Part shown: one piece after another, positions 1-64,000 of the stretch
Layout: every line of letters starts with the position of its first letter
Position numbering within the stretch: position 1 is the stretch's first letter
Source: Akkermansiaceae bacterium
GTDB lineage: Bacteria; Verrucomicrobiota; Verrucomicrobiia; Verrucomicrobiales; Akkermansiaceae
Length of the DNA stretch: 64,000 bases
Direction: 5' to 3'
Assembly (NCBI GenBank): GCA_905181965.1
Contig: CAJIZY010000009.1
Location: forward strand, 1 to 64,000
The notes under the pieces: model-generated
Databases searched by the model: none
Told to the model about the DNA's origin: nothing
The model's input: the letters and a program-made list of their open reading frames with translations, nothing else
Translations under genes and position numbers: made by a program

Positions 1-111
1 ATCTCGTCAAATAGCCACCACCCCTCGGCAGAAAAAAGACTGCTCCAGCACCCCTAAAAGAAAAAAGCCCCACCCCACAGAACGAGATGAGCCTGAAAAG
101 GTCGAAGAACT

Positions 112-724
112 TTAACGAGAGTAAAGTTCGACGATAAGCTGGAGATTGACCGGTGGGTCGACATCTTCCGTTCTCCGGGAGACGTGAGCCACGGTTCCTT
201 CCATCTTCTCGCGATCTAAAGTGAGCCAGTCCTGAAGAGGAACCGACTGTGTCAAGTCAAGCATGCGAAGTCCAAGCTGCTGCGACGGAGCGCGGTCACC
301 AATCTTGATGACATCTCCTGCGCGAACCTGATAGGACGGGATGTCGAGCTTCTTGCCATTCACAGTCACGTGACCGTGGTTGACGAGCTGACGAGCCGCA
401 TTTCGGGATTTGCAAAACCGAGGCGGTAGCAAACATTGTCAAGACGGGTCTCAAGAAGGTGGAGAATGAGGTCACCCGTGATACCACGACGACGACTTGC
501 TTCCGCAAAGTATCCACGGAACTGCTTCTCGAGCACTCCATAGATGAACTTAAGTTTCTGCTTCTCTCCAAGCGCAATCGCATACTCGGACTTCTTGCGA
601 CGTCCCGAACGAAGTCCGTGAGGACCCGGAGGGTAATTACGGCGCTCGAGTGCCTTCGATGGCCCAAAAGGGGCACTCCAAAACGGCGGTTAATCTTATC
701 TTTTGGGCCGGTATAACGTGCCAT
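112..724 (-). CDS. rpsD: 30S ribosomal protein S4 (uS4), two frameshifts
   Basis: Primary rRNA-binding protein of the small subunit. The ATG at 724 opens with [19 protein letters not shown]. Near position 670 the frame shifts by one base at a short A-run. The next frame carries the conserved middle ([17 protein letters not shown], then [13 protein letters not shown]) down to about 388. There a second one-base loss in an A/T-run moves to the frame with [18 protein letters not shown], the S4 RNA-binding domain, and the normal stop at 112. Joined, the product has the usual length of about 204 residues. It is the last gene of rpsM-rpsK-rpsD. An S4 gene this intact apart from two homopolymer-type indels is most likely a consensus error, not a pseudogene. 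Confidence 0.9.
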
Positions 725-759
725 TGATCTGTCTTTCTAAAATTTAGGGTTGAGAAGAA

Positions 760-1385
760 TTAGACACGACGCGCCTTCTTGGGCGGCAGCCATTGTGAGG
801 GATGGGAGTCACGTCAGGATCCGGTAACCTCCACACCGAGACCTTGCACGGCACGAACAGCGGACTCACGACCAGCACCCGGGCCCTTCACGCGAACCAA
901 CAACCTCTTTCAAGTCCGTGGGCCATCGCCTGACGGCAAGCATCCTGGGAAACAACCTGCGCAGCATAGGCGGTGCTCTTACGAGACCCTTTAAAGCCCA
1001 TCTTACCAGATGAAGACCATCCGATGGTGTTTCCACGCTCGTCGGTGACTGTGACGGTAGTGTTGTTGAATGTCGCGGTGACATGAACGATCCCATTAGT
1101 CACGTTCTTGCTCTTTTTCGACTTATGGACCTTGACCTTGTCAGGATCATCTTCTCCGAGAAGCTCCGCAAAAATATCGCGTTTCTTCTCTTCCTTCGGT
1201 GCCGGGGCGTCTTCGCCCTCGGCTGTGCTTTCACCCTCAACAGGAGCATCACCTTCAGCGGGAGCGTCGGTGGCTTCTGGGGCTGCTTCTTCAGCAGCCG
1301 CCTCAGGGGCTGGAGTTTCCGCAGGGGTCACTGCATCAGCAGCATCGACCTCGGTCTCCTCATTTTTGTTTTCTTCTTCAGCCAT
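760..1385 (-). CDS. rpsK: 30S ribosomal protein S11 (uS11) with acidic N-terminal extension; 3' end frameshifted
   Basis: The conserved core starts at about residue 93 ([17 protein letters not shown]) and runs through [22 protein letters not shown]. In front of it lies an Ala/Glu/Pro-rich acidic extension of about 85 residues that ordinary S11 lacks. After AMAHGL at about 935 the frame breaks several times, but the C-terminal blocks are still readable in other frames: [34 protein letters not shown] and KKARRV, with a stop at 760. I see at least three indel sites between 775 and 940. The start ATG at 1385 lies 40 bp after rpsM, consistent with one operon. The damage is probably a sequence error, because S11 is essential. 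Confidence 0.87.
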
Positions 1386-1424
1386 GTTAATGGAATGGAA
1401 AGTCGTTTCAGGTCAGCCGTGACC

Positions 1425-1793
1425 TTAGTTCATAACACCAACGGTGCGGCGCCTACCCTTGCGAGTGCGAGAGTTTGTGCGGGTGCGCTGACCACGGACC
1501 GGGAGACCACGCTTGTGACGGATTCCACGGTAGCAGTTGATGGACGATAGGCGCTTCATTTGGCCCTGCTTCTCACGACGAAGGTCACCTTCAATGAGAA
1601 TCCCCTCATTTTGGATCACCGTCGCAATTTTCACTAGCTGTTCTTCGCTAAGTTCGCCAGTGCGGATGTCAGGGCTAACGCCCGCGTGATCGAGAATCTT
1701 CGAAGCAGTCGAGGGTCCGATGCCGAAAATGTAAGGGAGAGAGGCTTCAATACGCTTCTCATTAGGAATGTCTGTGCCGAAGAGTCGTGCCAT
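1425..1793 (-). CDS. rpsM: 30S ribosomal protein S13 (uS13)
   Basis: Small-subunit head protein that contacts the tRNAs and S19. The 122-residue product has the family start MARLFGTDIPNEKRIEASL, the helix-two-turns-helix motif around YIFGIGPSTASKIL, and the basic tail (CYRGIRHKRGLPVRGQRT). It is intact and first in the rpsM-rpsK-rpsD cluster. The rpmJ gene that often precedes rpsM was not found upstream. Confidence 0.97.
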   Translation of the reverse strand: MARLFGTDIPNEKRIEASLPYIFGIGPSTASKILDHAGVSPDIRTGELSEEQLVKIATVIQNEGILIEGDLRREKQGQMKRLSSINCYRGIRHKRGLPVRGQRTRTNSRTRKGRRRTVGVMN

Positions 1794-2198
1794 GATCGTA
1801 AATGTTCAGAAAAGCCCGGAAAATGCCTGATGCACCGTTACGGGGAGGGGTTCTGTATCAAAGATCCCCTCGCTGGCAAGAGGAATTCAGCAATTTTCTT
1901 GGATTAAGACGATTTACTTTAGTTTTCCTAATCACTTTTTAGAATATGATGCCTAGAAGCTCTTCGCAACCTTTGATGATGCCCTAGAAAAGGCCATGAA
2001 AATTCGTCGGAAAAATCTCAAAACTCGGCAAATAATAAACCACTCCCGATTTATCCATTTAAGTTAGTTCGGGTAAATTCTGAAAATCGGTAAGAAGTGT
2101 CCTTGAAGCTCTATAGAGGTCTAACAGACCGACCTTCTGTCACAAGGCCTATCTCCCCTCTCACCCATCCGAGCCACCTCTGATTCCAGAGACCGCTA
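1794..2198. other. Intergenic region upstream of rpsM
   Basis: About 400 bases without a convincing gene. Near 1843-1875 a GAGGGG/CCCCTC inverted repeat sits in the leader of rpsM (minus strand). It could be a hairpin in the ribosomal-protein mRNA leader, but it is short and unproven. The rest is A+T-rich and holds the 3' flank of the DUF1501 gene. No rpmJ-like reading frame was seen on either strand. Confidence 0.4.
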
Positions 2199-3638
2199 TC
2201 ATGCGAGCACCCCTTTTTTCACCTCCCCATGAACATCAGTCAGCCGAAACTGTCTTCCTTGATAGCGGAAGGTCAACCGCTTGTGATCAACTCCCAATAA
2301 GTGAAGAACCGTCGCGTTAAAATCATGAACGTGGACCGGATCTTTAGCGATTCCATATCCCAGTTCATCGGTCTCTCCGTAAACGTGTCCCCGCTTAGTT
2401 CCCCCGCCAGCCATCCATACCGTGTAAGCCTCCTTGTGATGATCCCGGCCCGCCTTGGACATCTTGGAACCATCGCCCGATATACCCTGAGCCATCGGGG
2501 TTCGTCCAAATTCGGAATTCCACACAACAAGCGTATCTTCAAGAAGACCCCGCTCTTTCAAATCCTTGAGCAAAGCAGCAATCGGCTGGTCCACTTGTTT
2601 AGCCTTTTTGGGAAGATTATCGAAGACTCCTCCATGGTGGTCCCAGCCTTGATCAAAGAGCTGCACGAATCGCACACCGCGCTCCACCAAACGACGAGCC
2701 AGCAAACAATTGTTGGCAAAACTGCTCTTGCCGGGGTTCGTTCCATACATTTTATGAATATGCTTAGGCTCACTCTTAATATCCATTAGCTCAGGCACGC
2801 TGGTCTGCATCCGATAAGCCATCTCATACTGGCTAATTCGGGTCGCAATCTCAGGATCTCCAACATCATCCAACGCGACCTGATTAAGGTCCTTCACCGC
2901 ATCTACTACCAGCTTTCGATCAAGATGGGACACCCCATCCGGGTTAGACAAGTAGAGGACTGGGTCTCCCTTCGAACGAAACTCCACTCCTTGATGAATT
3001 GTTGGAAGGAACCCACTCCCAAAAGCACTATTTCCGGCTCCGAGAACCTGACCGGTAATTAAAACAACGAATCCGGGTAAATTTTGGTTCTCGCTCCCCA
3101 ATCCATAACTCGCCCAGGACCCGATACTGGGCCGCCCGAAACGCTCAAACCCGGTCAGCGTAAACATTTGAGCAGGAGCATGATTAAACTGTTCGGTGTG
3201 GAGGGTTTTGATGAAGCACATTTCATCCGCCATGCCCTGAAGATTTGGCAAAAGGTTCGAAATTTCCGTCCCCGATTGACCACATTTCTTGAACGAAAAA
3301 CGCTCATCCTTTGGCGTGCCCAAAAGATTGGGTTGCTCGCGAATGAAAGCCAGTTGATTAAGATCAAAGAACTCATCAGGGCAAAGTTTACCCGTTCTCT
3401 TCTGCAACTCCGGCTTAAAGTCAAACAGATCGAGATGCGACGGAGCTCCGACCATATGAATGTAAATCACCCTCTTCGCCTTCGGCGCATGATGCAGTCC
3501 GAGCTTCACTAAGGGATCATCAGCAATAGCCGCAGCATCCTGATTGATCAATGAAGCTAGTGCGGCACCACCAAAACCAAATCCGCTATTTTGAAGAAAA
3601 GACCGACGGTTCTGAGTGAGAAATGGGGTTGGATTCAT
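2199..3638 (-). CDS. DUF1501 Tat-exported protein (sulfatase-like fold)
   Basis: The 479-residue protein begins with a twin-arginine-type signal ([17 protein letters not shown]) and carries the DUF1501 blocks typical of Planctomycetota/Verrucomicrobiota: [18 protein letters not shown] near residue 60, [11 protein letters not shown] in the second half, then [11 protein letters not shown] and GRDHH near the C terminus. The metal-site-like Asp/His residues are kept. It lies 3 bp after the PSCyt1/DUF1549/DUF1553 gene, the usual pairing in this superphylum, so the two are co-transcribed. The exact substrate is unknown; a role in extracellular polysaccharide or sulfate-ester processing is only proposed for the family. 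Confidence 0.9.
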
Positions 3639-3641
3639 CTC

Positions 3642-6600
3642 TTATTTCCGAGTCAGTGTCTCATCAAGGTTAAGAAGGACATTGGCGACGTGAAACCATG
3701 TCGCCAATTCAATAAGATTTTTATGATTTGGTTTATAGAAAAACTTAGGATTCTTCAAGATGGCGGAAACCTTCTCCGGATGATCCCGATAATGCTCGCT
3801 ACGATCCCGAATCAACTCTTCAAGAATTGTCACCTCGCTTGGCGACGCTGATCGAGCCAAAGCCAAACGAAAGGCATAATCGATGCGCCCCGACACATCC
3901 CGACTTCCGGTCAAAATTCGATCTGCAAAAGCTAGAGCCATCTCGACATAAGCTGGATCATTAAGCATCGTAAGAGCTTGGCTTGGAGTATTGGTAAGGG
4001 GACGCCGCACCGTGCAAGAGCTGCGATCCGGCGCATCAAAATTCACCATACTAGGGTATGGAGCCGCACGACGATAGACAATATAAACACCTCGCCGCCA
4101 GCGATTCTCATCCCTTTGCTCCTCCCACTTTGGCTCGTTGCGACCGGTCTGTCTCCACAAACCATTCGGTTGATATGGCATGATTGGCTTCCCATACATC
4201 TTACCCGAAAGTAACCCCGAAATTTCCAAAGCATTATCACGAAGCCGTTCCGCATCCATCCGGAACCTCGGGGCCCGTGCATGCAAAAGATTAATGGGAT
4301 CTTTCTCTAACAATTCAGGAGCCATCCGCGAAGATTGCTGATACGCTTGAGACAGAACGATGGTCTTTAAAACGTGCTTCATATTCCAGCCAGATTCCAT
4401 CAACTCGACTGCAAGCCAGTCCAACAACTTGGGATGAGTAGGTGGTTCAGATTGAGTTCCAAAATCTTCAAGAGTCGCCACAATCCCACCCCCAAAAAGC
4501 TCGGCCCACCAACGATTCACAGTAACCCTCGCCGTCAATGGATTATCCCGGCGCACGAGCCACTTCGCCAGATCCAACCGATTAGAAGGTCTTTCTAACT
4601 TCGGAAGCCGCTCCGGAATTGCCGGCCTAACGAGCTGATCAGGAGAAAGAAAATTACCGCGCTTCAGAATCCGGGTCTCGCGCGGCTTCGCTAACTCAAC
4701 CATCACCAAAGTCCGATCGGGCTTGAGGGTAGCTCTTTCTTTCTTAAGGAGAGCCAACCTTTTTTCTAGCGTCAAAAACCTGACATTAGATTTCAAAAAG
4801 TAAGCCTTCAGCCTTCCTGTCTCCTTCGCATTCCTCTTCCCTTCAGGCTTTCTTAAAACACTTGAAACCTCCTGCGGTAAAGCCACTGCTCCAACTGGGT
4901 CAGAAATTGCAGCAAGTCTCAAATTCCCAATCACCCTTCCTTGACCAAAGTTTTGTTCCAACCGGAAAACTAAACTTGATCCACGCAGTCTCTCAATTGG
5001 GCGATCCAATTGAAAAGTCGCAAAATGCGGCTTTCCAAACTGGGGGCTTATCGCCCAACCGGTCTTCACCTTACCATCAAAAGCTCCTGCGATATCCCAG
5101 TTTTTTTGTGAAAAATCAGCCTCCGCATTCTGAAGTTTCAGTTGGCTTTCCTTCCCGCCTTTTTTTATCGCTACTCTGAATTCATTGAGAACAAAATTGG
5201 GACGGGCTACATCTCCCCGGCCCGGCCCTCTCCCCGGTAAATCAGGGTGAGTTAGAGCCTCTAATCTAAAACCAGTAATCGATTGAAGATCGGTCTCAAA
5301 TTCCCCGGTGTAAGTCACCTTGTCTGGAACCTCCCCGGTCAATAACACAGAGCCATTCTCTAAAATTAAATACTCTCCGCCACTCGAGGAACCAAACGAC
5401 TTCACCGTCAGAGGCCTCCACTCCGGTTGATTTTCCAGCGCTGCTACCATTGACTCCTGCCACGCCCAAAACTTCGAACCTCCAACTTTACTCAACTCAT
5501 CACGTTCTCTTTCCAAAACAGCAATTTCCCTATCAATTTTTTGGGCCTCTACTGCATGCTCTGGTGAAAGTGGTAAATCCAAATACGGCCCAATAAAATC
5601 ATGCGAGACATCCTTCTTGTTTGAAGGAGGCTGAACTTCAAGAGGGGTATTATTAAAAAAGGAAAACAACGAATAATAATCCTTCATCGAAAATGGATCG
5701 AACTTATGATCGTGGCACTGCGCACACTCCAAAGTGATCCCCAACCAGACCGTAGCGGTGGTATTAACACGGTCAAAAACCTGATTCACTCGATTCCCCT
5801 CAGGACTCACTCCCGCTTCCACATTACAAGTGACCGTTCGATGAAAACCCGTAGCAATCTTTTGATTTAGGTTTGAATCAGGAAGCAAATCTCCGGCCAG
5901 CTGGTCGATCGTAAATTGATCGTAGGGCATATTTTCGTTGAGCGCATTAATCACCCAGTCACGATAAGCCCAAGACGGTCGAAGTTGATCTGCCTGAAAA
6001 CCGTTTGAATCGGCATAGCGCGCCAAGTCGAGCCAATGCCGGGCCCACCGTTCCCCAAACCGAGGCGAATCAAGTAATCGATCCACCTCACCTTCGTAAT
6101 TTTTAGACGTCAAAAACCATTCTAATTCCTCTGGAGTGGGAGGGAGCCCGATCAGATCTAAGGAAAGACGACGTAAAAGATTCCCTGCCGAAGCGCGCTC
6201 TGAAAACTTTAACCCTTCCTGCTCAAGTCGATGAAGTAAATAGGCATCTACCGGATTATTGATGCTTGCTGAATTTTCAACCTTAGGAATCTCCTCCCGG
6301 ACCGGCGCCACCCAAGCCCAGTGTTCTTCGTAATTAGCTCCGGATACGATCCACTTTCGCAAAAGCTCCTTTTCTTTGCTGGTGAGTGTTCGCTTGGAAT
6401 CAGGAGGTGGCATCAACTCATCCGGATCATCGGAATAAATCCTAGTAATTAACTCACTCCTCTCTGGCTTCCCTGGCACCACCGCCTCAGCAAACTCCCC
6501 TCCGCCTCTTGCTCCTTCCAACGTATCCAATCGTAATCCTCCTTTACGGGATTTCTTGTCTGGCCCATGACAATGAAAACAATTTTCCGCCAAAATAGGT

Positions 6601-6695
6601 CTAATTTCACGGTTAAAGTCCGGAGGATCTTCCGCCGCGTCGAGGAACCGACCTAAAAAGTACAGCATGGCAGAAAAAACGCCGCGAAATCTCAC
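3642..6695 (-). CDS. PSD1-type protein: PSCyt1, DUF1549 and DUF1553 domains
   Basis: The 1017-residue protein has a planctomycete cytochrome c domain at the N terminus with one haem motif CFHCH (about residue 39), a DUF1549 domain (about 150-360, including RFGERWARHWLDLARYADSNG), a central region resembling a carbohydrate-binding or discoidin fold, and a C-terminal DUF1553 domain (about 690-960, including NPLTARVTVNRWWAELFG and TLEDFGTQSEPPTHP). The listed start is a GTG; an internal ATG nine codons later is possible, and the signal peptide is weak either way. Its partner is the DUF1501 gene just downstream. Such pairs are hallmark genes of Verrucomicrobiota and Planctomycetota; the biochemical role is unproven. 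Confidence 0.92.
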   Translation of the reverse strand: MRFRGVFSAMLYFLGRFLDAAEDPPDFNREIRPILAENCFHCHGPDKKSRKGGLRLDTLEGARGGGEFAEAVVPGKPERSELITRIYSDDPDELMPPPDSKRTLTSKEKELLRKWIVSGANYEEHWAWVAPVREEIPKVENSASINNPVDAYLLHRLEQEGLKFSERASAGNLLRRLSLDLIGLPPTPEELEWFLTSKNYEGEVDRLLDSPRFGERWARHWLDLARYADSNGFQADQLRPSWAYRDWVINALNENMPYDQFTIDQLAGDLLPDSNLNQKIATGFHRTVTCNVEAGVSPEGNRVNQVFDRVNTTATVWLGITLECAQCHDHKFDPFSMKDYYSLFSFFNNTPLEVQPPSNKKDVSHDFIGPYLDLPLSPEHAVEAQKIDREIAVLERERDELSKVGGSKFWAWQESMVAALENQPEWRPLTVKSFGSSSGGEYLILENGSVLLTGEVPDKVTYTGEFETDLQSITGFRLEALTHPDLPGRGPGRGDVARPNFVLNEFRVAIKKGGKESQLKLQNAEADFSQKNWDIAGAFDGKVKTGWAISPQFGKPHFATFQLDRPIERLRGSSLVFRLEQNFGQGRVIGNLRLAAISDPVGAVALPQEVSSVLRKPEGKRNAKETGRLKAYFLKSNVRFLTLEKRLALLKKERATLKPDRTLVMVELAKPRETRILKRGNFLSPDQLVRPAIPERLPKLERPSNRLDLAKWLVRRDNPLTARVTVNRWWAELFGGGIVATLEDFGTQSEPPTHPKLLDWLAVELMESGWNMKHVLKTIVLSQAYQQSSRMAPELLEKDPINLLHARAPRFRMDAERLRDNALEISGLLSGKMYGKPIMPYQPNGLWRQTGRNEPKWEEQRDENRWRRGVYIVYRRAAPYPSMVNFDAPDRSSCTVRRPLTNTPSQALTMLNDPAYVEMALAFADRILTGSRDVSGRIDYAFRLALARSASPSEVTILEELIRDRSEHYRDHPEKVSAILKNPKFFYKPNHKNLIELATWFHVANVLLNLDETLTRK

Positions 6696-7045
6696 GGACT
6701 AGCGCTAGCGCATCGAAGACGGTTGAACAAGCCAGCAAAATTGTTCTCAGCCGTTAAAGAAAACCATTGGGTCCAAAAACTGATAAAAAGTCACATTACG
6801 CTTCTAGGATGCACTACCCCAAAATTTGATTTGCTTTCTCTTACCGCAGCTCGATTTTTTTATTGTAACTTTTTTTTCTTCAGCGCGTCATGACCCTCAG
6901 CAAAGTTCGACGAGGAACAATCTCCGCGCCAATATTATGCCGAATCCATGGAGCGGATTAGGAACCCCCTACACAAGGCCCGAAATGCTTAAGCACCTCA
7001 GTAGAACTCTATCTGTGGCGGGGCCATAGATCCAAAGGGAACGCA
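6696..7045. other. Intergenic region between PSD1 gene and beta-helix gene
   Basis: About 350 bases separate two divergent genes. I see no reading frame with protein-like composition. It has several T-runs (about 6857-6880) and must contain promoters for both sides, but no clear -35/-10 pair could be singled out. It marks the left border of a stretch (about 7.0-13.4 kb) whose codon use is visibly richer in G+C than its neighbours. Confidence 0.35.
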
Positions 7046-10000
7046 ATGAGAACGAGATCAGCCCTCTATCAACTGCCTGGAATACAGGCTCTCTGCCTTA
7101 TGCTTGCGTTCGGGCATTCGTCCGCAACTGAAATTACGTCGGACGCCCAATGGACTCTCTCAGACAGCCCTGTTTCCTTAACCGAGAAGGTCATTATCCG
7201 GCCGGGCGTAACCCTCGTTGTCGATGCCGGGGTGACGGTAATGCTGGCCGAGGATGCTGGGATTTTGGTTGAGGGATCGCTGCTCGCCAATGGGACAGCC
7301 AACCAACCCATCCTTTTCACTCGCGCAACTGGATCGAGCGGATGGCCGGGGATTGAATTTTCTGGAGCCCGGGTTTGGAACACTTTTTCAAGCAGGAGTA
7401 TTTTCGAGTTCTGCCATTTCGATTACGTTTCAAACGAGGTCGCCTTAGAAGCCTGGGAAGTTGATTTAGAGTTTTCAAATTGCTTATTTGAAAAGATCGC
7501 GGACACGGTGATTCGCTGCCATGACGGAAGGCTCAAGCTGGCGGATTCCTTCTTTCGGAACTGTGGAGAAGGGGTCAACGCCGTCCGGTGCGACGCAGAT
7601 ATTTCACGCAACCACTTTTATCACATTCGCAACGGCGCCGATGCGATCGACGTGGACTTGGAATACAGCGGGGAAGGATTGAAGCCCGCTAACATTGCGC
7701 AGAACATTATTGAGTATTGTTCCGGAGACGGAATCGACCTGGGCAGTAGCGCTGCGCGTATTTCAGGGAACCTGATCCGGCGCTGCGCGGATAAAGGGAT
7801 CTCGTTGGGTGAAGGTTCCAATGCCCGTGTCGAGAACAACGTGGTGCTACATTGCGCGATCGGAATCGCGGTGAAGGATCGTTCAGCCCCAGTAATGGCG
7901 AACAATAGCGTCCTAAGCTGCACGGTCGGCGTCAGCGCCTACGAAAAGGAAATTGGCATGGGCGGGGCGCGGGGCCACTGGGTGAACGGGATTATTTGGA
8001 ATTGCGATGAAAGCATCCGGCAGGACCTCCTATCGTTTCTGGATGTTAGATATTCGGTGATCGGTGGTGCCGAAGTTTGGCCCGGCGAGGGGAACACCAA
8101 TGCGGATCCTCAATTCGTGGATTTGAGTAGCGAAAACGTCTTACTTCAACTCGGCTCGCCCGCCCTAAACGCGGGCACGTCCCGTCTCGCCCCAACGGTC
8201 GATTACCACGGAGTCACCCGCTCCACCACGCCCACCGCGGGTGCGTTCGAAGATGTGGCTACCGGTTACGATAGCGACGGAGACGGCCAGGTGGACGCAG
8301 CCGATGGCTTACCCTTCAACTCGCTGAATGTGACGGATCCGCCGGCGGAATCTTCGGTGATCATCAATGAAATCATGTATCGTCCCGACAACGATGCCAT
8401 CGCCCTGGAGTATCTAGAATTGTATAATCGGGGTGACTCTTCAGTCGATCTTACGGGTTGGCAGTTGGTGGATGAAACCTTGTTCGACTTCCCGGTTGGG
8501 ACGACGATTCTGCCTGGTTCGTTTCTGGTGGTAGCGGCGAACCCAAGCTCGTTCGAGGCCGCTTACGATCTTTCGGGCGTCCTAGGCCCCTGGTCGGGCG
8601 ACTTGAGCGACGAGTATGCGGTGGTTCGCCTAGTCGATGGGAACCGCGGCGACGTGGACACGGTGGAATACCGGAACGCGGACGGCTGGCCCCTAGAAGC
8701 GGATGGTTCCGGATCGTCCTTGGAGTTGATTGACGTAAACAGCGACAACAACATCGGATCTCACTGGGCTGAAAGCGTGGAACGGGGAGGGACTCCCGGG
8801 CGTAAAAACGATGTGGCGGAAGGATCCGTCGTGATCAACGAGTTTCTGGCGTCTTCGGATCTCGGAACAGCGGACTGGATTGAGCTCTACAATCGCGGTG
8901 ACACGGAGCGGGATATTTCGGGGTGGTATTTGACGGACGACGCAGCAACGCTAACGGAATGGCTCATCCCTCCGAACACGGTCCTACAACCCGGAAAATC
9001 GGTCTTTTTCGATTCGCTCAATTTCGGAATATCGGCCGAAGGCGAGGAAGTTTTCCTGACCCGTTCCGACGGGCTCACGGTGGAAAGTAGGGCCGCATTC
9101 GGCGCCCAGCAGGCCGATGTGACGCGGGGCCGTTATCCGGACGGCTCACCATCTTGGAGCTACTATCCCGCCAACGGTACACCAGGCCAATTAATATGCC
9201 CAGCGACGCCCAGCAGTTTCTCGTCATTAGCGAAATCATGTATCACCCGGCCGATGGTTCGGGCCTCGAATTCATCGAACTGTTCAACATAAGCGACAGC
9301 CTGACCCTCAACCTGGAAGGAATTGCATTCACTGGTGGCATTAATTATACCTTTCCTGCTGGCACAACACTTGCTCCCGGGAATTACATCATGATCGATT
9401 CTCTCGACTTCGCCAATGGCACCGCTCTTTCAAATGGTGGAGAGATCTTGACTCGCGCCGGCTTTCCAACCGGGGCGAAAACCTGAACCTGCGCGACGCG
9501 CTGGGGAACGTGGTGGACGCGGTCTTTTACGGGGACCGCGGACGGTGGCCGCGAACGGCGGACGGGGAAGGCGCTTCGCTTGAATTAAGGTCGCCGAAAA
9601 TGGACAACGCGCTCCCGGAAGCCTGGATGATGGGCAGCGTTGTATCTGAAGGAACGCCCGGGACCGCAAACCAGTCGGATACAAACGCAACGGCCATCAT
9701 TTTTTCCGCAGGGCACTATCCGGTGATACCAACATCCGCCGAGGCAGTCACCATTCGCGCTCGGGTATCGAACGTAGACCGACCGGTTCACCTGCGTTGG
9801 AAGAAAGATGCCGATGTGGTGTTTCAGTCGATCGCCATGACGCCGGTTTCGGCCATGGATCTGGTCGCGGTGATACCCCCACAGGGCGACCGTGATTTGG
9901 TCGAATACTACATTGAGGCGGAAGACGACGACGGCTACCTCGCCACCTGGCCGCCGGGAGCGCCGGTCTTTCAGCTGACCTCGGGAGGAGAGGTTCCTTT

Positions 10001-11717
10001 CACACTGCGCTACCTCTGTCTGGACTCCCCCGCGCAGAACAGTGTGCCGTCGTTTCGCTTGCTGGTTTCCCAGAAGACGCTGGACGAATTACAATCGCGC
10101 GAACTCTCGAGCGACGAGCTGCTACCCATTACGATGACCTATGGCGACGAAGTATTCCCATTTGCCCGGTATCGATACCGAGGCACGCTCAAGCGGCAGT
10201 GGACGGTCAAATCGTACCGAATCGACCTAGAGCACGATCATCCGTTTGCGAGCGAAGATCGTTTGAATTTTAACGGGAAGCGACCCGGACCGGAATGGCT
10301 GGCTACCGAATACGTCAAGGAAGCGGGCTTCGCAGTTCCTGAGCTCCAGGCCATTCGCCTGCACGTAAACCATCGGGACCAAGGGCCGTATCTGTGGGCA
10401 GAGCGCATCGGCGGGGACTACCTGGAAAGGAACTACCGTGGTGCGTCCACCGGCACTTGGCACGAAAGCTGGGGCGAAAGAGAGGCCGGGCTTGTCCCTA
10501 TCGAGATTCTAGAAGTGCTCGATGTGATTCGAAACCCGAACCCAGTCGACTACGCTGCAGCGGTGCGACAGGTTATCGACCCGGACCAGTGGCTGAGCTG
10601 GGCGGCCTCGATGGCCTTGCTCGGAAACAACGAAACGATCCTCGGCGGCATCAGTGGAAATCACGCTGTCTACCAGCATCCGGACTCCGGTCTTCTGAGA
10701 CTGGAGCCGCTCGATCTCGACGCTACGTGGGAACCGGCGAATCTCGGCATGTCGATTCACGTGGAGACCCCCCTGCCCCGTCAGGAATGGCCCCCGGGGC
10801 TTGAAGCGTTGGAGGCTTTGATGCGCACTCCGTATTTCCAGAGACGTTATTACCAGATCCTGGCCGACGAACTGGACGGGTGGTTTCTTCCTTCCAGACT
10901 GACGGATGCCATCAACGACCACTTCAACTTAATTGACCCCGGCGGACTGAGCGCGCCGGATCAGGGAACGCCGGCAACGACCAGAGGGTATCTCAATTTG
11001 CGGCGCGACCTCGTGGAGCAGCAGATCAGCGACATCGTGGACTCCACCGCGAGCTTCGCTCCAAAACTAATCGCATCCGAAATCGGAGGAATCTACTGGC
11101 AACCATTTCCCGAGGTGGAGCTTTCAGGCTTCGTAGTGCCCAACACGCACCGGGTCCTAGTCAACCAAAGCACTGCGGAAGTGTCCTTGAATTCGACTAA
11201 CGGAGCCTGGAGCTATAGCACCTCCTTGTCGTCGGGCGACACCATCCTGAGCCTTGCGGCCCAGCCCTTGAGCAACCGGGCGTATCAAACGCCGGAACAG
11301 GTCCTCACCCTGCGCTACGACGGAAACGACGACGACGGCGACGGCTTGCCCAACAGTTGGGAAACGTATCACGGGCTGGATCCGAACGACGACGGCAGCG
11401 TCGATCCCTACCAGGGAGCTGCCGGTGACCCGGACGGCGACGGGACGACGAACCTCGAGGAGTATGAAGCCAGATCCCACCCAACGCTATCCCTCCCACA
11501 TCGGCTGAGCGTCACCTTGCTCTCGCCCGACGAACTCCAGCTGACTTGGTTGTCTGTACCAGGTGCGATCTACCAGGTACAATTCAGCGGCAGCCTGGTC
11601 GGCACCTGGACCGACCTTGGCCTCCCTCTAGCAGGTACTGGAACCAACTTGTCTGCCATCTTTTCCACCCTTCCTGCGCCGCGAAAATTCTTTCGTATTG
11701 CGGTGAAAATTGAGTAA
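7046..11717 (+). CDS. Large secreted protein: beta-helix, three lamin-tail domains, CotH-like domain (two frameshifts)
   Basis: Three consecutive reading frames (7046-9190, about 9170-9470, about 9475-11717) read as one protein of about 1550 residues. The order is: signal peptide, right-handed parallel beta-helix (about residues 30-390), a Ca-binding DSDGDGQVDAADG loop, and two lamin-tail domains (VIINEIMYRPDN and VVINEFLASSD starts). A third lamin-tail domain lies in the middle frame (LVISEIMYHPADG) and ends in the last frame (LNLRDALGNVVDAVFYG). A CotH spore-coat-kinase-like region follows (about 10060-10980), then a Ca-binding DGDGLPNSWE repeat and a C-terminal module shared with the next gene. 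The breaks are single-base shifts near 9190 and 9470. A decayed gene is possible, but the frames join so cleanly that sequence error is more likely. Confidence 0.78.
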
Positions 11718-11732
11718 GGAGCCAACAGCATT

Positions 11733-13364
11733 ATGAAAAAAACATCTCTGTCTATTTTTGCTGCCTTGATTTGGGTAATTACCGCCACCGCTCAGGCTGC
11801 TGACCTTTATGTGAGTCCTGATGGAAATCATACGCCGCCGTTCGCTAAATGGGCTCAGGCCGCCACCAACATTCAGGCCGCGGTGGACGCCGCGGTAGAA
11901 GGTGACACCATTTATCTCGCTGATCATACCTACTTACTGAAAGGACCCATCACCGTAAACAAAGCCATCACAATAAAAGGCTTTAATGGCCCAGATGATT
12001 GCGTGGTGGATGGACGGAATGATGTCCGCTGTTTTGACATCAATGATGCTAGCCTCGTGGACTTGACGATTCAACATGGTTTTGTACGGGGGGGATTCCT
12101 TGGTGATCCCGAAAGGAGATATGGCGGGGGTGTATACGCCAGAAATTGTGTGATCAACAACTGCGTGTTTCGGCAGAACGGGGGCAATCAGGGGCTTCAC
12201 GGAATTCTGCCCGCCGGCGCCGCGCTGGCCGCCCGGGACGGCAGCGTCGTGAGCGATTGCATCTTTTACGACAACAACAAAGGAGGCGATGGTTTCTCGG
12301 ATCCCTCCACGGTCCATGTCGGCAACGGTAGTTTGATCGAGCGTTGCATCATCCGAAACAATGTCACCTCGGTGGGCGCCTTGGACTGCGACCACTCCAC
12401 GGTCGTCCGATGCCAGATCTACAACAATCAATTCAGGGGGGTAACCATGGTCGGGGGAACCATGCGTGATTGCCAAATCTTCGATAATGAGGGATCCCCG
12501 AGTGTGGTCGCCTTTACCGTCGGAAGCGCGGTCACGCCGCGCAACCAGGGGGGAGGATTACATATCAGCGAAGGGGGCGTGGTCACGCGGTGCCTCATTC
12601 AAAACAACGGTAGCCGAATCGGAGGTGGTGCCTACATCGAGAACGGGATGCTGGGAAATAGCCTCATTCTAGGTAATCGCAGCCATTACAACCCGGAGCA
12701 TCCGCCGGGCTACTTCGACGTTCCATCGGATGGCGGGGGGATCTATATCCAAGGGCGGGGCAGCCTCGAAAACTGCACTGTGCTCGGCAATCTTTCATCT
12801 CACACCACCGGGGGTGTTTTCTGGAAGTCCTCATTCGACCCGGTCGATGAAACCATCATTCGCAACAACATCCTCTACTCCAACAGCGGGTTTAATCTAC
12901 CCATAGCAGCCTACGTTGTCACTCTGGAGCACAACTGCATTCAGGACGGAACCAAGTTGAAAGACGGTAACATCAACAGCGACCCTTTGGTCGCGGAGGA
13001 CTATCGCCTGAGCAAACCTTCTCCATGCCGAGACACCGGAACCAATCAAGAATGGATGATTGCAAACGGCGATTACGCAGGCATCAAGCGTGTCGTTAAC
13101 GGCGACGTAGACATGGGCGCTTTAGAGTTTGTGGCGCCCCTTGTCATTACGGAGATTCAGCACGCTGATGAACAGGTCACTCTGAGCTGGACCTCGTCCC
13201 CGGGCGGCGCCTATCAGCTCGAGGAAACCGACGACTTGTCCGCGAATTCATGGAAAAAAATCGGCGACGCCGTGACCGCAACCGGGACAGTCTCGTCACA
13301 GACCGAATCCGTCATCCCTCGACTTCGACGCTTCTATCGATATCGACATGTTCTCTTCGAGTAA
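11733..13364 (+). CDS. Secreted right-handed beta-helix protein
   Basis: The 543-residue protein starts with a Sec signal (MKKTSLSIFAALIWVITATAQAA), followed by a pectate-lyase-like opening (DLYVSPDGNHTPPF, AATNIQAAVDAAVEGDTIYLA) and many Asn/Cys-rich coils (NNCVFRQN, SDCIFYDNN, ENCTVLGN) typical of a parallel beta-helix. The last 75 residues (from about LVITEIQHADEQVTLSW to the end RFYRYRHVLF) form an all-beta C-terminal module resembling that of the preceding gene, perhaps for secretion or surface attachment. It starts 16 bp after the previous gene, so they are probably one operon. Catalytic residues for a polysaccharide lyase could not be assigned; it may be a binding or structural protein. 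Confidence 0.85.
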   Translation: MKKTSLSIFAALIWVITATAQAADLYVSPDGNHTPPFAKWAQAATNIQAAVDAAVEGDTIYLADHTYLLKGPITVNKAITIKGFNGPDDCVVDGRNDVRCFDINDASLVDLTIQHGFVRGGFLGDPERRYGGGVYARNCVINNCVFRQNGGNQGLHGILPAGAALAARDGSVVSDCIFYDNNKGGDGFSDPSTVHVGNGSLIERCIIRNNVTSVGALDCDHSTVVRCQIYNNQFRGVTMVGGTMRDCQIFDNEGSPSVVAFTVGSAVTPRNQGGGLHISEGGVVTRCLIQNNGSRIGGGAYIENGMLGNSLILGNRSHYNPEHPPGYFDVPSDGGGIYIQGRGSLENCTVLGNLSSHTTGGVFWKSSFDPVDETIIRNNILYSNSGFNLPIAAYVVTLEHNCIQDGTKLKDGNINSDPLVAEDYRLSKPSPCRDTGTNQEWMIANGDYAGIKRVVNGDVDMGALEFVAPLVITEIQHADEQVTLSWTSSPGGAYQLEETDDLSANSWKKIGDAVTATGTVSSQTESVIPRLRRFYRYRHVLFE

Positions 13365-13470
13365 AGAATCACCCCAAAGTAGCTGACCACAGCCCCGCTG
13401 ATTCACGCCTTATTACGAACGGCCCTCACCAACGTCCAGATGCGAAGGTAGGCCGCTGATTATTAAAAAG

Positions 13471-13830
13471 TGGAGGCGAGGGGAGTCGAACCCCTGTCCT
13501 AAATACCTTTTACAAAGGCGTCTACATGTGTAGCTGAGCGTTTGCTGCTTTAAGAACGATGAGCCTCACTCAGCCCGTTCATTGTTCCGATCATCCTGTG
13601 GATTCTTACGATCCCTCGCCCGGATCCCCGGCTTAGAAGCCAGCCTATTAAGTAGTCGCCCCGCCCCGTAATAGGCGTAAGGATTGGGACGTTGCTGTCA
13701 ATTAAGCAGCAAGTGCGAGCTCGTTAGAGTCTGCAATTATTTGTTTTGAACGGCTTTTTAAAGAGGCCAACCGATCAACCTCTACATGCAGCCAGCGTTT
13801 CAAGCATCCAGTCGAAACCAGAACGCCCCC
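13471..13830 (-). ncRNA. ssrA: tmRNA (SsrA)
   Basis: Rescues stalled ribosomes and tags their products for proteolysis. The 5' end GGGGGCG pairs over seven bases with CGCCTCC at the 3' end, and GGGGTTCGACTCCCC forms the T-arm next to the 3' end. The 5' region has the typical TTCTGGTTTCGACTGGAT start of tmRNA. The tag frame reads from GCA at 13734 to TAA at 13702 and encodes ADSNELALAA, with the usual ALAA end recognised by Clp proteases. The terminal CCA appears not to be encoded (discriminator A followed by CTT). The gene faces the beta-helix gene. Confidence 0.95.
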
Positions 13831-13917
13831 ACAAGCTGTCGTTATTGATGTATGATGAAACTAATTTATTCAAGCGGAATCGCGTTTCTGCCATAGCTTC
13901 CTCAATCCCCGATTCTC

Positions 13918-15366
13918 ATGCCCTTTCGCAAGATCACATCTACCCTCTGCCTAGTCACTCTCGCAGCCAATTCTGAGCCTTTGATCACTCTTCAGGAGGC
14001 CAACGGCACCGACAAGCTTCGTGTTGAGCTCCTCAACTTAGAAAAGGAAGTTGCGCTCCTAAGGCGCTCCGATGGACAGGAATTCAAAACCCCCTTGGCT
14101 TATCTGTCTGAAGTGTCCCGCAACGATATACGAAACACTTGGACGGCCCATCGAGAGAAGGTTGAGAAACACCTCAAACTGCTGAACGAAGCTCTCAGCC
14201 ACCAACTCTTTGCCAGCAATGGTAATATCTGGAATGAACCTGCTCGCAATGTCGCCCGGCGACTCCGCCTTCCAACTGAGTCAGAAACACCCTTCACCAG
14301 TAGCTATCGGCTCTATACGCGGGGATCTTATTCCCTCGCTGGAGCGAAACCCAAAACCGTCGTAACCTATGGCGATCATGAAGGCCGGACGCTTTCACTC
14401 TCTATTATTTATTCTAATAAAGGTGATTCCCTTAGCACTGCGGGAGCGGGCGAAGACCACTTCAAAAATAACGGAAAAGAGATTGATCGTAACACCCTCG
14501 AAGGTGCAATGATGTATGATGAAGCATCTATCGCAAGAACCATCACATCGGTGCTCGGCGAGCCAACCGAACAGCGGATGCTCGGCCAGGGTAATGATAA
14601 GCACAAAGTCAAGCGCTGGGATTGGAACGGCCATTCCTTTCTTTTAGCGCACGTAAAAGAAGAATATGTGAGACTCAGTATTGTCCGAGCCTCGTTCGCC
14701 GACGGTGGAGGTCGTTTTTCCCGTGTGAGCGATGGCGAAATCAAAGCACGCCTCAAAAAGAACGTGTCCCATGAAGATAATGGCGATGTTCAGATAAAGA
14801 ACATCCCCATGGTAGACCAAGGCCCAAAAGGATATTGTGCACCTGCCACCTTCGAGCGTGCGATGCGACACGCCGGAGTTCCTTCCGACATGTATCTTCT
14901 CGCAACGCTCGCAACCGAAGGAGGTGGAGGAACAAACACCCAAAAACTCTACGAAGAAGTTGCCTTCACGACACGGAGCAAAGGAGGTCGCACTGCGCGT
15001 GAGATCCCACTCAAGTCACTTGCTCCCAATAAGCTCAAAAGATACATCGATAAGGGAGTTCCAATCTTATGGCAGATGTGCAGCCTGCCCGGTTACAATC
15101 AAGTCGCAAATGCCCGAACTCGGGCCAGGCGTAATGTCACTAACTGGACGGACTACGCTTCAAAGATTGCAATCGCAGCCGAAAAGAACTCTGAAGTATT
15201 ACAGACCAAAGCTAACTTCCACCTCTGTATGATCATTGGTTACAACGAAGAGACCAATGAAATCGCCGTTAGTGACTCGTGGGGGAAAAACTACTCCATC
15301 CGTTGGATCCATGTTGATGAAGCTGAAGCGGTCAACAATAAGGGCGGCTACGTGATCGATATCTAG
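13918..15366 (+). CDS. C39-like cysteine peptidase-domain protein, exported
   Basis: The 482-residue protein has a short hydrophobic N terminus (signal-like) and an N-terminal region with KLRVELLNLEKEVALLRR and FKTPLAYLSEV that resembles a small beta-domain (SHD1-like). From about residue 295 it has a papain-fold domain: IPMVDQGPKGYCAPA gives the oxyanion Gln and the nucleophile Cys, CMIIGYNEETNEI follows the catalytic His (FHLCMIIGY), and AVSDSWG gives the third residue. This is the peptidase C39-like pattern of Verrucomicrobiota proteins of unknown target. It is not next to an ABC transporter, so it is not a bacteriocin exporter. Its stop codon overlaps the stop of the convergent next gene inside CTAG. 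Confidence 0.78.
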   Translation: MPFRKITSTLCLVTLAANSEPLITLQEANGTDKLRVELLNLEKEVALLRRSDGQEFKTPLAYLSEVSRNDIRNTWTAHREKVEKHLKLLNEALSHQLFASNGNIWNEPARNVARRLRLPTESETPFTSSYRLYTRGSYSLAGAKPKTVVTYGDHEGRTLSLSIIYSNKGDSLSTAGAGEDHFKNNGKEIDRNTLEGAMMYDEASIARTITSVLGEPTEQRMLGQGNDKHKVKRWDWNGHSFLLAHVKEEYVRLSIVRASFADGGGRFSRVSDGEIKARLKKNVSHEDNGDVQIKNIPMVDQGPKGYCAPATFERAMRHAGVPSDMYLLATLATEGGGGTNTQKLYEEVAFTTRSKGGRTAREIPLKSLAPNKLKRYIDKGVPILWQMCSLPGYNQVANARTRARRNVTNWTDYASKIAIAAEKNSEVLQTKANFHLCMIIGYNEETNEIAVSDSWGKNYSIRWIHVDEAEAVNNKGGYVIDI

Positions 15367-16117
15367 ATCCCGTCGAAAGTCAAAATCACCGGATTGTGAT
15401 CCGAGTCTACCGGATCGCTAGCGGCCGGAACTTCAATCTTTGCTTTTTTAATCAAAGGGCTCGTGAAGATGTGATCGATTCGCAGGCCTTCATTCAAACC
15501 AGGCTTCCAAAAATTAAGAATATATTTCTAATCGTTGCGGATGTTGCGCCCATAGCGCCCGACTTAATGAGAGTCTTGATCGCTGGGTTCGCGGTGGTGG
15601 CATTGAAATCCCCCATTAATATCACAGGGGCACCAGAATGCTTTCGTTCTGAAACTCGCTTCAGGATTAACTCTGCTGCCTTCTCGCGTGACGGTTGGCT
15701 TTGGTGGTCCCAGTGTGTGTTATAGACGTAAAGTGATTCACCCTCTTTTCCGATCAACCGTACCCAAGAGCAAATCCGCGTGACACGATTCCCCCAAGTC
15801 ATACTCCCGGGTTTTTTTGGCGTGTCTGAAAGCCAAAACGTCCCCTGCTCCGCCATATCGGCCTTCCATATTTCAGGGTCAAAAAAGATTGGAGAATACT
15901 CCCCACGCTTCCTTCCATCATCCCGGCCAACTCCGATCTGGACAAATTTAGAGAGCCCCCTTTTGACATCTTCAACCTGATTATGCTTCGCTTCTTGAAG
16001 TCCGATAATTGAGAAGTTTCCTTTTTTCAGAAACTCCACAACGTGCGGCGAGCGACTCTTCCAATCTCGCTCACCCCGATCGCCACTCGTATCCTGACGA
16101 ACATTATAAGTCACCAC
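15363..16117 (-). CDS. Endonuclease/exonuclease/phosphatase family protein (frameshift near 15525)
   Basis: A Mg-dependent phosphoesterase fold of DNase I type. The first frame has TYNVRQD, the catalytic Glu in IIGLQEAKHN, YVYNTHWDHQS and GDFNATTANPA. Near 15525 a one-base shift in an A/T-run moves to the frame with NFWKPGLNEGLRIDHIFTS and the terminal SDHNPVILTF motif (catalytic Asp-His), stopping at 15363. The repaired product is about 250 residues. The start is a GTG at 16117; no ATG fits. No signal peptide is visible. It lies 39 bp after purK on the same strand. The physiological substrate is unknown. Confidence 0.82.
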
Positions 16118-16156
16118 TTTGACTTCACCCGTTAATGAAAGAAGTTCCCTATCACC

Positions 16157-17284
16157 TTAGTGTGAATTCACCAAAAAACTTAAAAGCTTTTTCTTCAGCT
16201 GGCGAGCTCGCGCTTCCACATCATGGCCACCCACCACATTGACGTGGCCAAGCTTACGCCGTTCACCGAGACTACTTTTCCCATAGAGGTGCAACTTCGC
16301 ACCTTCGGTCGCACAAATCTCGCTGGTCTTTAAATCTGGATTCCACATGTCGCTGAGCAAATTCACCATGACGGTGTCGCTCAACAATTCGGTTGAGCCA
16401 AGCGGAAGCCCACAAACAGATCTTAATTGCTGCTCAAACTGTGAAGTCACGCAACCATTCATGGTAAAGTGCCCTGAATTGTGCGGACGGGGCGCCATCT
16501 CATTCACCACCACATGACCCGATTTCTCAACAAAAAACTCAACCGCAAGAAGCCCCCGATAGTCCAACTCCTCCGCCAAACGGATCGCGATCGACTCAGC
16601 CTCCGCCAAGGTTTCTACAGAAACCCGTGCTGGGACAATCGTCAGATCAAGAATATGGTTTCGGTGCTCATTCTCCGCTACCGGAAACGCCAAACAAGAA
16701 CCACCTTGATCGCGTGCTACTAAGACGGAGACCTCGCACTGGAAATCGACAAACCCCTCCAGAACCGAAGGTCCACCTTCCACCGAGTCCCAAGCTGCCT
16801 CTAATTCGTCAACTGAGGTAATTTTAACCTGTCCCTTGCCATCATAGCCAAAGGCCGCCGTCTTCAAAACGGTGTTCGGCCCAATCTCCTCATGTGCTGC
16901 TTTAAGTTCAGCGAGAGAATTCACTAACATGAAGGGTGCACAAGGAATCCCGCGCTCCCGGAAAAAGGTCTTCTCACGTGAACGGTGCTGGCTAACTCCA
17001 ATACTTTCAGCGGAAGGATAAAGTCCAACCGCCTGCTCGACAGCCCTTAAAGTTTCCAGCGGAATATTTTCAAACTCAACCGTTGCCACATCAACTTGGC
17101 TGCAAAATTCCTCGAGCGCTTCAACATCGTCAAAATTACGCTTCAAAACTAGGTCAGCCACGCCCTCCGTTGGCTCTGCAGTCGGTGTCCCACTCCAAAC
17201 CACTGTTCTCAGCCCCATTCGCCTCGCATCAAGGCACAACATTCGGGCAAGCTGCCCTCCCCCCAAAATTCCTAGCGTCATCAT
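16157..17284 (-). CDS. purK: 5-(carboxyamino)imidazole ribonucleotide synthase
   Basis: The ATP-grasp enzyme makes N5-CAIR from AIR, bicarbonate and ATP in purine synthesis. The 375-residue product opens with the Rossmann-like LGILGGGQLARMLCLDARRMG, has KTAAFGYDGKGQV as the nucleotide loop and EMAPRPHNSGHFTMNGC as the conserved ATP-grasp block. It overlaps the purE stop by one base (17284), so the two are translationally coupled and act in sequence. Confidence 0.96.
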   Translation of the reverse strand: MMTLGILGGGQLARMLCLDARRMGLRTVVWSGTPTAEPTEGVADLVLKRNFDDVEALEEFCSQVDVATVEFENIPLETLRAVEQAVGLYPSAESIGVSQHRSREKTFFRERGIPCAPFMLVNSLAELKAAHEEIGPNTVLKTAAFGYDGKGQVKITSVDELEAAWDSVEGGPSVLEGFVDFQCEVSVLVARDQGGSCLAFPVAENEHRNHILDLTIVPARVSVETLAEAESIAIRLAEELDYRGLLAVEFFVEKSGHVVVNEMAPRPHNSGHFTMNGCVTSQFEQQLRSVCGLPLGSTELLSDTVMVNLLSDMWNPDLKTSEICATEGAKLHLYGKSSLGERRKLGHVNVVGGHDVEARARQLKKKLLSFLVNSH

Positions 17285-17823
17285 TAGGATTGAGGTGGCA
17301 AAACTTTTTCAAGCACCATATCCCGTTGATCGTCCCTAAATTTCTGCAACTTGCACGCCAAAGCCTGATCGGTCGTCGCCAAAATCGAAATTGCCGACAG
17401 ACCAGCATTACCCGCTCCGGCATCGCCAATCGCAAAAGTCGCCACCGGAATTCCCTTCGGCATCTGTACGATGGAAAGCAGCGAATCCATTCCACTTAAT
17501 GCCCGCGACTTCACCGGAACGCCAAGCACCGGAAGAATCGTCATTGAAGCCACCATCCCAGGAAGGTGCGCTGCTCCACCAGCTCCTGCAATAATGACTT
17601 TCAAACCACGTTCGTGAGCCGACTTAGAATATTCCACTAACAACTCAGGAGTGCGGTGCGCACTCACCACCCGGGCCTCGTAGGGGACCCCAAATTGCTT
17701 CAAAACCTCGACGGCTTTTTCCATCGTTGGCCAATCGGAATCACTTCCCATGACCACACCAACTAGCGGCTGCTCTAAATCGCTCACGTAATGAGTATCT
17801 AACGGACTAGCTGGCCTTGGCAA
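17284..17823 (-). CDS. purE: N5-carboxyaminoimidazole ribonucleotide mutase
   Basis: PurE converts N5-CAIR to CAIR, the step after PurK. The 179-residue protein has [27 protein letters not shown] and the glycine-rich [15 protein letters not shown], all class I PurE signatures. It is the first of the purE-purK pair and sits directly downstream of the FKBP gene (4 bp gap), so all three may share a transcript. Confidence 0.96.
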
Positions 17824-17826
17824 GGC

Positions 17827-18408
17827 TCATGGTTTCTCGATTGAAATCAATTCGACCTCGAAAGTCAGGGTCGCCCCAGCAGGAATGACATTTCCAGCCC
17901 CAGAATCTCCATAGGCAAGATCAGACGGAATGACAAAACGATACAACGCACCAGGCTTCATAAGCTGAAGTCCTTCCGTCCACCCCTTAATCACCTGATT
18001 TAGAGTAAAAACCGCGGGTTGGCCACGCTCTCGGGAGCTGTCAAAGACCGTTCCATCAGCTAAGGTGCCTGAATAATCTACTTTCACCCTAGAGCTAGGC
18101 CCCGGACTATCCCCTTCACCCTCAGTCAAAATTTCATATCGCAGCCCTGATTCTGTCGTAATCACTTTCGGTTTATCCTTCAAGACCCGCTTCGAGACCA
18201 AACGTCTATCGACCTTACCATCATCGCCGCCACTGGAAGATGAACTCGGAACAGCCTGTGCGGATCTAGCTTTCTCTGACTTCGACTGATCATCCTCCGC
18301 TTTCTCATCAGATCTAAAGACCAAGAAAAGCACCGCTCCAACCAGCACTAGAATTGGGACAAGATGTCGTAACTCCATTCGAAAAAGCCTAGCGATATCC
18401 ATTTTCAA
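17827..18408 (-). CDS. FKBP-type peptidyl-prolyl isomerase, membrane-anchored
   Basis: Catalyses proline isomerisation during protein folding in the periplasm. The 193-residue product has one N-terminal membrane segment (about residues 14-31, LVPILVLVGAVLFLVF), a Ser-rich linker, and a C-terminal FKBP domain from about 85: VDYSGTLADGTVFDSS, VIKGWTEGLQLM and IPSDLAYGDSGAG are the usual active-site blocks. It is divergent from rarA and adjacent to purE. Confidence 0.92.
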   Translation of the reverse strand: MKMDIARLFRMELRHLVPILVLVGAVLFLVFRSDEKAEDDQSKSEKARSAQAVPSSSSSGGDDGKVDRRLVSKRVLKDKPKVITTESGLRYEILTEGEGDSPGPSSRVKVDYSGTLADGTVFDSSRERGQPAVFTLNQVIKGWTEGLQLMKPGALYRFVIPSDLAYGDSGAGNVIPAGATLTFEVELISIEKP

Positions 18409-18475
18409 GACAACGAAGATCGTTAACCTTAAATTTTCCGTGGCCTCTCCTCTCTCTCCGTCCTAAAACTTCGAT

Positions 18476-19818
18476 ATGGACTCTCTCTTTACACCCGACG
18501 ACTCTGCATCGAACGAGATGAAGTCCCATTCCGGCGAACCCCTCGCCGCTCGCATGCGGCCTCACTCGCTTTCTGAGATTGCCGGTCAAAAACACATTTT
18601 AGCCGAAGGCAAGCTCCTTCGCCGGGCCATCGAAGCCGACCGCTTCACTTCTATTTTTTACGGACCTCCCGGAACCGGTAAAACTACCCTCGCCAGTGTC
18701 ATCGCCCGCTCCACCGGATCACGATTCGAATCGCTCAATGGTGTCGAATCCAATGTCGCTGAGATTCGTGCCAAGATCGAAGCCGCACGCACCTACCAGA
18801 CGCTCCGAGATCAAACCACAGTATTATTTATCGACGAAATCCACCGATTCAACAAAGCACAGCAAGACTCTCTTCTTCAAACCTCGAACGCGGCACCGTG
18901 CGTTTCATCGGCGCAACAACCCACAATCCCTACTTTTACGTCAACTCACCTTTAGTCTCCCGATCCCAGATTTTTCAACTCGAACCCGTCGCCACTAACG
19001 ACCTCGTTCCACTCCTCGAACGCGCACTCAACGACCAAGAAAGAGGCTTTGGTAAGATGAAAATCGAGGCTCACTCTCATGCCCTCCGTCACCTTGCCGA
19101 AAAAGCTGACGGTGATGCCCGCAAAGCACTCACCGCTCTTGAGCTCGCGGTTCTCACCACCCCTCCTGAGAATGGGACCATCATTATCGACCTCGCAATC
19201 GCCGAGGAATCTATTCAGAAAAAAGCCGTTCTTTACGATTCCGACGGAGACCAACATTACGATACAATCTCAGCCTTCATCAAATCAATCCGCGGTTCTG
19301 ATCCCGACGCCGCCCTTTACTGGCTCTCCAAAATGCTCCATGCCGGCGAAGATCCTCGGTTCATCGCTCGCCGACTCGTGATCTCGGCCTCCGAAGACAT
19401 CGGCCTTGCAGACTCCTCTGCCCTACAGCTCGCAATATCCGCCCAACAGGCCTTAGAGTTCGTGGGAATGCCCGAAGGACGTATTCCTCTAGCCCACGCT
19501 ACCGTCCACCTCGCCACCGCACCAAAGTCGAACTCCGCTTACAAAGCACTTGGAGCCGCCCAAGCCGATATTGAAAAAGGAATGACACTCAAAGTTCCAG
19601 AGCACCTCCGCACTCGCTTTCGAAAGCAACTCGCTGAAGAATCTGGAGCCGATAAAGCAGCCATGCAGTATCTCTACTCACACGACTACGAAGGCAACTT
19701 CACCCCCCAAGCCTACCTTCCGGAAGGTCGCACCTATTACGAGCCAACGATCAACGGGATGGAGAAGCGGATCAAAGACCGTTTGGATTTCTGGCGAAGC
19801 CAATTCGAAGAAAAATAG
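18476..19818 (+). CDS. rarA: Replication-associated recombination protein A (AAA+ ATPase), one frameshift
   Basis: RarA/MgsA acts at stalled replication forks. The first frame carries RPHSLSEIAGQKHIL, Walker A GPPGTGKTT and Walker B VLFIDEIHRFNKAQQ. At about 18883 a one-base loss in a short C/A-run breaks the frame. The second frame resumes with ERGTVRFIGATTHNPYFYV, sensor regions, and the family C-terminal domain (DPDAALYWLSKML, RFIARRLVISASEDIGLAD). Repaired, it has about 447 residues, normal for the family. Sequence error is more likely than a pseudogene. Confidence 0.92.
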
Positions 19819-19821
19819 CCA

Positions 19822-20946
19822 CTAGTCACGCTCCAACTCGCGCTGAAGATTCTCCATCATTCGACGCATCAACCCTAATTCACGGCGCATCCGATCACGG
19901 CGAATACCTTGCTGGCCCTGTTGATCAAGGAGCATATTATCCTCCTCGCGTGCAAACGGCGCGGGAGGATTCTTGAGAGCATCTATGATATCGTCACCCG
20001 GCAAAATCAGGGTGCTAATACGCCCGGCACGCGCGATCACCATCCCGATAATTCTCCCGTCTAAATCCACGATCGGAAGCCCTGCATCCTCGACCTCAAG
20101 CTCCATATCTGATTGGATCACATTCCCAAACCCACTCCGAACGCGGCTTTGTCCGCCGCTCATCTGATCCATTTTTTCAAGTCGTTGAGAAACGCCTTGA
20201 AGAATTTCACGCCCTTTCAAGGTCGGCCTTACTTGGAGGATTTCTTCATTCCTCAGCAACTCAATCTCAGGCTGTTCTCCATTCTTCAATCGCCTTAGTT
20301 TTGTCGATAATTCATAGAACCCTTTCACCTCCTGCCCCGCAATTTTTACGATGATGTCGCTCTGACGAATTCCTACCTCAGCCGCAGCGGAGCCTTCGAC
20401 CACATTCTTCACCCTTACTCCTTTGCCAGTCTCAAGCGTATCCATTTCAATCCCAAGAAAACCCTGATCAGTCGATTTCAGGCTACGCTCGCGCACACTA
20501 AGAACCCCCATTGCCTGAGCTTCGCCGTCGGGCCGAATGGCTGAAAGAAAAGCACCCTCTGAGAGATCCCCAGCATCCGCCCATTCAACAGTCGGCGCCT
20601 CGAGCCCCGGCACCTCTAGCACGGCAAGATCATGATCAGCATAAACACCCGAGATTCCGGCATTCAAAGCAACCTGCTCACGATTTGCAGTATACAATCC
20701 CCGCTTTTGCCTGAGCTCACTGGCCTTTGTCAGCAATCTCCCCCCTCCTAGTGAAATTCCATATGAGATACGCTTTCCACCTGAATAAATTGGATAGACT
20801 ACATCTTTAGCGCTAGTGCCCGTGGCACGAAGCGCCACAAAAATCTGCCGTGCTTGTGCATCAGTCACTTCTTGAGCATTCGAAAGCCCCAATTGGGCAA
20901 TGAGACTTGAGGTAGTCAGAAAACTTAAAAACCAAAAAAACTTCAT
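19822..20946 (-). CDS. Trypsin-like/PDZ pseudoprotease, partner of upstream protease
   Basis: The 374-residue product has a signal peptide, a degenerate S1C protease domain, and one PDZ domain (about 180-245, GFLGIEMDT to PEIELLR). Where active relatives have TAAH it has TKAS (catalytic His replaced by Ser). Where they have GDSGGP it has EDAGLP (Ser replaced by Ala). The Asp in DLAVL remains. The C terminus is Arg/Glu-rich and probably helical. It starts 6 bp after the active protease gene and so is probably co-expressed with it. A regulatory, scaffold or substrate-binding role is an inference. The same arrangement is repeated at 35.4-37.4 kb. Confidence 0.82.
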   Translation of the reverse strand: MKFFWFLSFLTTSSLIAQLGLSNAQEVTDAQARQIFVALRATGTSAKDVVYPIYSGGKRISYGISLGGGRLLTKASELRQKRGLYTANREQVALNAGISGVYADHDLAVLEVPGLEAPTVEWADAGDLSEGAFLSAIRPDGEAQAMGVLSVRERSLKSTDQGFLGIEMDTLETGKGVRVKNVVEGSAAAEVGIRQSDIIVKIAGQEVKGFYELSTKLRRLKNGEQPEIELLRNEEILQVRPTLKGREILQGVSQRLEKMDQMSGGQSRVRSGFGNVIQSDMELEVEDAGLPIVDLDGRIIGMVIARAGRISTLILPGDDIIDALKNPPAPFAREEDNMLLDQQGQQGIRRDRMRRELGLMRRMMENLQRELERD

Positions 20947-20952
20947 AATCAG

Positions 20953-21987
20953 CTATCGACGTTCGTTGAGGTGGATATCACCGAGACGGGCAAGTTTGAC
21001 CGTTTTCGTGAGTTTGGAGTCTCCCCGACTATAATTCACCTCTACTTCCTCACCAGGAAGGAGATCCACGAAGATCTCTGAGAGTTTTTGAACCTCACTA
21101 GTGGTTTCCCCGTTGATCGAAATCACCAAGTCTCCTGCAAGGAATCCTGCAGAGAATGCTGGACCGCTACGGGGAACCTCATCCACAACGAGCCCCAAAT
21201 CAGTCTTCCGTAAATTGAGTCCGAGCACAGGACGGTTAGGATCCCTTCGATCACCACCAAGGACGCCCCATAACTTTCCGGCGACCATGTTGTCCCATGA
21301 ACGCTTAAAACCCGAAAGACCCGCATGGTTATTTACCCTACGATCCGGGGCAATATGCGAATGAATTCCCACCACACGCCCATTGAGGTCGAAAAGCGGA
21401 CCACCACTATCACCACCGATCAAAGTGCAATCAGTTGTGACAAAGTCTAGGTTGCCCTTTTTCATCACCCTTCCGAATCTAACCGGAGGCCGTCGGGTAG
21501 GGTCATACCCCTTAGGGTGGCCCATCGCGACCACGAAATCGCCGGCTTCAAGTGACTTGGACTCTCCAACCTCAGCGAAAGGCCATGGCCCTGGGCCAAT
21601 CAGCTTGGCCATGGCCGCGTCACGTGTGAAATTAGCTCCTAACACTCTCGCTCTCTCTTGGCGTCCATCAGGAAAAATTACTGTCATTTCTTTGCTACGC
21701 TCGATCACGTGGGCTGCCGTAAGAATCAACCCATCACTAGAAATAATCACCCCGCTTCCCGAAGCTCCAATTGTTGGCGAAACAAGAGAAACCGTCGTTT
21801 CCGTTTTCTCAAGAACGACCCTTTGCACTTGGGCTTGCAGCTTCTTTAGGTCTCCGAGCCCCCCCACTATCGGCGCAGCAGGAAGTATTACCGCTGGCAC
21901 AAGAATTAAAAATGAGACAAAAATTTTCACCATGGTCCTTAAAACTAAATCGACGACGGAGGTTCCTCTTGTTTTGAAAACTTTCAA
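20953..21987 (-). CDS. HtrA-like trypsin-family serine protease with PDZ domain
   Basis: A periplasmic serine endopeptidase of the S1C type. Of 344 listed residues, the likely start is the internal Met at 19 (MVKIFVSFLILVPAV), which gives a clean signal peptide. The catalytic triad is complete: His93 in LILTAAHVIE, Asp123 in FTRDAAMAKL, Ser194 in IGGDSGGPLFD. A PDZ domain follows from about 245 (PVLGLNLRKTDLGLVV to GEEVEVNYSRG). It is followed 6 bp later by a related pseudoprotease gene. Cellular targets are unknown; such proteases usually handle damaged envelope proteins. Confidence 0.9.
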   Translation of the reverse strand: MKVFKTRGTSVVDLVLRTMVKIFVSFLILVPAVILPAAPIVGGLGDLKKLQAQVQRVVLEKTETTVSLVSPTIGASGSGVIISSDGLILTAAHVIERSKEMTVIFPDGRQERARVLGANFTRDAAMAKLIGPGPWPFAEVGESKSLEAGDFVVAMGHPKGYDPTRRPPVRFGRVMKKGNLDFVTTDCTLIGGDSGGPLFDLNGRVVGIHSHIAPDRRVNNHAGLSGFKRSWDNMVAGKLWGVLGGDRRDPNRPVLGLNLRKTDLGLVVDEVPRSGPAFSAGFLAGDLVISINGETTSEVQKLSEIFVDLLPGEEVEVNYSRGDSKLTKTVKLARLGDIHLNERR

Positions 21988-22078
21988 GAAATTGAAGGCC
22001 CTGAATTATTGACGATCATTACGGACAAATGAGATCTTGGCCTTCGCTCACGGGCGCGTAAGGTCTGCCCGTAATAAG

Positions 22079-24229
22079 ATGCCCCCAAGAAAGAAGGCCC
22101 AAAGAAAGGCTGTCCGAAACAAATCAGCTAAGAAAAAGGCTCCAAAGTTTAACTTTAAAGCCCGTGATTTCTTTTTGGCTCCTTTCCGCATCATTCTACA
22201 CCTCACCTCTAGATTTTCTTTTTGGTTAAAGTGGCCATCTCGAATCGGCCTATCATTAGCTTTTATTGGAAGTGTTTTCGGCACCTGTATCTCTCTCGTA
22301 TACTACACAATTGCATCCACCTACGACCTTGAAGACGTGGTTCAAATGCCTGCTCGAACTGAAATCAAAGATCGCGAAGGGCATATTCTTAAAAACTCAG
22401 CAGGACAAGAAATCGGCTTTCTCCACGGCAAAAATCGGAGGATTATTACCTATTCAGACGTTCCCTCTCACTTTGTCGACGCTCTCATTGCGCAAGAGGA
22501 CAAGCGCTTTCGCAGCCATGGTGCGGTTGATTTCCGTTCGATGGCGCGCGTTGCATGGCGCGCCCTAACCCGTGGAAAACTTGAAGGGGGTGGAACACTT
22601 AGCATGCAACTCGCTCGTAATAGCTTTGCCCTAAAAAAACAAAACGAAGGGATTGTAGCGGGAATTCATCGAAAGATTCTCGAGACTTTCATAGCGGTTC
22701 GAATCGAATCCGATTTCGAAAAAAATGAGATCCTTGAACACTATATGAACCGAATTTTTTGGGGTGGGTCGCTCCGAGGGGTTGAAGTAGCCGCTCACAC
22801 TTACTTCAACAAATCAGCCAAGGAACTAACGCTAGAACAATCAGCCCTTTTGGTTGGCATCATCCGCGCCCCCAATAAATTTTCTCCCTTCCGCCATCTT
22901 GAAAAAGCCAAACTTCAACGAGATTGGGTTCTCGAAAAAATGGTTGAGAACGATGCTATTACTGAGGATGAAGCTGATGCCGCTCGCAAACAAGAACTCA
23001 AAGTTTCTTCACCAAACAATCTTCGCGAAGGAAGCTACGCGCTCGATGCAATTCGCCGTGATTTAAAAAGAATCCTCGAGGAAGAGAACATCCTTGATGG
23101 TGGACTAATCATCGAAACTACGATCGATCCAAATATTCAGGAGCTAGCCGAACGCTCGATGGAAAAACGCTTAGCTCAAGTTGAACAAAGACGGGGCTTT
23201 CCCCATCAAAAAAGATCCCAGTGGAATGGCCGGGGCGCCCCGAATTACCTTCAAGGTGCAACCGTGGTTATTGATAACGAAACCGGGGGAGTTCTAGCAA
23301 TCGTGGGCGGGCGAAATGCAAATGAATCGCAGTTCAACCGTGCCCTCCAATCCGAACGGCAGATCGGGTCCGTCTTCAAACCCTTTATGTTCCTCGCGGC
23401 TTTCAACCGAGGTGTAAAACCTTATGACACCATAAGCGATGCACCCATTAGGCCAGGCGAACTTCGGGGCGCCAATCCAAATTGGAACCCCGCAAATTCC
23501 GATGGAAAATATTACTTGGAGATACCCGTCAGAAGATCGCTTGTTGAATCACGTAACACTTCGGCGATTCGAGTGGCTGCAAAAGCCGGGATGGAGAATA
23601 TTATCACGGTGGCTCGATCATCCGGCTTCAACGTAAGCAACATCCCACTGGTCCCCTCTTCTTTTTTGGGATCTTGGGGTGCTTCAGCAGAGGCCGTAGC
23701 GAGCGCATACACCATCTTTCCAAATGGCGGCACCAGATTTCGCCCTTACTATATTCAGACCATCAAAGATCGTTCCGGTGAGATCATTTGGAAAAATGGC
23801 CCCATCGCATATCAAGCTGCTGATGAGAAATCGGCCTGGGAAGTTTCCCGTATTCTTGAGGACGTAAACAAAAACGGAACCGGCAAAGCGATCCGTTCGA
23901 CTTATGGTTTCCGAACTCCATCCGGAGGTAAAACTGGCACAACTAATGGCCCTACTGATGGTTGGTATACAGGCTACACTTCAGCTTTAACCTGCGCTGT
24001 CTGGGTGGGAATGGATGATGGGAAAACAATTCTCAAAGGAAGCTCAGGAGCTAGCCTCGCATTGCCAATTTGGGTCGATATCATGAAAGGATCTGACCGG
24101 CTCCCAAACATCAAGAATGGACCCATTGCCCCAGCACGTGATTTAGTTGTGGAACCAGTCGACGATGAAGTCCCCCGGGCCATCCCAGTCAACGACGACG
24201 AAATCCCCCTCGCCATCCCAGCCCGGTAA
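22079..24229 (+). CDS. Class A penicillin-binding protein (bifunctional transglycosylase/transpeptidase)
   Basis: Polymerises and cross-links peptidoglycan. The ATG at 22079 (MPPRKKAQRK) is preferred to the upstream non-ATG start because it opens the usual Lys/Arg-rich cytoplasmic tail. One membrane segment follows (RIGLSLAFIGSVFGTCISLVY). The GT51 domain has ALIAQEDKRFRSHGAVD and GGGTLSMQLARN. The transpeptidase domain has SxxK in GSVFKPF, SxN in SRNTS and KTG in GGKTGTTN. The product of about 716 residues fits a PBP1a-type enzyme. It ends with a Pro/Asp-rich tail and is divergent from the protease pair. Confidence 0.93.
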   Translation: MPPRKKAQRKAVRNKSAKKKAPKFNFKARDFFLAPFRIILHLTSRFSFWLKWPSRIGLSLAFIGSVFGTCISLVYYTIASTYDLEDVVQMPARTEIKDREGHILKNSAGQEIGFLHGKNRRIITYSDVPSHFVDALIAQEDKRFRSHGAVDFRSMARVAWRALTRGKLEGGGTLSMQLARNSFALKKQNEGIVAGIHRKILETFIAVRIESDFEKNEILEHYMNRIFWGGSLRGVEVAAHTYFNKSAKELTLEQSALLVGIIRAPNKFSPFRHLEKAKLQRDWVLEKMVENDAITEDEADAARKQELKVSSPNNLREGSYALDAIRRDLKRILEEENILDGGLIIETTIDPNIQELAERSMEKRLAQVEQRRGFPHQKRSQWNGRGAPNYLQGATVVIDNETGGVLAIVGGRNANESQFNRALQSERQIGSVFKPFMFLAAFNRGVKPYDTISDAPIRPGELRGANPNWNPANSDGKYYLEIPVRRSLVESRNTSAIRVAAKAGMENIITVARSSGFNVSNIPLVPSSFLGSWGASAEAVASAYTIFPNGGTRFRPYYIQTIKDRSGEIIWKNGPIAYQAADEKSAWEVSRILEDVNKNGTGKAIRSTYGFRTPSGGKTGTTNGPTDGWYTGYTSALTCAVWVGMDDGKTILKGSSGASLALPIWVDIMKGSDRLPNIKNGPIAPARDLVVEPVDDEVPRAIPVNDDEIPLAIPAR

Positions 24230-24230
24230 T

Positions 24231-25340
24231 CTAATTCTCCGGAAAAATCTTACCCATTGCCCCTCCAGCGCCATGTCGAGCTAGAATTGGCCTCAATACA
24301 TCACGATAATCTGTGACTACCGGGACATCTCCAGGGCCGACTAGGATACCAGTTTCGATGACAGGCATTTCTCCAAGAACATTTCCGCGCTCAGTCCCGC
24401 CCATCACCAACATAGATCCACCGCGGCCGTGATCGGTCCCAAAAGAAGAATTCTCAGCGACCCGGCGACCAAACTCTGTCATTACGACTACGGTCACCGC
24501 ATTCATTAGCTTGCCGAGGTCACGATGAAATGCCGCCAGCCCCTCCGACAAACGTGTCATCAAGGGAGAAATCAACGAGCTTTGGGCAAAATGAGAATCC
24601 CATCCATTAAGATCAATCGAAACTGCCTCAAGTCCAACCCGAGCTCTGATCAAACGGGCGGTTTGGCGCAGGCCATTAGCGAATGAATCATCGCGATACT
24701 CCGCCCCATTCTCAGGCGGGAGATCTTCCCGTCGTAATCTCTCAACCCGACCCAAAGCTTCCAAGGTGTCCCGGGCCGCGGTTCCCAAAATATTTTCCTT
24801 AGCGCCATAAAGAGCGCCCAGCTCAGTCTGCAAAGACTCCGTTGGTCCTGATCCACTTCCCAACGAAAAAGTATCAAGTGATTCCATTACAGTTGCTGCC
24901 GGAGCACCACGCAACACCTCGGGCATTGACTTACCAAGCGCTACAGCCGAAAGCGCACTCGGGGGTTTTCCTTCTCGGTATCGTAGAAATCGACCCAACC
25001 ATCCGCCAGCTAATTGACCTCCATGTTCCATGAGATCCTGAGCATAGAAATGGGAGCGAGTCTCATCATTTGATCCCACCCCCGGAGCAACAGTAAGTCC
25101 ACCCTCCCTATAAATATTATAAAGGCCTGAGAAAGCCGGATTTAATCCGCAATTAGCGTCGCCGAGTTTCAAAATATCTTTTTCTGCAACAGCCAACGTC
25201 GGTCTTACCTTGTAATAATCGCTGTTACCAACCGGTGGAACCAAAGTCAAACCGTCAGCACCACCCCGAAGAAAAACGACTACGAGAGTGGATTGTTCGT
25301 CTCCGTTGCCTGAAATAATTCCGCTGCCTTTCATCTCCAC
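24231..25340 (-). CDS. DUF1501 protein, partner of DUF1800 protein
   Basis: The 369-residue protein shows VVVFLRGGADGLTLVPP at the N terminus, HFYAQDLMEHGG, SIDLNGWDSHF and MTEFGRRV followed by GTDHGRGGSM, which are the DUF1501 blocks of the DUF1800-associated subgroup. It overlaps the DUF1800 gene by about 10 bases, so translation is coupled. Unlike most relatives it has no Tat signal with the ATG at 25340. Either the protein rides out with its partner, or the true start is upstream and hidden. Its function is unknown. Confidence 0.87.
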   Translation of the reverse strand: MEMKGSGIISGNGDEQSTLVVVFLRGGADGLTLVPPVGNSDYYKVRPTLAVAEKDILKLGDANCGLNPAFSGLYNIYREGGLTVAPGVGSNDETRSHFYAQDLMEHGGQLAGGWLGRFLRYREGKPPSALSAVALGKSMPEVLRGAPAATVMESLDTFSLGSGSGPTESLQTELGALYGAKENILGTAARDTLEALGRVERLRREDLPPENGAEYRDDSFANGLRQTARLIRARVGLEAVSIDLNGWDSHFAQSSLISPLMTRLSEGLAAFHRDLGKLMNAVTVVVMTEFGRRVAENSSFGTDHGRGGSMLVMGGTERGNVLGEMPVIETGILVGPGDVPVVTDYRDVLRPILARHGAGGAMGKIFPEN

Positions 25341-26812
25341 TGAAATCCAGGTGAGGCCATCAAAAGCTCGGGATCAAAAGGGATCTCGATTGCTGCTTGT
25401 TCTTCAACCGATGGATTCCGACCCAATAACGATGCTGCTAAACCATCTACTCCACCCGCCTTTTCGATCAAAATTTTTTCTTCAACTTTGATATTTTCAC
25501 TTACCTCATTCCGAGCCAAAGCAATCGCAAAGTGCCATCTCCAGAGCAAGGTCCCAGTCCATGGCGAAGCAACATCAGGGTATCCATCTGGTGTGGGGTA
25601 TTGGAATGGAGCATGCCCCATTCGTATCAAATAATCTACCACGTCTATTTCGGACGAAACCCTTGCTCGCACACCCCGCAGAGCCGAAACAATAAACTCG
25701 AAGGGCCGTTTCAGCTTTTGGGTTCGAGGCCCTTGCAAAAACTCTTGAGTCGCGAACACCGCCCGCAGAGTCGCCTTAATATCTCCTTTGCTAGATAAAA
25801 ACGTTCTAGCCACTTCATTGACCGAAGCCTCAGAGGGCTCATCAGCAATAAAGCGAATACAAAGTTTTCTCCCAAGAAATCGAGCGGTTGAGGGATGTCT
25901 ACCAAGAATCTCCAAAATATCATCGAGATCCTTCTTGCCACCCCCCGGAGCAATTTCATTCCCAAGAACTACCTTTACTCCGTCATCATGAGCATCGGCA
26001 TGGAACTCAACCTTCCCTTTAAAAAATCGATCTTTCCCTCTCACAGTCCATCCACTCAAGCATCTTGCGACTTCCATGACATCCTTCTGCGTGTATCCCC
26101 CACCCACGCCCAGCGTGTGAAGCTCCAACAACTCACGCGCATAATTCTCATTTGGCTTCTCACTCTCCCCAGACTTTCGGTTCTCGCGCCCATCAAGATA
26201 CCAAAGCATGGCAGGACTGAGCGCAGAAGCTTTCAGCAGAGCCGAAAAATCGCCCATCGCATGCTTTCGAATCACTTCGCGGTCATCGGCCACTTTTAAC
26301 CAACGACATTCTTTTTTAGAGATATCGATATTAAAATGATCGCTCCAGAAATGCACCATTACTTCGAAAAGCTGACGTTTGCTCCGAGTGGCCCGAATCA
26401 AGGTTGCCCGAGTCAATTGCTCAAGCAGATGAGCTTCCTTGTATTCATATAATTCGCCAAGTGGGGCATGGATAGCCTCTAGCCTTCTTAACGCCCGTTG
26501 AGTTCTTCTGTCTTCAATCTCATTAGGATTCAGTTGCTCCTCAAGAAAAACTCCAACTGAAGATTCATCATCTACACCTAAGCCTTTCACTCTTGCATAC
26601 TCTGAAGGATCCGGCCCAAAAGTTATCCGATTTAAAACGTGGGAGACCAGATCAACCCCTTCACCAGAAGGCGGAACAACTGGACCTTCCTGCGGCCTCA
26701 TTCCTAGAAGGTCTTCAATCTTTTCGCACCCAGAAGTTGCAAAGAGTGAACCCCCCGCAGCTCCTCTCAGAAAAATGCGCCGAGAAAGATCATCTGAAAT
26801 CTTTGACTTCAT
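25331..26812 (-). CDS. DUF1800 Tat-exported protein
   Basis: The 493-residue protein has a twin-arginine signal (LSRRIFLRGAAGGSLFATSGC), where the final Cys could also serve as a lipobox. The DUF1800 body follows: HVLNRITFGPDPSEYARV, VMVHFWSDHFNID, NENYARELLELHTLGV and KLCIRFIADEPS. It overlaps the DUF1501 gene downstream and shares four bases with the membrane-protein gene upstream (26809-26812), suggesting one three-gene operon. These pairs are common in Verrucomicrobiota and other marine bacteria; the biochemical role is unproven. Confidence 0.9.
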   Translation of the reverse strand: MKSKISDDLSRRIFLRGAAGGSLFATSGCEKIEDLLGMRPQEGPVVPPSGEGVDLVSHVLNRITFGPDPSEYARVKGLGVDDESSVGVFLEEQLNPNEIEDRRTQRALRRLEAIHAPLGELYEYKEAHLLEQLTRATLIRATRSKRQLFEVMVHFWSDHFNIDISKKECRWLKVADDREVIRKHAMGDFSALLKASALSPAMLWYLDGRENRKSGESEKPNENYARELLELHTLGVGGGYTQKDVMEVARCLSGWTVRGKDRFFKGKVEFHADAHDDGVKVVLGNEIAPGGGKKDLDDILEILGRHPSTARFLGRKLCIRFIADEPSEASVNEVARTFLSSKGDIKATLRAVFATQEFLQGPRTQKLKRPFEFIVSALRGVRARVSSEIDVVDYLIRMGHAPFQYPTPDGYPDVASPWTGTLLWRWHFAIALARNEVSENIKVEEKILIEKAGGVDGLAASLLGRNPSVEEQAAIEIPFDPELLMASPGFQWR

Positions 26813-27303
26813 TCCTCAGAAACTTTCTTACTATCACGCCAGCCCAAAAAGGCCGCTCCAATCCCAGTGAGGATCGCCACTGGCAAGACAAAGACCCAGC
26901 CAAGGATCGGGAAAATAATCATCAAGCCGAGCACAATTCCGCCACGTTTGACCCGCAGCCAAGGTTGAGCCTCATCCAAAGGATGCACCAAGCCTTTCCC
27001 AATCCTCAAACATAATCCCGCCGACCCACAAAGACCCAACAGAAAGACCAAAAGAACGATTAAAATCCCAAAAATCTTGATGAACGGAGCTCCTCCATTC
27101 GCAATCAATAATCCTATTACTATTAAGGGAACTCCCATTCCGAGGCCGATGAAAAATGACTTCCACGGCGAATTTCCAAACCGCTCACAACTTCTTTCCA
27201 CTAGGCCCGGGGCTAGCCCAACCGCCCCAACCCAGTAAGCGATTAAGATGATATAAAATCCTGAAATCACAAAGGTCCACAAAAGGACGTCAGCCATGAT
27301 CAT
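26809..27303 (-). CDS. Small integral membrane protein, unknown function
   Basis: I prefer the ATG at 27303 (MIMADVLLWTFV) over the longer listed start, because the upstream codons are not hydrophobic and are less protein-like. The product of about 164 residues has four membrane segments (around DVLLWTFVISGFYIILIAYWVG, FFIGLGMGVPLIVIGLLIA, FGILIVLLVFLLGLCG and GLMIIFPILGWVFVLPVAIL). The C terminus is charged and cytoplasmic-like. I recognise no named family. It overlaps the start of the DUF1800 gene by four bases. Confidence 0.7.
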   Translation of the reverse strand: MIMADVLLWTFVISGFYIILIAYWVGAVGLAPGLVERSCERFGNSPWKSFFIGLGMGVPLIVIGLLIANGGAPFIKIFGILIVLLVFLLGLCGSAGLCLRIGKGLVHPLDEAQPWLRVKRGGIVLGLMIIFPILGWVFVLPVAILTGIGAAFLGWRDSKKVSEE

Positions 27304-27437
27304 TTCAAAAAATCCCCTTCCATAGTTTCGATTGCTATAAGATCTACGTATATCAGGAAAAAAAATTAACACTTCATTTTAAAATCCTAGTGTTTTCCTA
27401 CTTCCCGACTGGGATCGCAGCTCATATCTTATCAGGG

Positions 27438-28859
27438 ATGTTATTTAAATGCCTTCTTCTTTCCCTCATCGCTTTGATGGGTTCCCAAGCTAAACCTAAA
27501 CCCAATATCGTCATCATCTTGGTCGATGATATGGGCTATGGCGATCCAGGGTGCTTTAATCCCAGATCAATGATTAGCACCCCACACATCGATTCGTTAG
27601 CGCGCGAAGGCATGAAATTCACCGACGCTCACGCTCCGGGTCCTCTTTGTCACATGTCACGATACGGCCTCCTCACCGGTCGTTATCCTTTCCGCACGAA
27701 TGTGGGACTCTGGCCAAAGAACCCCTTGATTAAAGCGGATCAAATGACCATAGCTTCTCTCGCAAAATCACAGGGATATAAGACCTCAATGGTGGGCAAA
27801 TGGCATGTCGGCTTCAAAGAAAACGGATACGACAAACCACTCCCTGGGGGACCCGTTGACCGTGGGTTTGATTCCTACTTTGGTATTCGCGCTTCAACAG
27901 ATATCCCGCCTTATTTTTACATACGGAACAATAAAGCTGTTCACCCACCCACCGGACACATCGACAAAGAACTCTCACCAGAGCGAACTGGCTGGAATGG
28001 TATTCAGGGCCGTATGCGCCGGGCGGGTGGAATCTCACCCGATATGAATATCGATGAGGTCCTCCCAAAATTCACGGATGAAGCGGTGAAAATCATCAGG
28101 ACACATCAGAAAAAAAAACCACTGATGCTCTACTTAGCCTACCCTGCCCCCCATACTCCTTGGCTTCCATCAGAGAAATTTTTGGGTGAAAGTAAGGTTG
28201 GTATTTATGGCGATTTCGTCATGATGGTGGATGCGCAGGTCGGCAAGGTGCTCACAGCCCTTGAAAGGGCGAACATGGACAAAGATACCCTCGTCATCTT
28301 CACATCCGACAATGGCCCATGCTGGTTCGACAAAGATGTCACGAAATATGGTCACGACTCTCAGGGAGGGCTCCGTGGCATGAAAGCAGACGCCTGGGAA
28401 GCCGGTCACCGCATGCCCTTCATCATACGCTGGCCCGCCGCGATTAAAGAAGGTCGGACCGTCAATCACACCATCTGCTTCACCGATCTCTTCGCCACTC
28501 TAGCCGACATTATGGGAGCAAAAATACCACAAGAAGCAGGTCCTGATAGCTTCAGCTTTCTTCCGTCGCTCAAAGGCAAACCTTCCCTGCGAGATACCTT
28601 TGTAATGCGAGCCGGGAGCGCCAAGGTGATGACGGTTCGCGAAGGTCACTGGAAACTAATTGACGCGCTCGGATCAGGGGGCTTCAGCAGGCCAAAAAAC
28701 GTAAAGCCTAAACCAGCAGGGGCTACCGGACAGCTCTATCACCTTGGAAAAGATCCCTCCGAATCTAAAAATCTGTTCCTAGAACACCCTGAGATCGTCA
28801 AGCGGCTCTTCTCGAAGCTGGAAGCCGTAAAAAACGTTTCACACCGACACCTTAAATAG
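27438..28859 (+). CDS. Sulfatase with atypical CxMxR active-site motif
   Basis: The start at ATG 27438 gives a Sec signal (MLFKCLLLSLIALMGSQA); the longer listed start adds a poor N terminus. The product of about 473 residues has NIVIILVDDMGYGDPG (metal-binding Asp pair), GPLCHMSRYGLLTGRYP at the active site, KWHVGF, FTSDNGP and WEAGHRMPFIIRWP. The sulfatase formylglycine motif is normally C-x-P/A-x-R; here Met replaces the third residue. This may affect recognition by the formylglycine-generating enzyme. It heads a sulfatase-epimerase-sulfatase set with a 1-bp gap to the next gene. The substrate is presumably a sulfated carbohydrate. Confidence 0.9.
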   Translation: MLFKCLLLSLIALMGSQAKPKPNIVIILVDDMGYGDPGCFNPRSMISTPHIDSLAREGMKFTDAHAPGPLCHMSRYGLLTGRYPFRTNVGLWPKNPLIKADQMTIASLAKSQGYKTSMVGKWHVGFKENGYDKPLPGGPVDRGFDSYFGIRASTDIPPYFYIRNNKAVHPPTGHIDKELSPERTGWNGIQGRMRRAGGISPDMNIDEVLPKFTDEAVKIIRTHQKKKPLMLYLAYPAPHTPWLPSEKFLGESKVGIYGDFVMMVDAQVGKVLTALERANMDKDTLVIFTSDNGPCWFDKDVTKYGHDSQGGLRGMKADAWEAGHRMPFIIRWPAAIKEGRTVNHTICFTDLFATLADIMGAKIPQEAGPDSFSFLPSLKGKPSLRDTFVMRAGSAKVMTVREGHWKLIDALGSGGFSRPKNVKPKPAGATGQLYHLGKDPSESKNLFLEHPEIVKRLFSKLEAVKNVSHRHLK

Positions 28860-28860
28860 A

Positions 28861-29748
28861 ATGACGCCTTCCCGAAGAAATTTTCTCGCCAGCCTAGGCA
28901 CCGCAGCACTCACCTCGCCCGGAGCTGCTCAAGACGAGATCGCCCGTGAAGGCCGTATCAAACAAGTGATCGCCGCGTGGCCTTTCATGGTCGGAGCCAA
29001 GTGGACACCGCAAGACCTCATCGCAAATGCCAAAAAGCTAGGCATCGCTGGAGTCGAGCTCTTCTCCTCCGAGCAACTTCCCCTCCTGAAAAACACTGGA
29101 CTAGTTTGTGCTGCCACCAAATCTCATAACTTCGAACGGGGTATGAACAACAAAGGTCATCATCCCGAAATCTTTTCAGTCTTAGAAAAAGCCATTACTG
29201 CAACCGGAGCTGCCGGGTTCCCCAATGTCATGACTTTCACTGGCCTGCTCGACACCACTCATCACAAAAATGGCAGTGATGTCTCGATCGAGAAAGGAGT
29301 CAAAAACTGTATTGAGGGCTTCAAGAAAATGGCGCAAGTCGCCGAAAAACATGACGTCACCCTGATTCTCGAGCCTTTAAATTCCAAGATCGCAGAAAAC
29401 ATGAAAGGTCACCCTGGTTATCAAGGTGACCATGTCGATGAGTGCGTCGAAATTGTCAAAGCGGTCTCCTCTCCATCCTTCAAAATCTTATTTGACGCCT
29501 ATCACGTGCAGATCATGGATGGAGATCTCATCCGCCGAATTGAGCAGCACCACGAGTTCATCGGCCATGTCCAAATCGCCGGAAATCCCGGACGCGGGGA
29601 AATCGGCGACGACCAAGAAATTAATTATCGAGGAATTATGAAAGCCCTCCTTAGGGTCAACTACTCAGGCTACGTCGGTCACGAATGGATTCCTACCGGC
29701 GACCCGATGAAGGGACTCAAAGAGGCTATTCAAATTTGTAATATTTAA
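28861..29748 (+). CDS. Tat-exported xylose-isomerase-like TIM barrel (hydroxypyruvate isomerase type)
   Basis: The 295-residue protein has a twin-arginine-type signal (MTPSRRNFLASLGTAAL) and a sugar phosphate isomerase/epimerase barrel. Metal-site residues are in LILEPLNSKI (Glu), KILFDAYHVQIMDGD (Asp, His), GHVQIAGNPGRGE and GYVGHEWIP (Glu). The family isomerises or epimerises hydroxypyruvate, tagatose or similar ketoses. It lies between two sulfatase genes with 1- and 11-bp gaps, so an exported sugar-modifying role next to desulfation is likely. The exact substrate cannot be read. Confidence 0.85.
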   Translation: MTPSRRNFLASLGTAALTSPGAAQDEIAREGRIKQVIAAWPFMVGAKWTPQDLIANAKKLGIAGVELFSSEQLPLLKNTGLVCAATKSHNFERGMNNKGHHPEIFSVLEKAITATGAAGFPNVMTFTGLLDTTHHKNGSDVSIEKGVKNCIEGFKKMAQVAEKHDVTLILEPLNSKIAENMKGHPGYQGDHVDECVEIVKAVSSPSFKILFDAYHVQIMDGDLIRRIEQHHEFIGHVQIAGNPGRGEIGDDQEINYRGIMKALLRVNYSGYVGHEWIPTGDPMKGLKEAIQICNI

Positions 29749-29759
29749 GCCCTATTCTT

Positions 29760-31289
29760 ATGAAAAAACTGATTCTCTTTCTCGCCACCCTTAACCTAAC
29801 TCAAGGTTCTCCGGTCGACGGATCAAAGCCCAATATTATTTTTATTCTTTCAGATGATATGGGATGGAACGAACCAGCCTTTAATGGAGGCCAAGCCAAT
29901 CTCACACCACATATCACGAAACTTCGATCACAAGGAGTTAGCCTAGACCAATTCTATGTTCATGCTGTTTGCGCCCCTAGCCGCGCAGCCTTCCTGACCG
30001 GACGATACGCTTTTCGAACTTGGAGTGATTGGCGGTCGGAAGATTTTGGAAAACCTAGCTACCTCGCCAAACTCGGGATGAACTTGGTCAAAAATCAGGA
30101 AGGCGACGAAACGCGACGAATCCACGGAGTGGCATCCGAGGAACGCACAATTGCAGAAGCTTTAAAAGAGGTGGGATACTTCACCTCTATCTCCGGTAAA
30201 TGGCACTGCGGAGAATGGCTTCCCGGTCAACTCCCAATGGGTCAGGGTTTCGACCACCAATACGGTCATTACGGATGGGGTATTGACTACAATAATAAAA
30301 CGATTCCCCACAACGCGCCTGCCCGCTTCGCAGTCTACGATTGGCACAGGAACCAGCAACCGGTATTTGAGCCAGGTTACAGCACAGACTTAATCGCTAA
30401 CGAAGCCGTTCGCGTGATCGCAGACCACCGTATGAAGCGGCAAGATCACCCCCTCTTCATGTATGTCGCCTTCAACGCAGTTCATGGCCCTCTTGAAGAA
30501 ATCCCTCGCTACACGGAAAAACACAGCAAACGACAAGCAGCTCTAAAGTGCCTCGATGATGCTGTCGGGCTTATCGTAAACGCTATCGATCTAAGTGGAT
30601 TCCGAGATGATACGCTTATCATCTTTTCGAACGATAACGGCGGCCTCCGAGAAGAAATGAACACGCCCTACCGCGGAACCAAGAATACAAACTACGAAGG
30701 CGGGGTCCGCGTGCCCTGCGTGATGCGCTGGCCTGAAAAAATCAAAGAAAACTCCGAAAATAGCGGACTGATACACATCACCGACCTTTTCAGCACCTTC
30801 GCCACTCTTGCAGGAGCTCCACTCGATCAAGAACGCCCTCTGGATGGAAAAAATATGACCAATCTTCTTTTTTCGGGATCACCGAGCCCCCGCGATGAGA
30901 TCATTTTTGAAGTTTCTGGCAGTGTTCGATTCCCTGCGATTCGCAAAGGAAAATATAAATTGATCGGGAAGGAACTTTATGATCTTAAAAATGATCCTTC
31001 CGAAAAAAAAGACATCGCGGCCAAATACCCGAAAATCGTAAAACAACTCAATGATCGGGTGACTGCAATTGGAAAAGAGCGCCCTGCTTTAAAAGGAACA
31101 AATCGTCTCATGACGCCTGCCCTCCCTTGGGTCTACGGACAAAAGGAAAACGCAACTGTTGCAGATTGGGTAAAACAAGAAGTTCAAAAAATCCGGAAGA
31201 ACCAGCCGCAGCAATGGCCACGGGGTAAAACTCCATGGCCTCAGGCACCGAAAGACGGCAAAATCATCTATACCGGAGACGGACGCTGA
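29760..31289 (+). CDS. Arylsulfatase-type sulfatase
   Basis: The 509-residue protein has an N-terminal signal (MKKLILFLATLNLTQGSP), NIIFILSDDMGWNEPAF, and the standard formylglycine motif CAPSRAAFLTGRYAF. KWHCGEW, FSNDNGG and YEGGVRVPCVMRWP complete the sulfatase core. The C-terminal subdomain ends with a Trp/Pro/Lys-rich tail. Unlike the first sulfatase in this set, its active-site motif is canonical. No formylglycine-generating enzyme gene lies in the window. Confidence 0.93.
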   Translation: MKKLILFLATLNLTQGSPVDGSKPNIIFILSDDMGWNEPAFNGGQANLTPHITKLRSQGVSLDQFYVHAVCAPSRAAFLTGRYAFRTWSDWRSEDFGKPSYLAKLGMNLVKNQEGDETRRIHGVASEERTIAEALKEVGYFTSISGKWHCGEWLPGQLPMGQGFDHQYGHYGWGIDYNNKTIPHNAPARFAVYDWHRNQQPVFEPGYSTDLIANEAVRVIADHRMKRQDHPLFMYVAFNAVHGPLEEIPRYTEKHSKRQAALKCLDDAVGLIVNAIDLSGFRDDTLIIFSNDNGGLREEMNTPYRGTKNTNYEGGVRVPCVMRWPEKIKENSENSGLIHITDLFSTFATLAGAPLDQERPLDGKNMTNLLFSGSPSPRDEIIFEVSGSVRFPAIRKGKYKLIGKELYDLKNDPSEKKDIAAKYPKIVKQLNDRVTAIGKERPALKGTNRLMTPALPWVYGQKENATVADWVKQEVQKIRKNQPQQWPRGKTPWPQAPKDGKIIYTGDGR

Positions 31290-31306
31290 GCAAACGACCC
31301 TCTCGT

Positions 31307-31852
31307 TCAAGTGGGCCTCATCGCAAAGAACGCGACACCGATCGGGAGCAAGAGACTTCCCAGTTCAAAATAGATTCCGGGACGGTAAACGATCCTTATT
31401 TTTTCTAGTGTCAAAAGTTCGCTAGCATCGACTGCTGCAGCTCCACCTTCAATCCCGGTCATTTTATTTAATTTAATGATCTTCTGCTCCATGGGAAATC
31501 CAAGCTTCATTTGCAATCCGATCAAAATGAGAGCCATAGCAGCAAGGGCCGGTAGAGCAGGTGAAGGTGACCCACCCCCTAGCAATCCAATAAATGCGAG
31601 TAGCAGACCAAGGACGATACAACCTAAAGCAACTGCCACATACAACGCGGCATCAAAGCTTTCCCGGCTTTCGTCATCATCTCGATCTCCGAACTTTAAT
31701 TTAACCTCTTCCCCGAGACTCCCACCCCCCGTAACGGTCTGAAATCCAGATTGCGTGATCTTTGATTTATCGGAGCATTGGAAGTCCAACCAAGGCAGGC
31801 AAAAAAAGCCGAGTGCAGCAGCAAAGGAGACAAAATTTACTTTGGCAATCAT
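31307..31852 (-). CDS. Membrane protein of unknown function
   Basis: The 181-residue protein has about four hydrophobic segments: an N-terminal one (VNFVSFAAALGFFCLPWL), a pair in the middle (AALYVAVALGCIVLGLLLAFIGLLG and ALPALAAMALILIGLQM) and one at the C terminus (SLLLPIGVAFFAM). Between the first and second lies a polar loop with an acidic DRDDDESRE stretch. I recognise no named family. It is convergent with the second sulfatase and upstream of the rplQ terminator. Confidence 0.65.
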   Translation of the reverse strand: MIAKVNFVSFAAALGFFCLPWLDFQCSDKSKITQSGFQTVTGGGSLGEEVKLKFGDRDDDESRESFDAALYVAVALGCIVLGLLLAFIGLLGGGSPSPALPALAAMALILIGLQMKLGFPMEQKIIKLNKMTGIEGGAAAVDASELLTLEKIRIVYRPGIYFELGSLLLPIGVAFFAMRPT

Positions 31853-31896
31853 TTCGAACGCAGATTGAAGAAAGGAATAACTCGAGCAACGGAAAA

Positions 31897-31924
31897 CGGC
31901 TAACCTCCTTCAGGAAGTCAGCCG
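31897..31924 (-). terminator. Rho-independent terminator downstream of rplQ
   Basis: On the minus strand, CGGCTGACTTCCT and AGGAGGTTAGCCG form a 13-bp hairpin with two G-U pairs and a two-base loop, followed by TTTTCC. It lies about 26 bp after the rplQ stop. Confidence 0.8.
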
Positions 31925-31950
31925 CTTGGAATTCGATTTAAGAGTTACTT

Positions 31951-32376
31951 TTACTCTTCGTCCGCTTCGGCAACGTCATCGATATCGTCATCGATATCAA
32001 TATCGTCTCCAAGATTTTCCAAATCAACCCACTCGATGACTGCCATCGGAGCGGAATCGCTAGGACGAGGCCCGAGCTTGGTAATCCGGCAAAAGCCGCC
32101 CGGACGATCACCGACGGCAGGAGCCACGATGTCAAAAAGACGCTTCACGCTATCCTTCTGGCGAAGGAACCGAAACGCCATCCGGCGAGCATGAACGCCA
32201 TCTTCCTTCTTTGTCAGGGTGACAAGCTTTTCAGCGATGGGCCGAAGCGCCTTAGCCTTAGCAAGGGTAGTGCGAATACGACCATGCTCGATGAGAGCGC
32301 AGGCTTGGTTGGCAAGCAGAGAACGACGATGACCGTCTTTGCGCTGGAGTCTTACTGTTTTACGACGATGTCTCAT
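31951..32376 (-). CDS. rplQ: 50S ribosomal protein L17 (bL17) with acidic C-terminal tail
   Basis: The first 110 residues are typical bL17 (MRHRRKTVRLQRKDGHRRSL, LANQACALIEHGRIRTTLAKAK, LFDIVAPAVGDRPGGFCRI). After the normal end (AVIEWVDL) the protein adds a strongly acidic tail of about 25 residues rich in Asp (DDIDIDDDIDD). It follows rpoA by about 40 bp, the usual rpoA-rplQ order, and is followed by a terminator. Confidence 0.95.
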   Translation of the reverse strand: MRHRRKTVRLQRKDGHRRSLLANQACALIEHGRIRTTLAKAKALRPIAEKLVTLTKKEDGVHARRMAFRFLRQKDSVKRLFDIVAPAVGDRPGGFCRITKLGPRPSDSAPMAVIEWVDLENLGDDIDIDDDIDDVAEADEE

Positions 32377-32415
32377 CAGTTTGTTTATTTCTAAATTTCA
32401 ATATTGAAGCGACCT

Positions 32416-33530
32416 TTACTGGTCGAGGTTTTGAGCGATGAGGTCTGCAAGTCCAACCGGAGCCTCTTCCTCCACACCAAGGCGGGGAGCAGCCGGAGCA
32501 CCAAGTGCAGGCCCAGTTAAGAGTGAAGGATCGAGATTTAGGCCAAGGCCAAGGCCAAGCTCGCTCGAGCTTGTCTTTGATCTCGTTGAGTGACTTTTTA
32601 CCGAAGTTACGATAAGTTTCGCCCAAGATGCTTAAGGGCAAGCTGCCCAACCGAGGTAATATTTGCATTGTTGAGGCAGTTGGCGGCACGAACGGAAAGT
32701 TCAATCTCGTTTACGCTCATATTAAGAAGCTTCTTGAGGGCAGCGTTCTCTTCGGACTGCTCGGCAGGCGCCTCTTCAAATCCGACGGCATTATCGTCGT
32801 AGTTGACGAACACGTCTAGGTGATGACGCAGAATCGCAGAAGCTTGCAAGAGAGCATCATGAGGCTCGATTCGCCCGTCTGTCCAGATGTCTAAAACCAC
32901 TTTGTCAAAGTCAGTCATTTGACCGAGACGGGTCGCCCCTACTTCATACTTCACGCGTGAAACCGGCGAGAAGATTGAATCAATCGCAATTACTCCGATA
33001 GGAGCGCCATCGCGTTTATTTTCATCGCCAGTCTTGAAACCACGGCCCACTTGAACCTCGATCTCGGCATCGAATTTCACCTTTTTATCGAGGGTGCAAA
33101 TGACTTGATCCTTATTGACAATTTCATAGATATTATCTTCTTGGATGTCGCCGGCGGTAACTACTCCCTCTTTTTCGACCTTGAGGCTGAGGACGCGGGG
33201 CTCTTTCTCATGAGCCTTAAATTTCACCTTCTTCAGGTTTAAAACAATGTCAGTGACATCTTCAATGACTCCAGGAAGAGTCGCAAACTCGTGCTGCACT
33301 CCAGCGATGCGCACGGATGTGATGGCTGCGCCTTCAAGTGAGGAGAGGAGAACGCGACGGAGAGAGTTACCAATGGTATGGCCAAATCCCTGTTCAAATG
33401 GCTCAGCGGTGAACTGGGCGAATGTATCGGTAGCGGTGTCTTCGTTCTTGATAAGACGGCTTGGGAGCTCGAAACGGTTCAGCTTGATTGGATCGGGCTT
33501 CTCTTCAACTTCAGTATTTTCTTCTGACAT
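32416..33530 (-). CDS. rpoA: RNA polymerase alpha subunit, two frameshifts near the 3' end
   Basis: The first frame carries the N-terminal dimerisation domain (TIGNSLRRVLLSSLEGAAITS) and most of the C-terminal domain (LSVRAANCLNNANITSVGQL). At about 32630 an extra G moves the frame to GETYRNFGKKSLNEIKDKL. At about 32563 another extra base moves to ELGLGLGLNLDPSLL and the end LADLIAQNLDQ, with a TAA at 32416. The alpha-CTD helices are all present once repaired. Since rpoA is essential, these are best read as sequence errors. The gene is separated from rpsD by about 31 kb, which is unusual. Confidence 0.92.
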
Positions 33531-33648
33531 TTTTTTTTGGGTTTGTCGGGTTTCCCTTTGAGCGAGCGAATTCCGGAGGGGAATTCCAAAGGACCTACGA
33601 CGATTTGTAAAACTCGCGAGCGCGGAAAAAACCAGCTTAGGAGGCCCT

Positions 33649-34017
33649 ATGCAATCCTTTTTTGCTTCGGTTCATCAAAGAATCGCCTTTTTAGACCCAT
33701 TTTTAGGTGAAATCTCCAAAAACTGGATTAAAGGTCAATCAAAATCAGCCGTTATGTTAAAATCTCAAAAAAATTTGACTCGTTTTACCTACGAAACAAC
33801 TGCCTTCGAGGGCTGGCGCCTCTGTGTAAGTAGGACTGGGACTACTTTCACCAAATATTTTTCTGATAAGGGTTACGGGTGTCCCCGCGATTCTCTCCGT
33901 GCAGCGGAGAAAACTAGGGCTAGATTGCTTAGACTCATTGACAATTCTCGCCGAATCAACGGGAGGCTCAGCAAGGCGACCATCGAAAAAGCTCAGAAAA
34001 TCCTAGAGGCTGCCTGA
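33649..34017 (+). CDS. Small basic protein with AP2-like motif, putative DNA-binding
   Basis: The 122-residue protein has a good ribosome-binding site (GGAGG, 5 bp before the ATG at 33649). Its centre (FEGWRLCVSRTGTTFTKYFSDKGYG) resembles the three-stranded sheet of prokaryotic AP2-type DNA-binding domains, which typically read GW...S..GK...KYFS...YGG. A basic C-terminal helix follows. It is upstream of the photolyase gene with an 8-bp gap. The assignment rests on a short motif; a stand-alone regulator is a guess. Confidence 0.55.
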   Translation: MQSFFASVHQRIAFLDPFLGEISKNWIKGQSKSAVMLKSQKNLTRFTYETTAFEGWRLCVSRTGTTFTKYFSDKGYGCPRDSLRAAEKTRARLLRLIDNSRRINGRLSKATIEKAQKILEAA

Positions 34018-34024
34018 TTTTGCC

Positions 34025-35386
34025 ATGTCCAAAGCCTACCGCCGGGTTATCCATTGGTTTCGCCGCGATCTTCGACTCACCGATAACACCTCGCTCCTTG
34101 CATCCCTTTCATCTTCAAACGAGGTCGTCCCAGTTTACATCCTCAGCAATTGGACGGGGTCAAATCTATGGACTGGCGCAAAGCGCCAAAATTTCCTCTG
34201 CGAGTGCCTAGCGTCGCTTTCCAGTAATTTAGAGCATCTCGGTGGGCAACTCATCATCCGCCAAGGAGACCCTATCTCAGAGATCCTTAAACTTGCTAAA
34301 GATGCAAGGGTTGACGCTATTTTTCTAAACGAGGACGTCGATCCTTTCGGACAGGCAGTGGAGGCCGAACTCAAAAAAAAATCATCCATTCCAGTTCACT
34401 CGTTTCAGGATGCCACCCTTCATGGTCCTACTGAAGTTTTGAAGGGTGATGGAACGCCCTATCGTGTTTACACTCCATTTGCAAAGCGTTGGCTTCCGGT
34501 CGAAAAGCGCAGATCAGGTGGGCGACCTAGCTCTATCAAGACACCGAGTGATCTGGAATCACTCCCCCTCCCCACCCTCTCACATTGGGGGCTTGAGAAG
34601 GAGGACTGGGAACTTCCAAAGGGTGGTGAAAAGGCAGCTAGGCAGCGAATGAGCGAGGCCCTCGGACACCGAATTTCACGCTATGATGATACTCGTGACA
34701 TTCCCTCGCTTCCCGGAACAAGCCGGCTTTCTCAGGATCTGCGTTGGGGGACTCTTTCGATTCGAGAACTTTACCATAAAGCTGTCAAAACAGGATCCGA
34801 ACAGTATCTCAAGGAACTTGGATGGCGCGAATTCTACTTCCAAATTCTCTACCACTTTCCTGAGGTTCTTTCTGATGAGTTCAATCCAGACTGGAGAGGA
34901 CTCCCATGGGAAGAGCCCGGCAAAAAGTTGCGCTGGCAATTAGGCGAAACGGTTCCCGAGCATGATCGCTCGGATGCGCTGAACTTCGCAAGTCAGTCGC
35001 TTCATGCCCAAGCGGGCGCAGGAGATCGAGCATGGTTGTGGCAAGTTGCCACGATGGTCGACCTGCGCGCCCAGCTCTACCGCTCGGAGGAGTCGCTCAA
35101 GCACACGGAGAGCGGCGCCAGCGCCGCGGCGGCGCTGGCAGTGGAGCGCCGGAAGGTCGAACGCCGCCGAGACGTGCTCAGCGCCGGGCGCAACACGGGT
35201 GTGAGCGAGCGCTCTGCCAAGCGTTGGGTCCCTGAACTAAAGACGGTTGACCCGAAAAGATTCCAAGCTCCTCCGGAAGATGGTCAACCGCTTGCCGACC
35301 GATATCCAGCTCCCATTCTCGATCACAGCGCGGAAAGAAAACAGACTCTAGATATTTTCAAAAAGCACCGATTCCAACAAAAGTAG
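34025..35386 (+). CDS. Deoxyribodipyrimidine photolyase, catalytic segment replaced
   Basis: DNA photolyase repairs UV pyrimidine dimers with light and FAD. Residues 1-305 are a normal photolyase: VIHWFRRDLRLTDNTSLL, then RYDDTRDIPSLPGTSRLSQDLRWG and LGWREFYFQILYHFP. The last 50 residues (RWVPELKTVDPKRFQAPPEDG) are also normal. Between about 34940 and 35214 the expected FAD-binding core is missing. First come scrambled photolyase bases (a MVVAS remnant is in another frame), then a very GC-rich stretch. The frame stays open, so a mosaic protein is predicted, but it lacks the residues needed for catalysis. An assembly chimera is likely. Confidence 0.82.
   Translation: MSKAYRRVIHWFRRDLRLTDNTSLLASLSSSNEVVPVYILSNWTGSNLWTGAKRQNFLCECLASLSSNLEHLGGQLIIRQGDPISEILKLAKDARVDAIFLNEDVDPFGQAVEAELKKKSSIPVHSFQDATLHGPTEVLKGDGTPYRVYTPFAKRWLPVEKRRSGGRPSSIKTPSDLESLPLPTLSHWGLEKEDWELPKGGEKAARQRMSEALGHRISRYDDTRDIPSLPGTSRLSQDLRWGTLSIRELYHKAVKTGSEQYLKELGWREFYFQILYHFPEVLSDEFNPDWRGLPWEEPGKKLRWQLGETVPEHDRSDALNFASQSLHAQAGAGDRAWLWQVATMVDLRAQLYRSEESLKHTESGASAAAALAVERRKVERRRDVLSAGRNTGVSERSAKRWVPELKTVDPKRFQAPPEDGQPLADRYPAPILDHSAERKQTLDIFKKHRFQQK
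35046..35214 (+). other. GC-rich foreign-looking patch inside the photolyase gene
   Basis: About 170 bases are far richer in G+C than either flank. Read in the frame of the host gene they give VDLRAQLYRSEESLKH and NTGVSERSAK, an Ala/Arg/Glu-rich helical sequence with no photolyase character. It recalls the N terminus of eukaryotic coiled-coil proteins of the CCDC174 type (VDLKAELF..., N-x-GVS-x-RA-x-K). The upstream junction follows a scrambled photolyase stretch; the downstream one is immediately before RWVPEL. Confidence 0.6.
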
Positions 35387-35410
35387 CAAGGCCTAGCGTA
35401 AATCCGTTTT

Positions 35411-36406
35411 TCAAGGCTCCTTTCGGAGCTCAGCCAAAAGCTCTGATAGCTCCTGGCCTGGAATCGCAAATGCTTCAACTCGGTTCACTGCTGCAATATT
35501 CATTCCCACAAATTGGTTATTCAATGTGAAAACGGGTCCCCCGACCGTGTTACGATTTAGCATTGTCTCGTGCTGTAAAACCATCGGGAAGCCGGTCCTT
35601 CGCGCAGACTGCTGAGCTTCACCACCACTCAACTGATCATTCCGAGTTGCGCCCTTTCCATAGAGCTTATGTCGGGCCATTAACTCGACTTCCAAGTTTA
35701 GCTCTTCGCTTCCACGTGTTAAGACTAACTTAATCTTGTCACCTGGAGATTTCTCTTTGAGGTAGGTGATCAAATCGTCACGATCTCTGATATCTGAGCC
35801 ATCAACTTTTAGGAGCTTATCCCCTTTTTTTAAACCAGCCAGAGCAGCACCCGAATCCTCAGTAACATTATCGATGAAAAGGTCACCGTCCTGTTCTTTG
35901 AGACCCACTCCCAGAACCGCAGGTGAACCACCCGGAATCTCACGCTTGTTGGCACTTATAATACCGGCACGGGGGCGACGAAAACGGCGCTCGGTCGCTC
36001 CATTAGAAACAACCCAGGTGCCGTGGGGCAAATCCTTAGCCTGAGAAAAGTCCACCGGCTTGAGGCCCTGCGCTACGATCTTGATCATCATGACATCCCA
36101 GACGTCATTTCTAGCTACAACGATAGGATCCCGGAACTTCTTGGTACCAACCCGCACGTAGTAGCTTTCCACCTCCTCGATTTCACTGGCCTTGGTCATA
36201 ATCAGTCCATCATCCGAAACCACGGTCCCATAAAGAAATGCCTTGGATGTCTCATTGTTATAAAAGACGGCACTGCTTTCTTGGAGCGATACCTGTACCG
36301 GAGAAAGCGCATCCTGAATCAAGGGACCGTTCTTTCGCTTTTCCGAGGGAAGTGAATTTGCCGCGAGAGGTAGCAAAAACGCGAATATAAAGATAAAAAT
36401 TCTCAT
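35411..36406 (-). CDS. Trypsin-like/PDZ pseudoprotease, second copy of the pair
   Basis: The 331-residue protein has a signal peptide, a degenerate protease domain and a PDZ domain (about 165-245, VLGVGLKEQDGDLFIDNV to LEVELM). The catalytic His is replaced (LIMTKASEIE, where active relatives have LTAAHV). The Ser is replaced (NTVGGPVF instead of GDSGGPLF). Asp is probably kept in WDVMMIK. Its start overlaps the stop of the active protease gene by four bases. The arrangement and the TKASE substitution match the pseudoprotease at 19.8-20.9 kb, which argues for a conserved role and not random decay. Confidence 0.82.
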   Translation of the reverse strand: MRIFIFIFAFLLPLAANSLPSEKRKNGPLIQDALSPVQVSLQESSAVFYNNETSKAFLYGTVVSDDGLIMTKASEIEEVESYYVRVGTKKFRDPIVVARNDVWDVMMIKIVAQGLKPVDFSQAKDLPHGTWVVSNGATERRFRRPRAGIISANKREIPGGSPAVLGVGLKEQDGDLFIDNVTEDSGAALAGLKKGDKLLKVDGSDIRDRDDLITYLKEKSPGDKIKLVLTRGSEELNLEVELMARHKLYGKGATRNDQLSGGEAQQSARRTGFPMVLQHETMLNRNTVGGPVFTLNNQFVGMNIAAVNRVEAFAIPGQELSELLAELRKEP

Positions 36407-37419
36407 GGTCGTTCTCCAAGCTTGATGGTCTCTTTCTTAGACTTTCCCCCGCTAATCCACTTTAGCGTCAATTTATCCCCGGCTCCTAGCTCGGCAAGCG
36501 TAGTTGCCATCAACACCTTGGTGGCCTTCTCACCAGCGATTTCTATAATACGGTCTCCAACCTTTAATCCAACTTTTTCTGCCACTCCATCTTTCCAAAG
36601 TTCGGTGACCTTGAGGCCGCCTTCCTCTGATTCTTCGGTCGCGACACCAAGAAATCCGGTACCAGGTTTACTCTTCTGAGCAAAACCACCGTCTCCAATA
36701 AACTTCCCTGACTTCAACTCATCCCAGTGAGCCTGAAACTCACGAATCGGAACGTGCATACTTTCCTCGCGAGATGCCCCTACCCTACTGTGAATTGCGA
36801 TCAATTCACCCTCCATATTGAAAAGAGGCCCCCCCGAATCACCCCCAATAAGCATACAATCCGACTGAACTGTCGTCTCCGCCTCTCTTACTAATCTACC
36901 CACGCGGACATTCACCCCGCGAGCTTTATCAAACCCACCCGAGTGCCCGAGTGAAAAGACCCAGTCACCGAGCCTTGTAGTGTCTTTTAAATCAACTTCC
37001 ACAAAAGGAAAAGGGCCAGCGCCTTCGATTTGTAGCATTGCCGAATCGGTCTCGGAATTTAGCCCCAGAGAACGACCAGTGAACTCACGGCCGTCTTCCA
37101 TGATCACCTTAATTTCCTCATCAACCTTACTCGTTACATGAGCCGCAGTCAGCACAAGACCCTCTTTGCTAATAATCACCGCGCTTCCTGAACCACCACC
37201 CATTTGTAAACAAACTGTCGCTGAGCGAGTTCGCTCAAGATGAGATTGAAGAGCGTTTTGGATTTCACGGAAATCACCGAGAGTCTGCGGGGCTTCTTTG
37301 TCGTTAAAATCAGGTCGGTCAGCATAAACCAAGCTCCCGAAAACCAGGGGGCATGTCATCAAAATCATTCCGCACTTCATCTTTTGAAGAAGTTTAGTTA
37401 GGGAACGAGTCGGAAGCAA
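36403..37419 (-). CDS. HtrA-like trypsin-family serine protease with PDZ domain, second copy
   Basis: The 338-residue protein has an N-terminal hydrophobic signal (MKCGMILMTCPLVFGSLVYA, so Met14 is a likely start) and a complete triad: His94 in LVLTAAHVTS, Asp125 in SETDSAMLQI, Ser195 in IGGDSGGPLFN. A PDZ domain starts at about 255 (GFLGVATEESEEGGLKV). It is overlapped by its pseudoprotease partner. It is a paralogue of the 20.9-22.0 kb protease, sharing motif order, spacing and even the QSDC/TTDC stretch before GGDSGG. Confidence 0.9.
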   Translation of the reverse strand: MLPTRSLTKLLQKMKCGMILMTCPLVFGSLVYADRPDFNDKEAPQTLGDFREIQNALQSHLERTRSATVCLQMGGGSGSAVIISKEGLVLTAAHVTSKVDEEIKVIMEDGREFTGRSLGLNSETDSAMLQIEGAGPFPFVEVDLKDTTRLGDWVFSLGHSGGFDKARGVNVRVGRLVREAETTVQSDCMLIGGDSGGPLFNMEGELIAIHSRVGASREESMHVPIREFQAHWDELKSGKFIGDGGFAQKSKPGTGFLGVATEESEEGGLKVTELWKDGVAEKVGLKVGDRIIEIAGEKATKVLMATTLAELGAGDKLTLKWISGGKSKKETIKLGERP

Positions 37420-37511
37420 TCTGCAAACCTTTAAAACAACTGCTACTCGACTTCACTGGCTAAACTCCAGCTGGGCCCTTACGGTATCGATATCATCTGA
37501 ATGACGAATAC

Positions 37512-37545
37512 AAAATCCCAGCCTCGCTAGCGAAACTGGGATTTT
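37512..37545 (-). terminator. Rho-independent terminator of tRNA-Glu
   Basis: AAAATCCCAG and CTGGGATTTT form a perfect 10-bp stem around a 14-base loop, directly at the 3' end of the tRNA gene on the minus strand. Because the ends are A-run and T-run, it could work in both directions. Confidence 0.8.
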
Positions 37546-37619
37546 GGCAACCCGTAGGGGATTCGAACCCCTATTGCCGCCGTGAAAGGGCGGAGTCCTA
37601 ACCATTAGACGAACGGGTC
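37545..37619 (-). tRNA. tRNA-Glu (anticodon TTC)
   Basis: The minus strand folds into a complete cloverleaf: acceptor GACCCGT/ACGGGTT (one G-U), a D-arm closed by GTC/GAC, anticodon stem CCGCC/GGCGG with loop CTTTCAC (anticodon TTC at 37584-37586), and T-arm AGGGG TTCGAAT CCCCT. The CCA end is encoded (37545-37547). Confidence 0.97.
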
Positions 37620-37644
37620 GTTTTGTCGTTGTGGACCGCGCGGA

Positions 37645-37671
37645 AGTATATTCGCCAAACGATTGAGGCAA
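37645..37671 (-). promoter_or_regulatory. Candidate promoter of tRNA-Glu
   Basis: On the minus strand TTGCCT (37666-37671) and TATACT (37645-37650) are 15 bases apart, or CTTGCC and TATACT 16 apart. The -10 box ends 26 bases before the mature tRNA. The spacing is short of the optimum, so this is a moderate call. Confidence 0.45.
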
Positions 37672-37731
37672 GAAGGTTTTTGAACTTTTTTCACCCTCGC
37701 TCTTCATCTCAGTCCCTATTAAACCTCCGGT

Positions 37732-38463
37732 ATGGCTCACATTCCCCGATTCGAGGAACTCGACTACCAGAAAACCCCTCTCGGAGATCTCATCCTCCGA
37801 AAAAGAACCGTTCTCTCTCTCGAAAACGAGGAAATCTACGAAATTATTCTTGGAAATGCCTTTCTCATGTCGTCGATGTTTACGGTCGTTGAACAAGAAC
37901 TCTCCCGCTTTGGCCTCAAAGCGACCAAGGAAAACTTTCCAGAAGAGAAGCTTGATGTCGTCGTAGGAGGACTAGGCCTCGGCTACACCGCCAGAGCTGC
38001 CCTCGAATTCGATGAAGTAGGTTCCCTCAAAATCGTTGACTATCTCAAGCCAGTCATCGAGTGGCACGAGAAGGAACTAGTTCCGCTCGGAAAAGGGCTC
38101 AACGACGATCCCCGATGCCAATATGTGCACGGTGATTTCTTTGAACTCTCAATGGAGGAAGGCTATCAATCAAAGGCAACCACTCACCACGCGATCCTTC
38201 TAGATATCGATCACTCCCCCGCTCACCTCCTGACCAAGGAAAATGCCCGATTTTACTCAACCAGTGGTCTACGTAAATTCGCCGGGCGAATTAAATCAGG
38301 AGGAATTTTCGGCCTGTGGTCCGACGACCCCCCTGAAGCGTCATTTCTCGAATCTCTCAACGAGGTTTTTGCTAAAGTTGAGTCACATATTGTTCCCTTC
38401 CACAACCCAATTCAGGACGAGGAGTTTGAGAGTACGGTTTACGTAGCAACGAAAGCACGATAA
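37732..38463 (+). CDS. Spermidine synthase-like methyltransferase-fold protein
   Basis: The 243-residue protein has a Rossmann-like core with VVVGGLGLGYTARAAL as the glycine-rich cofactor loop, LKIVDYLKPVIEWHEKEL, the acidic HGDFFEL turn and LLDIDHSP. These match spermidine-synthase-like proteins without a clear polyamine active site. The real donor and acceptor are unknown. It is just upstream of the cvfB-like gene, with a 9-bp gap. Confidence 0.72.
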   Translation: MAHIPRFEELDYQKTPLGDLILRKRTVLSLENEEIYEIILGNAFLMSSMFTVVEQELSRFGLKATKENFPEEKLDVVVGGLGLGYTARAALEFDEVGSLKIVDYLKPVIEWHEKELVPLGKGLNDDPRCQYVHGDFFELSMEEGYQSKATTHHAILLDIDHSPAHLLTKENARFYSTSGLRKFAGRIKSGGIFGLWSDDPPEASFLESLNEVFAKVESHIVPFHNPIQDEEFESTVYVATKAR

Positions 38464-38472
38464 GCTCCTCGC

Positions 38473-39298
38473 ATGGCAAACATCGGCGAGCGCGCAAAAC
38501 TCCCTTCCCAGGAGTTCACGAGGGTTCTTTTTTGGACGGTGGAGAACTTGGCGAAATCCTCCTCCCAAAGGGCGAGAGATTTAACGAAGAACGGGAACTA
38601 GTCGACGTCTTCATCTATCGAGACTCCGAAGATCTTCCAATCGCTACTCAAAAGTCCCCTAAAACCAGCCCGGGTAACTTCGGGGTCCTACGAGTTCTAG
38701 CCTCAAATAATACCGGAGCATTTCTCGATTGGGGTCTCAGCAAAGATCTTCTTCTTCCCTATAGTGAGCAACGAAGCTCTCCAAAAATTGGACAATTGGT
38801 TGTTGTTTACGTTTATCTCGATCCAAAAAGCCGAGCGACTTGTAGCCTCCCAACGAATTTCCCGGCATCTTTTCAACCGATACCCCAGACTATTCTGATG
38901 GCTCTGAAGTCGATATGATCATTTTTGGCAAGACCGACATGGGATACAAGGCGATCGTCGACGGAAAATACTCCGGGCTTCTTTTTGAAAATCAGGTTTT
39001 CGAGGAACTTTTCTATGCCGACGAAATAAAGGGCTACGTCACGCAAGTCCGGAACGATCGGAAAGTGGACCTCTCTCTCTATGCACCTGGTAATGTCAAA
39101 ATCGAAAACCTTGAGGCCCGTCTGGAACGTGAACTCAATTCACGGGGAGGTTTCTGGGCAATTGATGACAAATCTTCTCCCGAAACCATTAATCTCGAAC
39201 TTGGAGTCAGCAAAAAGGTTTTCAAGAAAGCGACCGGAGCCCTCTTCAAAAAACGAAAGATCTCTTTCGAGGACGGAGGAATCCGCTGGATCGGTTAG
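38473..39298 (+). CDS. CvfB-type S1 RNA-binding protein, three frameshifts
   Basis: CvfB-like proteins have tandem S1 domains and a winged-helix end, and affect expression in Firmicutes. Repaired from three frames: MANIGERAKLP at 38473; after about 38537 (one T lost from a T-run) LDGGELGEILLPKGE, VFIYRDSED and GAFLDWGLSKDLLLP; after about 38832 LVASQRISRHLF; after about 38875 DTPDYSDGSEVDMIIFGKTDMGYKAIV to the end at 39298. The product is about 275 residues, normal for the family. The single-base nature of the breaks suggests sequence error. Confidence 0.82.
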
Positions 39299-39352
39299 AG
39301 AAGACTCCGGCTTTACCCGGAGACGATCCCACTCCATAATCTTGGAAAGATC

Positions 39353-40726
39353 ATGAGCAAACTGGCAGCACTTCCGTCCGTCGAAAAACTAGCCTCTTCA
39401 CTTGCACCGGAGGTTTCACTTCCACGGCCGCTGGTGAACCTTTTTGTCCGGCGCGAAATTGACCGCTTTCGTCAGCGCCTCCTCGCCGACGAGAACCACA
39501 CCAGAGAAGAAATCGAAAAAGCAACCCAGCAAGGCCTAATCAAGTTTGCGAACTCACGACTCCAATCTGTCATTAATGCAACTGGCGTCCTCATTCATAC
39601 CAACCTAGGCCGCTCTCCACTGGGTCCACGTGCCGCGACTGCTCTTGAAAAAATTGCAACCGGCTACTCAAACCTCGAATTTGATCTCTCTTCAGGCACA
39701 CGTGGAAAACGGGCCGGATATCTTGAAACTGCTCTCGCCTGCCTCCTTGAAACCGAAGCTGCTACCGCTGTAAACAACTGTGCAGCCGCTCTGGTCCTTA
39801 CCCTCCGAACACTAGTCGAAGAAGGTAAAAACGAGGTCATCGTTTCGCGTTCCGAGCTAGTTGAGATCGGGGGCGGATTCCGTATACCTGAAATTCTGGA
39901 AACCTCCGGAGCTAAACTCGTAGAAGTGGGAGCGACTAACAAAACACACCTTCACGATTACGAAAAAGCAATTACACCTCAAACGGCTCTCATTCTTAAG
40001 GTCCACCGTTCTAACTTCTATATCGATGGATTCATCGGCGAACCCGAGATTCCTAAAATCGCCCAATTAGCTCATGACCATCACCTTCCACTCGTCGAGG
40101 ACCTTGGCTCCGGGGCCATTATAAACACCGACGAACTGGCACCTATCGAACACGAACCCACTCCGCAAGAATGCCTTCGCCGAGGAATCGACCTCGTCAT
40201 CTTTTCGGGTGACAAGCTTCTCGGGGGTCCACAATCAGGTATCATCGGCGGCCGCTCCGATATGATCGCAAAGATTAAAAACGAGCCCTTTTTCCGGGCC
40301 GTTCGTTGTGACAAACTCATCCTCACTACACTCCAGGAATCGATTGATCAGTATCTCGAAACTAAAGCTGATCCATCTCAAAGCGATGTTCCGGTTTTGA
40401 CCTTCCTCGCAAAGTCAGTCGATGAACTGAAGGCCCGAGCTGAGACCATCATCAAAGAGCTTCCAACTGAAAGCACCGAGATCAGTATCGAAAACACCTT
40501 AGCCCGCCCGGGAGGAGGAACAATGCCGCGTAGCGAGTTTCCGTCAGTCGCAATCAAGCTGGTTCCGAATAAACAATCAGTCACCAAACTAGCAAAAAAT
40601 CTCCGCGTCAGCGAATCAGCACTCGTTGGCTACACCACGGACGACGCCCTCTTCATCGATCTTCGGACAATATTTCCAGAAACAGATCACAAAGTTGCCG
40701 AAGCTCTTAAAATTGCTCTTTCCTAG
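39353..40726 (+). CDS. selA: L-seryl-tRNA(Sec) selenium transferase
   Basis: SelA converts Ser-tRNA(Sec) to Sec-tRNA(Sec) with selenophosphate and PLP. The 457-residue product matches the family from LPSVEKLAS at the N terminus through INATGVLIHTNLGRSPL, EVGATNKTHLHDYE, VEDLGSGAI and the PLP lysine in FSGDKLLGGPQSG. The last four bases overlap the convergent accA stop. No selB, selD or tRNA-Sec lies in the window, and the molybdoenzyme at 51-53.6 kb uses Cys, not Sec. Confidence 0.95.
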   Translation: MSKLAALPSVEKLASSLAPEVSLPRPLVNLFVRREIDRFRQRLLADENHTREEIEKATQQGLIKFANSRLQSVINATGVLIHTNLGRSPLGPRAATALEKIATGYSNLEFDLSSGTRGKRAGYLETALACLLETEAATAVNNCAAALVLTLRTLVEEGKNEVIVSRSELVEIGGGFRIPEILETSGAKLVEVGATNKTHLHDYEKAITPQTALILKVHRSNFYIDGFIGEPEIPKIAQLAHDHHLPLVEDLGSGAIINTDELAPIEHEPTPQECLRRGIDLVIFSGDKLLGGPQSGIIGGRSDMIAKIKNEPFFRAVRCDKLILTTLQESIDQYLETKADPSQSDVPVLTFLAKSVDELKARAETIIKELPTESTEISIENTLARPGGGTMPRSEFPSVAIKLVPNKQSVTKLAKNLRVSESALVGYTTDDALFIDLRTIFPETDHKVAEALKIALS

Positions 40727-41676
40727 ATCTCATCCCATTCACCAAAACGCCGGAACTTTTCGTAGCGCTTCGTTTTGAGATCCTCTTTGGAAAGTGCCAG
40801 TAGCTCTTTAAGATTTTTGGAAACGATTTCGCGCAGAGCATCGGCAGCCGCATCGGGGTCATGGTGAGCACCTCCTGGGACCTCAGGAATCACGCCATCA
40901 ATTAGACCTAATTTTGCTAAGTCAGGAGCAGCAATTTTCATGGCGTCAGCAGCTTCCGGAGCGTGCTTACGATGCTTCCAAAGAATGGCCGCACAACCCT
41001 CTGGACTGATTACCGAGTAATACGCGTTCTCCATCATGAGAACCTTATCGGCTACGCCAATCCCTAAAGCACCGCCAGAACCACCTTCTCCCAGCACAAC
41101 AGCCACAATGGGGACATCTAGCAACATCATTTCGCGAAGATTACGGGCAATTGCCTCGGCGATATTTCGCTCCTCGGCACCAATTCCAGGAAATGCCCCC
41201 GGAGTGTCAATAAGAGCTACGATCGGAAGCGAAAATTTATTGGCTAACTCCATCAAGCGGAGGCTCTTGCGATACCCCTCGGGGTGCGCACTTCCAAAGT
41301 TACGCTTCAAATTCTCCTTGAGATCCCTCCCCTTTTGATGGCCGAGGACGACGCAACGTTGTCCTTCAATCGTCGCAAAACCGCCAGGCATGGCATGATC
41401 GTCACCCACAATACGATCACCATGTAGCTCTGAAAAATCAGTGAATGATCTTGCGATATAGTCTAGCATATAAGGACGCTTAGTATGGCGAGCAATCTGA
41501 ACACGCTGCCATGGGCTCAGGTTTTCATAGATTTCGCGACGAGTTTCAGTCAACTTACCCTCGATAGCGGATATTTCCGAACTGAGATCAATATCTTGCG
41601 AACGAGATTTGTTTTGAAGTAATTCCAGTTCCTTCTCCAACTCAGCGATTGGCTTCTCAAATTCAAGTAGTTCCAT
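40723..41676 (-). CDS. accA: Acetyl-CoA carboxylase carboxyltransferase subunit alpha
   Basis: Part of the enzyme that makes malonyl-CoA for fatty-acid synthesis. The 317-residue protein has the family start LEFEKPIAELEKELEL, a coiled-coil-like region, RPYMLDYI, FGSAHPEGYRKSLRLM, LIDTPGAFPGIGAEERN and GEGGSGGALGIGVADKV. It is intact, and convergent with selA with a four-base overlap. Confidence 0.96.
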   Translation of the reverse strand: MELLEFEKPIAELEKELELLQNKSRSQDIDLSSEISAIEGKLTETRREIYENLSPWQRVQIARHTKRPYMLDYIARSFTDFSELHGDRIVGDDHAMPGGFATIEGQRCVVLGHQKGRDLKENLKRNFGSAHPEGYRKSLRLMELANKFSLPIVALIDTPGAFPGIGAEERNIAEAIARNLREMMLLDVPIVAVVLGEGGSGGALGIGVADKVLMMENAYYSVISPEGCAAILWKHRKHAPEAADAMKIAAPDLAKLGLIDGVIPEVPGGAHHDPDAAADALREIVSKNLKELLALSKEDLKTKRYEKFRRFGEWDEI

Positions 41677-41700
41677 AATTTGCGGGGCGTGGGGACTCTA

Positions 41701-42590
41701 TCATCGGGCGATCCTTACTTCCACCTCATTTCCGACCCTAATCAGCATCGATAGCTCTTCCATATCGGAAGAAGCTAAAAAAACACCAGATAAGAAGAAA
41801 AAATCTCATTTCCGGAAAGTGGGCGTAATTGAACCATAGAGCGACTTAATCTTAGTCCTAGAACCTTACTGGCATGACGATAACTCTGATGGGTTGGAGG
41901 ATAAGTCTTCCCCTCCAAATATCCGTGTTTTTGCGAAATCTTTGTCTGATGGTGCCCACGGCGTATTCTCCCAGTTTCCAGCTTGCGGATTGGGTAGTCC
42001 TTAGCAAAGACATGTTCTTTTTTCCCTTGATCCCGATAGAAGAGCTCGACTCGCATCTTCGGAAGATTAATCAATAACTTGAAATCAAGGGACATGATCA
42101 CCAGCTCATCTCCGCTGTGTAAATTACCGAACTCAGTCAACCCATTGAGAAACATCATACTGTCCAGAGTAGTCTTATTTTGGGTAGCAATCTTGAGATA
42201 TCCCTCACCAGGCGAAACTCGATAAATTTTTTTATTCCCCATATTCTCGATCGAAAGGATCTCGTCCAAATTAATCTCTCCGAGAATACGTCTTGCTTCG
42301 GGAGAATGATTAGAGTCGGGATAAAGGTTTTCGATCAAATTCAGTTTTTCCTTCGCTTCTTCAATATCACCCAATGCGATGAGTTCGAGTGCCCGGTTAA
42401 ACTCATATTGCCCGGCCTCAAAATTGATTTGCTCATTCGCCTCGATAATTTCCTCCAAAGGCTTTTGGGCGACTGCCTTTGGATCGTTAAAATCCTCCTG
42501 AAATTTATTTAGAAAAAGAACCAGAGCACCTATGACCGCAACCACGCAGAGGAATGCGAAAATTTTGATGATGGTAATAATCCCCTTCAT
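41701..42590 (-). CDS. LysM-like/L,D-transpeptidase-like envelope protein, 3' end broken
   Basis: The protein has an N-terminal membrane anchor (IIKIFAFLCVVAVIGALVLFL), a TPR-like helical part (NRALELIALGDIEEAKEKL), a LysM-like domain (YRVSPGEGYLKIATQNKTTLDSMMFLNGL) and a beta-rich C-terminal region. The first frame stops at 41775, but the downstream frame still reads SDMEELSMLIRVGNEVEVRIAR, ending at 41701, which looks like the last helix and strand of a YkuD-type domain. One indel plus one stop codon, or two indels, between about 41770 and 41850 would rejoin them. The YkuD catalytic His/Cys motif cannot be found in the broken stretch, so the enzymatic assignment is tentative. Confidence 0.6.
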
Positions 42591-42603
42591 TTGGAAACCA
42601 TGT

Positions 42604-43134
42604 CTAAATCAAGCCCCGCCGCTTCAGGTCGAACCGGTTGATATCTTGTGACTTCATGATCATATCTAGAGTGAACTTCATAATCCCAACCTCCCAAGCA
42701 TCATCAACACTTTGGATAATGGCGAGAGAGGGATTACCGGAAACTCTCACTGCTTCCAATGCCTTATCACTCACGCTCTCAAGCTGGTCGTGCACGAATT
42801 CCTTAGATATATTGGGGATTTGTACCTGAAAACCATATTGTAGGAAACTGAGGTCAATGCCCTGTTCTTTAAAATGCTCTATGACTCGAAGAACTTTAGG
42901 ATCAAATCCTTCCAATTCAATTTCACTGAAGCCATCTGGTTTAATCAACTGGGGTTTCTGAGCTTCGACCTCACCGCGTCGAATACAAACTTTCCCCACG
43001 CTATCCATTGGCTCACTTAGAATTTCAAATTCAAACCGAGTCGCACCAAACGTTTCAATACGACGATCCGGTTCGTGAATGACCCGGGTCGTCTCCATCG
43101 CGTATTGGAAATCATCTGGAGTAACCATCTTCAA
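42604..43134 (-). CDS. Hypothetical protein
   Basis: The 176-residue soluble protein has alternating strand-like (FEFEILSEPMDSVGKVCI) and helical (VLRVIEHFKEQGIDLSFL) parts and no membrane segment or signal. I recognise no family. It lies between the LysM-like gene (13-bp gap) and acpP. The reading frame is intact and codon use is like its neighbours, so it is a real gene. Confidence 0.6.
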   Translation of the reverse strand: MKMVTPDDFQYAMETTRVIHEPDRRIETFGATRFEFEILSEPMDSVGKVCIRRGEVEAQKPQLIKPDGFSEIELEGFDPKVLRVIEHFKEQGIDLSFLQYGFQVQIPNISKEFVHDQLESVSDKALEAVRVSGNPSLAIIQSVDDAWEVGIMKFTLDMIMKSQDINRFDLKRRGLI

Positions 43135-43173
43135 GGAAAGTATCGCTTATCATTGGCAAACTGGCTAATAAAA

Positions 43174-43202
43174 ATGGTAGGTTCCACTCGGGAACCTACC
43201 AT
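43174..43202 (-). terminator. Rho-independent terminator of acpP
   Basis: A perfect 12-bp stem (ATGGTAGGTTCC/GGAACCTACCAT) with a 5-base loop is followed on the minus strand by TTTTATT. It lies about 33 bp after the acpP stop. Confidence 0.88.
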
Positions 43203-43235
43203 ATAAAAGCTGGTTTAATTGAACCAAAGTCAGAA

Positions 43236-43475
43236 CTAGGCCTGAGCTTTCTCGACGTGAGAGATGATGTCGCCAACGCTGATCAGCTTCTCGGCTTCTT
43301 CGTCGGGGACCTCAATACCGAATTCCTCTTCAACAGCCATAACGAGTTCAACTGCGTCAAGGGAATCGGCGCCAAGATCTTCGATCATTTTTGACTCGGG
43401 CGTTACTTGATCAGCGGTGACGCTGAGCTGCTCCACGATGATTTCGGTGACTTTTTCTACAATATTTTCTGCCAT
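43236..43475 (-). CDS. acpP: Acyl carrier protein
   Basis: Carries fatty acyl chains on phosphopantetheine. The ATG at 43475 ([17 protein letters not shown]) gives the usual 79 residues; the longer listed start is not needed. The attachment serine lies in [15 protein letters not shown]. It is followed by a strong terminator. Confidence 0.96.
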
Positions 43476-43522
43476 GGCCCTTTGGATTAATGGGAGTCCA
43501 CCTAATTGGCAACCCCTAAAAT

Positions 43523-44275
43523 TCACTCCTTTTCACCAGAATCGTCGGAATCCCCCCCTACGGAAGCGCCCTCATCATCGCCTTCTGAGTCAATATCATT
43601 GGCCTCTTCGTTTTCATTTTCGTCCACAAGCTCAATGAGCTCGCCCTCGAAGTTTTCCAAAACTTTTTGAAACAAAGCCTCAGCCGGTGCGCCTTCTTCC
43701 TCTTTAAATTGCCCATAAACCATGCCGTCAATTTTAGCCTTATTCTCCTTTCCATCAGCCTCATAGACCAAAGTCGCGAGGCCTTTAGTCTCCCATTTTC
43801 GCATATCGAGGATTTTTATAGTCGGAAAAGGGATCAAAGAACCGCCCGGAGGATAGTAGCCCTGATCATCGACCTTCATGAAACGTCTCCGAGTCCGAAT
43901 CAGAAAAAACAGAGCGATTGTGGTGAGCAAGAAGCAAACACACGCCGCAATCAACTGTTCCCGGATTTGTCCCGCAGTTTTCGGGTCATCTTCGAGATTT
44001 ACTTTCTGAGGCCAGCCCTTCTCACCACTATAATCAGCCCAAAGGTCATCGCTTTTGTGATTGGCCATCTGCCTCAAGATTTCTGGCCACTTTTCCCCAA
44101 AATCAGTATTGGAAGGATAGATTGAGCGATCCTCATCAAAACTAATGGTCTGTTTTTCGACAAAAGCGTTCCAAACCTCCGGAGAGGCCCGGTTCGCATC
44201 AACAGTCCAAGCTTCTCCCGCTTCATTGAAAGCGGAATAATTGGCTACCACATAGTTTTTCTTAGGATATCCCAC
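43523..44275 (-). CDS. Membrane protein of unknown function, 5' part probably broken
   Basis: The listed frame opens at a GTG and has 250 residues: a soluble N-terminal part, one membrane segment ([19 protein letters not shown]), a domain with [24 protein letters not shown], and a very acidic tail. No family was recognised. The start is suspicious, because upstream sequence in another frame continues a protein-like reading (see the next entry). The true gene probably starts further upstream. Confidence 0.6.
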
Positions 44276-44684
44276 TTTCGAATCGCAGAGCTATAATCTA
44301 CACCCCAAACATTACCAGCATCAAAATAGCCCGCCAAATAAACCACTTGGTAGGACGACAAATCACTTCGGAGGAATTCGACATAGGACTATGAAAAGAG
44401 AAACAACTCCTCCGCCGACATGCAAGGCTGCTATTGGGGAATCAATTTACTCTGGATTTGCCCAGACACCATTTCCCCATTGATCCATCATAAAGCGACA
44501 CGCATCTATCCTACTCCTACGTATCCTGGATCTGACCACAAAATCGGTGGATTGCAAAACGATGCTGTTGGAGCCATAACCTTTCTGTTTAGAACCCTAG
44601 GCCCTTGAACAACCGGTAAACTGAAATAATACACTGGAGCAGGAGGATGAGACACAACCCCAACCCATCCCCCCGGAAGAATGA
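44276..44684 (-). pseudogene. Coding-like 5' extension with four in-frame stops
   Basis: One minus-strand frame reads ILWSDPGYVGVG, WINGEMVSGQI, MSAEELFLFS and then [39 protein letters not shown], reaching the gene at 43523 after one frameshift near 44265. It is interrupted by TAG, TGA, TAG and TAG. Each of these is one G-to-A change from TGG (Trp), and Trp would fit the context. It is either a decayed 5' half or a low-quality stretch. Nothing else of note was seen here. Confidence 0.45.
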
Positions 44685-46037
44685 CTAGCGCCCGCTTCGA
44701 CCAAGAATTCGCTTTCTCATACCTTCGTCGATAAACTCGGACGATTCAAGATAGTTGGAAGCTGCCTTCGGGTCCTCACCCATCCAGCGCATCGTGGTCA
44801 TTCCTATCGACCAGCCCCGTGAGCGGTCGTCTGAAATAGTCTCTGCAAGTTGTATATTCTCAGCTGGTGAACCATTATTATCGCTCATCACGTATGAAGA
44901 AACCGCAGAATCCCTTAGCTCGCCGTCTGGTTGAGCAACCGCCCAAGCCTTTGCGGCAGAAGGATCCTGGACGACCCAATTGCCGATGACGTTACGCATG
45001 GAGTCCCGTTGTGCCTTCTCTGACCCGTTAGCGACGACCCAAGCAGCAGCGTCTGCCGGATTCTCCCGAGACATTGACTCCGCAACGCTCTCAATAGCGT
45101 CGTCACGAGAGTCCCCCTCCGGAATTTCCAAAGCCTTCTTGGCTGCCAAGGTAGGATTATCATCTGCAAGCGATCTTACGGCTGCGCCCAACGCATCACC
45201 TCGCTGGTCAGCAGGGAGACCGTTGATAAATGATTCGGCACCATTCCAGTCGGCTTTTGCCCATTCCTTGGCAATGTCCACATTCGCTTTAGTTAGGGCA
45301 TCCCCCTCCAATCCCGAAGTCAGCCCGGCGGCGCGCTCAGGATCCGTGGTAGCAATCTGAGCGAGAACCTTTGATGTTGCATCATTTCCGTCTCTTCCTT
45401 CAAGACTCTTGGCCCAAGCAAGAGCTCCATCAGGATCCTGCTTGGCCCATTCTTTAGCGATAGTCGCTCCACCAGTTCCTCCCCCCATCCGGCCCATCAT
45501 CCCCATCGCCGAAAACTGTGATTTGTTGGATGCATAGTAGTCAGCTGCAGCTTTCGGGTCACTTGCGGCCCAGCTCTGGAGAATACCCGGCTTGATCATC
45601 ATGGACTCCCAGCCCCTCTGACCATTGGCGTGATCCATGGCATCATAAGGAGAAACTTCCGCCCAAGCTGCATAGAGTAATGAACCAGCAAGAAAGCGCT
45701 CACCCATAGGAAGACCCTTCAGCTTCTCGGCCGCCTCAGCGAGCTCTTCACTCGACATATTCGAATAGAGGTCAACAAGAGACTGGACGCGGGCAGTTTG
45801 ACTAGGAACATTAGCAACCTCCTCGTAGCTGCTTGGCTTTCCGGAGCTCTGGGCAGTCGAATTTGACGAACTTGAGCTGGAGCGCCCTACCGACCGCGAA
45901 CTTCCAGGGACCCGGGCTTTGCCCTTTTCCGCAACGTTTTCAGTGGCTGCATCCTCGCCTCCATTGTTACCAATGACGTAACCAATGGCTCCGCCAGCTA
46001 AGATACAAGATGCTGCGATCGGGAGTAAACTATTCAT
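44685..46037 (-). CDS. Exported repeat protein with D-P-x-x-A helical repeats
   Basis: The 450-residue protein has an N-terminal hydrophobic segment (LLPIAASCILAGGAIGYVI) and a Ser-rich linker. From about residue 75 a long helical part is built of repeats of about 35-45 residues around WAxxDPxxAxxW/Y (WAASDPKAAADYY, WAKQDPDGALAWA, WVVQDPSAAKAWA). Such repeat proteins are frequent in Verrucomicrobiota and resemble Sel1/TPR-like solenoids. The function is unknown; a scaffold or binding role at the envelope is an inference. Confidence 0.75.
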   Translation of the reverse strand: MNSLLPIAASCILAGGAIGYVIGNNGGEDAATENVAEKGKARVPGSSRSVGRSSSSSSNSTAQSSGKPSSYEEVANVPSQTARVQSLVDLYSNMSSEELAEAAEKLKGLPMGERFLAGSLLYAAWAEVSPYDAMDHANGQRGWESMMIKPGILQSWAASDPKAAADYYASNKSQFSAMGMMGRMGGGTGGATIAKEWAKQDPDGALAWAKSLEGRDGNDATSKVLAQIATTDPERAAGLTSGLEGDALTKANVDIAKEWAKADWNGAESFINGLPADQRGDALGAAVRSLADDNPTLAAKKALEIPEGDSRDDAIESVAESMSRENPADAAAWVVANGSEKAQRDSMRNVIGNWVVQDPSAAKAWAVAQPDGELRDSAVSSYVMSDNNGSPAENIQLAETISDDRSRGWSIGMTTMRWMGEDPKAASNYLESSEFIDEGMRKRILGRSGR

Positions 46038-46124
46038 AACAACGCAACTAATAGACTATCACCCCGAAAAAACAAACAAACCGTTCGAAAAAATTCAAAA
46101 AGAAACCAAGTCGAATAAACAAGC

Positions 46125-47054
46125 TTAGTTAAAGCCAAAGTCGCGGTTAGAAAAATCTCGGGTGGAATTCTCTCTTTCTCTGGCAGCTTGCCGCTCCACC
46201 GTAAGTCGAGCAAAAGGCATAGCTTCTAGGCGAGGATTCGGGATTTTTTGGCCTGATTCCTCGCAGACACCATATGTCCCGAGCTCAAGCCGCTGAAGGG
46301 CCTCTTCAATTTCCCCTAGTGCATTCGCTTCCTTAGAGAGCATATTTAAGGCGAAGTCCCTATCATAAGCATCTGACCCAGCATCACCTTGGTGCATTCC
46401 CGACCCACTCGCATCACTTCCTTCAGCTCCATTTTTAATGGTGTCATTCTGAATCCCGTGCATCACGTCTGTAATTTGATCACGGAGATCCAATAAACGT
46501 TGGCGCTGTTTTTTCTCAAAGATGGTTAGCTTTGCAACCTTCTCAGGCTTTACATAACGTCGTTTCACGACGACCGGAGGCAATTCCTCAACCTCTACAA
46601 CTTTTTTCTTAACCCGCTTTGTCGCCTTTTTAGCAACCTTCTTAGTAGCAACCGCTTCGGATTTAACGGCTGTTACAGCTTTTTTTGCCGTTTTCTTCAC
46701 GGCCGCTTTTTTAGCCGTTTTCTTCACGGCCGCTTTTTTAGCCGTTTTCTTCACGGCAGCTTTTTTAGCCGTTTTCTTCACGGCAGCTTTTTTAGCCGTT
46801 TTCTTCACGGCAGCTTTTTTAGCCGTTTTCTTCACGGCCGCTTTTTTTGCCGTTTTCTTCACGGCCGCTTTTTTAGCCGTTTTCTTCACGGCCGCTTTTT
46901 TAGCCGTTTTCTTCACGGCAGCTTTTTTAGCCGTTTTCTTCACGGCAGCTTTTTTAGCCGTTTTCTTCACGGCAGCTTTTTTTGCCGTTTTCTTCACGGC
47001 AGCTTTTTTAGCCGTTTTCTTCACAGTTTTCTTTTTAGCAACTTTTTTAGCCAT
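46125..47054 (-). CDS. Histone H1-like lysine-rich repeat protein fused to a DksA-like domain
   Basis: Residues 1-150 are Lys/Ala-rich, with about 13 copies of KKTAKKAAV, like bacterial histone H1-type DNA-condensing tails. Residues 195-290 form a DksA/TraR-like module: a coiled-coil pair (KQRQRLLDLRDQITDVMHGI ... LSKEANALGEIEEALQRLE) and GTYGVCEESGQKIPNPRLEA. The zinc finger is degenerate: only one of the four Cys remains. This combines a DNA-binding tail with an RNA-polymerase-channel-type fold. The likely role is nucleoid or transcription control; direct evidence is lacking. Confidence 0.82.
   Translation of the reverse strand: MAKKVAKKKTVKKTAKKAAVKKTAKKAAVKKTAKKAAVKKTAKKAAVKKTAKKAAVKKTAKKAAVKKTAKKAAVKKTAKKAAVKKTAKKAAVKKTAKKAAVKKTAKKAAVKKTAKKAAVKKTAKKAVTAVKSEAVATKKVAKKATKRVKKKVVEVEELPPVVVKRRYVKPEKVAKLTIFEKKQRQRLLDLRDQITDVMHGIQNDTIKNGAEGSDASGSGMHQGDAGSDAYDRDFALNMLSKEANALGEIEEALQRLELGTYGVCEESGQKIPNPRLEAMPFARLTVERQAARERENSTRDFSNRDFGFN
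46687..47035 (-). repeat. Tandem 27-bp repeat coding KKTAKKAAV
   Basis: About 13 copies of a 27-bp unit lie head to tail in the H1-like gene, differing at a few synonymous sites (GCC/GCA, TTTTTA/TTTTTT). The near-identity at DNA level means copy number can vary by slippage or unequal recombination, and short reads may collapse it. Confidence 0.9.
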
Positions 47055-47242
47055 AAATCAATGGGTTGGGACGAAAAATCTAATCTTATACCATTTCCCA
47101 AAAAAAAACTGAGGATGGGAAACGGCCGGGTTCTGTAGTTATTTTAACAGCCCGAGGCAAGCTGATTTTCCACATCCATTTTATCATCTTTCCACCATGC
47201 TCTTGAAATTCCGCTCAAGCCTCCTAATCTGCGGCCTGCTTT

Positions 47243-48046
47243 ATGGATCTTCCTTCAATTCTTGAATCTTTGCTCGTCGCCTCAGAATCTCCCCTCCCGT
47301 CACCCGAATTAGCACGACTAGTTCGGGCCCGTTCCGCCGAATTCTCGGAAGATTCCATTACCGAGAACCCAGAAAACGCCCCAGCCCCCGATAGCCCCGA
47401 AAGGGTACTTGACCTCGAAGCTCTTGCTGAAACTAGCGAAAACGAAATCAAAGATGCCCTTGTCGAACTTAATAAAATTTATGAGACGAGTGGTCGCTCC
47501 TTCGTAGTCGCCGAAAGATCGAAAGGATGGAAAATCTACACCCGAGCCGACTACGCGGGGTTTGTGAAGCTTCTTTTCCCGGGTCGCAAGCCCGAGCGCC
47601 TCAGCCCTCCTGCCATGGAAACTCTCGCAATCATCGCCTATCGCCAACCAGTCACCAAATCGGCGCTCGAAGCCGTCCGTGGTGTTTCTTGCGATGGCAT
47701 GCTGCAAAAGCTACTCGACCGAGAACTTATCAAAATATCAGGGCGTGCCGACCTTCCTGGTCGACCGCTACTCTACGCCACCACTGAGCTTTTTCTGGAG
47801 CACTTCGGCATCACTGATATCGAAGAACTCCCTAACATTGGAGAACTTCGCAAAGTTGAACTTCCCGATGGAACCGAAGAAGACAGCGACGACGAGAAAC
47901 AAGAGCAAACCAGCTCCACTCAAGAGGCTGAAACACAACTTGCACTCTCCGCAGTTGAAAAACCAACCGAAGAGACGGCAGAAACATCCGAAGAAGCTGC
48001 AAAAGGGCCAAAAGCTGAAGATTCCGATTTCAGCAAAGAAGAATAA
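47243..48046 (+). CDS. scpB: Segregation and condensation protein B
   Basis: ScpB is a winged-helix subunit of the SMC-ScpAB condensin. The 267-residue protein has LPSILESLLVASESPL, SFVVAERSKGWKIYTRADYA, LSPPAMETLAIIAYRQPVTK and DLPGRPLLYATTELFLEHFG, all family signatures, then an acidic 60-residue tail. The usual partner scpA is not in the window. It is 12 bp ahead of pheA. Confidence 0.94.
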   Translation: MDLPSILESLLVASESPLPSPELARLVRARSAEFSEDSITENPENAPAPDSPERVLDLEALAETSENEIKDALVELNKIYETSGRSFVVAERSKGWKIYTRADYAGFVKLLFPGRKPERLSPPAMETLAIIAYRQPVTKSALEAVRGVSCDGMLQKLLDRELIKISGRADLPGRPLLYATTELFLEHFGITDIEELPNIGELRKVELPDGTEEDSDDEKQEQTSSTQEAETQLALSAVEKPTEETAETSEEAAKGPKAEDSDFSKEE

Positions 48047-48058
48047 CCAATCAATTTT

Positions 48059-49126
48059 ATGCCTCTTGACGAAATCCGAAAAACAATCGATGCGATCGAC
48101 ACCCAACTGCTCGACCTACTTTCCAAACGAGCCGACGCCGTCCACATGGTCGGTGAGATTAAGAAAAAGGAGGACCTCGAGATCTACGCTCCCGAGCGCG
48201 AAGACGCTCTACTTAAGTCACTTGCTTCTAAAAACCAGGGTCGCCTCCCCGAAAAATCGATTCGTGCAATTTACCGCGAAATCATGTCAGCCGCCCTTGC
48301 TCTTGAAGACGATCTGAAAATCGCTTACCTCGGCCCCGAAGGAACATGGACTCATCAGGCCGCCATCTCCAAATTCGGCCACTCGGTGGAATACACAGCT
48401 CAGCCAAACTTCGCTGAGGTTTTTGACCACGTCACTCGGCGCCACTCCAGTTATGGAGTAGTGCCGATCGAAAACTCCACCGAAGGTGCTGTTTCATCCA
48501 CACTCGATCTTTTCGTTGATTCGCCTCTACGGATCTGTGCGCAAATTCTAATGCGAATCGAAAATGGACTTATGGCGGCCATTCCTCGGGAGCAGATAAA
48601 AACCCTCTACTCCCACCCGCAGGTATTCGGACAATGTCGAAACTGGATCCTACGCAATTTCCCCGATGCCGATCTAGTCGAGTGCTCTTCTACAACCAAA
48701 GCTGCTCACCTTGCCAAAAAATATGCGAGTGATGGAGCCGCCGCTATGGGAGGTCCGCTTTCCGCAGAAATGGCCGAGCTCAAAATGCTCGATACGGCCA
48801 TTCAGGACCGCGCCACAAACACAACCCGCTTTCTAGTGATCGGTGAAAAAACCTGTCCCTCGACGGGCAAGGACCGCACCAGTATTCTTTTTGCCGTTCA
48901 TGATCGGCCAGGCTCACTCGTTAAAGCCCTGCAAGCCTTTGATTCATTCGCAATCAACATGTCGAAAATTGAATCACGACCATCTAAACAAAAGGACTGG
49001 GAATATATTTTCTACGTCGACCTTGCTGGCCACTGCGAGGACCCAGAAGTCAGAGAAGCTCTCGACACTCTTGAAACACACTGTTCTTTAGTCAAAATTC
49101 TAGGCTCTTATCCAGACCTCGACTAA
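48059..49126 (+). CDS. pheA: Bifunctional chorismate mutase/prephenate dehydratase
   Basis: Catalyses chorismate to prephenate to phenylpyruvate for phenylalanine. Residues 1-85 are an AroQ-type mutase (IRKTIDAIDTQLLDLLSKRAD). Residues 90-270 are the dehydratase (IAYLGPEGTWTHQAA, GVVPIENSTEGAV, NTTRFLVIGE). The C terminus is an ACT domain with the phenylalanine-binding ESRPSK motif. 355 residues is typical. Confidence 0.95.
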   Translation: MPLDEIRKTIDAIDTQLLDLLSKRADAVHMVGEIKKKEDLEIYAPEREDALLKSLASKNQGRLPEKSIRAIYREIMSAALALEDDLKIAYLGPEGTWTHQAAISKFGHSVEYTAQPNFAEVFDHVTRRHSSYGVVPIENSTEGAVSSTLDLFVDSPLRICAQILMRIENGLMAAIPREQIKTLYSHPQVFGQCRNWILRNFPDADLVECSSTTKAAHLAKKYASDGAAAMGGPLSAEMAELKMLDTAIQDRATNTTRFLVIGEKTCPSTGKDRTSILFAVHDRPGSLVKALQAFDSFAINMSKIESRPSKQKDWEYIFYVDLAGHCEDPEVREALDTLETHCSLVKILGSYPDLD

Positions 49127-49170
49127 ATCTGCTGGTCATCCCTAATTAGCCTGACAAATTCCTTGTCACC

Positions 49171-49581
49171 ATGCTTCAACAAGGAATTCTCAACCCGGCT
49201 GTAAACGATCTCCTCTCACGGATTCGCCATACGAATACTTTGGTCATTGCTGACTGGGCTTTCCCCTATTGGAACGAAATTGAAGTTGTCGACCTATCTC
49301 TCACTAAAGGGATCCCACTTATCACCGATCTTCTTGGGCTTCTTAAAGAGAACTTCAAAGTCGGCCGTATCTGGCAGGCTGAAGAGTTTCTAGCAACTAA
49401 CCCAAAGGAAATCATCGCGAACTACGACGCCCAATTCAATAACTTCAGAGGACTCAACCCAGAAGTTGAAGTCACGCGTCTCGCTCACAATGATTTCAAA
49501 AGATTAGTCCCGAAGTCCATTGGCCTCATCCGCACCGGTGACCCTACCGCCTACGGAAACGTCATTCTTGAATCCGTTTAA
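49171..49581 (+). CDS. RbsD/FucU-family sugar mutarotase
   Basis: The 136-residue protein matches the RbsD/FucU fold: MLQQGILNPAVNDLLSRIRHTNTL with the catalytic His, IADWAFP, LTKGIPLITDLL, and the C-terminal GLIRTGDPTAYGNVIL. The family interconverts ring forms of D-ribose (RbsD) or L-fucose (FucU). The sequence does not settle which sugar. It precedes the TIM-barrel isomerase gene by about 30 bp and stands near a putative L-galactose pathway, for which a mutarotase would make sense. Confidence 0.8.
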   Translation: MLQQGILNPAVNDLLSRIRHTNTLVIADWAFPYWNEIEVVDLSLTKGIPLITDLLGLLKENFKVGRIWQAEEFLATNPKEIIANYDAQFNNFRGLNPEVEVTRLAHNDFKRLVPKSIGLIRTGDPTAYGNVILESV

Positions 49582-49613
49582 TTCGCTTTACGCCCAAAGA
49601 TTCAAACTTTGCT

Positions 49614-50426
49614 ATGAAATCTGCAATCACGCTCTCTCAAGTTTCCGAGGCCGTCGCCGGCCCCTTCGTTTTCCATCAACCTCTTCCCGAAGGCTTCTCC
49701 GCTGCTAAAAAATATGGCTATGATTCTGTCGAACTCTTTTTACCCGGCCCCGACTTCATCTCTGCTGCAAAAGTGAAAGCTCTCGCTTCCGAACACGACC
49801 TTGACATAGCCGCAGTTGGAACGGGAGCAGGTATGGTTAAACATGGCCTCTCTCTTACCGATGTTGATGCGGAAGTTCGAGGCAAGGCTCTCGACTTCAT
49901 CATCCAGATGATCGAATTTGGCGGCCAGCTCGACGCTCCCGCTATCCTAGGCTCCATGCAAGGAAAATGGGGAGGTGAAGTTTCCCGCGAACAAGCTCTC
50001 AACTGGCTAGCGGAGGCCCTCAGAACCGCCGGTAAGATCGCCTCGAAATACAATGTCCCGTTCATTTACGAACCTCTGAACCGATACGAGACAAACCTTA
50101 TCAATCATCTTGAGGAGGGAGCAAGATACATCGAAGATAACAATCTCGATAATATCGTCCTTCTTGCCGACCTCTTTCACATGAATATCGAAGAGAGTGA
50201 CATCGCCGAATCTATCATTGCTGCAGGCAAGCACACTGGACACGTTCACTTCGCTGATTCCAACCGGTCTGCTATGGGTTTTGGGCACACTGACACCGCC
50301 CCCATTATCGCAGCCCTCAGAAAAGTCGGCTACACAGGATACCTCTCGGCTGAAGTCTTCCCAAAACCAGACCCAGACACCTGCGCAGCGCAAGAAATCA
50401 AAGCAATCCAGAGAGCACTCACCTAA
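49614..50426 (+). CDS. Sugar isomerase/epimerase, hydroxypyruvate-isomerase-like TIM barrel
   Basis: The 270-residue cytoplasmic protein has the xylose-isomerase-like metal ligands: Glu in FIYEPLNRYETN, Asp and His in LLADLFHMNIEE, His in GHVHFADSNR and Glu in LSAEVFPKP. The closest named types are hydroxypyruvate isomerase and tagatose-3-epimerase. It follows the RbsD/FucU-type gene, so the two probably treat the same sugar. The substrate is not determined. Confidence 0.8.
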   Translation: MKSAITLSQVSEAVAGPFVFHQPLPEGFSAAKKYGYDSVELFLPGPDFISAAKVKALASEHDLDIAAVGTGAGMVKHGLSLTDVDAEVRGKALDFIIQMIEFGGQLDAPAILGSMQGKWGGEVSREQALNWLAEALRTAGKIASKYNVPFIYEPLNRYETNLINHLEEGARYIEDNNLDNIVLLADLFHMNIEESDIAESIIAAGKHTGHVHFADSNRSAMGFGHTDTAPIIAALRKVGYTGYLSAEVFPKPDPDTCAAQEIKAIQRALT

Positions 50427-50474
50427 GGGGTATTCACTCTACCAAAAACCTCGGGCAGGAGCTTTTTTCTGACA

Positions 50475-50990
50475 TCAGACCATCCTTAAAATTTTCGCCA
50501 CTAGAAGATAGAGAGGATGCTTGCACTCGTTTTCCAGGCAACCTGAAAAATCCGGTAGCCATGCCAAATTATCACCTTTGAATTGAATAGAATCATCTCC
50601 TATCAGCGTGCTGTAGACTAAGAGTAAAAGAGCAACATGATCCGGGGCCAATGATTTGAAGCGCTCCGGCAATTCTAGAAATCCCGAATCCAGCATAAAT
50701 TGAATCCTACCAGCAACTTCTAAGGAGTTCTTTTCATTATAGGCTGCCGCGCGAGCCGGAGCAACTGGGTCCAATATAAAGAGTCGACAATATTCCACAG
50801 CAGCATCCTCAAAGTCTTGCGGAGCCCATTTCTTATTTAACAAAGAAGCCACTCGGGGCTCAATTTTTTGAAGAATAAGAGAGGTCTCCGGCTGCTGCAG
50901 GGAAGCGAGAAGCGAGGCATCAATCTCGTGAGCGAGAAGTGATGCCGCAAGTTGGGCTACTGCAGCCTCGGGAGTCATATCCAATGGCAT
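50475..50990 (-). CDS. TorD-like molybdoenzyme chaperone
   Basis: The start at 50990 (MPLDMTPEAAVAQL) overlaps the molybdoenzyme stop by one base in ATGA, so it is preferred to the longer start. The all-helical protein of about 171 residues has FEDAAVEYCRLFILDP and PDHVALLLLVYSTL, resembling TorD/DmsD family chaperones, which hold Tat-exported molybdoenzymes until the cofactor is inserted. The context fits exactly: the preceding gene encodes such an enzyme. Confidence 0.8.
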   Translation of the reverse strand: MPLDMTPEAAVAQLAASLLAHEIDASLLASLQQPETSLILQKIEPRVASLLNKKWAPQDFEDAAVEYCRLFILDPVAPARAAAYNEKNSLEVAGRIQFMLDSGFLELPERFKSLAPDHVALLLLVYSTLIGDDSIQFKGDNLAWLPDFSGCLENECKHPLYLLVAKILRMV

Positions 50991-53617
50991 CAGACCTTCT
51001 CTATCGAGCAAACATTGTCATACCAATTTTGACCGCCAATGAGTGGGGCCGGATTGATCGGAAGCGCGTCATTAATATGGACTCCTCCACCAATACCACC
51101 ACGCTTCTTGGCCCACCAAACTCCATCCTTAAGCCGCCGATCTGCAAGTTTTTTGCTCTTACCTTCTGCAGGTGAAGTTTCAGCCTTTGACGCTTCAGGT
51201 TTAGAGGTCTCGGATTGACCGACATGGTGGGAGCACATTACAACTCGCTTGTGCATCCCTTTTAGGAAGCGAACATGATTTTTAAAGCTTCCCATCACCC
51301 CTTTCTCGCGAGCGCGATAAGTAAACCCGGTCGGGCGATAGACTGACACCTCCACCTCGTCACCTTCAACCAGACCAAGAGTTTTTCCGGTGTCTGGGTG
51401 CATGAAAATCGGGTTGGTATGGATGATTTCCGCCGAGTATTTCCAATGACCGGAACGGCCCTGTGTATGGACGTTCCACTTAAAAGTCGAGAAAATGAAA
51501 CGGTCGTCGGGCAAATCAACATGTTCGGGAACCTCGTGCCAAGTCGCCAGTGGACTTGCGTTACCATCACTGAGCGGAAGCCCTACCGCCGTAGCAGCTT
51601 CAGGGAAGATTTCATCATAAACATTGATAACGCGATTGGGAGTCGGGAATCCACGGACAGCCTTGCCATCCTTCATGATTCCGACCGCTTTACCGTCTTT
51701 TTCAACAAGTGCTCCGTCAGCTAATTTGCCAGCTTTAAAGTTCGTGCCAGCTAGCTCCCCGTCGGTTAGGGGGCGTTCGTAAAGCTCGTAATCTTTGGGC
51801 CTATCTTTTTCCTGCCAGATGCCACGACGTTTAAATTCCTCCCAAGAAATCGGGAGCTCTTTATACCAATCTCGGTAGAGTGATTCATCATCCTTGTAGG
51901 TGAAATGCTTCTCCATACCTCCACCGATCTTATGAGCAAGCTCCCGAAGGATAACCTGAATCGACTTTGACTCGCCTTGTGGATCGACCAAAGGTTGGCG
52001 AATGCCCGTGTAGGGCACGAGACCATAACAGTTGGTTGAGTGATAATCCCACCGCTCCAAGCTAGTCGCTTCAGGGAGAATCATATCAGCTAGAGCCGAT
52101 TGTTCACCGTATCCTATATCAATCGCAACGTGGAAAGGGATCAATTTCTCGTCCTGAGGATGCTCTGAACATTGCAGTGCATCAACGCCCTGAGCACCTA
52201 TGTCCGCGAAATAGGGTTTTAACGCACCCAGGTCACCCATAGAAATCCTCTCTCTAATGCATTCATCATCGCTAACCATGATGTCTTTAACGGGATTGAA
52301 GACAGGAATGACAGATGAAAACCGTCCTTCAGATCTGGCATGGGCGGCTCGCTGTTGACTTTTAAAAGCAACCTCATCAAAACCCTCGCCAATCCCCCAT
52401 GGCTTAGGGTCTGACGCCTTAGGCTCGGGAAGCTTCAGATTGGGTAAGCCTTCCTGCCCATACTTTCCGGACCAACCACGAAGGGATGAGAGGCAATACC
52501 CCCCTGGCTTCCCGACATTACCAACAAGCACGTCGAGCGTTCGAATCGCGCGGTCTGATTGCATTCCATTGTAATGTTTCGCTGAACCCCGGTTAGACAT
52601 CGTACAACAAGCCGGGGCGGCGTTTGCAAATTCAATGGCAATTCGCCTGATATCGGCAGCAGGAACACCTGATTTTTTCTCGGCCCATTCCGGAGTATAG
52701 TCCTTCACGGATTTTCTAAGTTCATCTAATGAAAGATTCGCCCAACGATTCCAGAATTCCTTATCCTCAAGACCTTCCTTCAGGATCGTGTGGATCATCG
52801 CAAAAGCCACGGCACCGTCAGTCCCCGGCATGACCGTGTGAAACTCATCCGATTTACTTGCGGTCGCTGAAGGCCTGACCTCAAAGGTCACTAATTTGGC
52901 TCCATGATCAACACGAGCACTCTGCAATCGGTGCGCCATAAAAAGGCCCCCTTGATAGGCCTCATAAGGATTACCCCCCCAGTTAATGACATACTTTGTA
53001 TTCGAAAGATCCTGGGTCTCCCACTCAAAATCGCGACCATAAAAGGACATGAGCGGAGCACGGCGATTTGAAGAACAAATCGAGCGGCGGTTCAAGCGAT
53101 GCGGAGTTCCAAAAGCGTTTGTGAAGTGCTTGGTATAGCCCTTCGTCTTGTCACGTCCGTAGTGAAAAACAAACTCCTCCGGAGTCCCATTTTCGCGAAG
53201 CGGCCGCATCTTTTCAGCAAGTTCGGTATAGGCCTCATCCCAAGTGATGCGTTTCCACTTTCCTTCCCCGCGTTTTCCAACACGACGAAGAGGATAAAGA
53301 ATCCGCTCAGGATAGTAGGTATAAGAAATCATCCCCTGTGCCTTCGAGCAAAGGTTACCCTCGGTATTTGGATCAAGAGGATTACCATCGATTTTACGAA
53401 CTAGGCCATCCTGCACCCAACCAATGACCCCACAGTGATTCGTACAGGCGAAACAAATAGTCGGAGTTGCTTTGGCCTTCGAGTAATCGAGACGACCAAG
53501 AACTCCAAAGGTCTTTCCGGAGGTAGCATTTTGAGCAGAAACTCTCAGCGGAGAAAAGCCACCCGCGATAAGGGCGGAACCAAGCTTGAGGATTGAGCGG
53601 CGAGTCAGATCAGACAT
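50990..53617 (-). CDS. Tat-exported molybdopterin oxidoreductase, catalytic subunit (CISM family)
   Basis: The 875-residue protein has a twin-arginine signal (LTRRSILKLGSALIAGG), an N-terminal [4Fe-4S] motif CFACTNHC with a fourth Cys in GNLCSKAQG, and the bis-MGD domain. The predicted Mo ligand is Cys in LNRRSICSSNRRAP, not Ser or selenocysteine. The C-terminal domain has FIFSTFKWNVHTQGR and HPDTGKTLGLVEGDEV. It resembles DMSO-reductase superfamily enzymes of the polysulfide/thiosulfate/tetrathionate/arsenate type; the substrate cannot be assigned. An FeS subunit gene precedes it and a chaperone gene follows. No NrfD-type membrane anchor is in the window. Confidence 0.88.
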   Translation of the reverse strand: MSDLTRRSILKLGSALIAGGFSPLRVSAQNATSGKTFGVLGRLDYSKAKATPTICFACTNHCGVIGWVQDGLVRKIDGNPLDPNTEGNLCSKAQGMISYTYYPERILYPLRRVGKRGEGKWKRITWDEAYTELAEKMRPLRENGTPEEFVFHYGRDKTKGYTKHFTNAFGTPHRLNRRSICSSNRRAPLMSFYGRDFEWETQDLSNTKYVINWGGNPYEAYQGGLFMAHRLQSARVDHGAKLVTFEVRPSATASKSDEFHTVMPGTDGAVAFAMIHTILKEGLEDKEFWNRWANLSLDELRKSVKDYTPEWAEKKSGVPAADIRRIAIEFANAAPACCTMSNRGSAKHYNGMQSDRAIRTLDVLVGNVGKPGGYCLSSLRGWSGKYGQEGLPNLKLPEPKASDPKPWGIGEGFDEVAFKSQQRAAHARSEGRFSSVIPVFNPVKDIMVSDDECIRERISMGDLGALKPYFADIGAQGVDALQCSEHPQDEKLIPFHVAIDIGYGEQSALADMILPEATSLERWDYHSTNCYGLVPYTGIRQPLVDPQGESKSIQVILRELAHKIGGGMEKHFTYKDDESLYRDWYKELPISWEEFKRRGIWQEKDRPKDYELYERPLTDGELAGTNFKAGKLADGALVEKDGKAVGIMKDGKAVRGFPTPNRVINVYDEIFPEAATAVGLPLSDGNASPLATWHEVPEHVDLPDDRFIFSTFKWNVHTQGRSGHWKYSAEIIHTNPIFMHPDTGKTLGLVEGDEVEVSVYRPTGFTYRAREKGVMGSFKNHVRFLKGMHKRVVMCSHHVGQSETSKPEASKAETSPAEGKSKKLADRRLKDGVWWAKKRGGIGGGVHINDALPINPAPLIGGQNWYDNVCSIEKV

Positions 53618-53628
53618 TTACAAATAAG

Positions 53629-54339
53629 TTATTTTTTAAGATTGTTTTGCTCGTAGGTAACATCCTCGTCTTTAGGATCGAGCTGCACTCCGGTGTTGGC
53701 TTTCTCCTCCATCCACTTTTCATGGCTCACATAGAGAACCGAGGGATTTGTTTTCTCCTCCGCCTTCCACGCCTTTGCCTTTTTCTTATCGACTAACTTC
53801 GAGATCCGTGACTCCGGGTCATCAAGATCACCAAAGACCAGCGCGTCAGTTGGACAGTTCGAAACACAGGCTGGATCCAACCCCACCTCGGTTCGGTGAG
53901 TGCAGAAATCACATTTTTCAGCAACTTCCTTTTCCACATTGATCGAGATTGCTCCATATGGGCAGGCCTCGACACATTCCTTTTCAAGATCACAACGATT
54001 TTCATCGATAAAAACTCGTCCATCATCTTCGCGACGGATTGCTTTTGAGGGACAAGCTTTCAAACATGGCGCATCAACGCAGTGCATACAGATGAGCGGG
54101 GTGAACGAAATTTGTTTGTTATCAGGCTGCTCCAAATACCTTACCCGCATTCTAAAATTACCAAGTGGGACTTCGTTCTCAGTCTTGCAAGACACTGAGC
54201 ATGAATGGCAACCAATGCAGCGATCCAAGTCGACCAACATACCGGCTCTTTTGTAATTTAGGCGATATTCTTTGCCCACTTTTTCCCACGGTAAAACTTC
54301 CTTCTCGGACATCGGAAAATCAGTATTAAAATCTGCCAT
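53629..54339 (-). CDS. Four-cluster ferredoxin-type electron-transfer subunit
   Basis: The 236-residue protein has four Cys groups typical of DmsB/PsrB: CIGCHSCSVSCKTE, CMHCVDAPCLKACP, CDLEKECVEACP and CDFCTHRTEVGLDPACVSNCP, so it should hold four [4Fe-4S] clusters. It lies 11 bp upstream of the catalytic subunit. There is no signal peptide, so export would be by hitchhiking on the Tat signal of the catalytic subunit. Confidence 0.92.
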   Translation of the reverse strand: MADFNTDFPMSEKEVLPWEKVGKEYRLNYKRAGMLVDLDRCIGCHSCSVSCKTENEVPLGNFRMRVRYLEQPDNKQISFTPLICMHCVDAPCLKACPSKAIRREDDGRVFIDENRCDLEKECVEACPYGAISINVEKEVAEKCDFCTHRTEVGLDPACVSNCPTDALVFGDLDDPESRISKLVDKKKAKAWKAEEKTNPSVLYVSHEKWMEEKANTGVQLDPKDEDVTYEQNNLKK

Positions 54340-54467
54340 TTTTGGGTAGTTAAAAAATCAAAAATACCATAGAAAATGAAAGTTCTCCTGATTTTGCTTC
54401 CCCAAAATAAATCAGTCAGACAACTTTTCTAAAAACCTTAATTTTCCGGCATTTTCCCTGAAAAACC

Positions 54468-55406
54468 ATGAAGACCAGACCTCTCGGAAAAACCGACCTT
54501 AATCTTCCCATTCTTTCCTTTGGAGCATCGTCTTTGGGAGCTGAATTTCGCTCGGTCAATCTCGATGAAGTGATGAAATCTACAGTCACTGCATTGGACC
54601 TCGGTATGAACTTCATCGACACCTCCCCATTTTATGGCCGTGGGATGTCTGAGGTAATGCTTGGCCAAGGGCTCAAAGGAATTCCACGTGATAGTTACCT
54701 TCTTGGAACAAAGCTCGGTCGCTACTCCGACATTCATTTCGATTTCTCCGCCAAACGCGTCGAGGAATCCATTCATATCTCTCTTCACCGCCTCGGCACA
54801 GATCACCTTGACGTCCTACTTATGCACGACGTCGAGTTTGTTCAACTTTCTCAGATCTGGGAGGAAACTTGGCCCGCACTGCTCAAGGCAAAAGAACAAG
54901 GCAAGGTCCGTGCCATCGGCTTTTCATGTTACCCAATGAAAACCTTTAACACCGTCCTCGATCAAATCGAGGATACATGTGACTGCGTCCTCTCCTACAA
55001 TCAATACACCCTTCAAAACACGGCCTTCGCCGAGAATCTCCTTCCACGGCTTAAAAAACAAAATATCGGAGCAATTAACGCCGGGCCATTTTCTGCCAGA
55101 CTACTCACAAACGCACCACTCCCTGATTGGCTCAAGGAACCTGAAGAAGTGAAGGCCGCGGCTCGTGCAGCTGCAAAACTTTGTGAAGACAATGGTGTCG
55201 ACCTTGCCCAGCTCGCTCTCCAATTCTCGTGCGAACACACCGACATTTCTTCGACAGTTGCTGGATCAGCAAATCCCGAAAATATCAAAAAATGGGATGA
55301 ATGGCTCGCCAAGCCCATCGATCAGTCACTCCTAGCCGAAGTCAAAGCCATCTTTGCCCCTGTCAAGAACCTCGGTCACCTTGAGGGCCTTAAGGAAAAC
55401 AACTAG
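54468..55406 (+). CDS. Aldo/keto reductase, L-galactose-dehydrogenase-like
   Basis: The 312-residue (alpha/beta)8 protein has the catalytic set of the family: Asp in NFIDTSPFYGRG with Tyr, Lys in LLGTKLGRY, and His in LLMHDVEF. It follows plant-type L-galactose dehydrogenase along its length (YGRGMSEVMLGQGLKGIPR, FDFSAKRVEESI, LSYNQYT, LALQFSCEHTDISST). That enzyme oxidises L-galactose to its lactone with NAD. It is followed by a zinc-type dehydrogenase and a tagaturonate-epimerase-like gene on the same strand, consistent with an L-galactose route. L-fucose is an alternative substrate. Confidence 0.85.
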   Translation: MKTRPLGKTDLNLPILSFGASSLGAEFRSVNLDEVMKSTVTALDLGMNFIDTSPFYGRGMSEVMLGQGLKGIPRDSYLLGTKLGRYSDIHFDFSAKRVEESIHISLHRLGTDHLDVLLMHDVEFVQLSQIWEETWPALLKAKEQGKVRAIGFSCYPMKTFNTVLDQIEDTCDCVLSYNQYTLQNTAFAENLLPRLKKQNIGAINAGPFSARLLTNAPLPDWLKEPEEVKAAARAAAKLCEDNGVDLAQLALQFSCEHTDISSTVAGSANPENIKKWDEWLAKPIDQSLLAEVKAIFAPVKNLGHLEGLKENN

Positions 55407-55515
55407 AGACAGAGCTCTTTCGACAAACAACCTCCCCCCTTTCGTCCTTCCGAGAACTCAACCTTCCAACTGGCCTCCACACCAAACTTGGCGCAACAAT
55501 TCACCTCCCTTCGCA

Positions 55516-56556
55516 ATGTCTTACGCAATCGAATTTACCAATCCCAAAGCAATCAGCTCGATCGATATCGCTGATGAAAAAGCTCCCGGACCCGGCGAAG
55601 CTCTGGTCAAAACTCATCGCATGGGTATTTGCGGAACCGACCTTTCCTGCTATCTCGGAAAATTTCCTTTTTTTGACTATCCACGCACTCCTGGCCACGA
55701 GCTTGGTCTCGAAGTAATAGCCGTCGGCAATGGGGTAACCAACGTCAAGGTAGGTGACAAATGCTCACTTGAGCCCTACGTCAACGATCCTGACAGTTCG
55801 ACATCACAAAAGGGGAACAGCAACTGCTGCCCAGGCGTCCAGGTCATCGGCGTTCACGGCCCCGGCGGACTTCGCAAGGCAAACTGGACTGTCCCAGCGC
55901 GAAAGCTTCATGTCGGCAACAAGCTTTCTTACGACGAGCTTGCGCTCGTAGAGACTCTCGCTATCGGATACCACGCGGTCCAACGCGGAAATCCCAAGCC
56001 AGGCGAAACCGTTATCGTGATCGGCGCTGGCCCCATCGGACTTTCCTGCCTCGAATTCCTCAAGCTCATGCCTGAAGTCAATGTCATCGTGATGGACATG
56101 GTTCAGAGCCGCCTAGACTTCTGCGCCAAAAACCTCGGGATTGAAAATGGAGTTCTATTCACCATGGACGGATCTCACCTCAAAAAACTGGAGGAAATGA
56201 CTGGCAGCAAGCTTGCCGATATTGTCATCGATGCCACGGGATCGGTTAAATCCATGTCTAGCTGTTTCGAATACGGAGGTTTCACCTCACGCATAGTCTA
56301 CGTTGGCATTACCACGGAAAACCTCTCCTTCCCACACGCTCCCGTCTTTCACCGACGCGAGCAAATGCTTCTCGCGTCACGTAATGCCCTCCCCGCTGAT
56401 TTTGAGGAAATCATCAAGATCATCGAGTCTGGAGAGATCGACACCAAAGTCTGGATCACGCACCGCCTTGATATTGAGGAAGTTCCCACTGAGTTCGATA
56501 AATTCACCGACCCTAAACTTGGTTCTATTAAAGCCGTGATTACCGTTAATAACTGA
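55516..56556 (+). CDS. Medium-chain dehydrogenase, L-galactonate/sugar-acid dehydrogenase-like
   Basis: The ATG at 55516 gives a 346-residue MDR protein. Catalytic zinc ligands are visible (ICGTDLSCYLG, TPGHELGLEV) and the cofactor loop is IVIGAGPIGLSCLEF. The motif NSNCCPGVQVIGVHGPGG is typical of the L-galactonate/threonine-dehydrogenase-like branch. The structural-zinc Cys cluster usual before it (N-C-G-x-C-x-x-C) is replaced by NDPDSSTSQKG. In context it may oxidise L-galactonate to D-tagaturonate. The substrate is inferred, not proven. Confidence 0.82.
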   Translation: MSYAIEFTNPKAISSIDIADEKAPGPGEALVKTHRMGICGTDLSCYLGKFPFFDYPRTPGHELGLEVIAVGNGVTNVKVGDKCSLEPYVNDPDSSTSQKGNSNCCPGVQVIGVHGPGGLRKANWTVPARKLHVGNKLSYDELALVETLAIGYHAVQRGNPKPGETVIVIGAGPIGLSCLEFLKLMPEVNVIVMDMVQSRLDFCAKNLGIENGVLFTMDGSHLKKLEEMTGSKLADIVIDATGSVKSMSSCFEYGGFTSRIVYVGITTENLSFPHAPVFHRREQMLLASRNALPADFEEIIKIIESGEIDTKVWITHRLDIEEVPTEFDKFTDPKLGSIKAVITVNN

Positions 56557-56671
56557 GTTCAAACCTTAGAACCTCTCCGCTCAAATTACCTCACCCTCCA
56601 AGGGAAGCCCGGTCGCATCAACAATCCTTGACCCGATCAAAAAACTTCCAAATAACCCACCCCAACAACTC

Positions 56672-57922
56672 ATGAAAACCTGTCCTAAATTCACCTTTGG
56701 TGTTGGCGATCGTTTCGCCCACGGAGCACACGCTCAACTCCAAGCCTTCATCTCCGCCAAAGAACTCGGGGTCGACATCTGCCCAACCTGGAACAAATCC
56801 AACCGTGAGCACGAGATCATCGGATCCGAGCCACAATCCACCCGCGATGCTGCCGACAAAGCCGTTACTGACCTTGGTTGGCCTGGCGAATACCTCCTCG
56901 ACGCCGACCATATCAACCTCGGCACAGTTGATCGCTTCATTGCTCCATGTAACTTCTTTACTCTCGACGTTGCCGATGACATTGGCGAAGCAGCCGATCC
57001 AGCTGACATCGAAAACTTTATCCACAAGCATCCAGAACTCATTGGTTCCGTCACAGTTGAAGGGATCAAAGCACCCCTCGAAATCTCTCGCGAACTTGTT
57101 GAACAAACCGCCAATCAGTTTTTGAAGGCAACTCAGAAAGCCAAAGCGATCTATGATTACATCTTAGCAGCGAAAGGCGGCTCCGACGATTTTGTCACCG
57201 AAGTATCAATGGACGAGACGGATAAACCACAAGTTCCTGCTGAGATGCTAATTATTCTCGCCGCCATCGCCGATCAAGGGATTCCCATCCAAACCATAGC
57301 CCCAAAATTTACAGGCAGATTTAACAAAGGAGTCGATTACGTGGGTGATGTCGGGCAATTCGAACAAGAATTTAACGATGACTTAGCTATTCTTTCCCAC
57401 GCCATCAAAGCTTACGGCCTTCCTGAAACTCTCAAACTCTCGGTGCACTCTGGTTCCGACAAATTCTCGATCTATGAGCCTATCAAAAAAGCCATCACCC
57501 GAACTGGCGCAGGACTTCATATTAAGACTGCTGGCACGAACTGGCTTGAAGAGGTCATCGGCCTCGCGACAGCTGGAGGAGACGCTCTAGAGCTTGCCAA
57601 AGAAATCTACGCCAAGGCTCTCGATAAAAAAGAAGCGCTGTGCGAGCCTTACGCCACCGTCATTGATATCGATCAGTCCCAACTTCCTAGCGCTGACGAA
57701 GTCAACGGCTGGACCAGCGAGCAATATGTCAGTGCACTCACTCATGACCAAGGCAACCCCAACTACAATGCAAACGTTCGTCAGCTGCTTCACGTTGGAT
57801 TTAAAATTGCAGCTCAAATGGGAGATCGCTACCTCGATGCTCTCAAGGAAAACGACGAAGTTATTTCTGAGTGCGTCACTCACAACTTGCTTGAACGCCA
57901 CATCAAGCCCTTGTTCGTTTAA
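56672..57922 (+). CDS. Tagaturonate epimerase-like protein (UxaE family)
   Basis: The 416-residue protein matches the UxaE family: FGVGDRFAHGAHAQLQAF at the N terminus, YLLDADHINL, FTGRFNKGVDYVGD, LSVHSGSDKFSIYEPI and LHIKTAGTNWLEEV. UxaE interconverts D-tagaturonate and D-fructuronate, linking galacturonate or L-galactonate breakdown to 2-keto-3-deoxygluconate. It is the last gene of the set and is followed by a strong terminator. Confidence 0.88.
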   Translation: MKTCPKFTFGVGDRFAHGAHAQLQAFISAKELGVDICPTWNKSNREHEIIGSEPQSTRDAADKAVTDLGWPGEYLLDADHINLGTVDRFIAPCNFFTLDVADDIGEAADPADIENFIHKHPELIGSVTVEGIKAPLEISRELVEQTANQFLKATQKAKAIYDYILAAKGGSDDFVTEVSMDETDKPQVPAEMLIILAAIADQGIPIQTIAPKFTGRFNKGVDYVGDVGQFEQEFNDDLAILSHAIKAYGLPETLKLSVHSGSDKFSIYEPIKKAITRTGAGLHIKTAGTNWLEEVIGLATAGGDALELAKEIYAKALDKKEALCEPYATVIDIDQSQLPSADEVNGWTSEQYVSALTHDQGNPNYNANVRQLLHVGFKIAAQMGDRYLDALKENDEVISECVTHNLLERHIKPLFV

Positions 57923-57943
57923 TCAATCAAACAACAGCACAAA

Positions 57944-57975
57944 AAAAGCGGCTCCGGGAAACCAGAGCCGCTTTT
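57944..57975 (+). terminator. Rho-independent terminator after the epimerase gene
   Basis: AAAAGCGGCTC and GAGCCGCTTTT form a perfect 11-bp stem with a 10-base loop, with A-runs and T-runs on either side. It can stop transcription from both the epimerase gene and the convergent porin gene. Confidence 0.92.
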
Positions 57976-58110
57976 CTATTGATCGTGTACTAGTCCGATC
58001 CTCCCTACTGAAAACCGCAAACGCGAAATTAAGAAATTGAACGTCTCGGAAGAAAGTCGCACCAGTTTTTTAAAAAACTAACAACGACGGCTAGCCTCAT
58101 AACACCTGAT

Positions 58111-59574
58111 TTAAAAATCAAAAGTCCCCTGAAGGTAGACCAAGGTGCTACTCTCCGAAAGACCAGTTTCATCAACGAAGCCGCCAGGCATGAAGTGGGC
58201 CAGCCCGGTGTTAAAAAGCAATTGATCATTGGCCTGCCAACGAACACGGAGATCAATTTCTTCCCCGATATGCCGACTGCTGCTTCCTAAAGGGTCCCGT
58301 CGGCCCCCAGCTACGACCGCCCCGCCACGGACCCAAGCATCAGTATCACTAGCGAGTGAGTAACTGCGAAGGTAGAGTTCCACCTTTACTTCATCAGCTG
58401 GTTTAAACGAGAGAGAGAGCGTTGGATTTACCGTATTCTCGGCAGTAAAGAAGCGACTGAATCCATAAAGGCCAAACGGAGCCCCAAACAGTTCGGTGAA
58501 TCGACCGCTGTCACTGTCACCTGGATCATCATCACCACTTCCATAATTGATCCAAGCTGAGACTCGAGGTTTCCATGGGTGTTGGAATGTATGGCCGAGC
58601 TCTGCGTGGACAAAATAAGCAGAATGGTCTTTACCATCAAGATCTCCCCACTGACCTGAGATCGTAAGGTCATAATCAAAGAAATCATCATAAATCAGAC
58701 CATAAGCATGAGCACCTGCCGTGTGTAACTTACGCTCTCTGGCTTGGTTTCTTTGATCATCCAAATAGAAGTAATAGGGCTCAAATACCAAAGCCGAAGA
58801 ACTACCCCGGAAGGTGGCATACGCACCGTAGAATTCCCTCTCTTCCCGTGAACGATCATCAAATGAACCTTCACGAGCTTCGACAGGACGGGTCGCAAAA
58901 AAGTTGGCAACCCATGGCGACGTCTCCTCCCCAATTCTTAGGCGCACACCATCGAAAGTATTGGCGGAATTCCTAAAACGATTTCGAGCGACAAGACGGC
59001 GATCAACGGCATCAATCGTAAACCGTCCTACCTGTAGACTAGTGGTTTGACCAAGAAGACCATTTTTGGAGTAAAGCTCAGCATAGGCTTGGAGAAAATC
59101 GGTGCGATTGTCCTGACGCGCACTCGGGGGGAAATCAAAACCTTCGCGTCGCGAATCCTCTAATTCCAAAGTAAACCTGAAAGGATCGAGAACATCACGC
59201 ACTCCAAGATAAAACCAATGACGACTAAAATACCCACCATCGGACGGAAGAGAAGAAATCCGATAAAAATTGTCGAAATTCTCAATTCGGCTCCGGTGCT
59301 GAAGCCCTAAAAGCAGCCAATCATTTCCCTCGGTTACCCCCAAGAGATCATATCGATCACTCCAGTCGTTAAGAGTGGAGACATACTTCGGTAGCTCAGG
59401 GCTTGGCTTGGCTCCAATTGCCTTTGATGAAATGACTGAAGCTTGCCCAGCAGACGAAGAAGCAAGTGCTACGCCGCCCATATAGACCCCAGTCAACAAT
59501 AATGACCTAGAAACCCTTAGCAACCGTTCACATTCACCTTCGGCTCTTCCGTGTTCTCGAAATGTTTTAAGCAT
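58111..59574 (-). CDS. Outer-membrane porin, alginate-export-like beta-barrel
   Basis: The 487-residue protein has an N-terminal export region with a hydrophobic stretch (SRSLLLTGVYMGGVALAS) and then many alternating beta-strands with aromatic girdles. LGLQHRSRIENFDNFYR, LQVGRFTIDAVDRRLVARNRFRNS, FDGVRLR and PRVSAWINYGSGDDDPGD match the alginate export (AlgE-like) barrel family. It ends in Phe (QGTFDF), as outer-membrane barrels do. It is convergent with the sugar-acid cluster and may import or export acidic oligosaccharides; this is an inference from the location. Confidence 0.83.
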   Translation of the reverse strand: MLKTFREHGRAEGECERLLRVSRSLLLTGVYMGGVALASSSAGQASVISSKAIGAKPSPELPKYVSTLNDWSDRYDLLGVTEGNDWLLLGLQHRSRIENFDNFYRISSLPSDGGYFSRHWFYLGVRDVLDPFRFTLELEDSRREGFDFPPSARQDNRTDFLQAYAELYSKNGLLGQTTSLQVGRFTIDAVDRRLVARNRFRNSANTFDGVRLRIGEETSPWVANFFATRPVEAREGSFDDRSREEREFYGAYATFRGSSSALVFEPYYFYLDDQRNQARERKLHTAGAHAYGLIYDDFFDYDLTISGQWGDLDGKDHSAYFVHAELGHTFQHPWKPRVSAWINYGSGDDDPGDSDSGRFTELFGAPFGLYGFSRFFTAENTVNPTLSLSFKPADEVKVELYLRSYSLASDTDAWVRGGAVVAGGRRDPLGSSSRHIGEEIDLRVRWQANDQLLFNTGLAHFMPGGFVDETGLSESSTLVYLQGTFDF

Positions 59575-59749
59575 CGCAGGCAGGCTAAATATATTTTCGG
59601 ACTAATTTGAAGGATAATTTTCCCACCAGCGAAGTTCACCAGTAAAAAAACACAATCTCTTTGAGCACAAGTCCACGCCCAAGGAAAATTCGGAGTTGAG
59701 GTTACCAAATTCGGGCCCTAAACCAAACGGCAATCAGATAAAGTCGGAG

Positions 59750-60113
59750 CTACTCTGCTTCGTCCTCCGACGGAGCCGTTGGAAGCTGGGATACTTCATC
59801 AAGCAAGTTGACCACTTCAACCCCACGAACCGCAGATTTATCCTGACGAAACATTAAGACCGGAGTGTTCCGGAGGACCACCCGCTTGGACACCTTACCT
59901 TGGATGAAACCACGCTTCCGCTCGAGTTGATCAAGGATCCCAGGGGCAGATCCTCCAAGAATACTCACGAAAACCTTTGCCTCCTTGAGATCCTGAGTGA
60001 CATCAACATCAGTTTACCGTAACAAGAGCGTTTTTCCACTCGAAATCACGCTGCAAAACGGCGCTAATTTCGCGGCGCAGCAGCTCATTGACTCGATCCT
60101 GTCGCTTTCCCAT
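59750..60113 (-). CDS. rbfA: Ribosome-binding factor A, one frameshift
   Basis: RbfA helps mature the 30S subunit. From the ATG at 60113 the first frame gives MGKRQDRVNELLRREISAVL and ALVTVN. An extra T near 60015 breaks it, and the next frame continues DVDVTQDLKEAKVFVSILGG to QLERKRGFIQGKVSKRVVLRNTP. The repaired product has about 120 residues, normal for RbfA. It follows infB by 14 bp in the classic nusA-infB-rbfA order. Confidence 0.9.
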
Positions 60114-60127
60114 TATTCCCTCGTCCC

Positions 60128-62214
60128 TTAAAGAGTCTGATCTATTTTATCTAAAGTGTAGCATTCGATCACATCGCCTTCCTCGTATTCGTTGAAAGAG
60201 CCGAGACGAATACCGCACTCGATACCGTTCTTGACCTCGTCCACCTCATCGAGGTGACGACGAAGGGTCGACATCTTGCCGTCAAAGACAGGCTGCTTAC
60301 CCCGAAGAACCCGTGCATGTGCTTCCCTGGAAACCTTTCCGCTCTTAACGATACAACCAGCGGCACGGCCCTTATTGACCTTGAAGACCTGCTTCACGAG
60401 CGCCCTACCGATGATCGATTCACGAACTTCAGGATCGAGCATTCCTAGCATCGACTCCTTCACCTGATCAATTAGTTCGTAAACGATGGAGTAAAAATAG
60501 AGTTCAATCTTTCCTCATTTTTATCAATTAAATAAATATCGTGAAATTCAGAAGATAATAATTTGGCAAGATGAGACCCAACATCTCCAGCCCCAGCAAT
60601 AATAATCTTCGCCTCCACTTTTTCCGACTCAATCTCCATGATCGCATTCTTAATGGCCTCCGCAGTTCCCTGCACATCAGAACGAAGGATTAAATTAAGC
60701 TTGGCCTTACCTGTCCCAGAAACAGTTTGGAGCATATCCTCCAGACGGCTCTTCTTTGGCTGCACGAGACGATCTTTACGACGCTCAACCAGACGTTCCT
60801 CGGAAAGCTTTTTGGCCACGCGATCGGAATCCATTTCCACAAGCGAATCTCCCACGTTTGGCAGTTCTGCAAACCCAAGCACCTCGACTGGGGTCGAAGG
60901 ACCTGCTTCGTTTACTGAATTGCCTTGATCGTCGATCATGTCTTTCACCTTGCCAGCGAAAGGCCCACAGATAAATGGTTTTCCTTTTTTGAGAGTCCCG
61001 CTTTCGACGATAACGGTAGCAGTTGCTCCGCGACCGGCCTTAACGCTAGCTTCGATGACCGAGGCACGAACGTTAGCTTTAGGATTAGCTCGGAGCTCAA
61101 GAACCTCGGCCTGCAACGCCATAAGTTCCAGCAATTCATCGATTCCATCACCAGTCTGGGCAGAAACTTTGATACACTCCGTATCTCCTCCCATCTCGGA
61201 AGGGACAAGCTCGTGCTCCATTAGCTGTGTCATGACACGCATCGGATCAGCAGCAGGAAGGTCTATCTTATTGATAGCAACGATGATCGTTTTACCTGCA
61301 GCCTTGGCATGTTTAATCGCCTCTTCGGTCTGGGGCATAATACCGTCATCCGCTGCTACGACCACCACAACGATATCGGTGACATCTGCACCACGTGAAC
61401 GCATCTTGGAGAAGATGGCATGACCCGGCGTATCAAGAAAGGTAATGCTGCGATCGCCGTGTTGGACGCTGTATGCACCCACATGCTGGGTGATACCTCC
61501 GGCTTCGCCTTTGGCAACGCGGCTTTCGCGAATAAAATCTAACAAGGAGGTTTTCCCATGATCAACATGGCCCATGAAAGTGATGATAGGAGCGCGGTAA
61601 GCCAGCTGTTCTTCGGGCTCTTCGACCTCTGGTTCTGGCTCTTCAAAAACTTCTTCCTCCTTGTGAACCCCGCCACCTTTTGCTCGTTTTTCACGCTCAA
61701 AAACAAACCCGTGAGCTTCGCAGACTTTCTCAGCAATCTCAGGCTCGATAGCCTGAGTAGGAGCTACGAAGACCTCCAGCTTGATGAGATCCGCCATGAT
61801 CTCGAAAGCCATCTTGCCCATCTTTTCTGCCAGATCGCTTACAATGATCGGGGGTTTTATACTGATGACATTACCATCGACCTCACCCTCATCCGTGCCG
61901 TCATCGGAAGAACCTTCAGAGTCAGCGGCAGGCTCCTCCACTGGGGCCGGAGTTTTCACGAAATCCGGATCAGCCTTATCCTCGAGACGATTGGAAATGC
62001 TAGGAAGGATATCCTTTCCTGAATTCTCTGTCTTACGAACGCTACTTTTCTTGGGCTGATCTTCCTCAATTCCCAAATCGAGGGCAGCCTTTTTCTTATC
62101 GTCCACGGTCTGAACCTTCGCGGCCTCCTGACGCTGCCGTTCGCGACGCGATGGCTTGGGCTTTTCGCTCAAGAGGTCGAGAACCTCCTCCTTTTTTTCT
62201 TTGTCGTCGGCCAT
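60128..62214 (-). CDS. infB: Translation initiation factor IF-2, domain replaced by a foreign patch
   Basis: The first frame has an acidic/Lys-rich N-terminal region, a helical IF2-N domain, and the GTPase with GHVDHGKTSLLDF, LDTPGHAIFSKMRSRGA and NKIDLPAADP. It continues to LNLILRSDVQGTAEAIKNAI and KVEAKII. Then about 100 bp (60496-60600) read as IAGAGDVGSHLAKLLSSEF, a TrkA-N Rossmann loop, which ends the frame. IF-2 sequence resumes at YSIVYELIDQVKESMLGMLDPE and runs to the normal end at 60128. About 45 residues of domain III are missing or replaced. An essential factor cannot work like this, so an assembly chimera is likely. Confidence 0.9.
60496..60600 (-). other. AT-rich TrkA-like patch inside infB
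   Basis: Roughly 105 bases encode KIIIAGAGDVGSHLAKLLSS and LIDKNEERLN, the N-terminal NAD-binding loop of TrkA/KtrA potassium-uptake regulators of Bacteroidetes type. The codons are strongly AT-rich (TTATTATCTTCTGAATTT), unlike infB on both sides. The left edge coincides with AAGATTATTATTGCTGG, which could serve as a short shared sequence between infB and trkA. Confidence 0.75.
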
Positions 62215-62278
62215 TCTAATGCGGGTCTTTCGGTGGGTCGGGTATGATGATTTATCAGACGTGGAAAATCTTCTTTCT

Positions 62279-63622
62279 TTATCCTTCGGGGGCTTCTTCG
62301 GCAGGAACTTCGGCCTCTACCGTTTTCTCAACGGGGGCTTCAGAAACCTCGGAGGCTTCTGGTCCGACCTCTTCTCCTTTGGCCGCGTTCAAAATTCTTG
62401 TCGCCTCTTCTAGGTCAACCTCAATTGCACTCGCAATATATGAAGCAGGCATTTGGGCCACCATATCAACCGTAACACCACCAGCCCGGAAGAGCCTTCC
62501 AGCAGTCACATCATCGATTTTAAGATCTTCAGCAAGGTGGGTCGCAGCATCATCGACACGAGCTTCAAACTGTTCGTGCTGGCTCTCGTCCTTGCGGACT
62601 TGGACATCCCAGCCAGTGAGCTTAGAGGTCAAGCGAGCGTTTTGACCACGGCGACCGATCGCCTTCGAAAGGTCTTCCTCGTCAACTGTAACATTCACAA
62701 CACGGTTTTCATTATCGAGGCTGAGACTGCGAACAATGGCTGGCTTGAGAGCTTCAGTGACAAATTCGGTGACGTCCTCGTTCCAGCGAATAATATCGAC
62801 ACGCTCGTTGTTTAGCTCACGCACGATGTTTTTGACGCGCGCTCCACGAAGACCAACGCAAGCACCAACGGGATCTACTTTGTCATCGTGAGTATAAACC
62901 GCAACCTTGGTCCGATATCCGGCTTCCCTGGCAACAGCACGAAGCTCAATGGTACGATCAGAAATTTCTGCAACTTCTGATTCAAAGAGTCGGCGAACAA
63001 AATTGGGGTGACTACGGGAAAGAATAATTTCCGGCCCACGTCCTTCGTTATCAACGGAAACAACGTAGCAGCGAATCCGATCTCCAACCGAGTAATCCTC
63101 CGTGCCAACCCGCTCCTTTGAAGGCATCCGAGCCTCAAACTTTCCGAGATCAACCATGACATCACTCTTTTCAAAACGGCGAACAGAGCCACTCACAATG
63201 TCGCCAGCCCGGTCCTTGAATTCGTCATAAATCTTCTCCTTCTCAGCCTGACGCAGACGCTGCATCATAGTCTGCTTAGCAGTCTGCACCGCAATTCTCC
63301 CGAAGTTTTTGGGAGTAACATCGAAATCAAGACGCGAACCAATCTCAGAGCTATCCTCTTTCTTTTTGGCAATGCCAACCGGCACTTCGTTAAACTTATC
63401 AATGTAGTCATCATCTGCGACGACCTCTAGGCTGGCAAAGATACGAGTATCACCTTTCTTCTCATTAATTTCGGCACGGAGAGACTCGATAGCGTCGGCG
63501 CCAGGAACCATTTTGCGATAGGCTGAGCAAAAAGCATACTCGAGGGCCTCGACGACGCGTTCGCGTTCGATAGCCTTTTCTTTTTCATAAAACTCGATGA
63601 GGGCAACAATGTCGGTGGTCAT
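62279..63622 (-). CDS. nusA: Transcription termination/antitermination factor NusA
   Basis: NusA binds RNA polymerase and nascent RNA. I prefer the ATG at 63622 (MTTDIVALIEFYEKEKAIER) over the longer start. The product of about 447 residues has the N-terminal domain, an S1 domain (GDIVSGSVRRFEKSDVMVDLG), KH domains (HDDKVDPVGACVGLRGARVKNIVREL and EEDLSKAIGRRGQNARLTSKLTGW) and a Glu/Ala/Pro-rich tail. It is followed by infB and rbfA. The rimP gene usually found just upstream is absent here. Confidence 0.95.
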   Translation of the reverse strand: MTTDIVALIEFYEKEKAIERERVVEALEYAFCSAYRKMVPGADAIESLRAEINEKKGDTRIFASLEVVADDDYIDKFNEVPVGIAKKKEDSSEIGSRLDFDVTPKNFGRIAVQTAKQTMMQRLRQAEKEKIYDEFKDRAGDIVSGSVRRFEKSDVMVDLGKFEARMPSKERVGTEDYSVGDRIRCYVVSVDNEGRGPEIILSRSHPNFVRRLFESEVAEISDRTIELRAVAREAGYRTKVAVYTHDDKVDPVGACVGLRGARVKNIVRELNNERVDIIRWNEDVTEFVTEALKPAIVRSLSLDNENRVVNVTVDEEDLSKAIGRRGQNARLTSKLTGWDVQVRKDESQHEQFEARVDDAATHLAEDLKIDDVTAGRLFRAGGVTVDMVAQMPASYIASAIEVDLEEATRILNAAKGEEVGPEASEVSEAPVEKTVEAEVPAEEAPEG

Positions 63623-63736
63623 TTCCAGATTCGTGGTTCCCTGAGACCAAAAAGAGCGGGTTTGAAAACCCACTCCAAACGATCGTCAGAAGTTGTTGGG
63701 AGACTCCCTAACGTGCCCCGCTAAAAAAAACAAGCC

Positions 63737-64000
63737 CTAATCAGCAAGAGAGCGCCATCGAAGTTTCCTCACTTTGGCCTCGGTTTGCCATGCCGCAATG
63801 CCCATCGGAGCGCAATATTCAATGACCCCTGCCCGGAGTCCTAATTTACGGCCTTCGGTCGCGACATCCACCACCTGCTTACCGTCAATAAAGGCTGAGA
63901 GTCTCCCCTTTTCCACAACCAGTCGGATAGCATACCACTGACCTTCTTTAAAATTACCATAAGTGGTTGTTTCGTTCTCCGAGGCATCCATCCCATCAAT
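63737..64000 (-). CDS. C-terminal part of a LamG/DUF1080-like protein (runs off the window)
   Basis: Only about 87 C-terminal residues are inside the window; the 5' end lies beyond 64000. The sequence (FKEGQWYAIRLVVEKGRLSAFIDGKQVVD, AWQTEAKVRKLRWRSL) is typical of the end of a concanavalin-like LamG or 3-keto-disaccharide-hydrolase (DUF1080) domain. This type of exported glycan-binding protein is common in Verrucomicrobiota. It is about 115 bp upstream of nusA and probably a separate unit. Confidence 0.7.
   Translation of the reverse strand: MDGMDASENETTTYGNFKEGQWYAIRLVVEKGRLSAFIDGKQVVDVATEGRKLGLRAGVIEYCAPMGIAAWQTEAKVRKLRWRSLAD

Follow-up and report, generated by a model that had tools for sequence, protein, structure and literature searches.

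The textbook HtrA protease is a homotrimer whose every chain combines sensing with cutting. In Arabidopsis, Deg5 joins Deg8 in a mixed complex, and in yeast Nma111, as in Deg7, an active and a degenerate HtrA protease domain share one polypeptide. In the excerpts of the published accounts on which we draw here, the activation route described for DegS, DegP, DegQ and HTRA1 leads from the PDZ domain or the substrate through loop L3 to the LD of the adjacent subunit; in HTRA1, L3 acts on the LD of the adjacent protomer (PMC11252331), and Gly171 of DegQ belongs to L3 (PMC3575494). The excerpted account of MamE and MamO concerns an active HtrA protease and a dead relative encoded in one gene cluster, where MamO activates MamE non-catalytically and is needed for MamE proteolysis, and where the authors detected no contact between the two; the same source assigns the magnetotactic pseudoproteases separate origins in three clades (PMC4794232). 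The degenerate protease domain of plant Deg7 is involved in trimerization (PMC3473262), and Arabidopsis Deg5 is an HtrA protein without any PDZ domain (PMC3640471).

The 64,000-nucleotide stretch of an Akkermansiaceae genome analyzed here (the window) encodes two pairs in which, as with MamE and MamO, an active HtrA protease shares a gene cluster with a dead relative. The inactive members have in common with MamO a degenerate triad and a residue other than Gly at position 193; MamO, in contrast, contains a TauE-type domain as well as a pair of His residues that bind metal, and its excerpted description contains no nested PDZ domain of the kind reported below (PMC4794232). A Pfam scan of the window proteins found no TauE domain, and these proteins fall far below the NCBIfam cut-offs for MamE and MamO, the best MamO score being 46.8 bits, on an active gene, against a cut-off of 800 (P0003 scores 15.9). 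Deg7 resembles the fused relatives of our pairs in joining active and degenerate protease domains in one polypeptide (PMC3473262). However, this eukaryotic protein is a single chain with the linear order protease-PDZ-PDZ-dead protease-PDZ-PDZ in the excerpted text, whereas the window pairs, like most pairs, are separate genes, and their second PDZ lies within the dead fold. Deg5 parallels the PDZ-less active members of some pairs, yet both Deg5 and Deg8 have catalytic triads, and the excerpted source mentions no nested PDZ for either (PMC3640471). DegS, DegP, DegQ and HTRA1 have the same folds but consist of identical, all-active subunits with a C-terminal PDZ, whereas here sensor and cutter appear to be split over two products.

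Two active/inactive gene pairs in the window

The four open reading frames lie where the preliminary description had placed them, with a 6 bp gap at the first locus and a 4-bp overlap at the second; all are on the minus strand:

20953..21987, minus strand: P0002, active S1C/HtrA-like protease with one C-terminal PDZ, type T2 (Trypsin_2 7.6e-29, PDZ_2 1.1e-13)
19822..20946, minus strand: P0001, pseudoprotease with nested PDZ, type T2, 6 bp downstream of P0002
20716..20730, minus strand: TKASE of P0001 at the former catalytic His site (residues 73-77; alignment)
20230..20463, minus strand: nested PDZ of P0001 (residues 162-239; Pfam PDZ_2 with trypsin segments on either side)
20074..20091, minus strand: EDAGLP of P0001 at the former GDSGGP nucleophile/oxyanion site (residues 286-291)
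36403..37419, minus strand: P0004, active S1C/HtrA-like protease with one C-terminal PDZ, type T1 (Trypsin_2 4.6e-23, triad)
35411..36406, minus strand: P0003, pseudoprotease with nested PDZ, type T1, in a 4-bp ATGA overlap with P0004
36182..36196, minus strand: TKASE of P0003 at the former catalytic His site (residues 71-75; alignment)
35681..35917, minus strand: nested PDZ of P0003 in the position of HtrA loop L3 (residues 164-242; Pfam, insertion point relative to DegQ)
35534..35551, minus strand: NTVGGP of P0003 at the former GDSGGP site (residues 286-291; alignment)

Both active proteins align with a TAAHV / D / GDSGGP triad, score above the Pfam cut-off for Trypsin_2 and carry a C-terminal PDZ. 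The listed start of P0002 is a TTG; an ATG at residue 19 precedes a hydrophobic, signal-like segment and, read by eye, is the likelier start. Signal-like N-termini, likewise recognized by eye, suggest that the active and inactive proteins are exported, probably to the periplasm. The alignment bears out that in both inactive proteins TAAH has become TKAS followed by E, that the Asp is retained and that the nucleophile Ser is gone (DAGLP in P0001, TVGGP in P0003). The claim that the inactive protein is the shorter of each pair does not hold for P0001, which at 374 aa exceeds its partner P0002 (344 aa). The same genome holds two more active/inactive pairs, each fused into a single gene, one of them frameshifted here.

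A PDZ domain nested in the inactive protease fold

The inactive proteins had been taken for proteases followed by a PDZ; profile order and the predicted model instead place the PDZ inside the protease fold, the segments running from barrel 1 and the start of barrel 2 through the PDZ to the remainder of barrel 2. Mapped onto the DegQ chain, the insertion falls between residues 164 and 171. This placement rests on a short alignment, since the trypsin segment behind the PDZ, taken by itself, gives weak matches to HtrAs of known structure (e.g., DegQ, E 0.0055). AlphaFold2 models P0003 with pLDDT 87.9 and pTM 0.83, and the active P0004 with pLDDT 85.5 and pTM 0.77. Among the 50 matches listed by Foldseek, TM reaches 0.44 for the inactive model, compared with 0.50 (query length) or 0.58 (target length) for the active model with its ordinary topology. 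Foldseek thus does not separate the two topologies, and the case for nesting is built on the order of the profile segments and on the predicted structure.

Pfam and NCBIfam yielded matches to trypsin-like, PDZ and HtrA models only, with none for the nested order, so annotation pipelines probably label the inactive proteins as PDZ or trypsin-like. Among the open-access literature matches listed, as far as their excerpts extend, no paper deals with an active/inactive pair of this kind or with a trypsin fold that encloses a PDZ, and the words 'inserted', 'nested' and 'inactive' are absent from the main text of a survey of PDZ proteins from microbes (PMC6411480).

A conserved signature of the inactive domains

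We assembled 182 distinct inactive domains from 173 loci and counted site states over 181 of them. The catalytic His site is occupied by S in 175, A in 4, E in 1 and T in 1. Relatives with a full triad in the second gene had been named beforehand as a counter-observation; His occurs in 0/181. Gly is likewise found in 0/181 at oxyanion position 193, and Ser195 survives in only two of the 181, while the Asp of the triad is retained in 179. In place of the catalytic motif stands a new one, K-x-S-[E/D], with its K in 178/181. The 63 active domains examined all have H, D and S. Cys occupies the Ser site in 38 of the 181 inactive domains; a cysteine protease was considered and rejected, the His being missing throughout.

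Estimates of dN/dS are about 0.06-0.19 for the inactive genes (7 of 9 comparisons, the other 2 being saturated) and 0.03-0.17 for the active genes (9 comparisons). The inactive gene is thus under purifying selection, and this low dN/dS, together with a signature nearly fixed in 182 domains, sets the inactive genes beyond chance. Independent decay is contradicted by the same dN/dS values and by the retained motif. Inactive proteins also occur beyond the order, in families f93, f97, f104, f109 and f110, and beyond the class, in f44; as the phylum and class searches scored the top 6 or 8 candidates of each genome, absences there are soft. A plasmid search with one relative as query gave no match. 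Planctomycetes presumably have similar sequences.

Near-invariant pairing and largely concordant trees

The search of Verrucomicrobiota for neighboring pairs proposed in the preliminary description places an intact protease directly upstream of, or fused to, 169 of the 182 inactive domains. The other 13 comprise nine that immediately precede a fused gene, one reverse-order fusion, two at contig ends and one solitary gene not cut off by a contig end (G055, no partner in the 17 kb around); this last is the one case of the partners lying apart elsewhere, which had been named as a further counter-observation. In the reciprocal direction, across 16 genomes, all 48 module-type proteases have an inactive partner vs 0/29 other HtrA-like proteases, counted after dropping 35 of 112 rows that matched the profile by their PDZ part alone and 8 of 65 rows that were the PDZ of the active gene.

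Active and inactive domains share one open frame in 20 of the 182 cases, the fused state changes 4-5 times on the trees, and the reverse order was seen once (L260). The second PDZ is nested in the fused relatives L062 and L061 as well. On the active side, our filter detected no PDZ in 15 of the 169 pairs, with Pfam concurring for L264 and L265; judged from these sequences, the nested PDZ of the inactive partner may be the sole PDZ of those 15 pairs. The fusion L258, which is not among them, has a single PDZ by Pfam. At T3 loci, inactive domains outnumber live ones, and a fixed 1:1 ratio is therefore not universal. Genomes hold one to several active/inactive pairs, presumably tuned to different substrates.

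Trees of the two partners were built from 103 pairs, one G141 locus having been entered twice (L138 and L258). They largely agree, with 59 of 100 bipartitions in common. Swapping partners within genomes destroys this match (rho 0.594 observed vs a null mean of 0.211 and maximum of 0.339; 0/500 swaps reach the observed value), which argues that the partners were duplicated together, with no sign of exchange among paralogs. An ancestral active/inactive module duplicated as a unit, as proposed earlier, is thus strongly supported by the near-invariant reciprocal pairing and the matching trees. The two window loci are, however, old paralogs, their inactive proteins being 24-25% identical, and a recent origin of one from the other falls away. 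Recent tandem duplication in this genome was likewise rejected, as the two pairs sit in separate old clades with orthologs elsewhere.

Discussion

Fusions in both orders and active members without a PDZ of their own suggest, at the level of sequence, a two-part protease. We consider it probable, short of firm confidence, that these modules are heteromeric HtrAs whose inactive subunit detects ligands and, by way of L3, gates the live one; the pairing, the fusions, the swap test, the position of the PDZ at L3, purifying selection and the MamO and Deg7 precedents favor this reading. Each locus would then encode a single HtrA-type protease of two subunits, probably located in the periplasm. Its first gene would supply the catalytic subunit and its second, made in step, a dead paralog that is unable to cut and bears a ligand-binding PDZ spliced into L3. 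In known HtrA trimers, L3 reaches the LD of the neighbor and helps to switch on its active site. We infer that the partners bind each other in a mixed trimer and that the signal passes from the PDZ to L3 of the inactive subunit and on to the LD of the live one: on binding of a substrate tail or a stress signal by the PDZ, the rewired L3 would move and thereby set the activation domain of the live neighbor. It is possible, though we hold this more tentatively, that sensing and cutting have been split between the two subunits, with the inactive one as a dedicated trans-acting allosteric activator in mixed trimers through a PDZ hard-wired into L3, and that in some lineages the live subunit, having lost a PDZ of its own, needs its partner for all ligand sensing.

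The conserved fold, the high model confidence and the active members lacking a PDZ would also fit an inactive protein serving mainly as an assembly scaffold, as trimer filler or cage, with its PDZ tethering substrates without allosteric signaling; the degenerate domain of plant Deg7, in its excerpted description, offers a precedent (PMC3473262). We regard this as rather unlikely, in that a PDZ sitting where the sensor loop would be and the tightly retained K-x-S-[E/D] suggest a role beyond packing. Nor is the sign of the regulation fixed by pairing, co-duplication and fusions, which also fit a pseudo-subunit zymogen whose inactive member restrains the active partner until a stress ligand occupies the PDZ of the inactive member. 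Such a brake seems improbable, given that the nearest precedent, MamO, is needed for MamE activity and that inhibition has no independent evidence in its favor.

Adjacency and fusion also fit non-touching proteins of one pathway, and the lone gene G055, the excess of inactive domains at T3 loci and the lack of detected MamE-MamO contact in the best precedent likewise speak against a heteromer. The inactive protein might accordingly be a separate PDZ chaperone or a ligand or metal binder of the same pathway, with adjacency reflecting co-expression: MamO has a metal-binding role of its own in the excerpted account (PMC4794232), and the Cys frequent at the Ser site could be a binding residue. Against this, which we think very doubtful, stand the fusions, which change state 4-5 times on the trees and come in both orders, the PDZ-less active members beside PDZ-bearing inactive partners, and the absence of any sign of partner swapping among paralogs. 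That the second gene is a mere decaying duplicate is hardly credible: although the members examined lack His and Gly193 and, with few exceptions, Ser, dN/dS is low, the new motif is retained (its S in 175/181), and members occur beyond the order and the class.

Under the favored reading of a dead sensor subunit gating a live one, these modules would represent a widely conserved bacterial pseudoprotease acting as an obligate protease subunit. The pair occurs in Verrucomicrobiota of aquatic and, by inference, gut habitats, and its division between live and dead members would make signaling from PDZ through L3 to LD dissectable, with sensor and catalyst mutable on separate genes.

Two protease/pseudoprotease pairs with a nested PDZ domain

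Two gene pairs, both on the minus strand and about 13 kb from each other, lie in the window. Each consists of an intact trypsin-like protease bearing a C-terminal PDZ domain (the live protein) and, after it, a relative whose active site has been destroyed (the dead protein):

First pair, minus strand: P0002 (live) and P0001 (dead), type T2, 6 bp between the genes
Second pair, minus strand: P0004 (live) and P0003 (dead), type T1, genes overlapping by ATGA

Pfam recovers the first genes of both pairs as Trypsin_2 + PDZ proteins. For the second genes, Trypsin_2 is matched up to position 108 of the 144-position profile. The PDZ comes directly next, and after it sits the remaining C-terminal piece of the trypsin fold (FPxVxQHD...GGPxxDLxGxxxGxNIARxxRxxTxAIP). 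The AlphaFold2 model of P0003 (70 rows; pLDDT 87.9, pTM 0.83; blocks in 271-330 at 92 to 96) has protease strands on both sides of the PDZ. Since pieces of the trypsin domain flank the PDZ both in profile order and in this model, the PDZ of the dead proteins is nested within the second barrel.

When compared with DegQ (4a8a), the dead profile matches up to chain position 164 and resumes weakly from 171 (E 0.0055 for that piece), with its PDZ falling between these positions; the alignments of the other four solved HtrA chains listed break at about the same place. In P0003, 114 residues separate the motifs flanking the insertion. Excerpts of the literature locate Gly171 of DegQ in loop L3 (PMC3575494) and describe L3 as a sensor loop that receives the PDZ or substrate signal and contacts loop LD of the adjacent protomer (PMC11252331). 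Here, the 4a8a chain numbering is inferred to be that of PMC3575494 from the alignment position of the mutated catalytic residue.

Two further observations concern the neighborhood. The window also holds a 450-aa open frame at 44685-46037, with no Pfam match at 1e-5. The T1 and T2 pairs (20953-37419 in the window) recur in the same order, ~15-16 kb apart, in a related genome (G003, contig C109, 5493-23710); given this shared order and spacing, the neighborhood may be conserved in the genus.

Pairing of live and dead domains across relatives

The regions of relatives were picked by matches to the dead profile, and the live partners were therefore not selected for. A live domain lies beside the dead one in 59 of 60 such regions. 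Across these regions, the window and two further contigs of its own assembly, all 63 live domains possess His, Asp and Ser, and the 72 dead domains have Ser (67) or Ala (4) at the His site, which is missing in one. In a scan of named genomes, with record titles including Akkermansiaceae, Rubritalea, Roseibacillus, Haloferula and other Verrucomicrobiota, a live gene is directly upstream in 78 of the best 80 of 162 loci, the two exceptions having just 348 and 524 bp of contig upstream. The partner is also present in 19 of 20 regions of a third set, ten of which come from families of other orders (f93, f97, f104, f109, f110) and three from family f44, which belongs to another class. Several environmental MAG records in the scan of named genomes (L167, L178, L189 and others) are titled Akkermansia muciniphila; their copies group with other Akkermansiaceae matches, and the titles look doubtful.

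Pooling these sets with the loci of one further search and removing identical domains gave 182 dead domains at 173 loci: 149 adjacent to a live domain, 20 in one frame with it and 13 without an upstream partner. Of these 13, nine are genes that immediately precede a fused live gene, one is a reverse fusion, two lie at contig ends and one is a loner. The loner (genome G055, L261 8886-9944), with no live partner within the 17 kb read, is the sole such dead gene found away from a contig end. The reverse fusion (L260 2572-4482, family f44) has the dead domain first and the live protease second; its dead domain lacks the His and still has Ser at the nucleophile site.

As a reciprocal control, 16 genomes were searched separately with the live and dead profiles, removing PDZ-only matches (35 of 112 and 8 of 65 rows, respectively). 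A dead domain lies at most 2 kb downstream of all 48 module-type proteases versus none of the 29 other HtrA-like ones, the dividing line being a gap in the scores, from 134 to 122 bits, set after the list was seen. This arrangement holds for 48 of the 57 dead domains, and the remaining nine are upstream genes of fused loci. None of the 29 other proteases is within 3.5 kb of another match, which makes chance adjacency less likely.

Residues of the dead domain

Chymotrypsin numbers were taken from the alignment, where a few odd rows (e.g., L266) are perhaps misaligned at these sites. Position 57 is S in 175 of the 182 dead domains (A 4, E 1, T 1, gap 1). Among 181, K occupies position 55 in 178 and an acidic residue (E or D) occupies position 58 in 171; Asp102 is retained in 179, Gly is never found at position 193, and the residues seen at position 195 are V (62), M (39), C (38), T (13), A (12), I (9), S (2) and others (5). 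The counts at 55, 57, 58, 193 and 195 indicate that three separate catalytic features are gone from the dead domains, with a new K-x-S-[E/D] motif being maintained. Structurally, Ser57 and Lys55 may now bind Asp102, holding the turn in shape.

Fusions, multiple dead domains and live partners without a PDZ

Four further stretches, in addition to the two window genes, turned up in the assembly to which the window belongs (24 contigs, 61.6% complete). Contig C14 has a PDZ-only match; the other three are:

C22, P0005: one 710-residue frame combining a live protease, a PDZ and a dead nested-PDZ domain
C22, P0006 (L008 1900-2400), just upstream of P0005: a second dead nested-PDZ domain, frameshifted in this genome
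C2 (L007 4328-6654): a fused gene, frameshifted in this genome

Close relatives have both frameshifted members open: the P0006 counterparts as a frame of ~557 aa, whose N-terminal part resembles by eye another dead trypsin half unrecognized by Pfam, and the C2 gene as ~800 aa without an internal stop in several genomes. The frameshifts may be assembly errors or real losses. The C22 locus (L008 1900-5752) and its like (L061, L053, L057, L066, L070, L074, L076) each consist of two neighboring genes, an upstream dead gene (~557 aa if intact) and then a live-dead fusion, which together contain several dead domains for a single live one.

In g3, a genus of the same family with small, nearly complete genomes, the T1-like live gene (~250 aa; e.g., at L264, L131 and L126) has no PDZ, which is present on its dead partner. 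The second pair of one such genome (L263) retains the PDZ on the live side. Overall, 15 of 169 pairs lack a live-side PDZ detectable by the filter used. Ten other g3 genomes, mostly smaller, have no dead match among the candidates scored.

History and selection

The live and the dead domains of 103 pairs were each placed on a tree by a quick method. Both trees recover the paralogue clades T1 to T4; family f3 has its pairs divided alike in each, and 59 of 100 bipartitions are common to the two. The deeper clade order differs between them, several long branches are uncertainly placed, and the grouping of the T3 actives carries a warning that it may be a false join. Live and dead distances correlate at 0.594 (60 pairs from 22 genomes that carry at least two), a value reached by none of 500 within-genome partner swaps (mean 0.211, maximum 0.339). 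Excluding two frameshifted rows, the fused state changes five times on the dead tree and four times on the live tree. The dN/dS of the dead genes is 0.06-0.19 in seven of nine comparisons (two saturated), similar to that of the live genes (0.03-0.17 in nine), though some dS values are large and the lowest ratios hence rough.

Comparison with known systems and a proposed mechanism

We found no description of this family of pairs among the papers listed by searches of an open-access library. In plant Deg7, a live and a dead domain are fused, and the dead one serves trimerization, according to an excerpt of PMC3473262. In contrast to Deg7, the pairs described here have a nested PDZ in the dead domain, near-strict pairing over many genera and, in some cases, a live partner that itself lacks a PDZ.

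The simplest and most likely account is that live and dead subunits constitute one machine; we infer the binding of live to dead, as well as the direction and sign of control. Alternatively, the dead protein may be only a scaffold, be an inhibitor, or operate without contact with the live protein. For a single machine, the homotrimeric HtrAs offer a template, in that L3 of each chain acts across the subunit boundary on the neighboring chain's LD (PMC11252331). With its PDZ wired into L3, the dead chain could thus be a pure sensor that switches its live neighbor.
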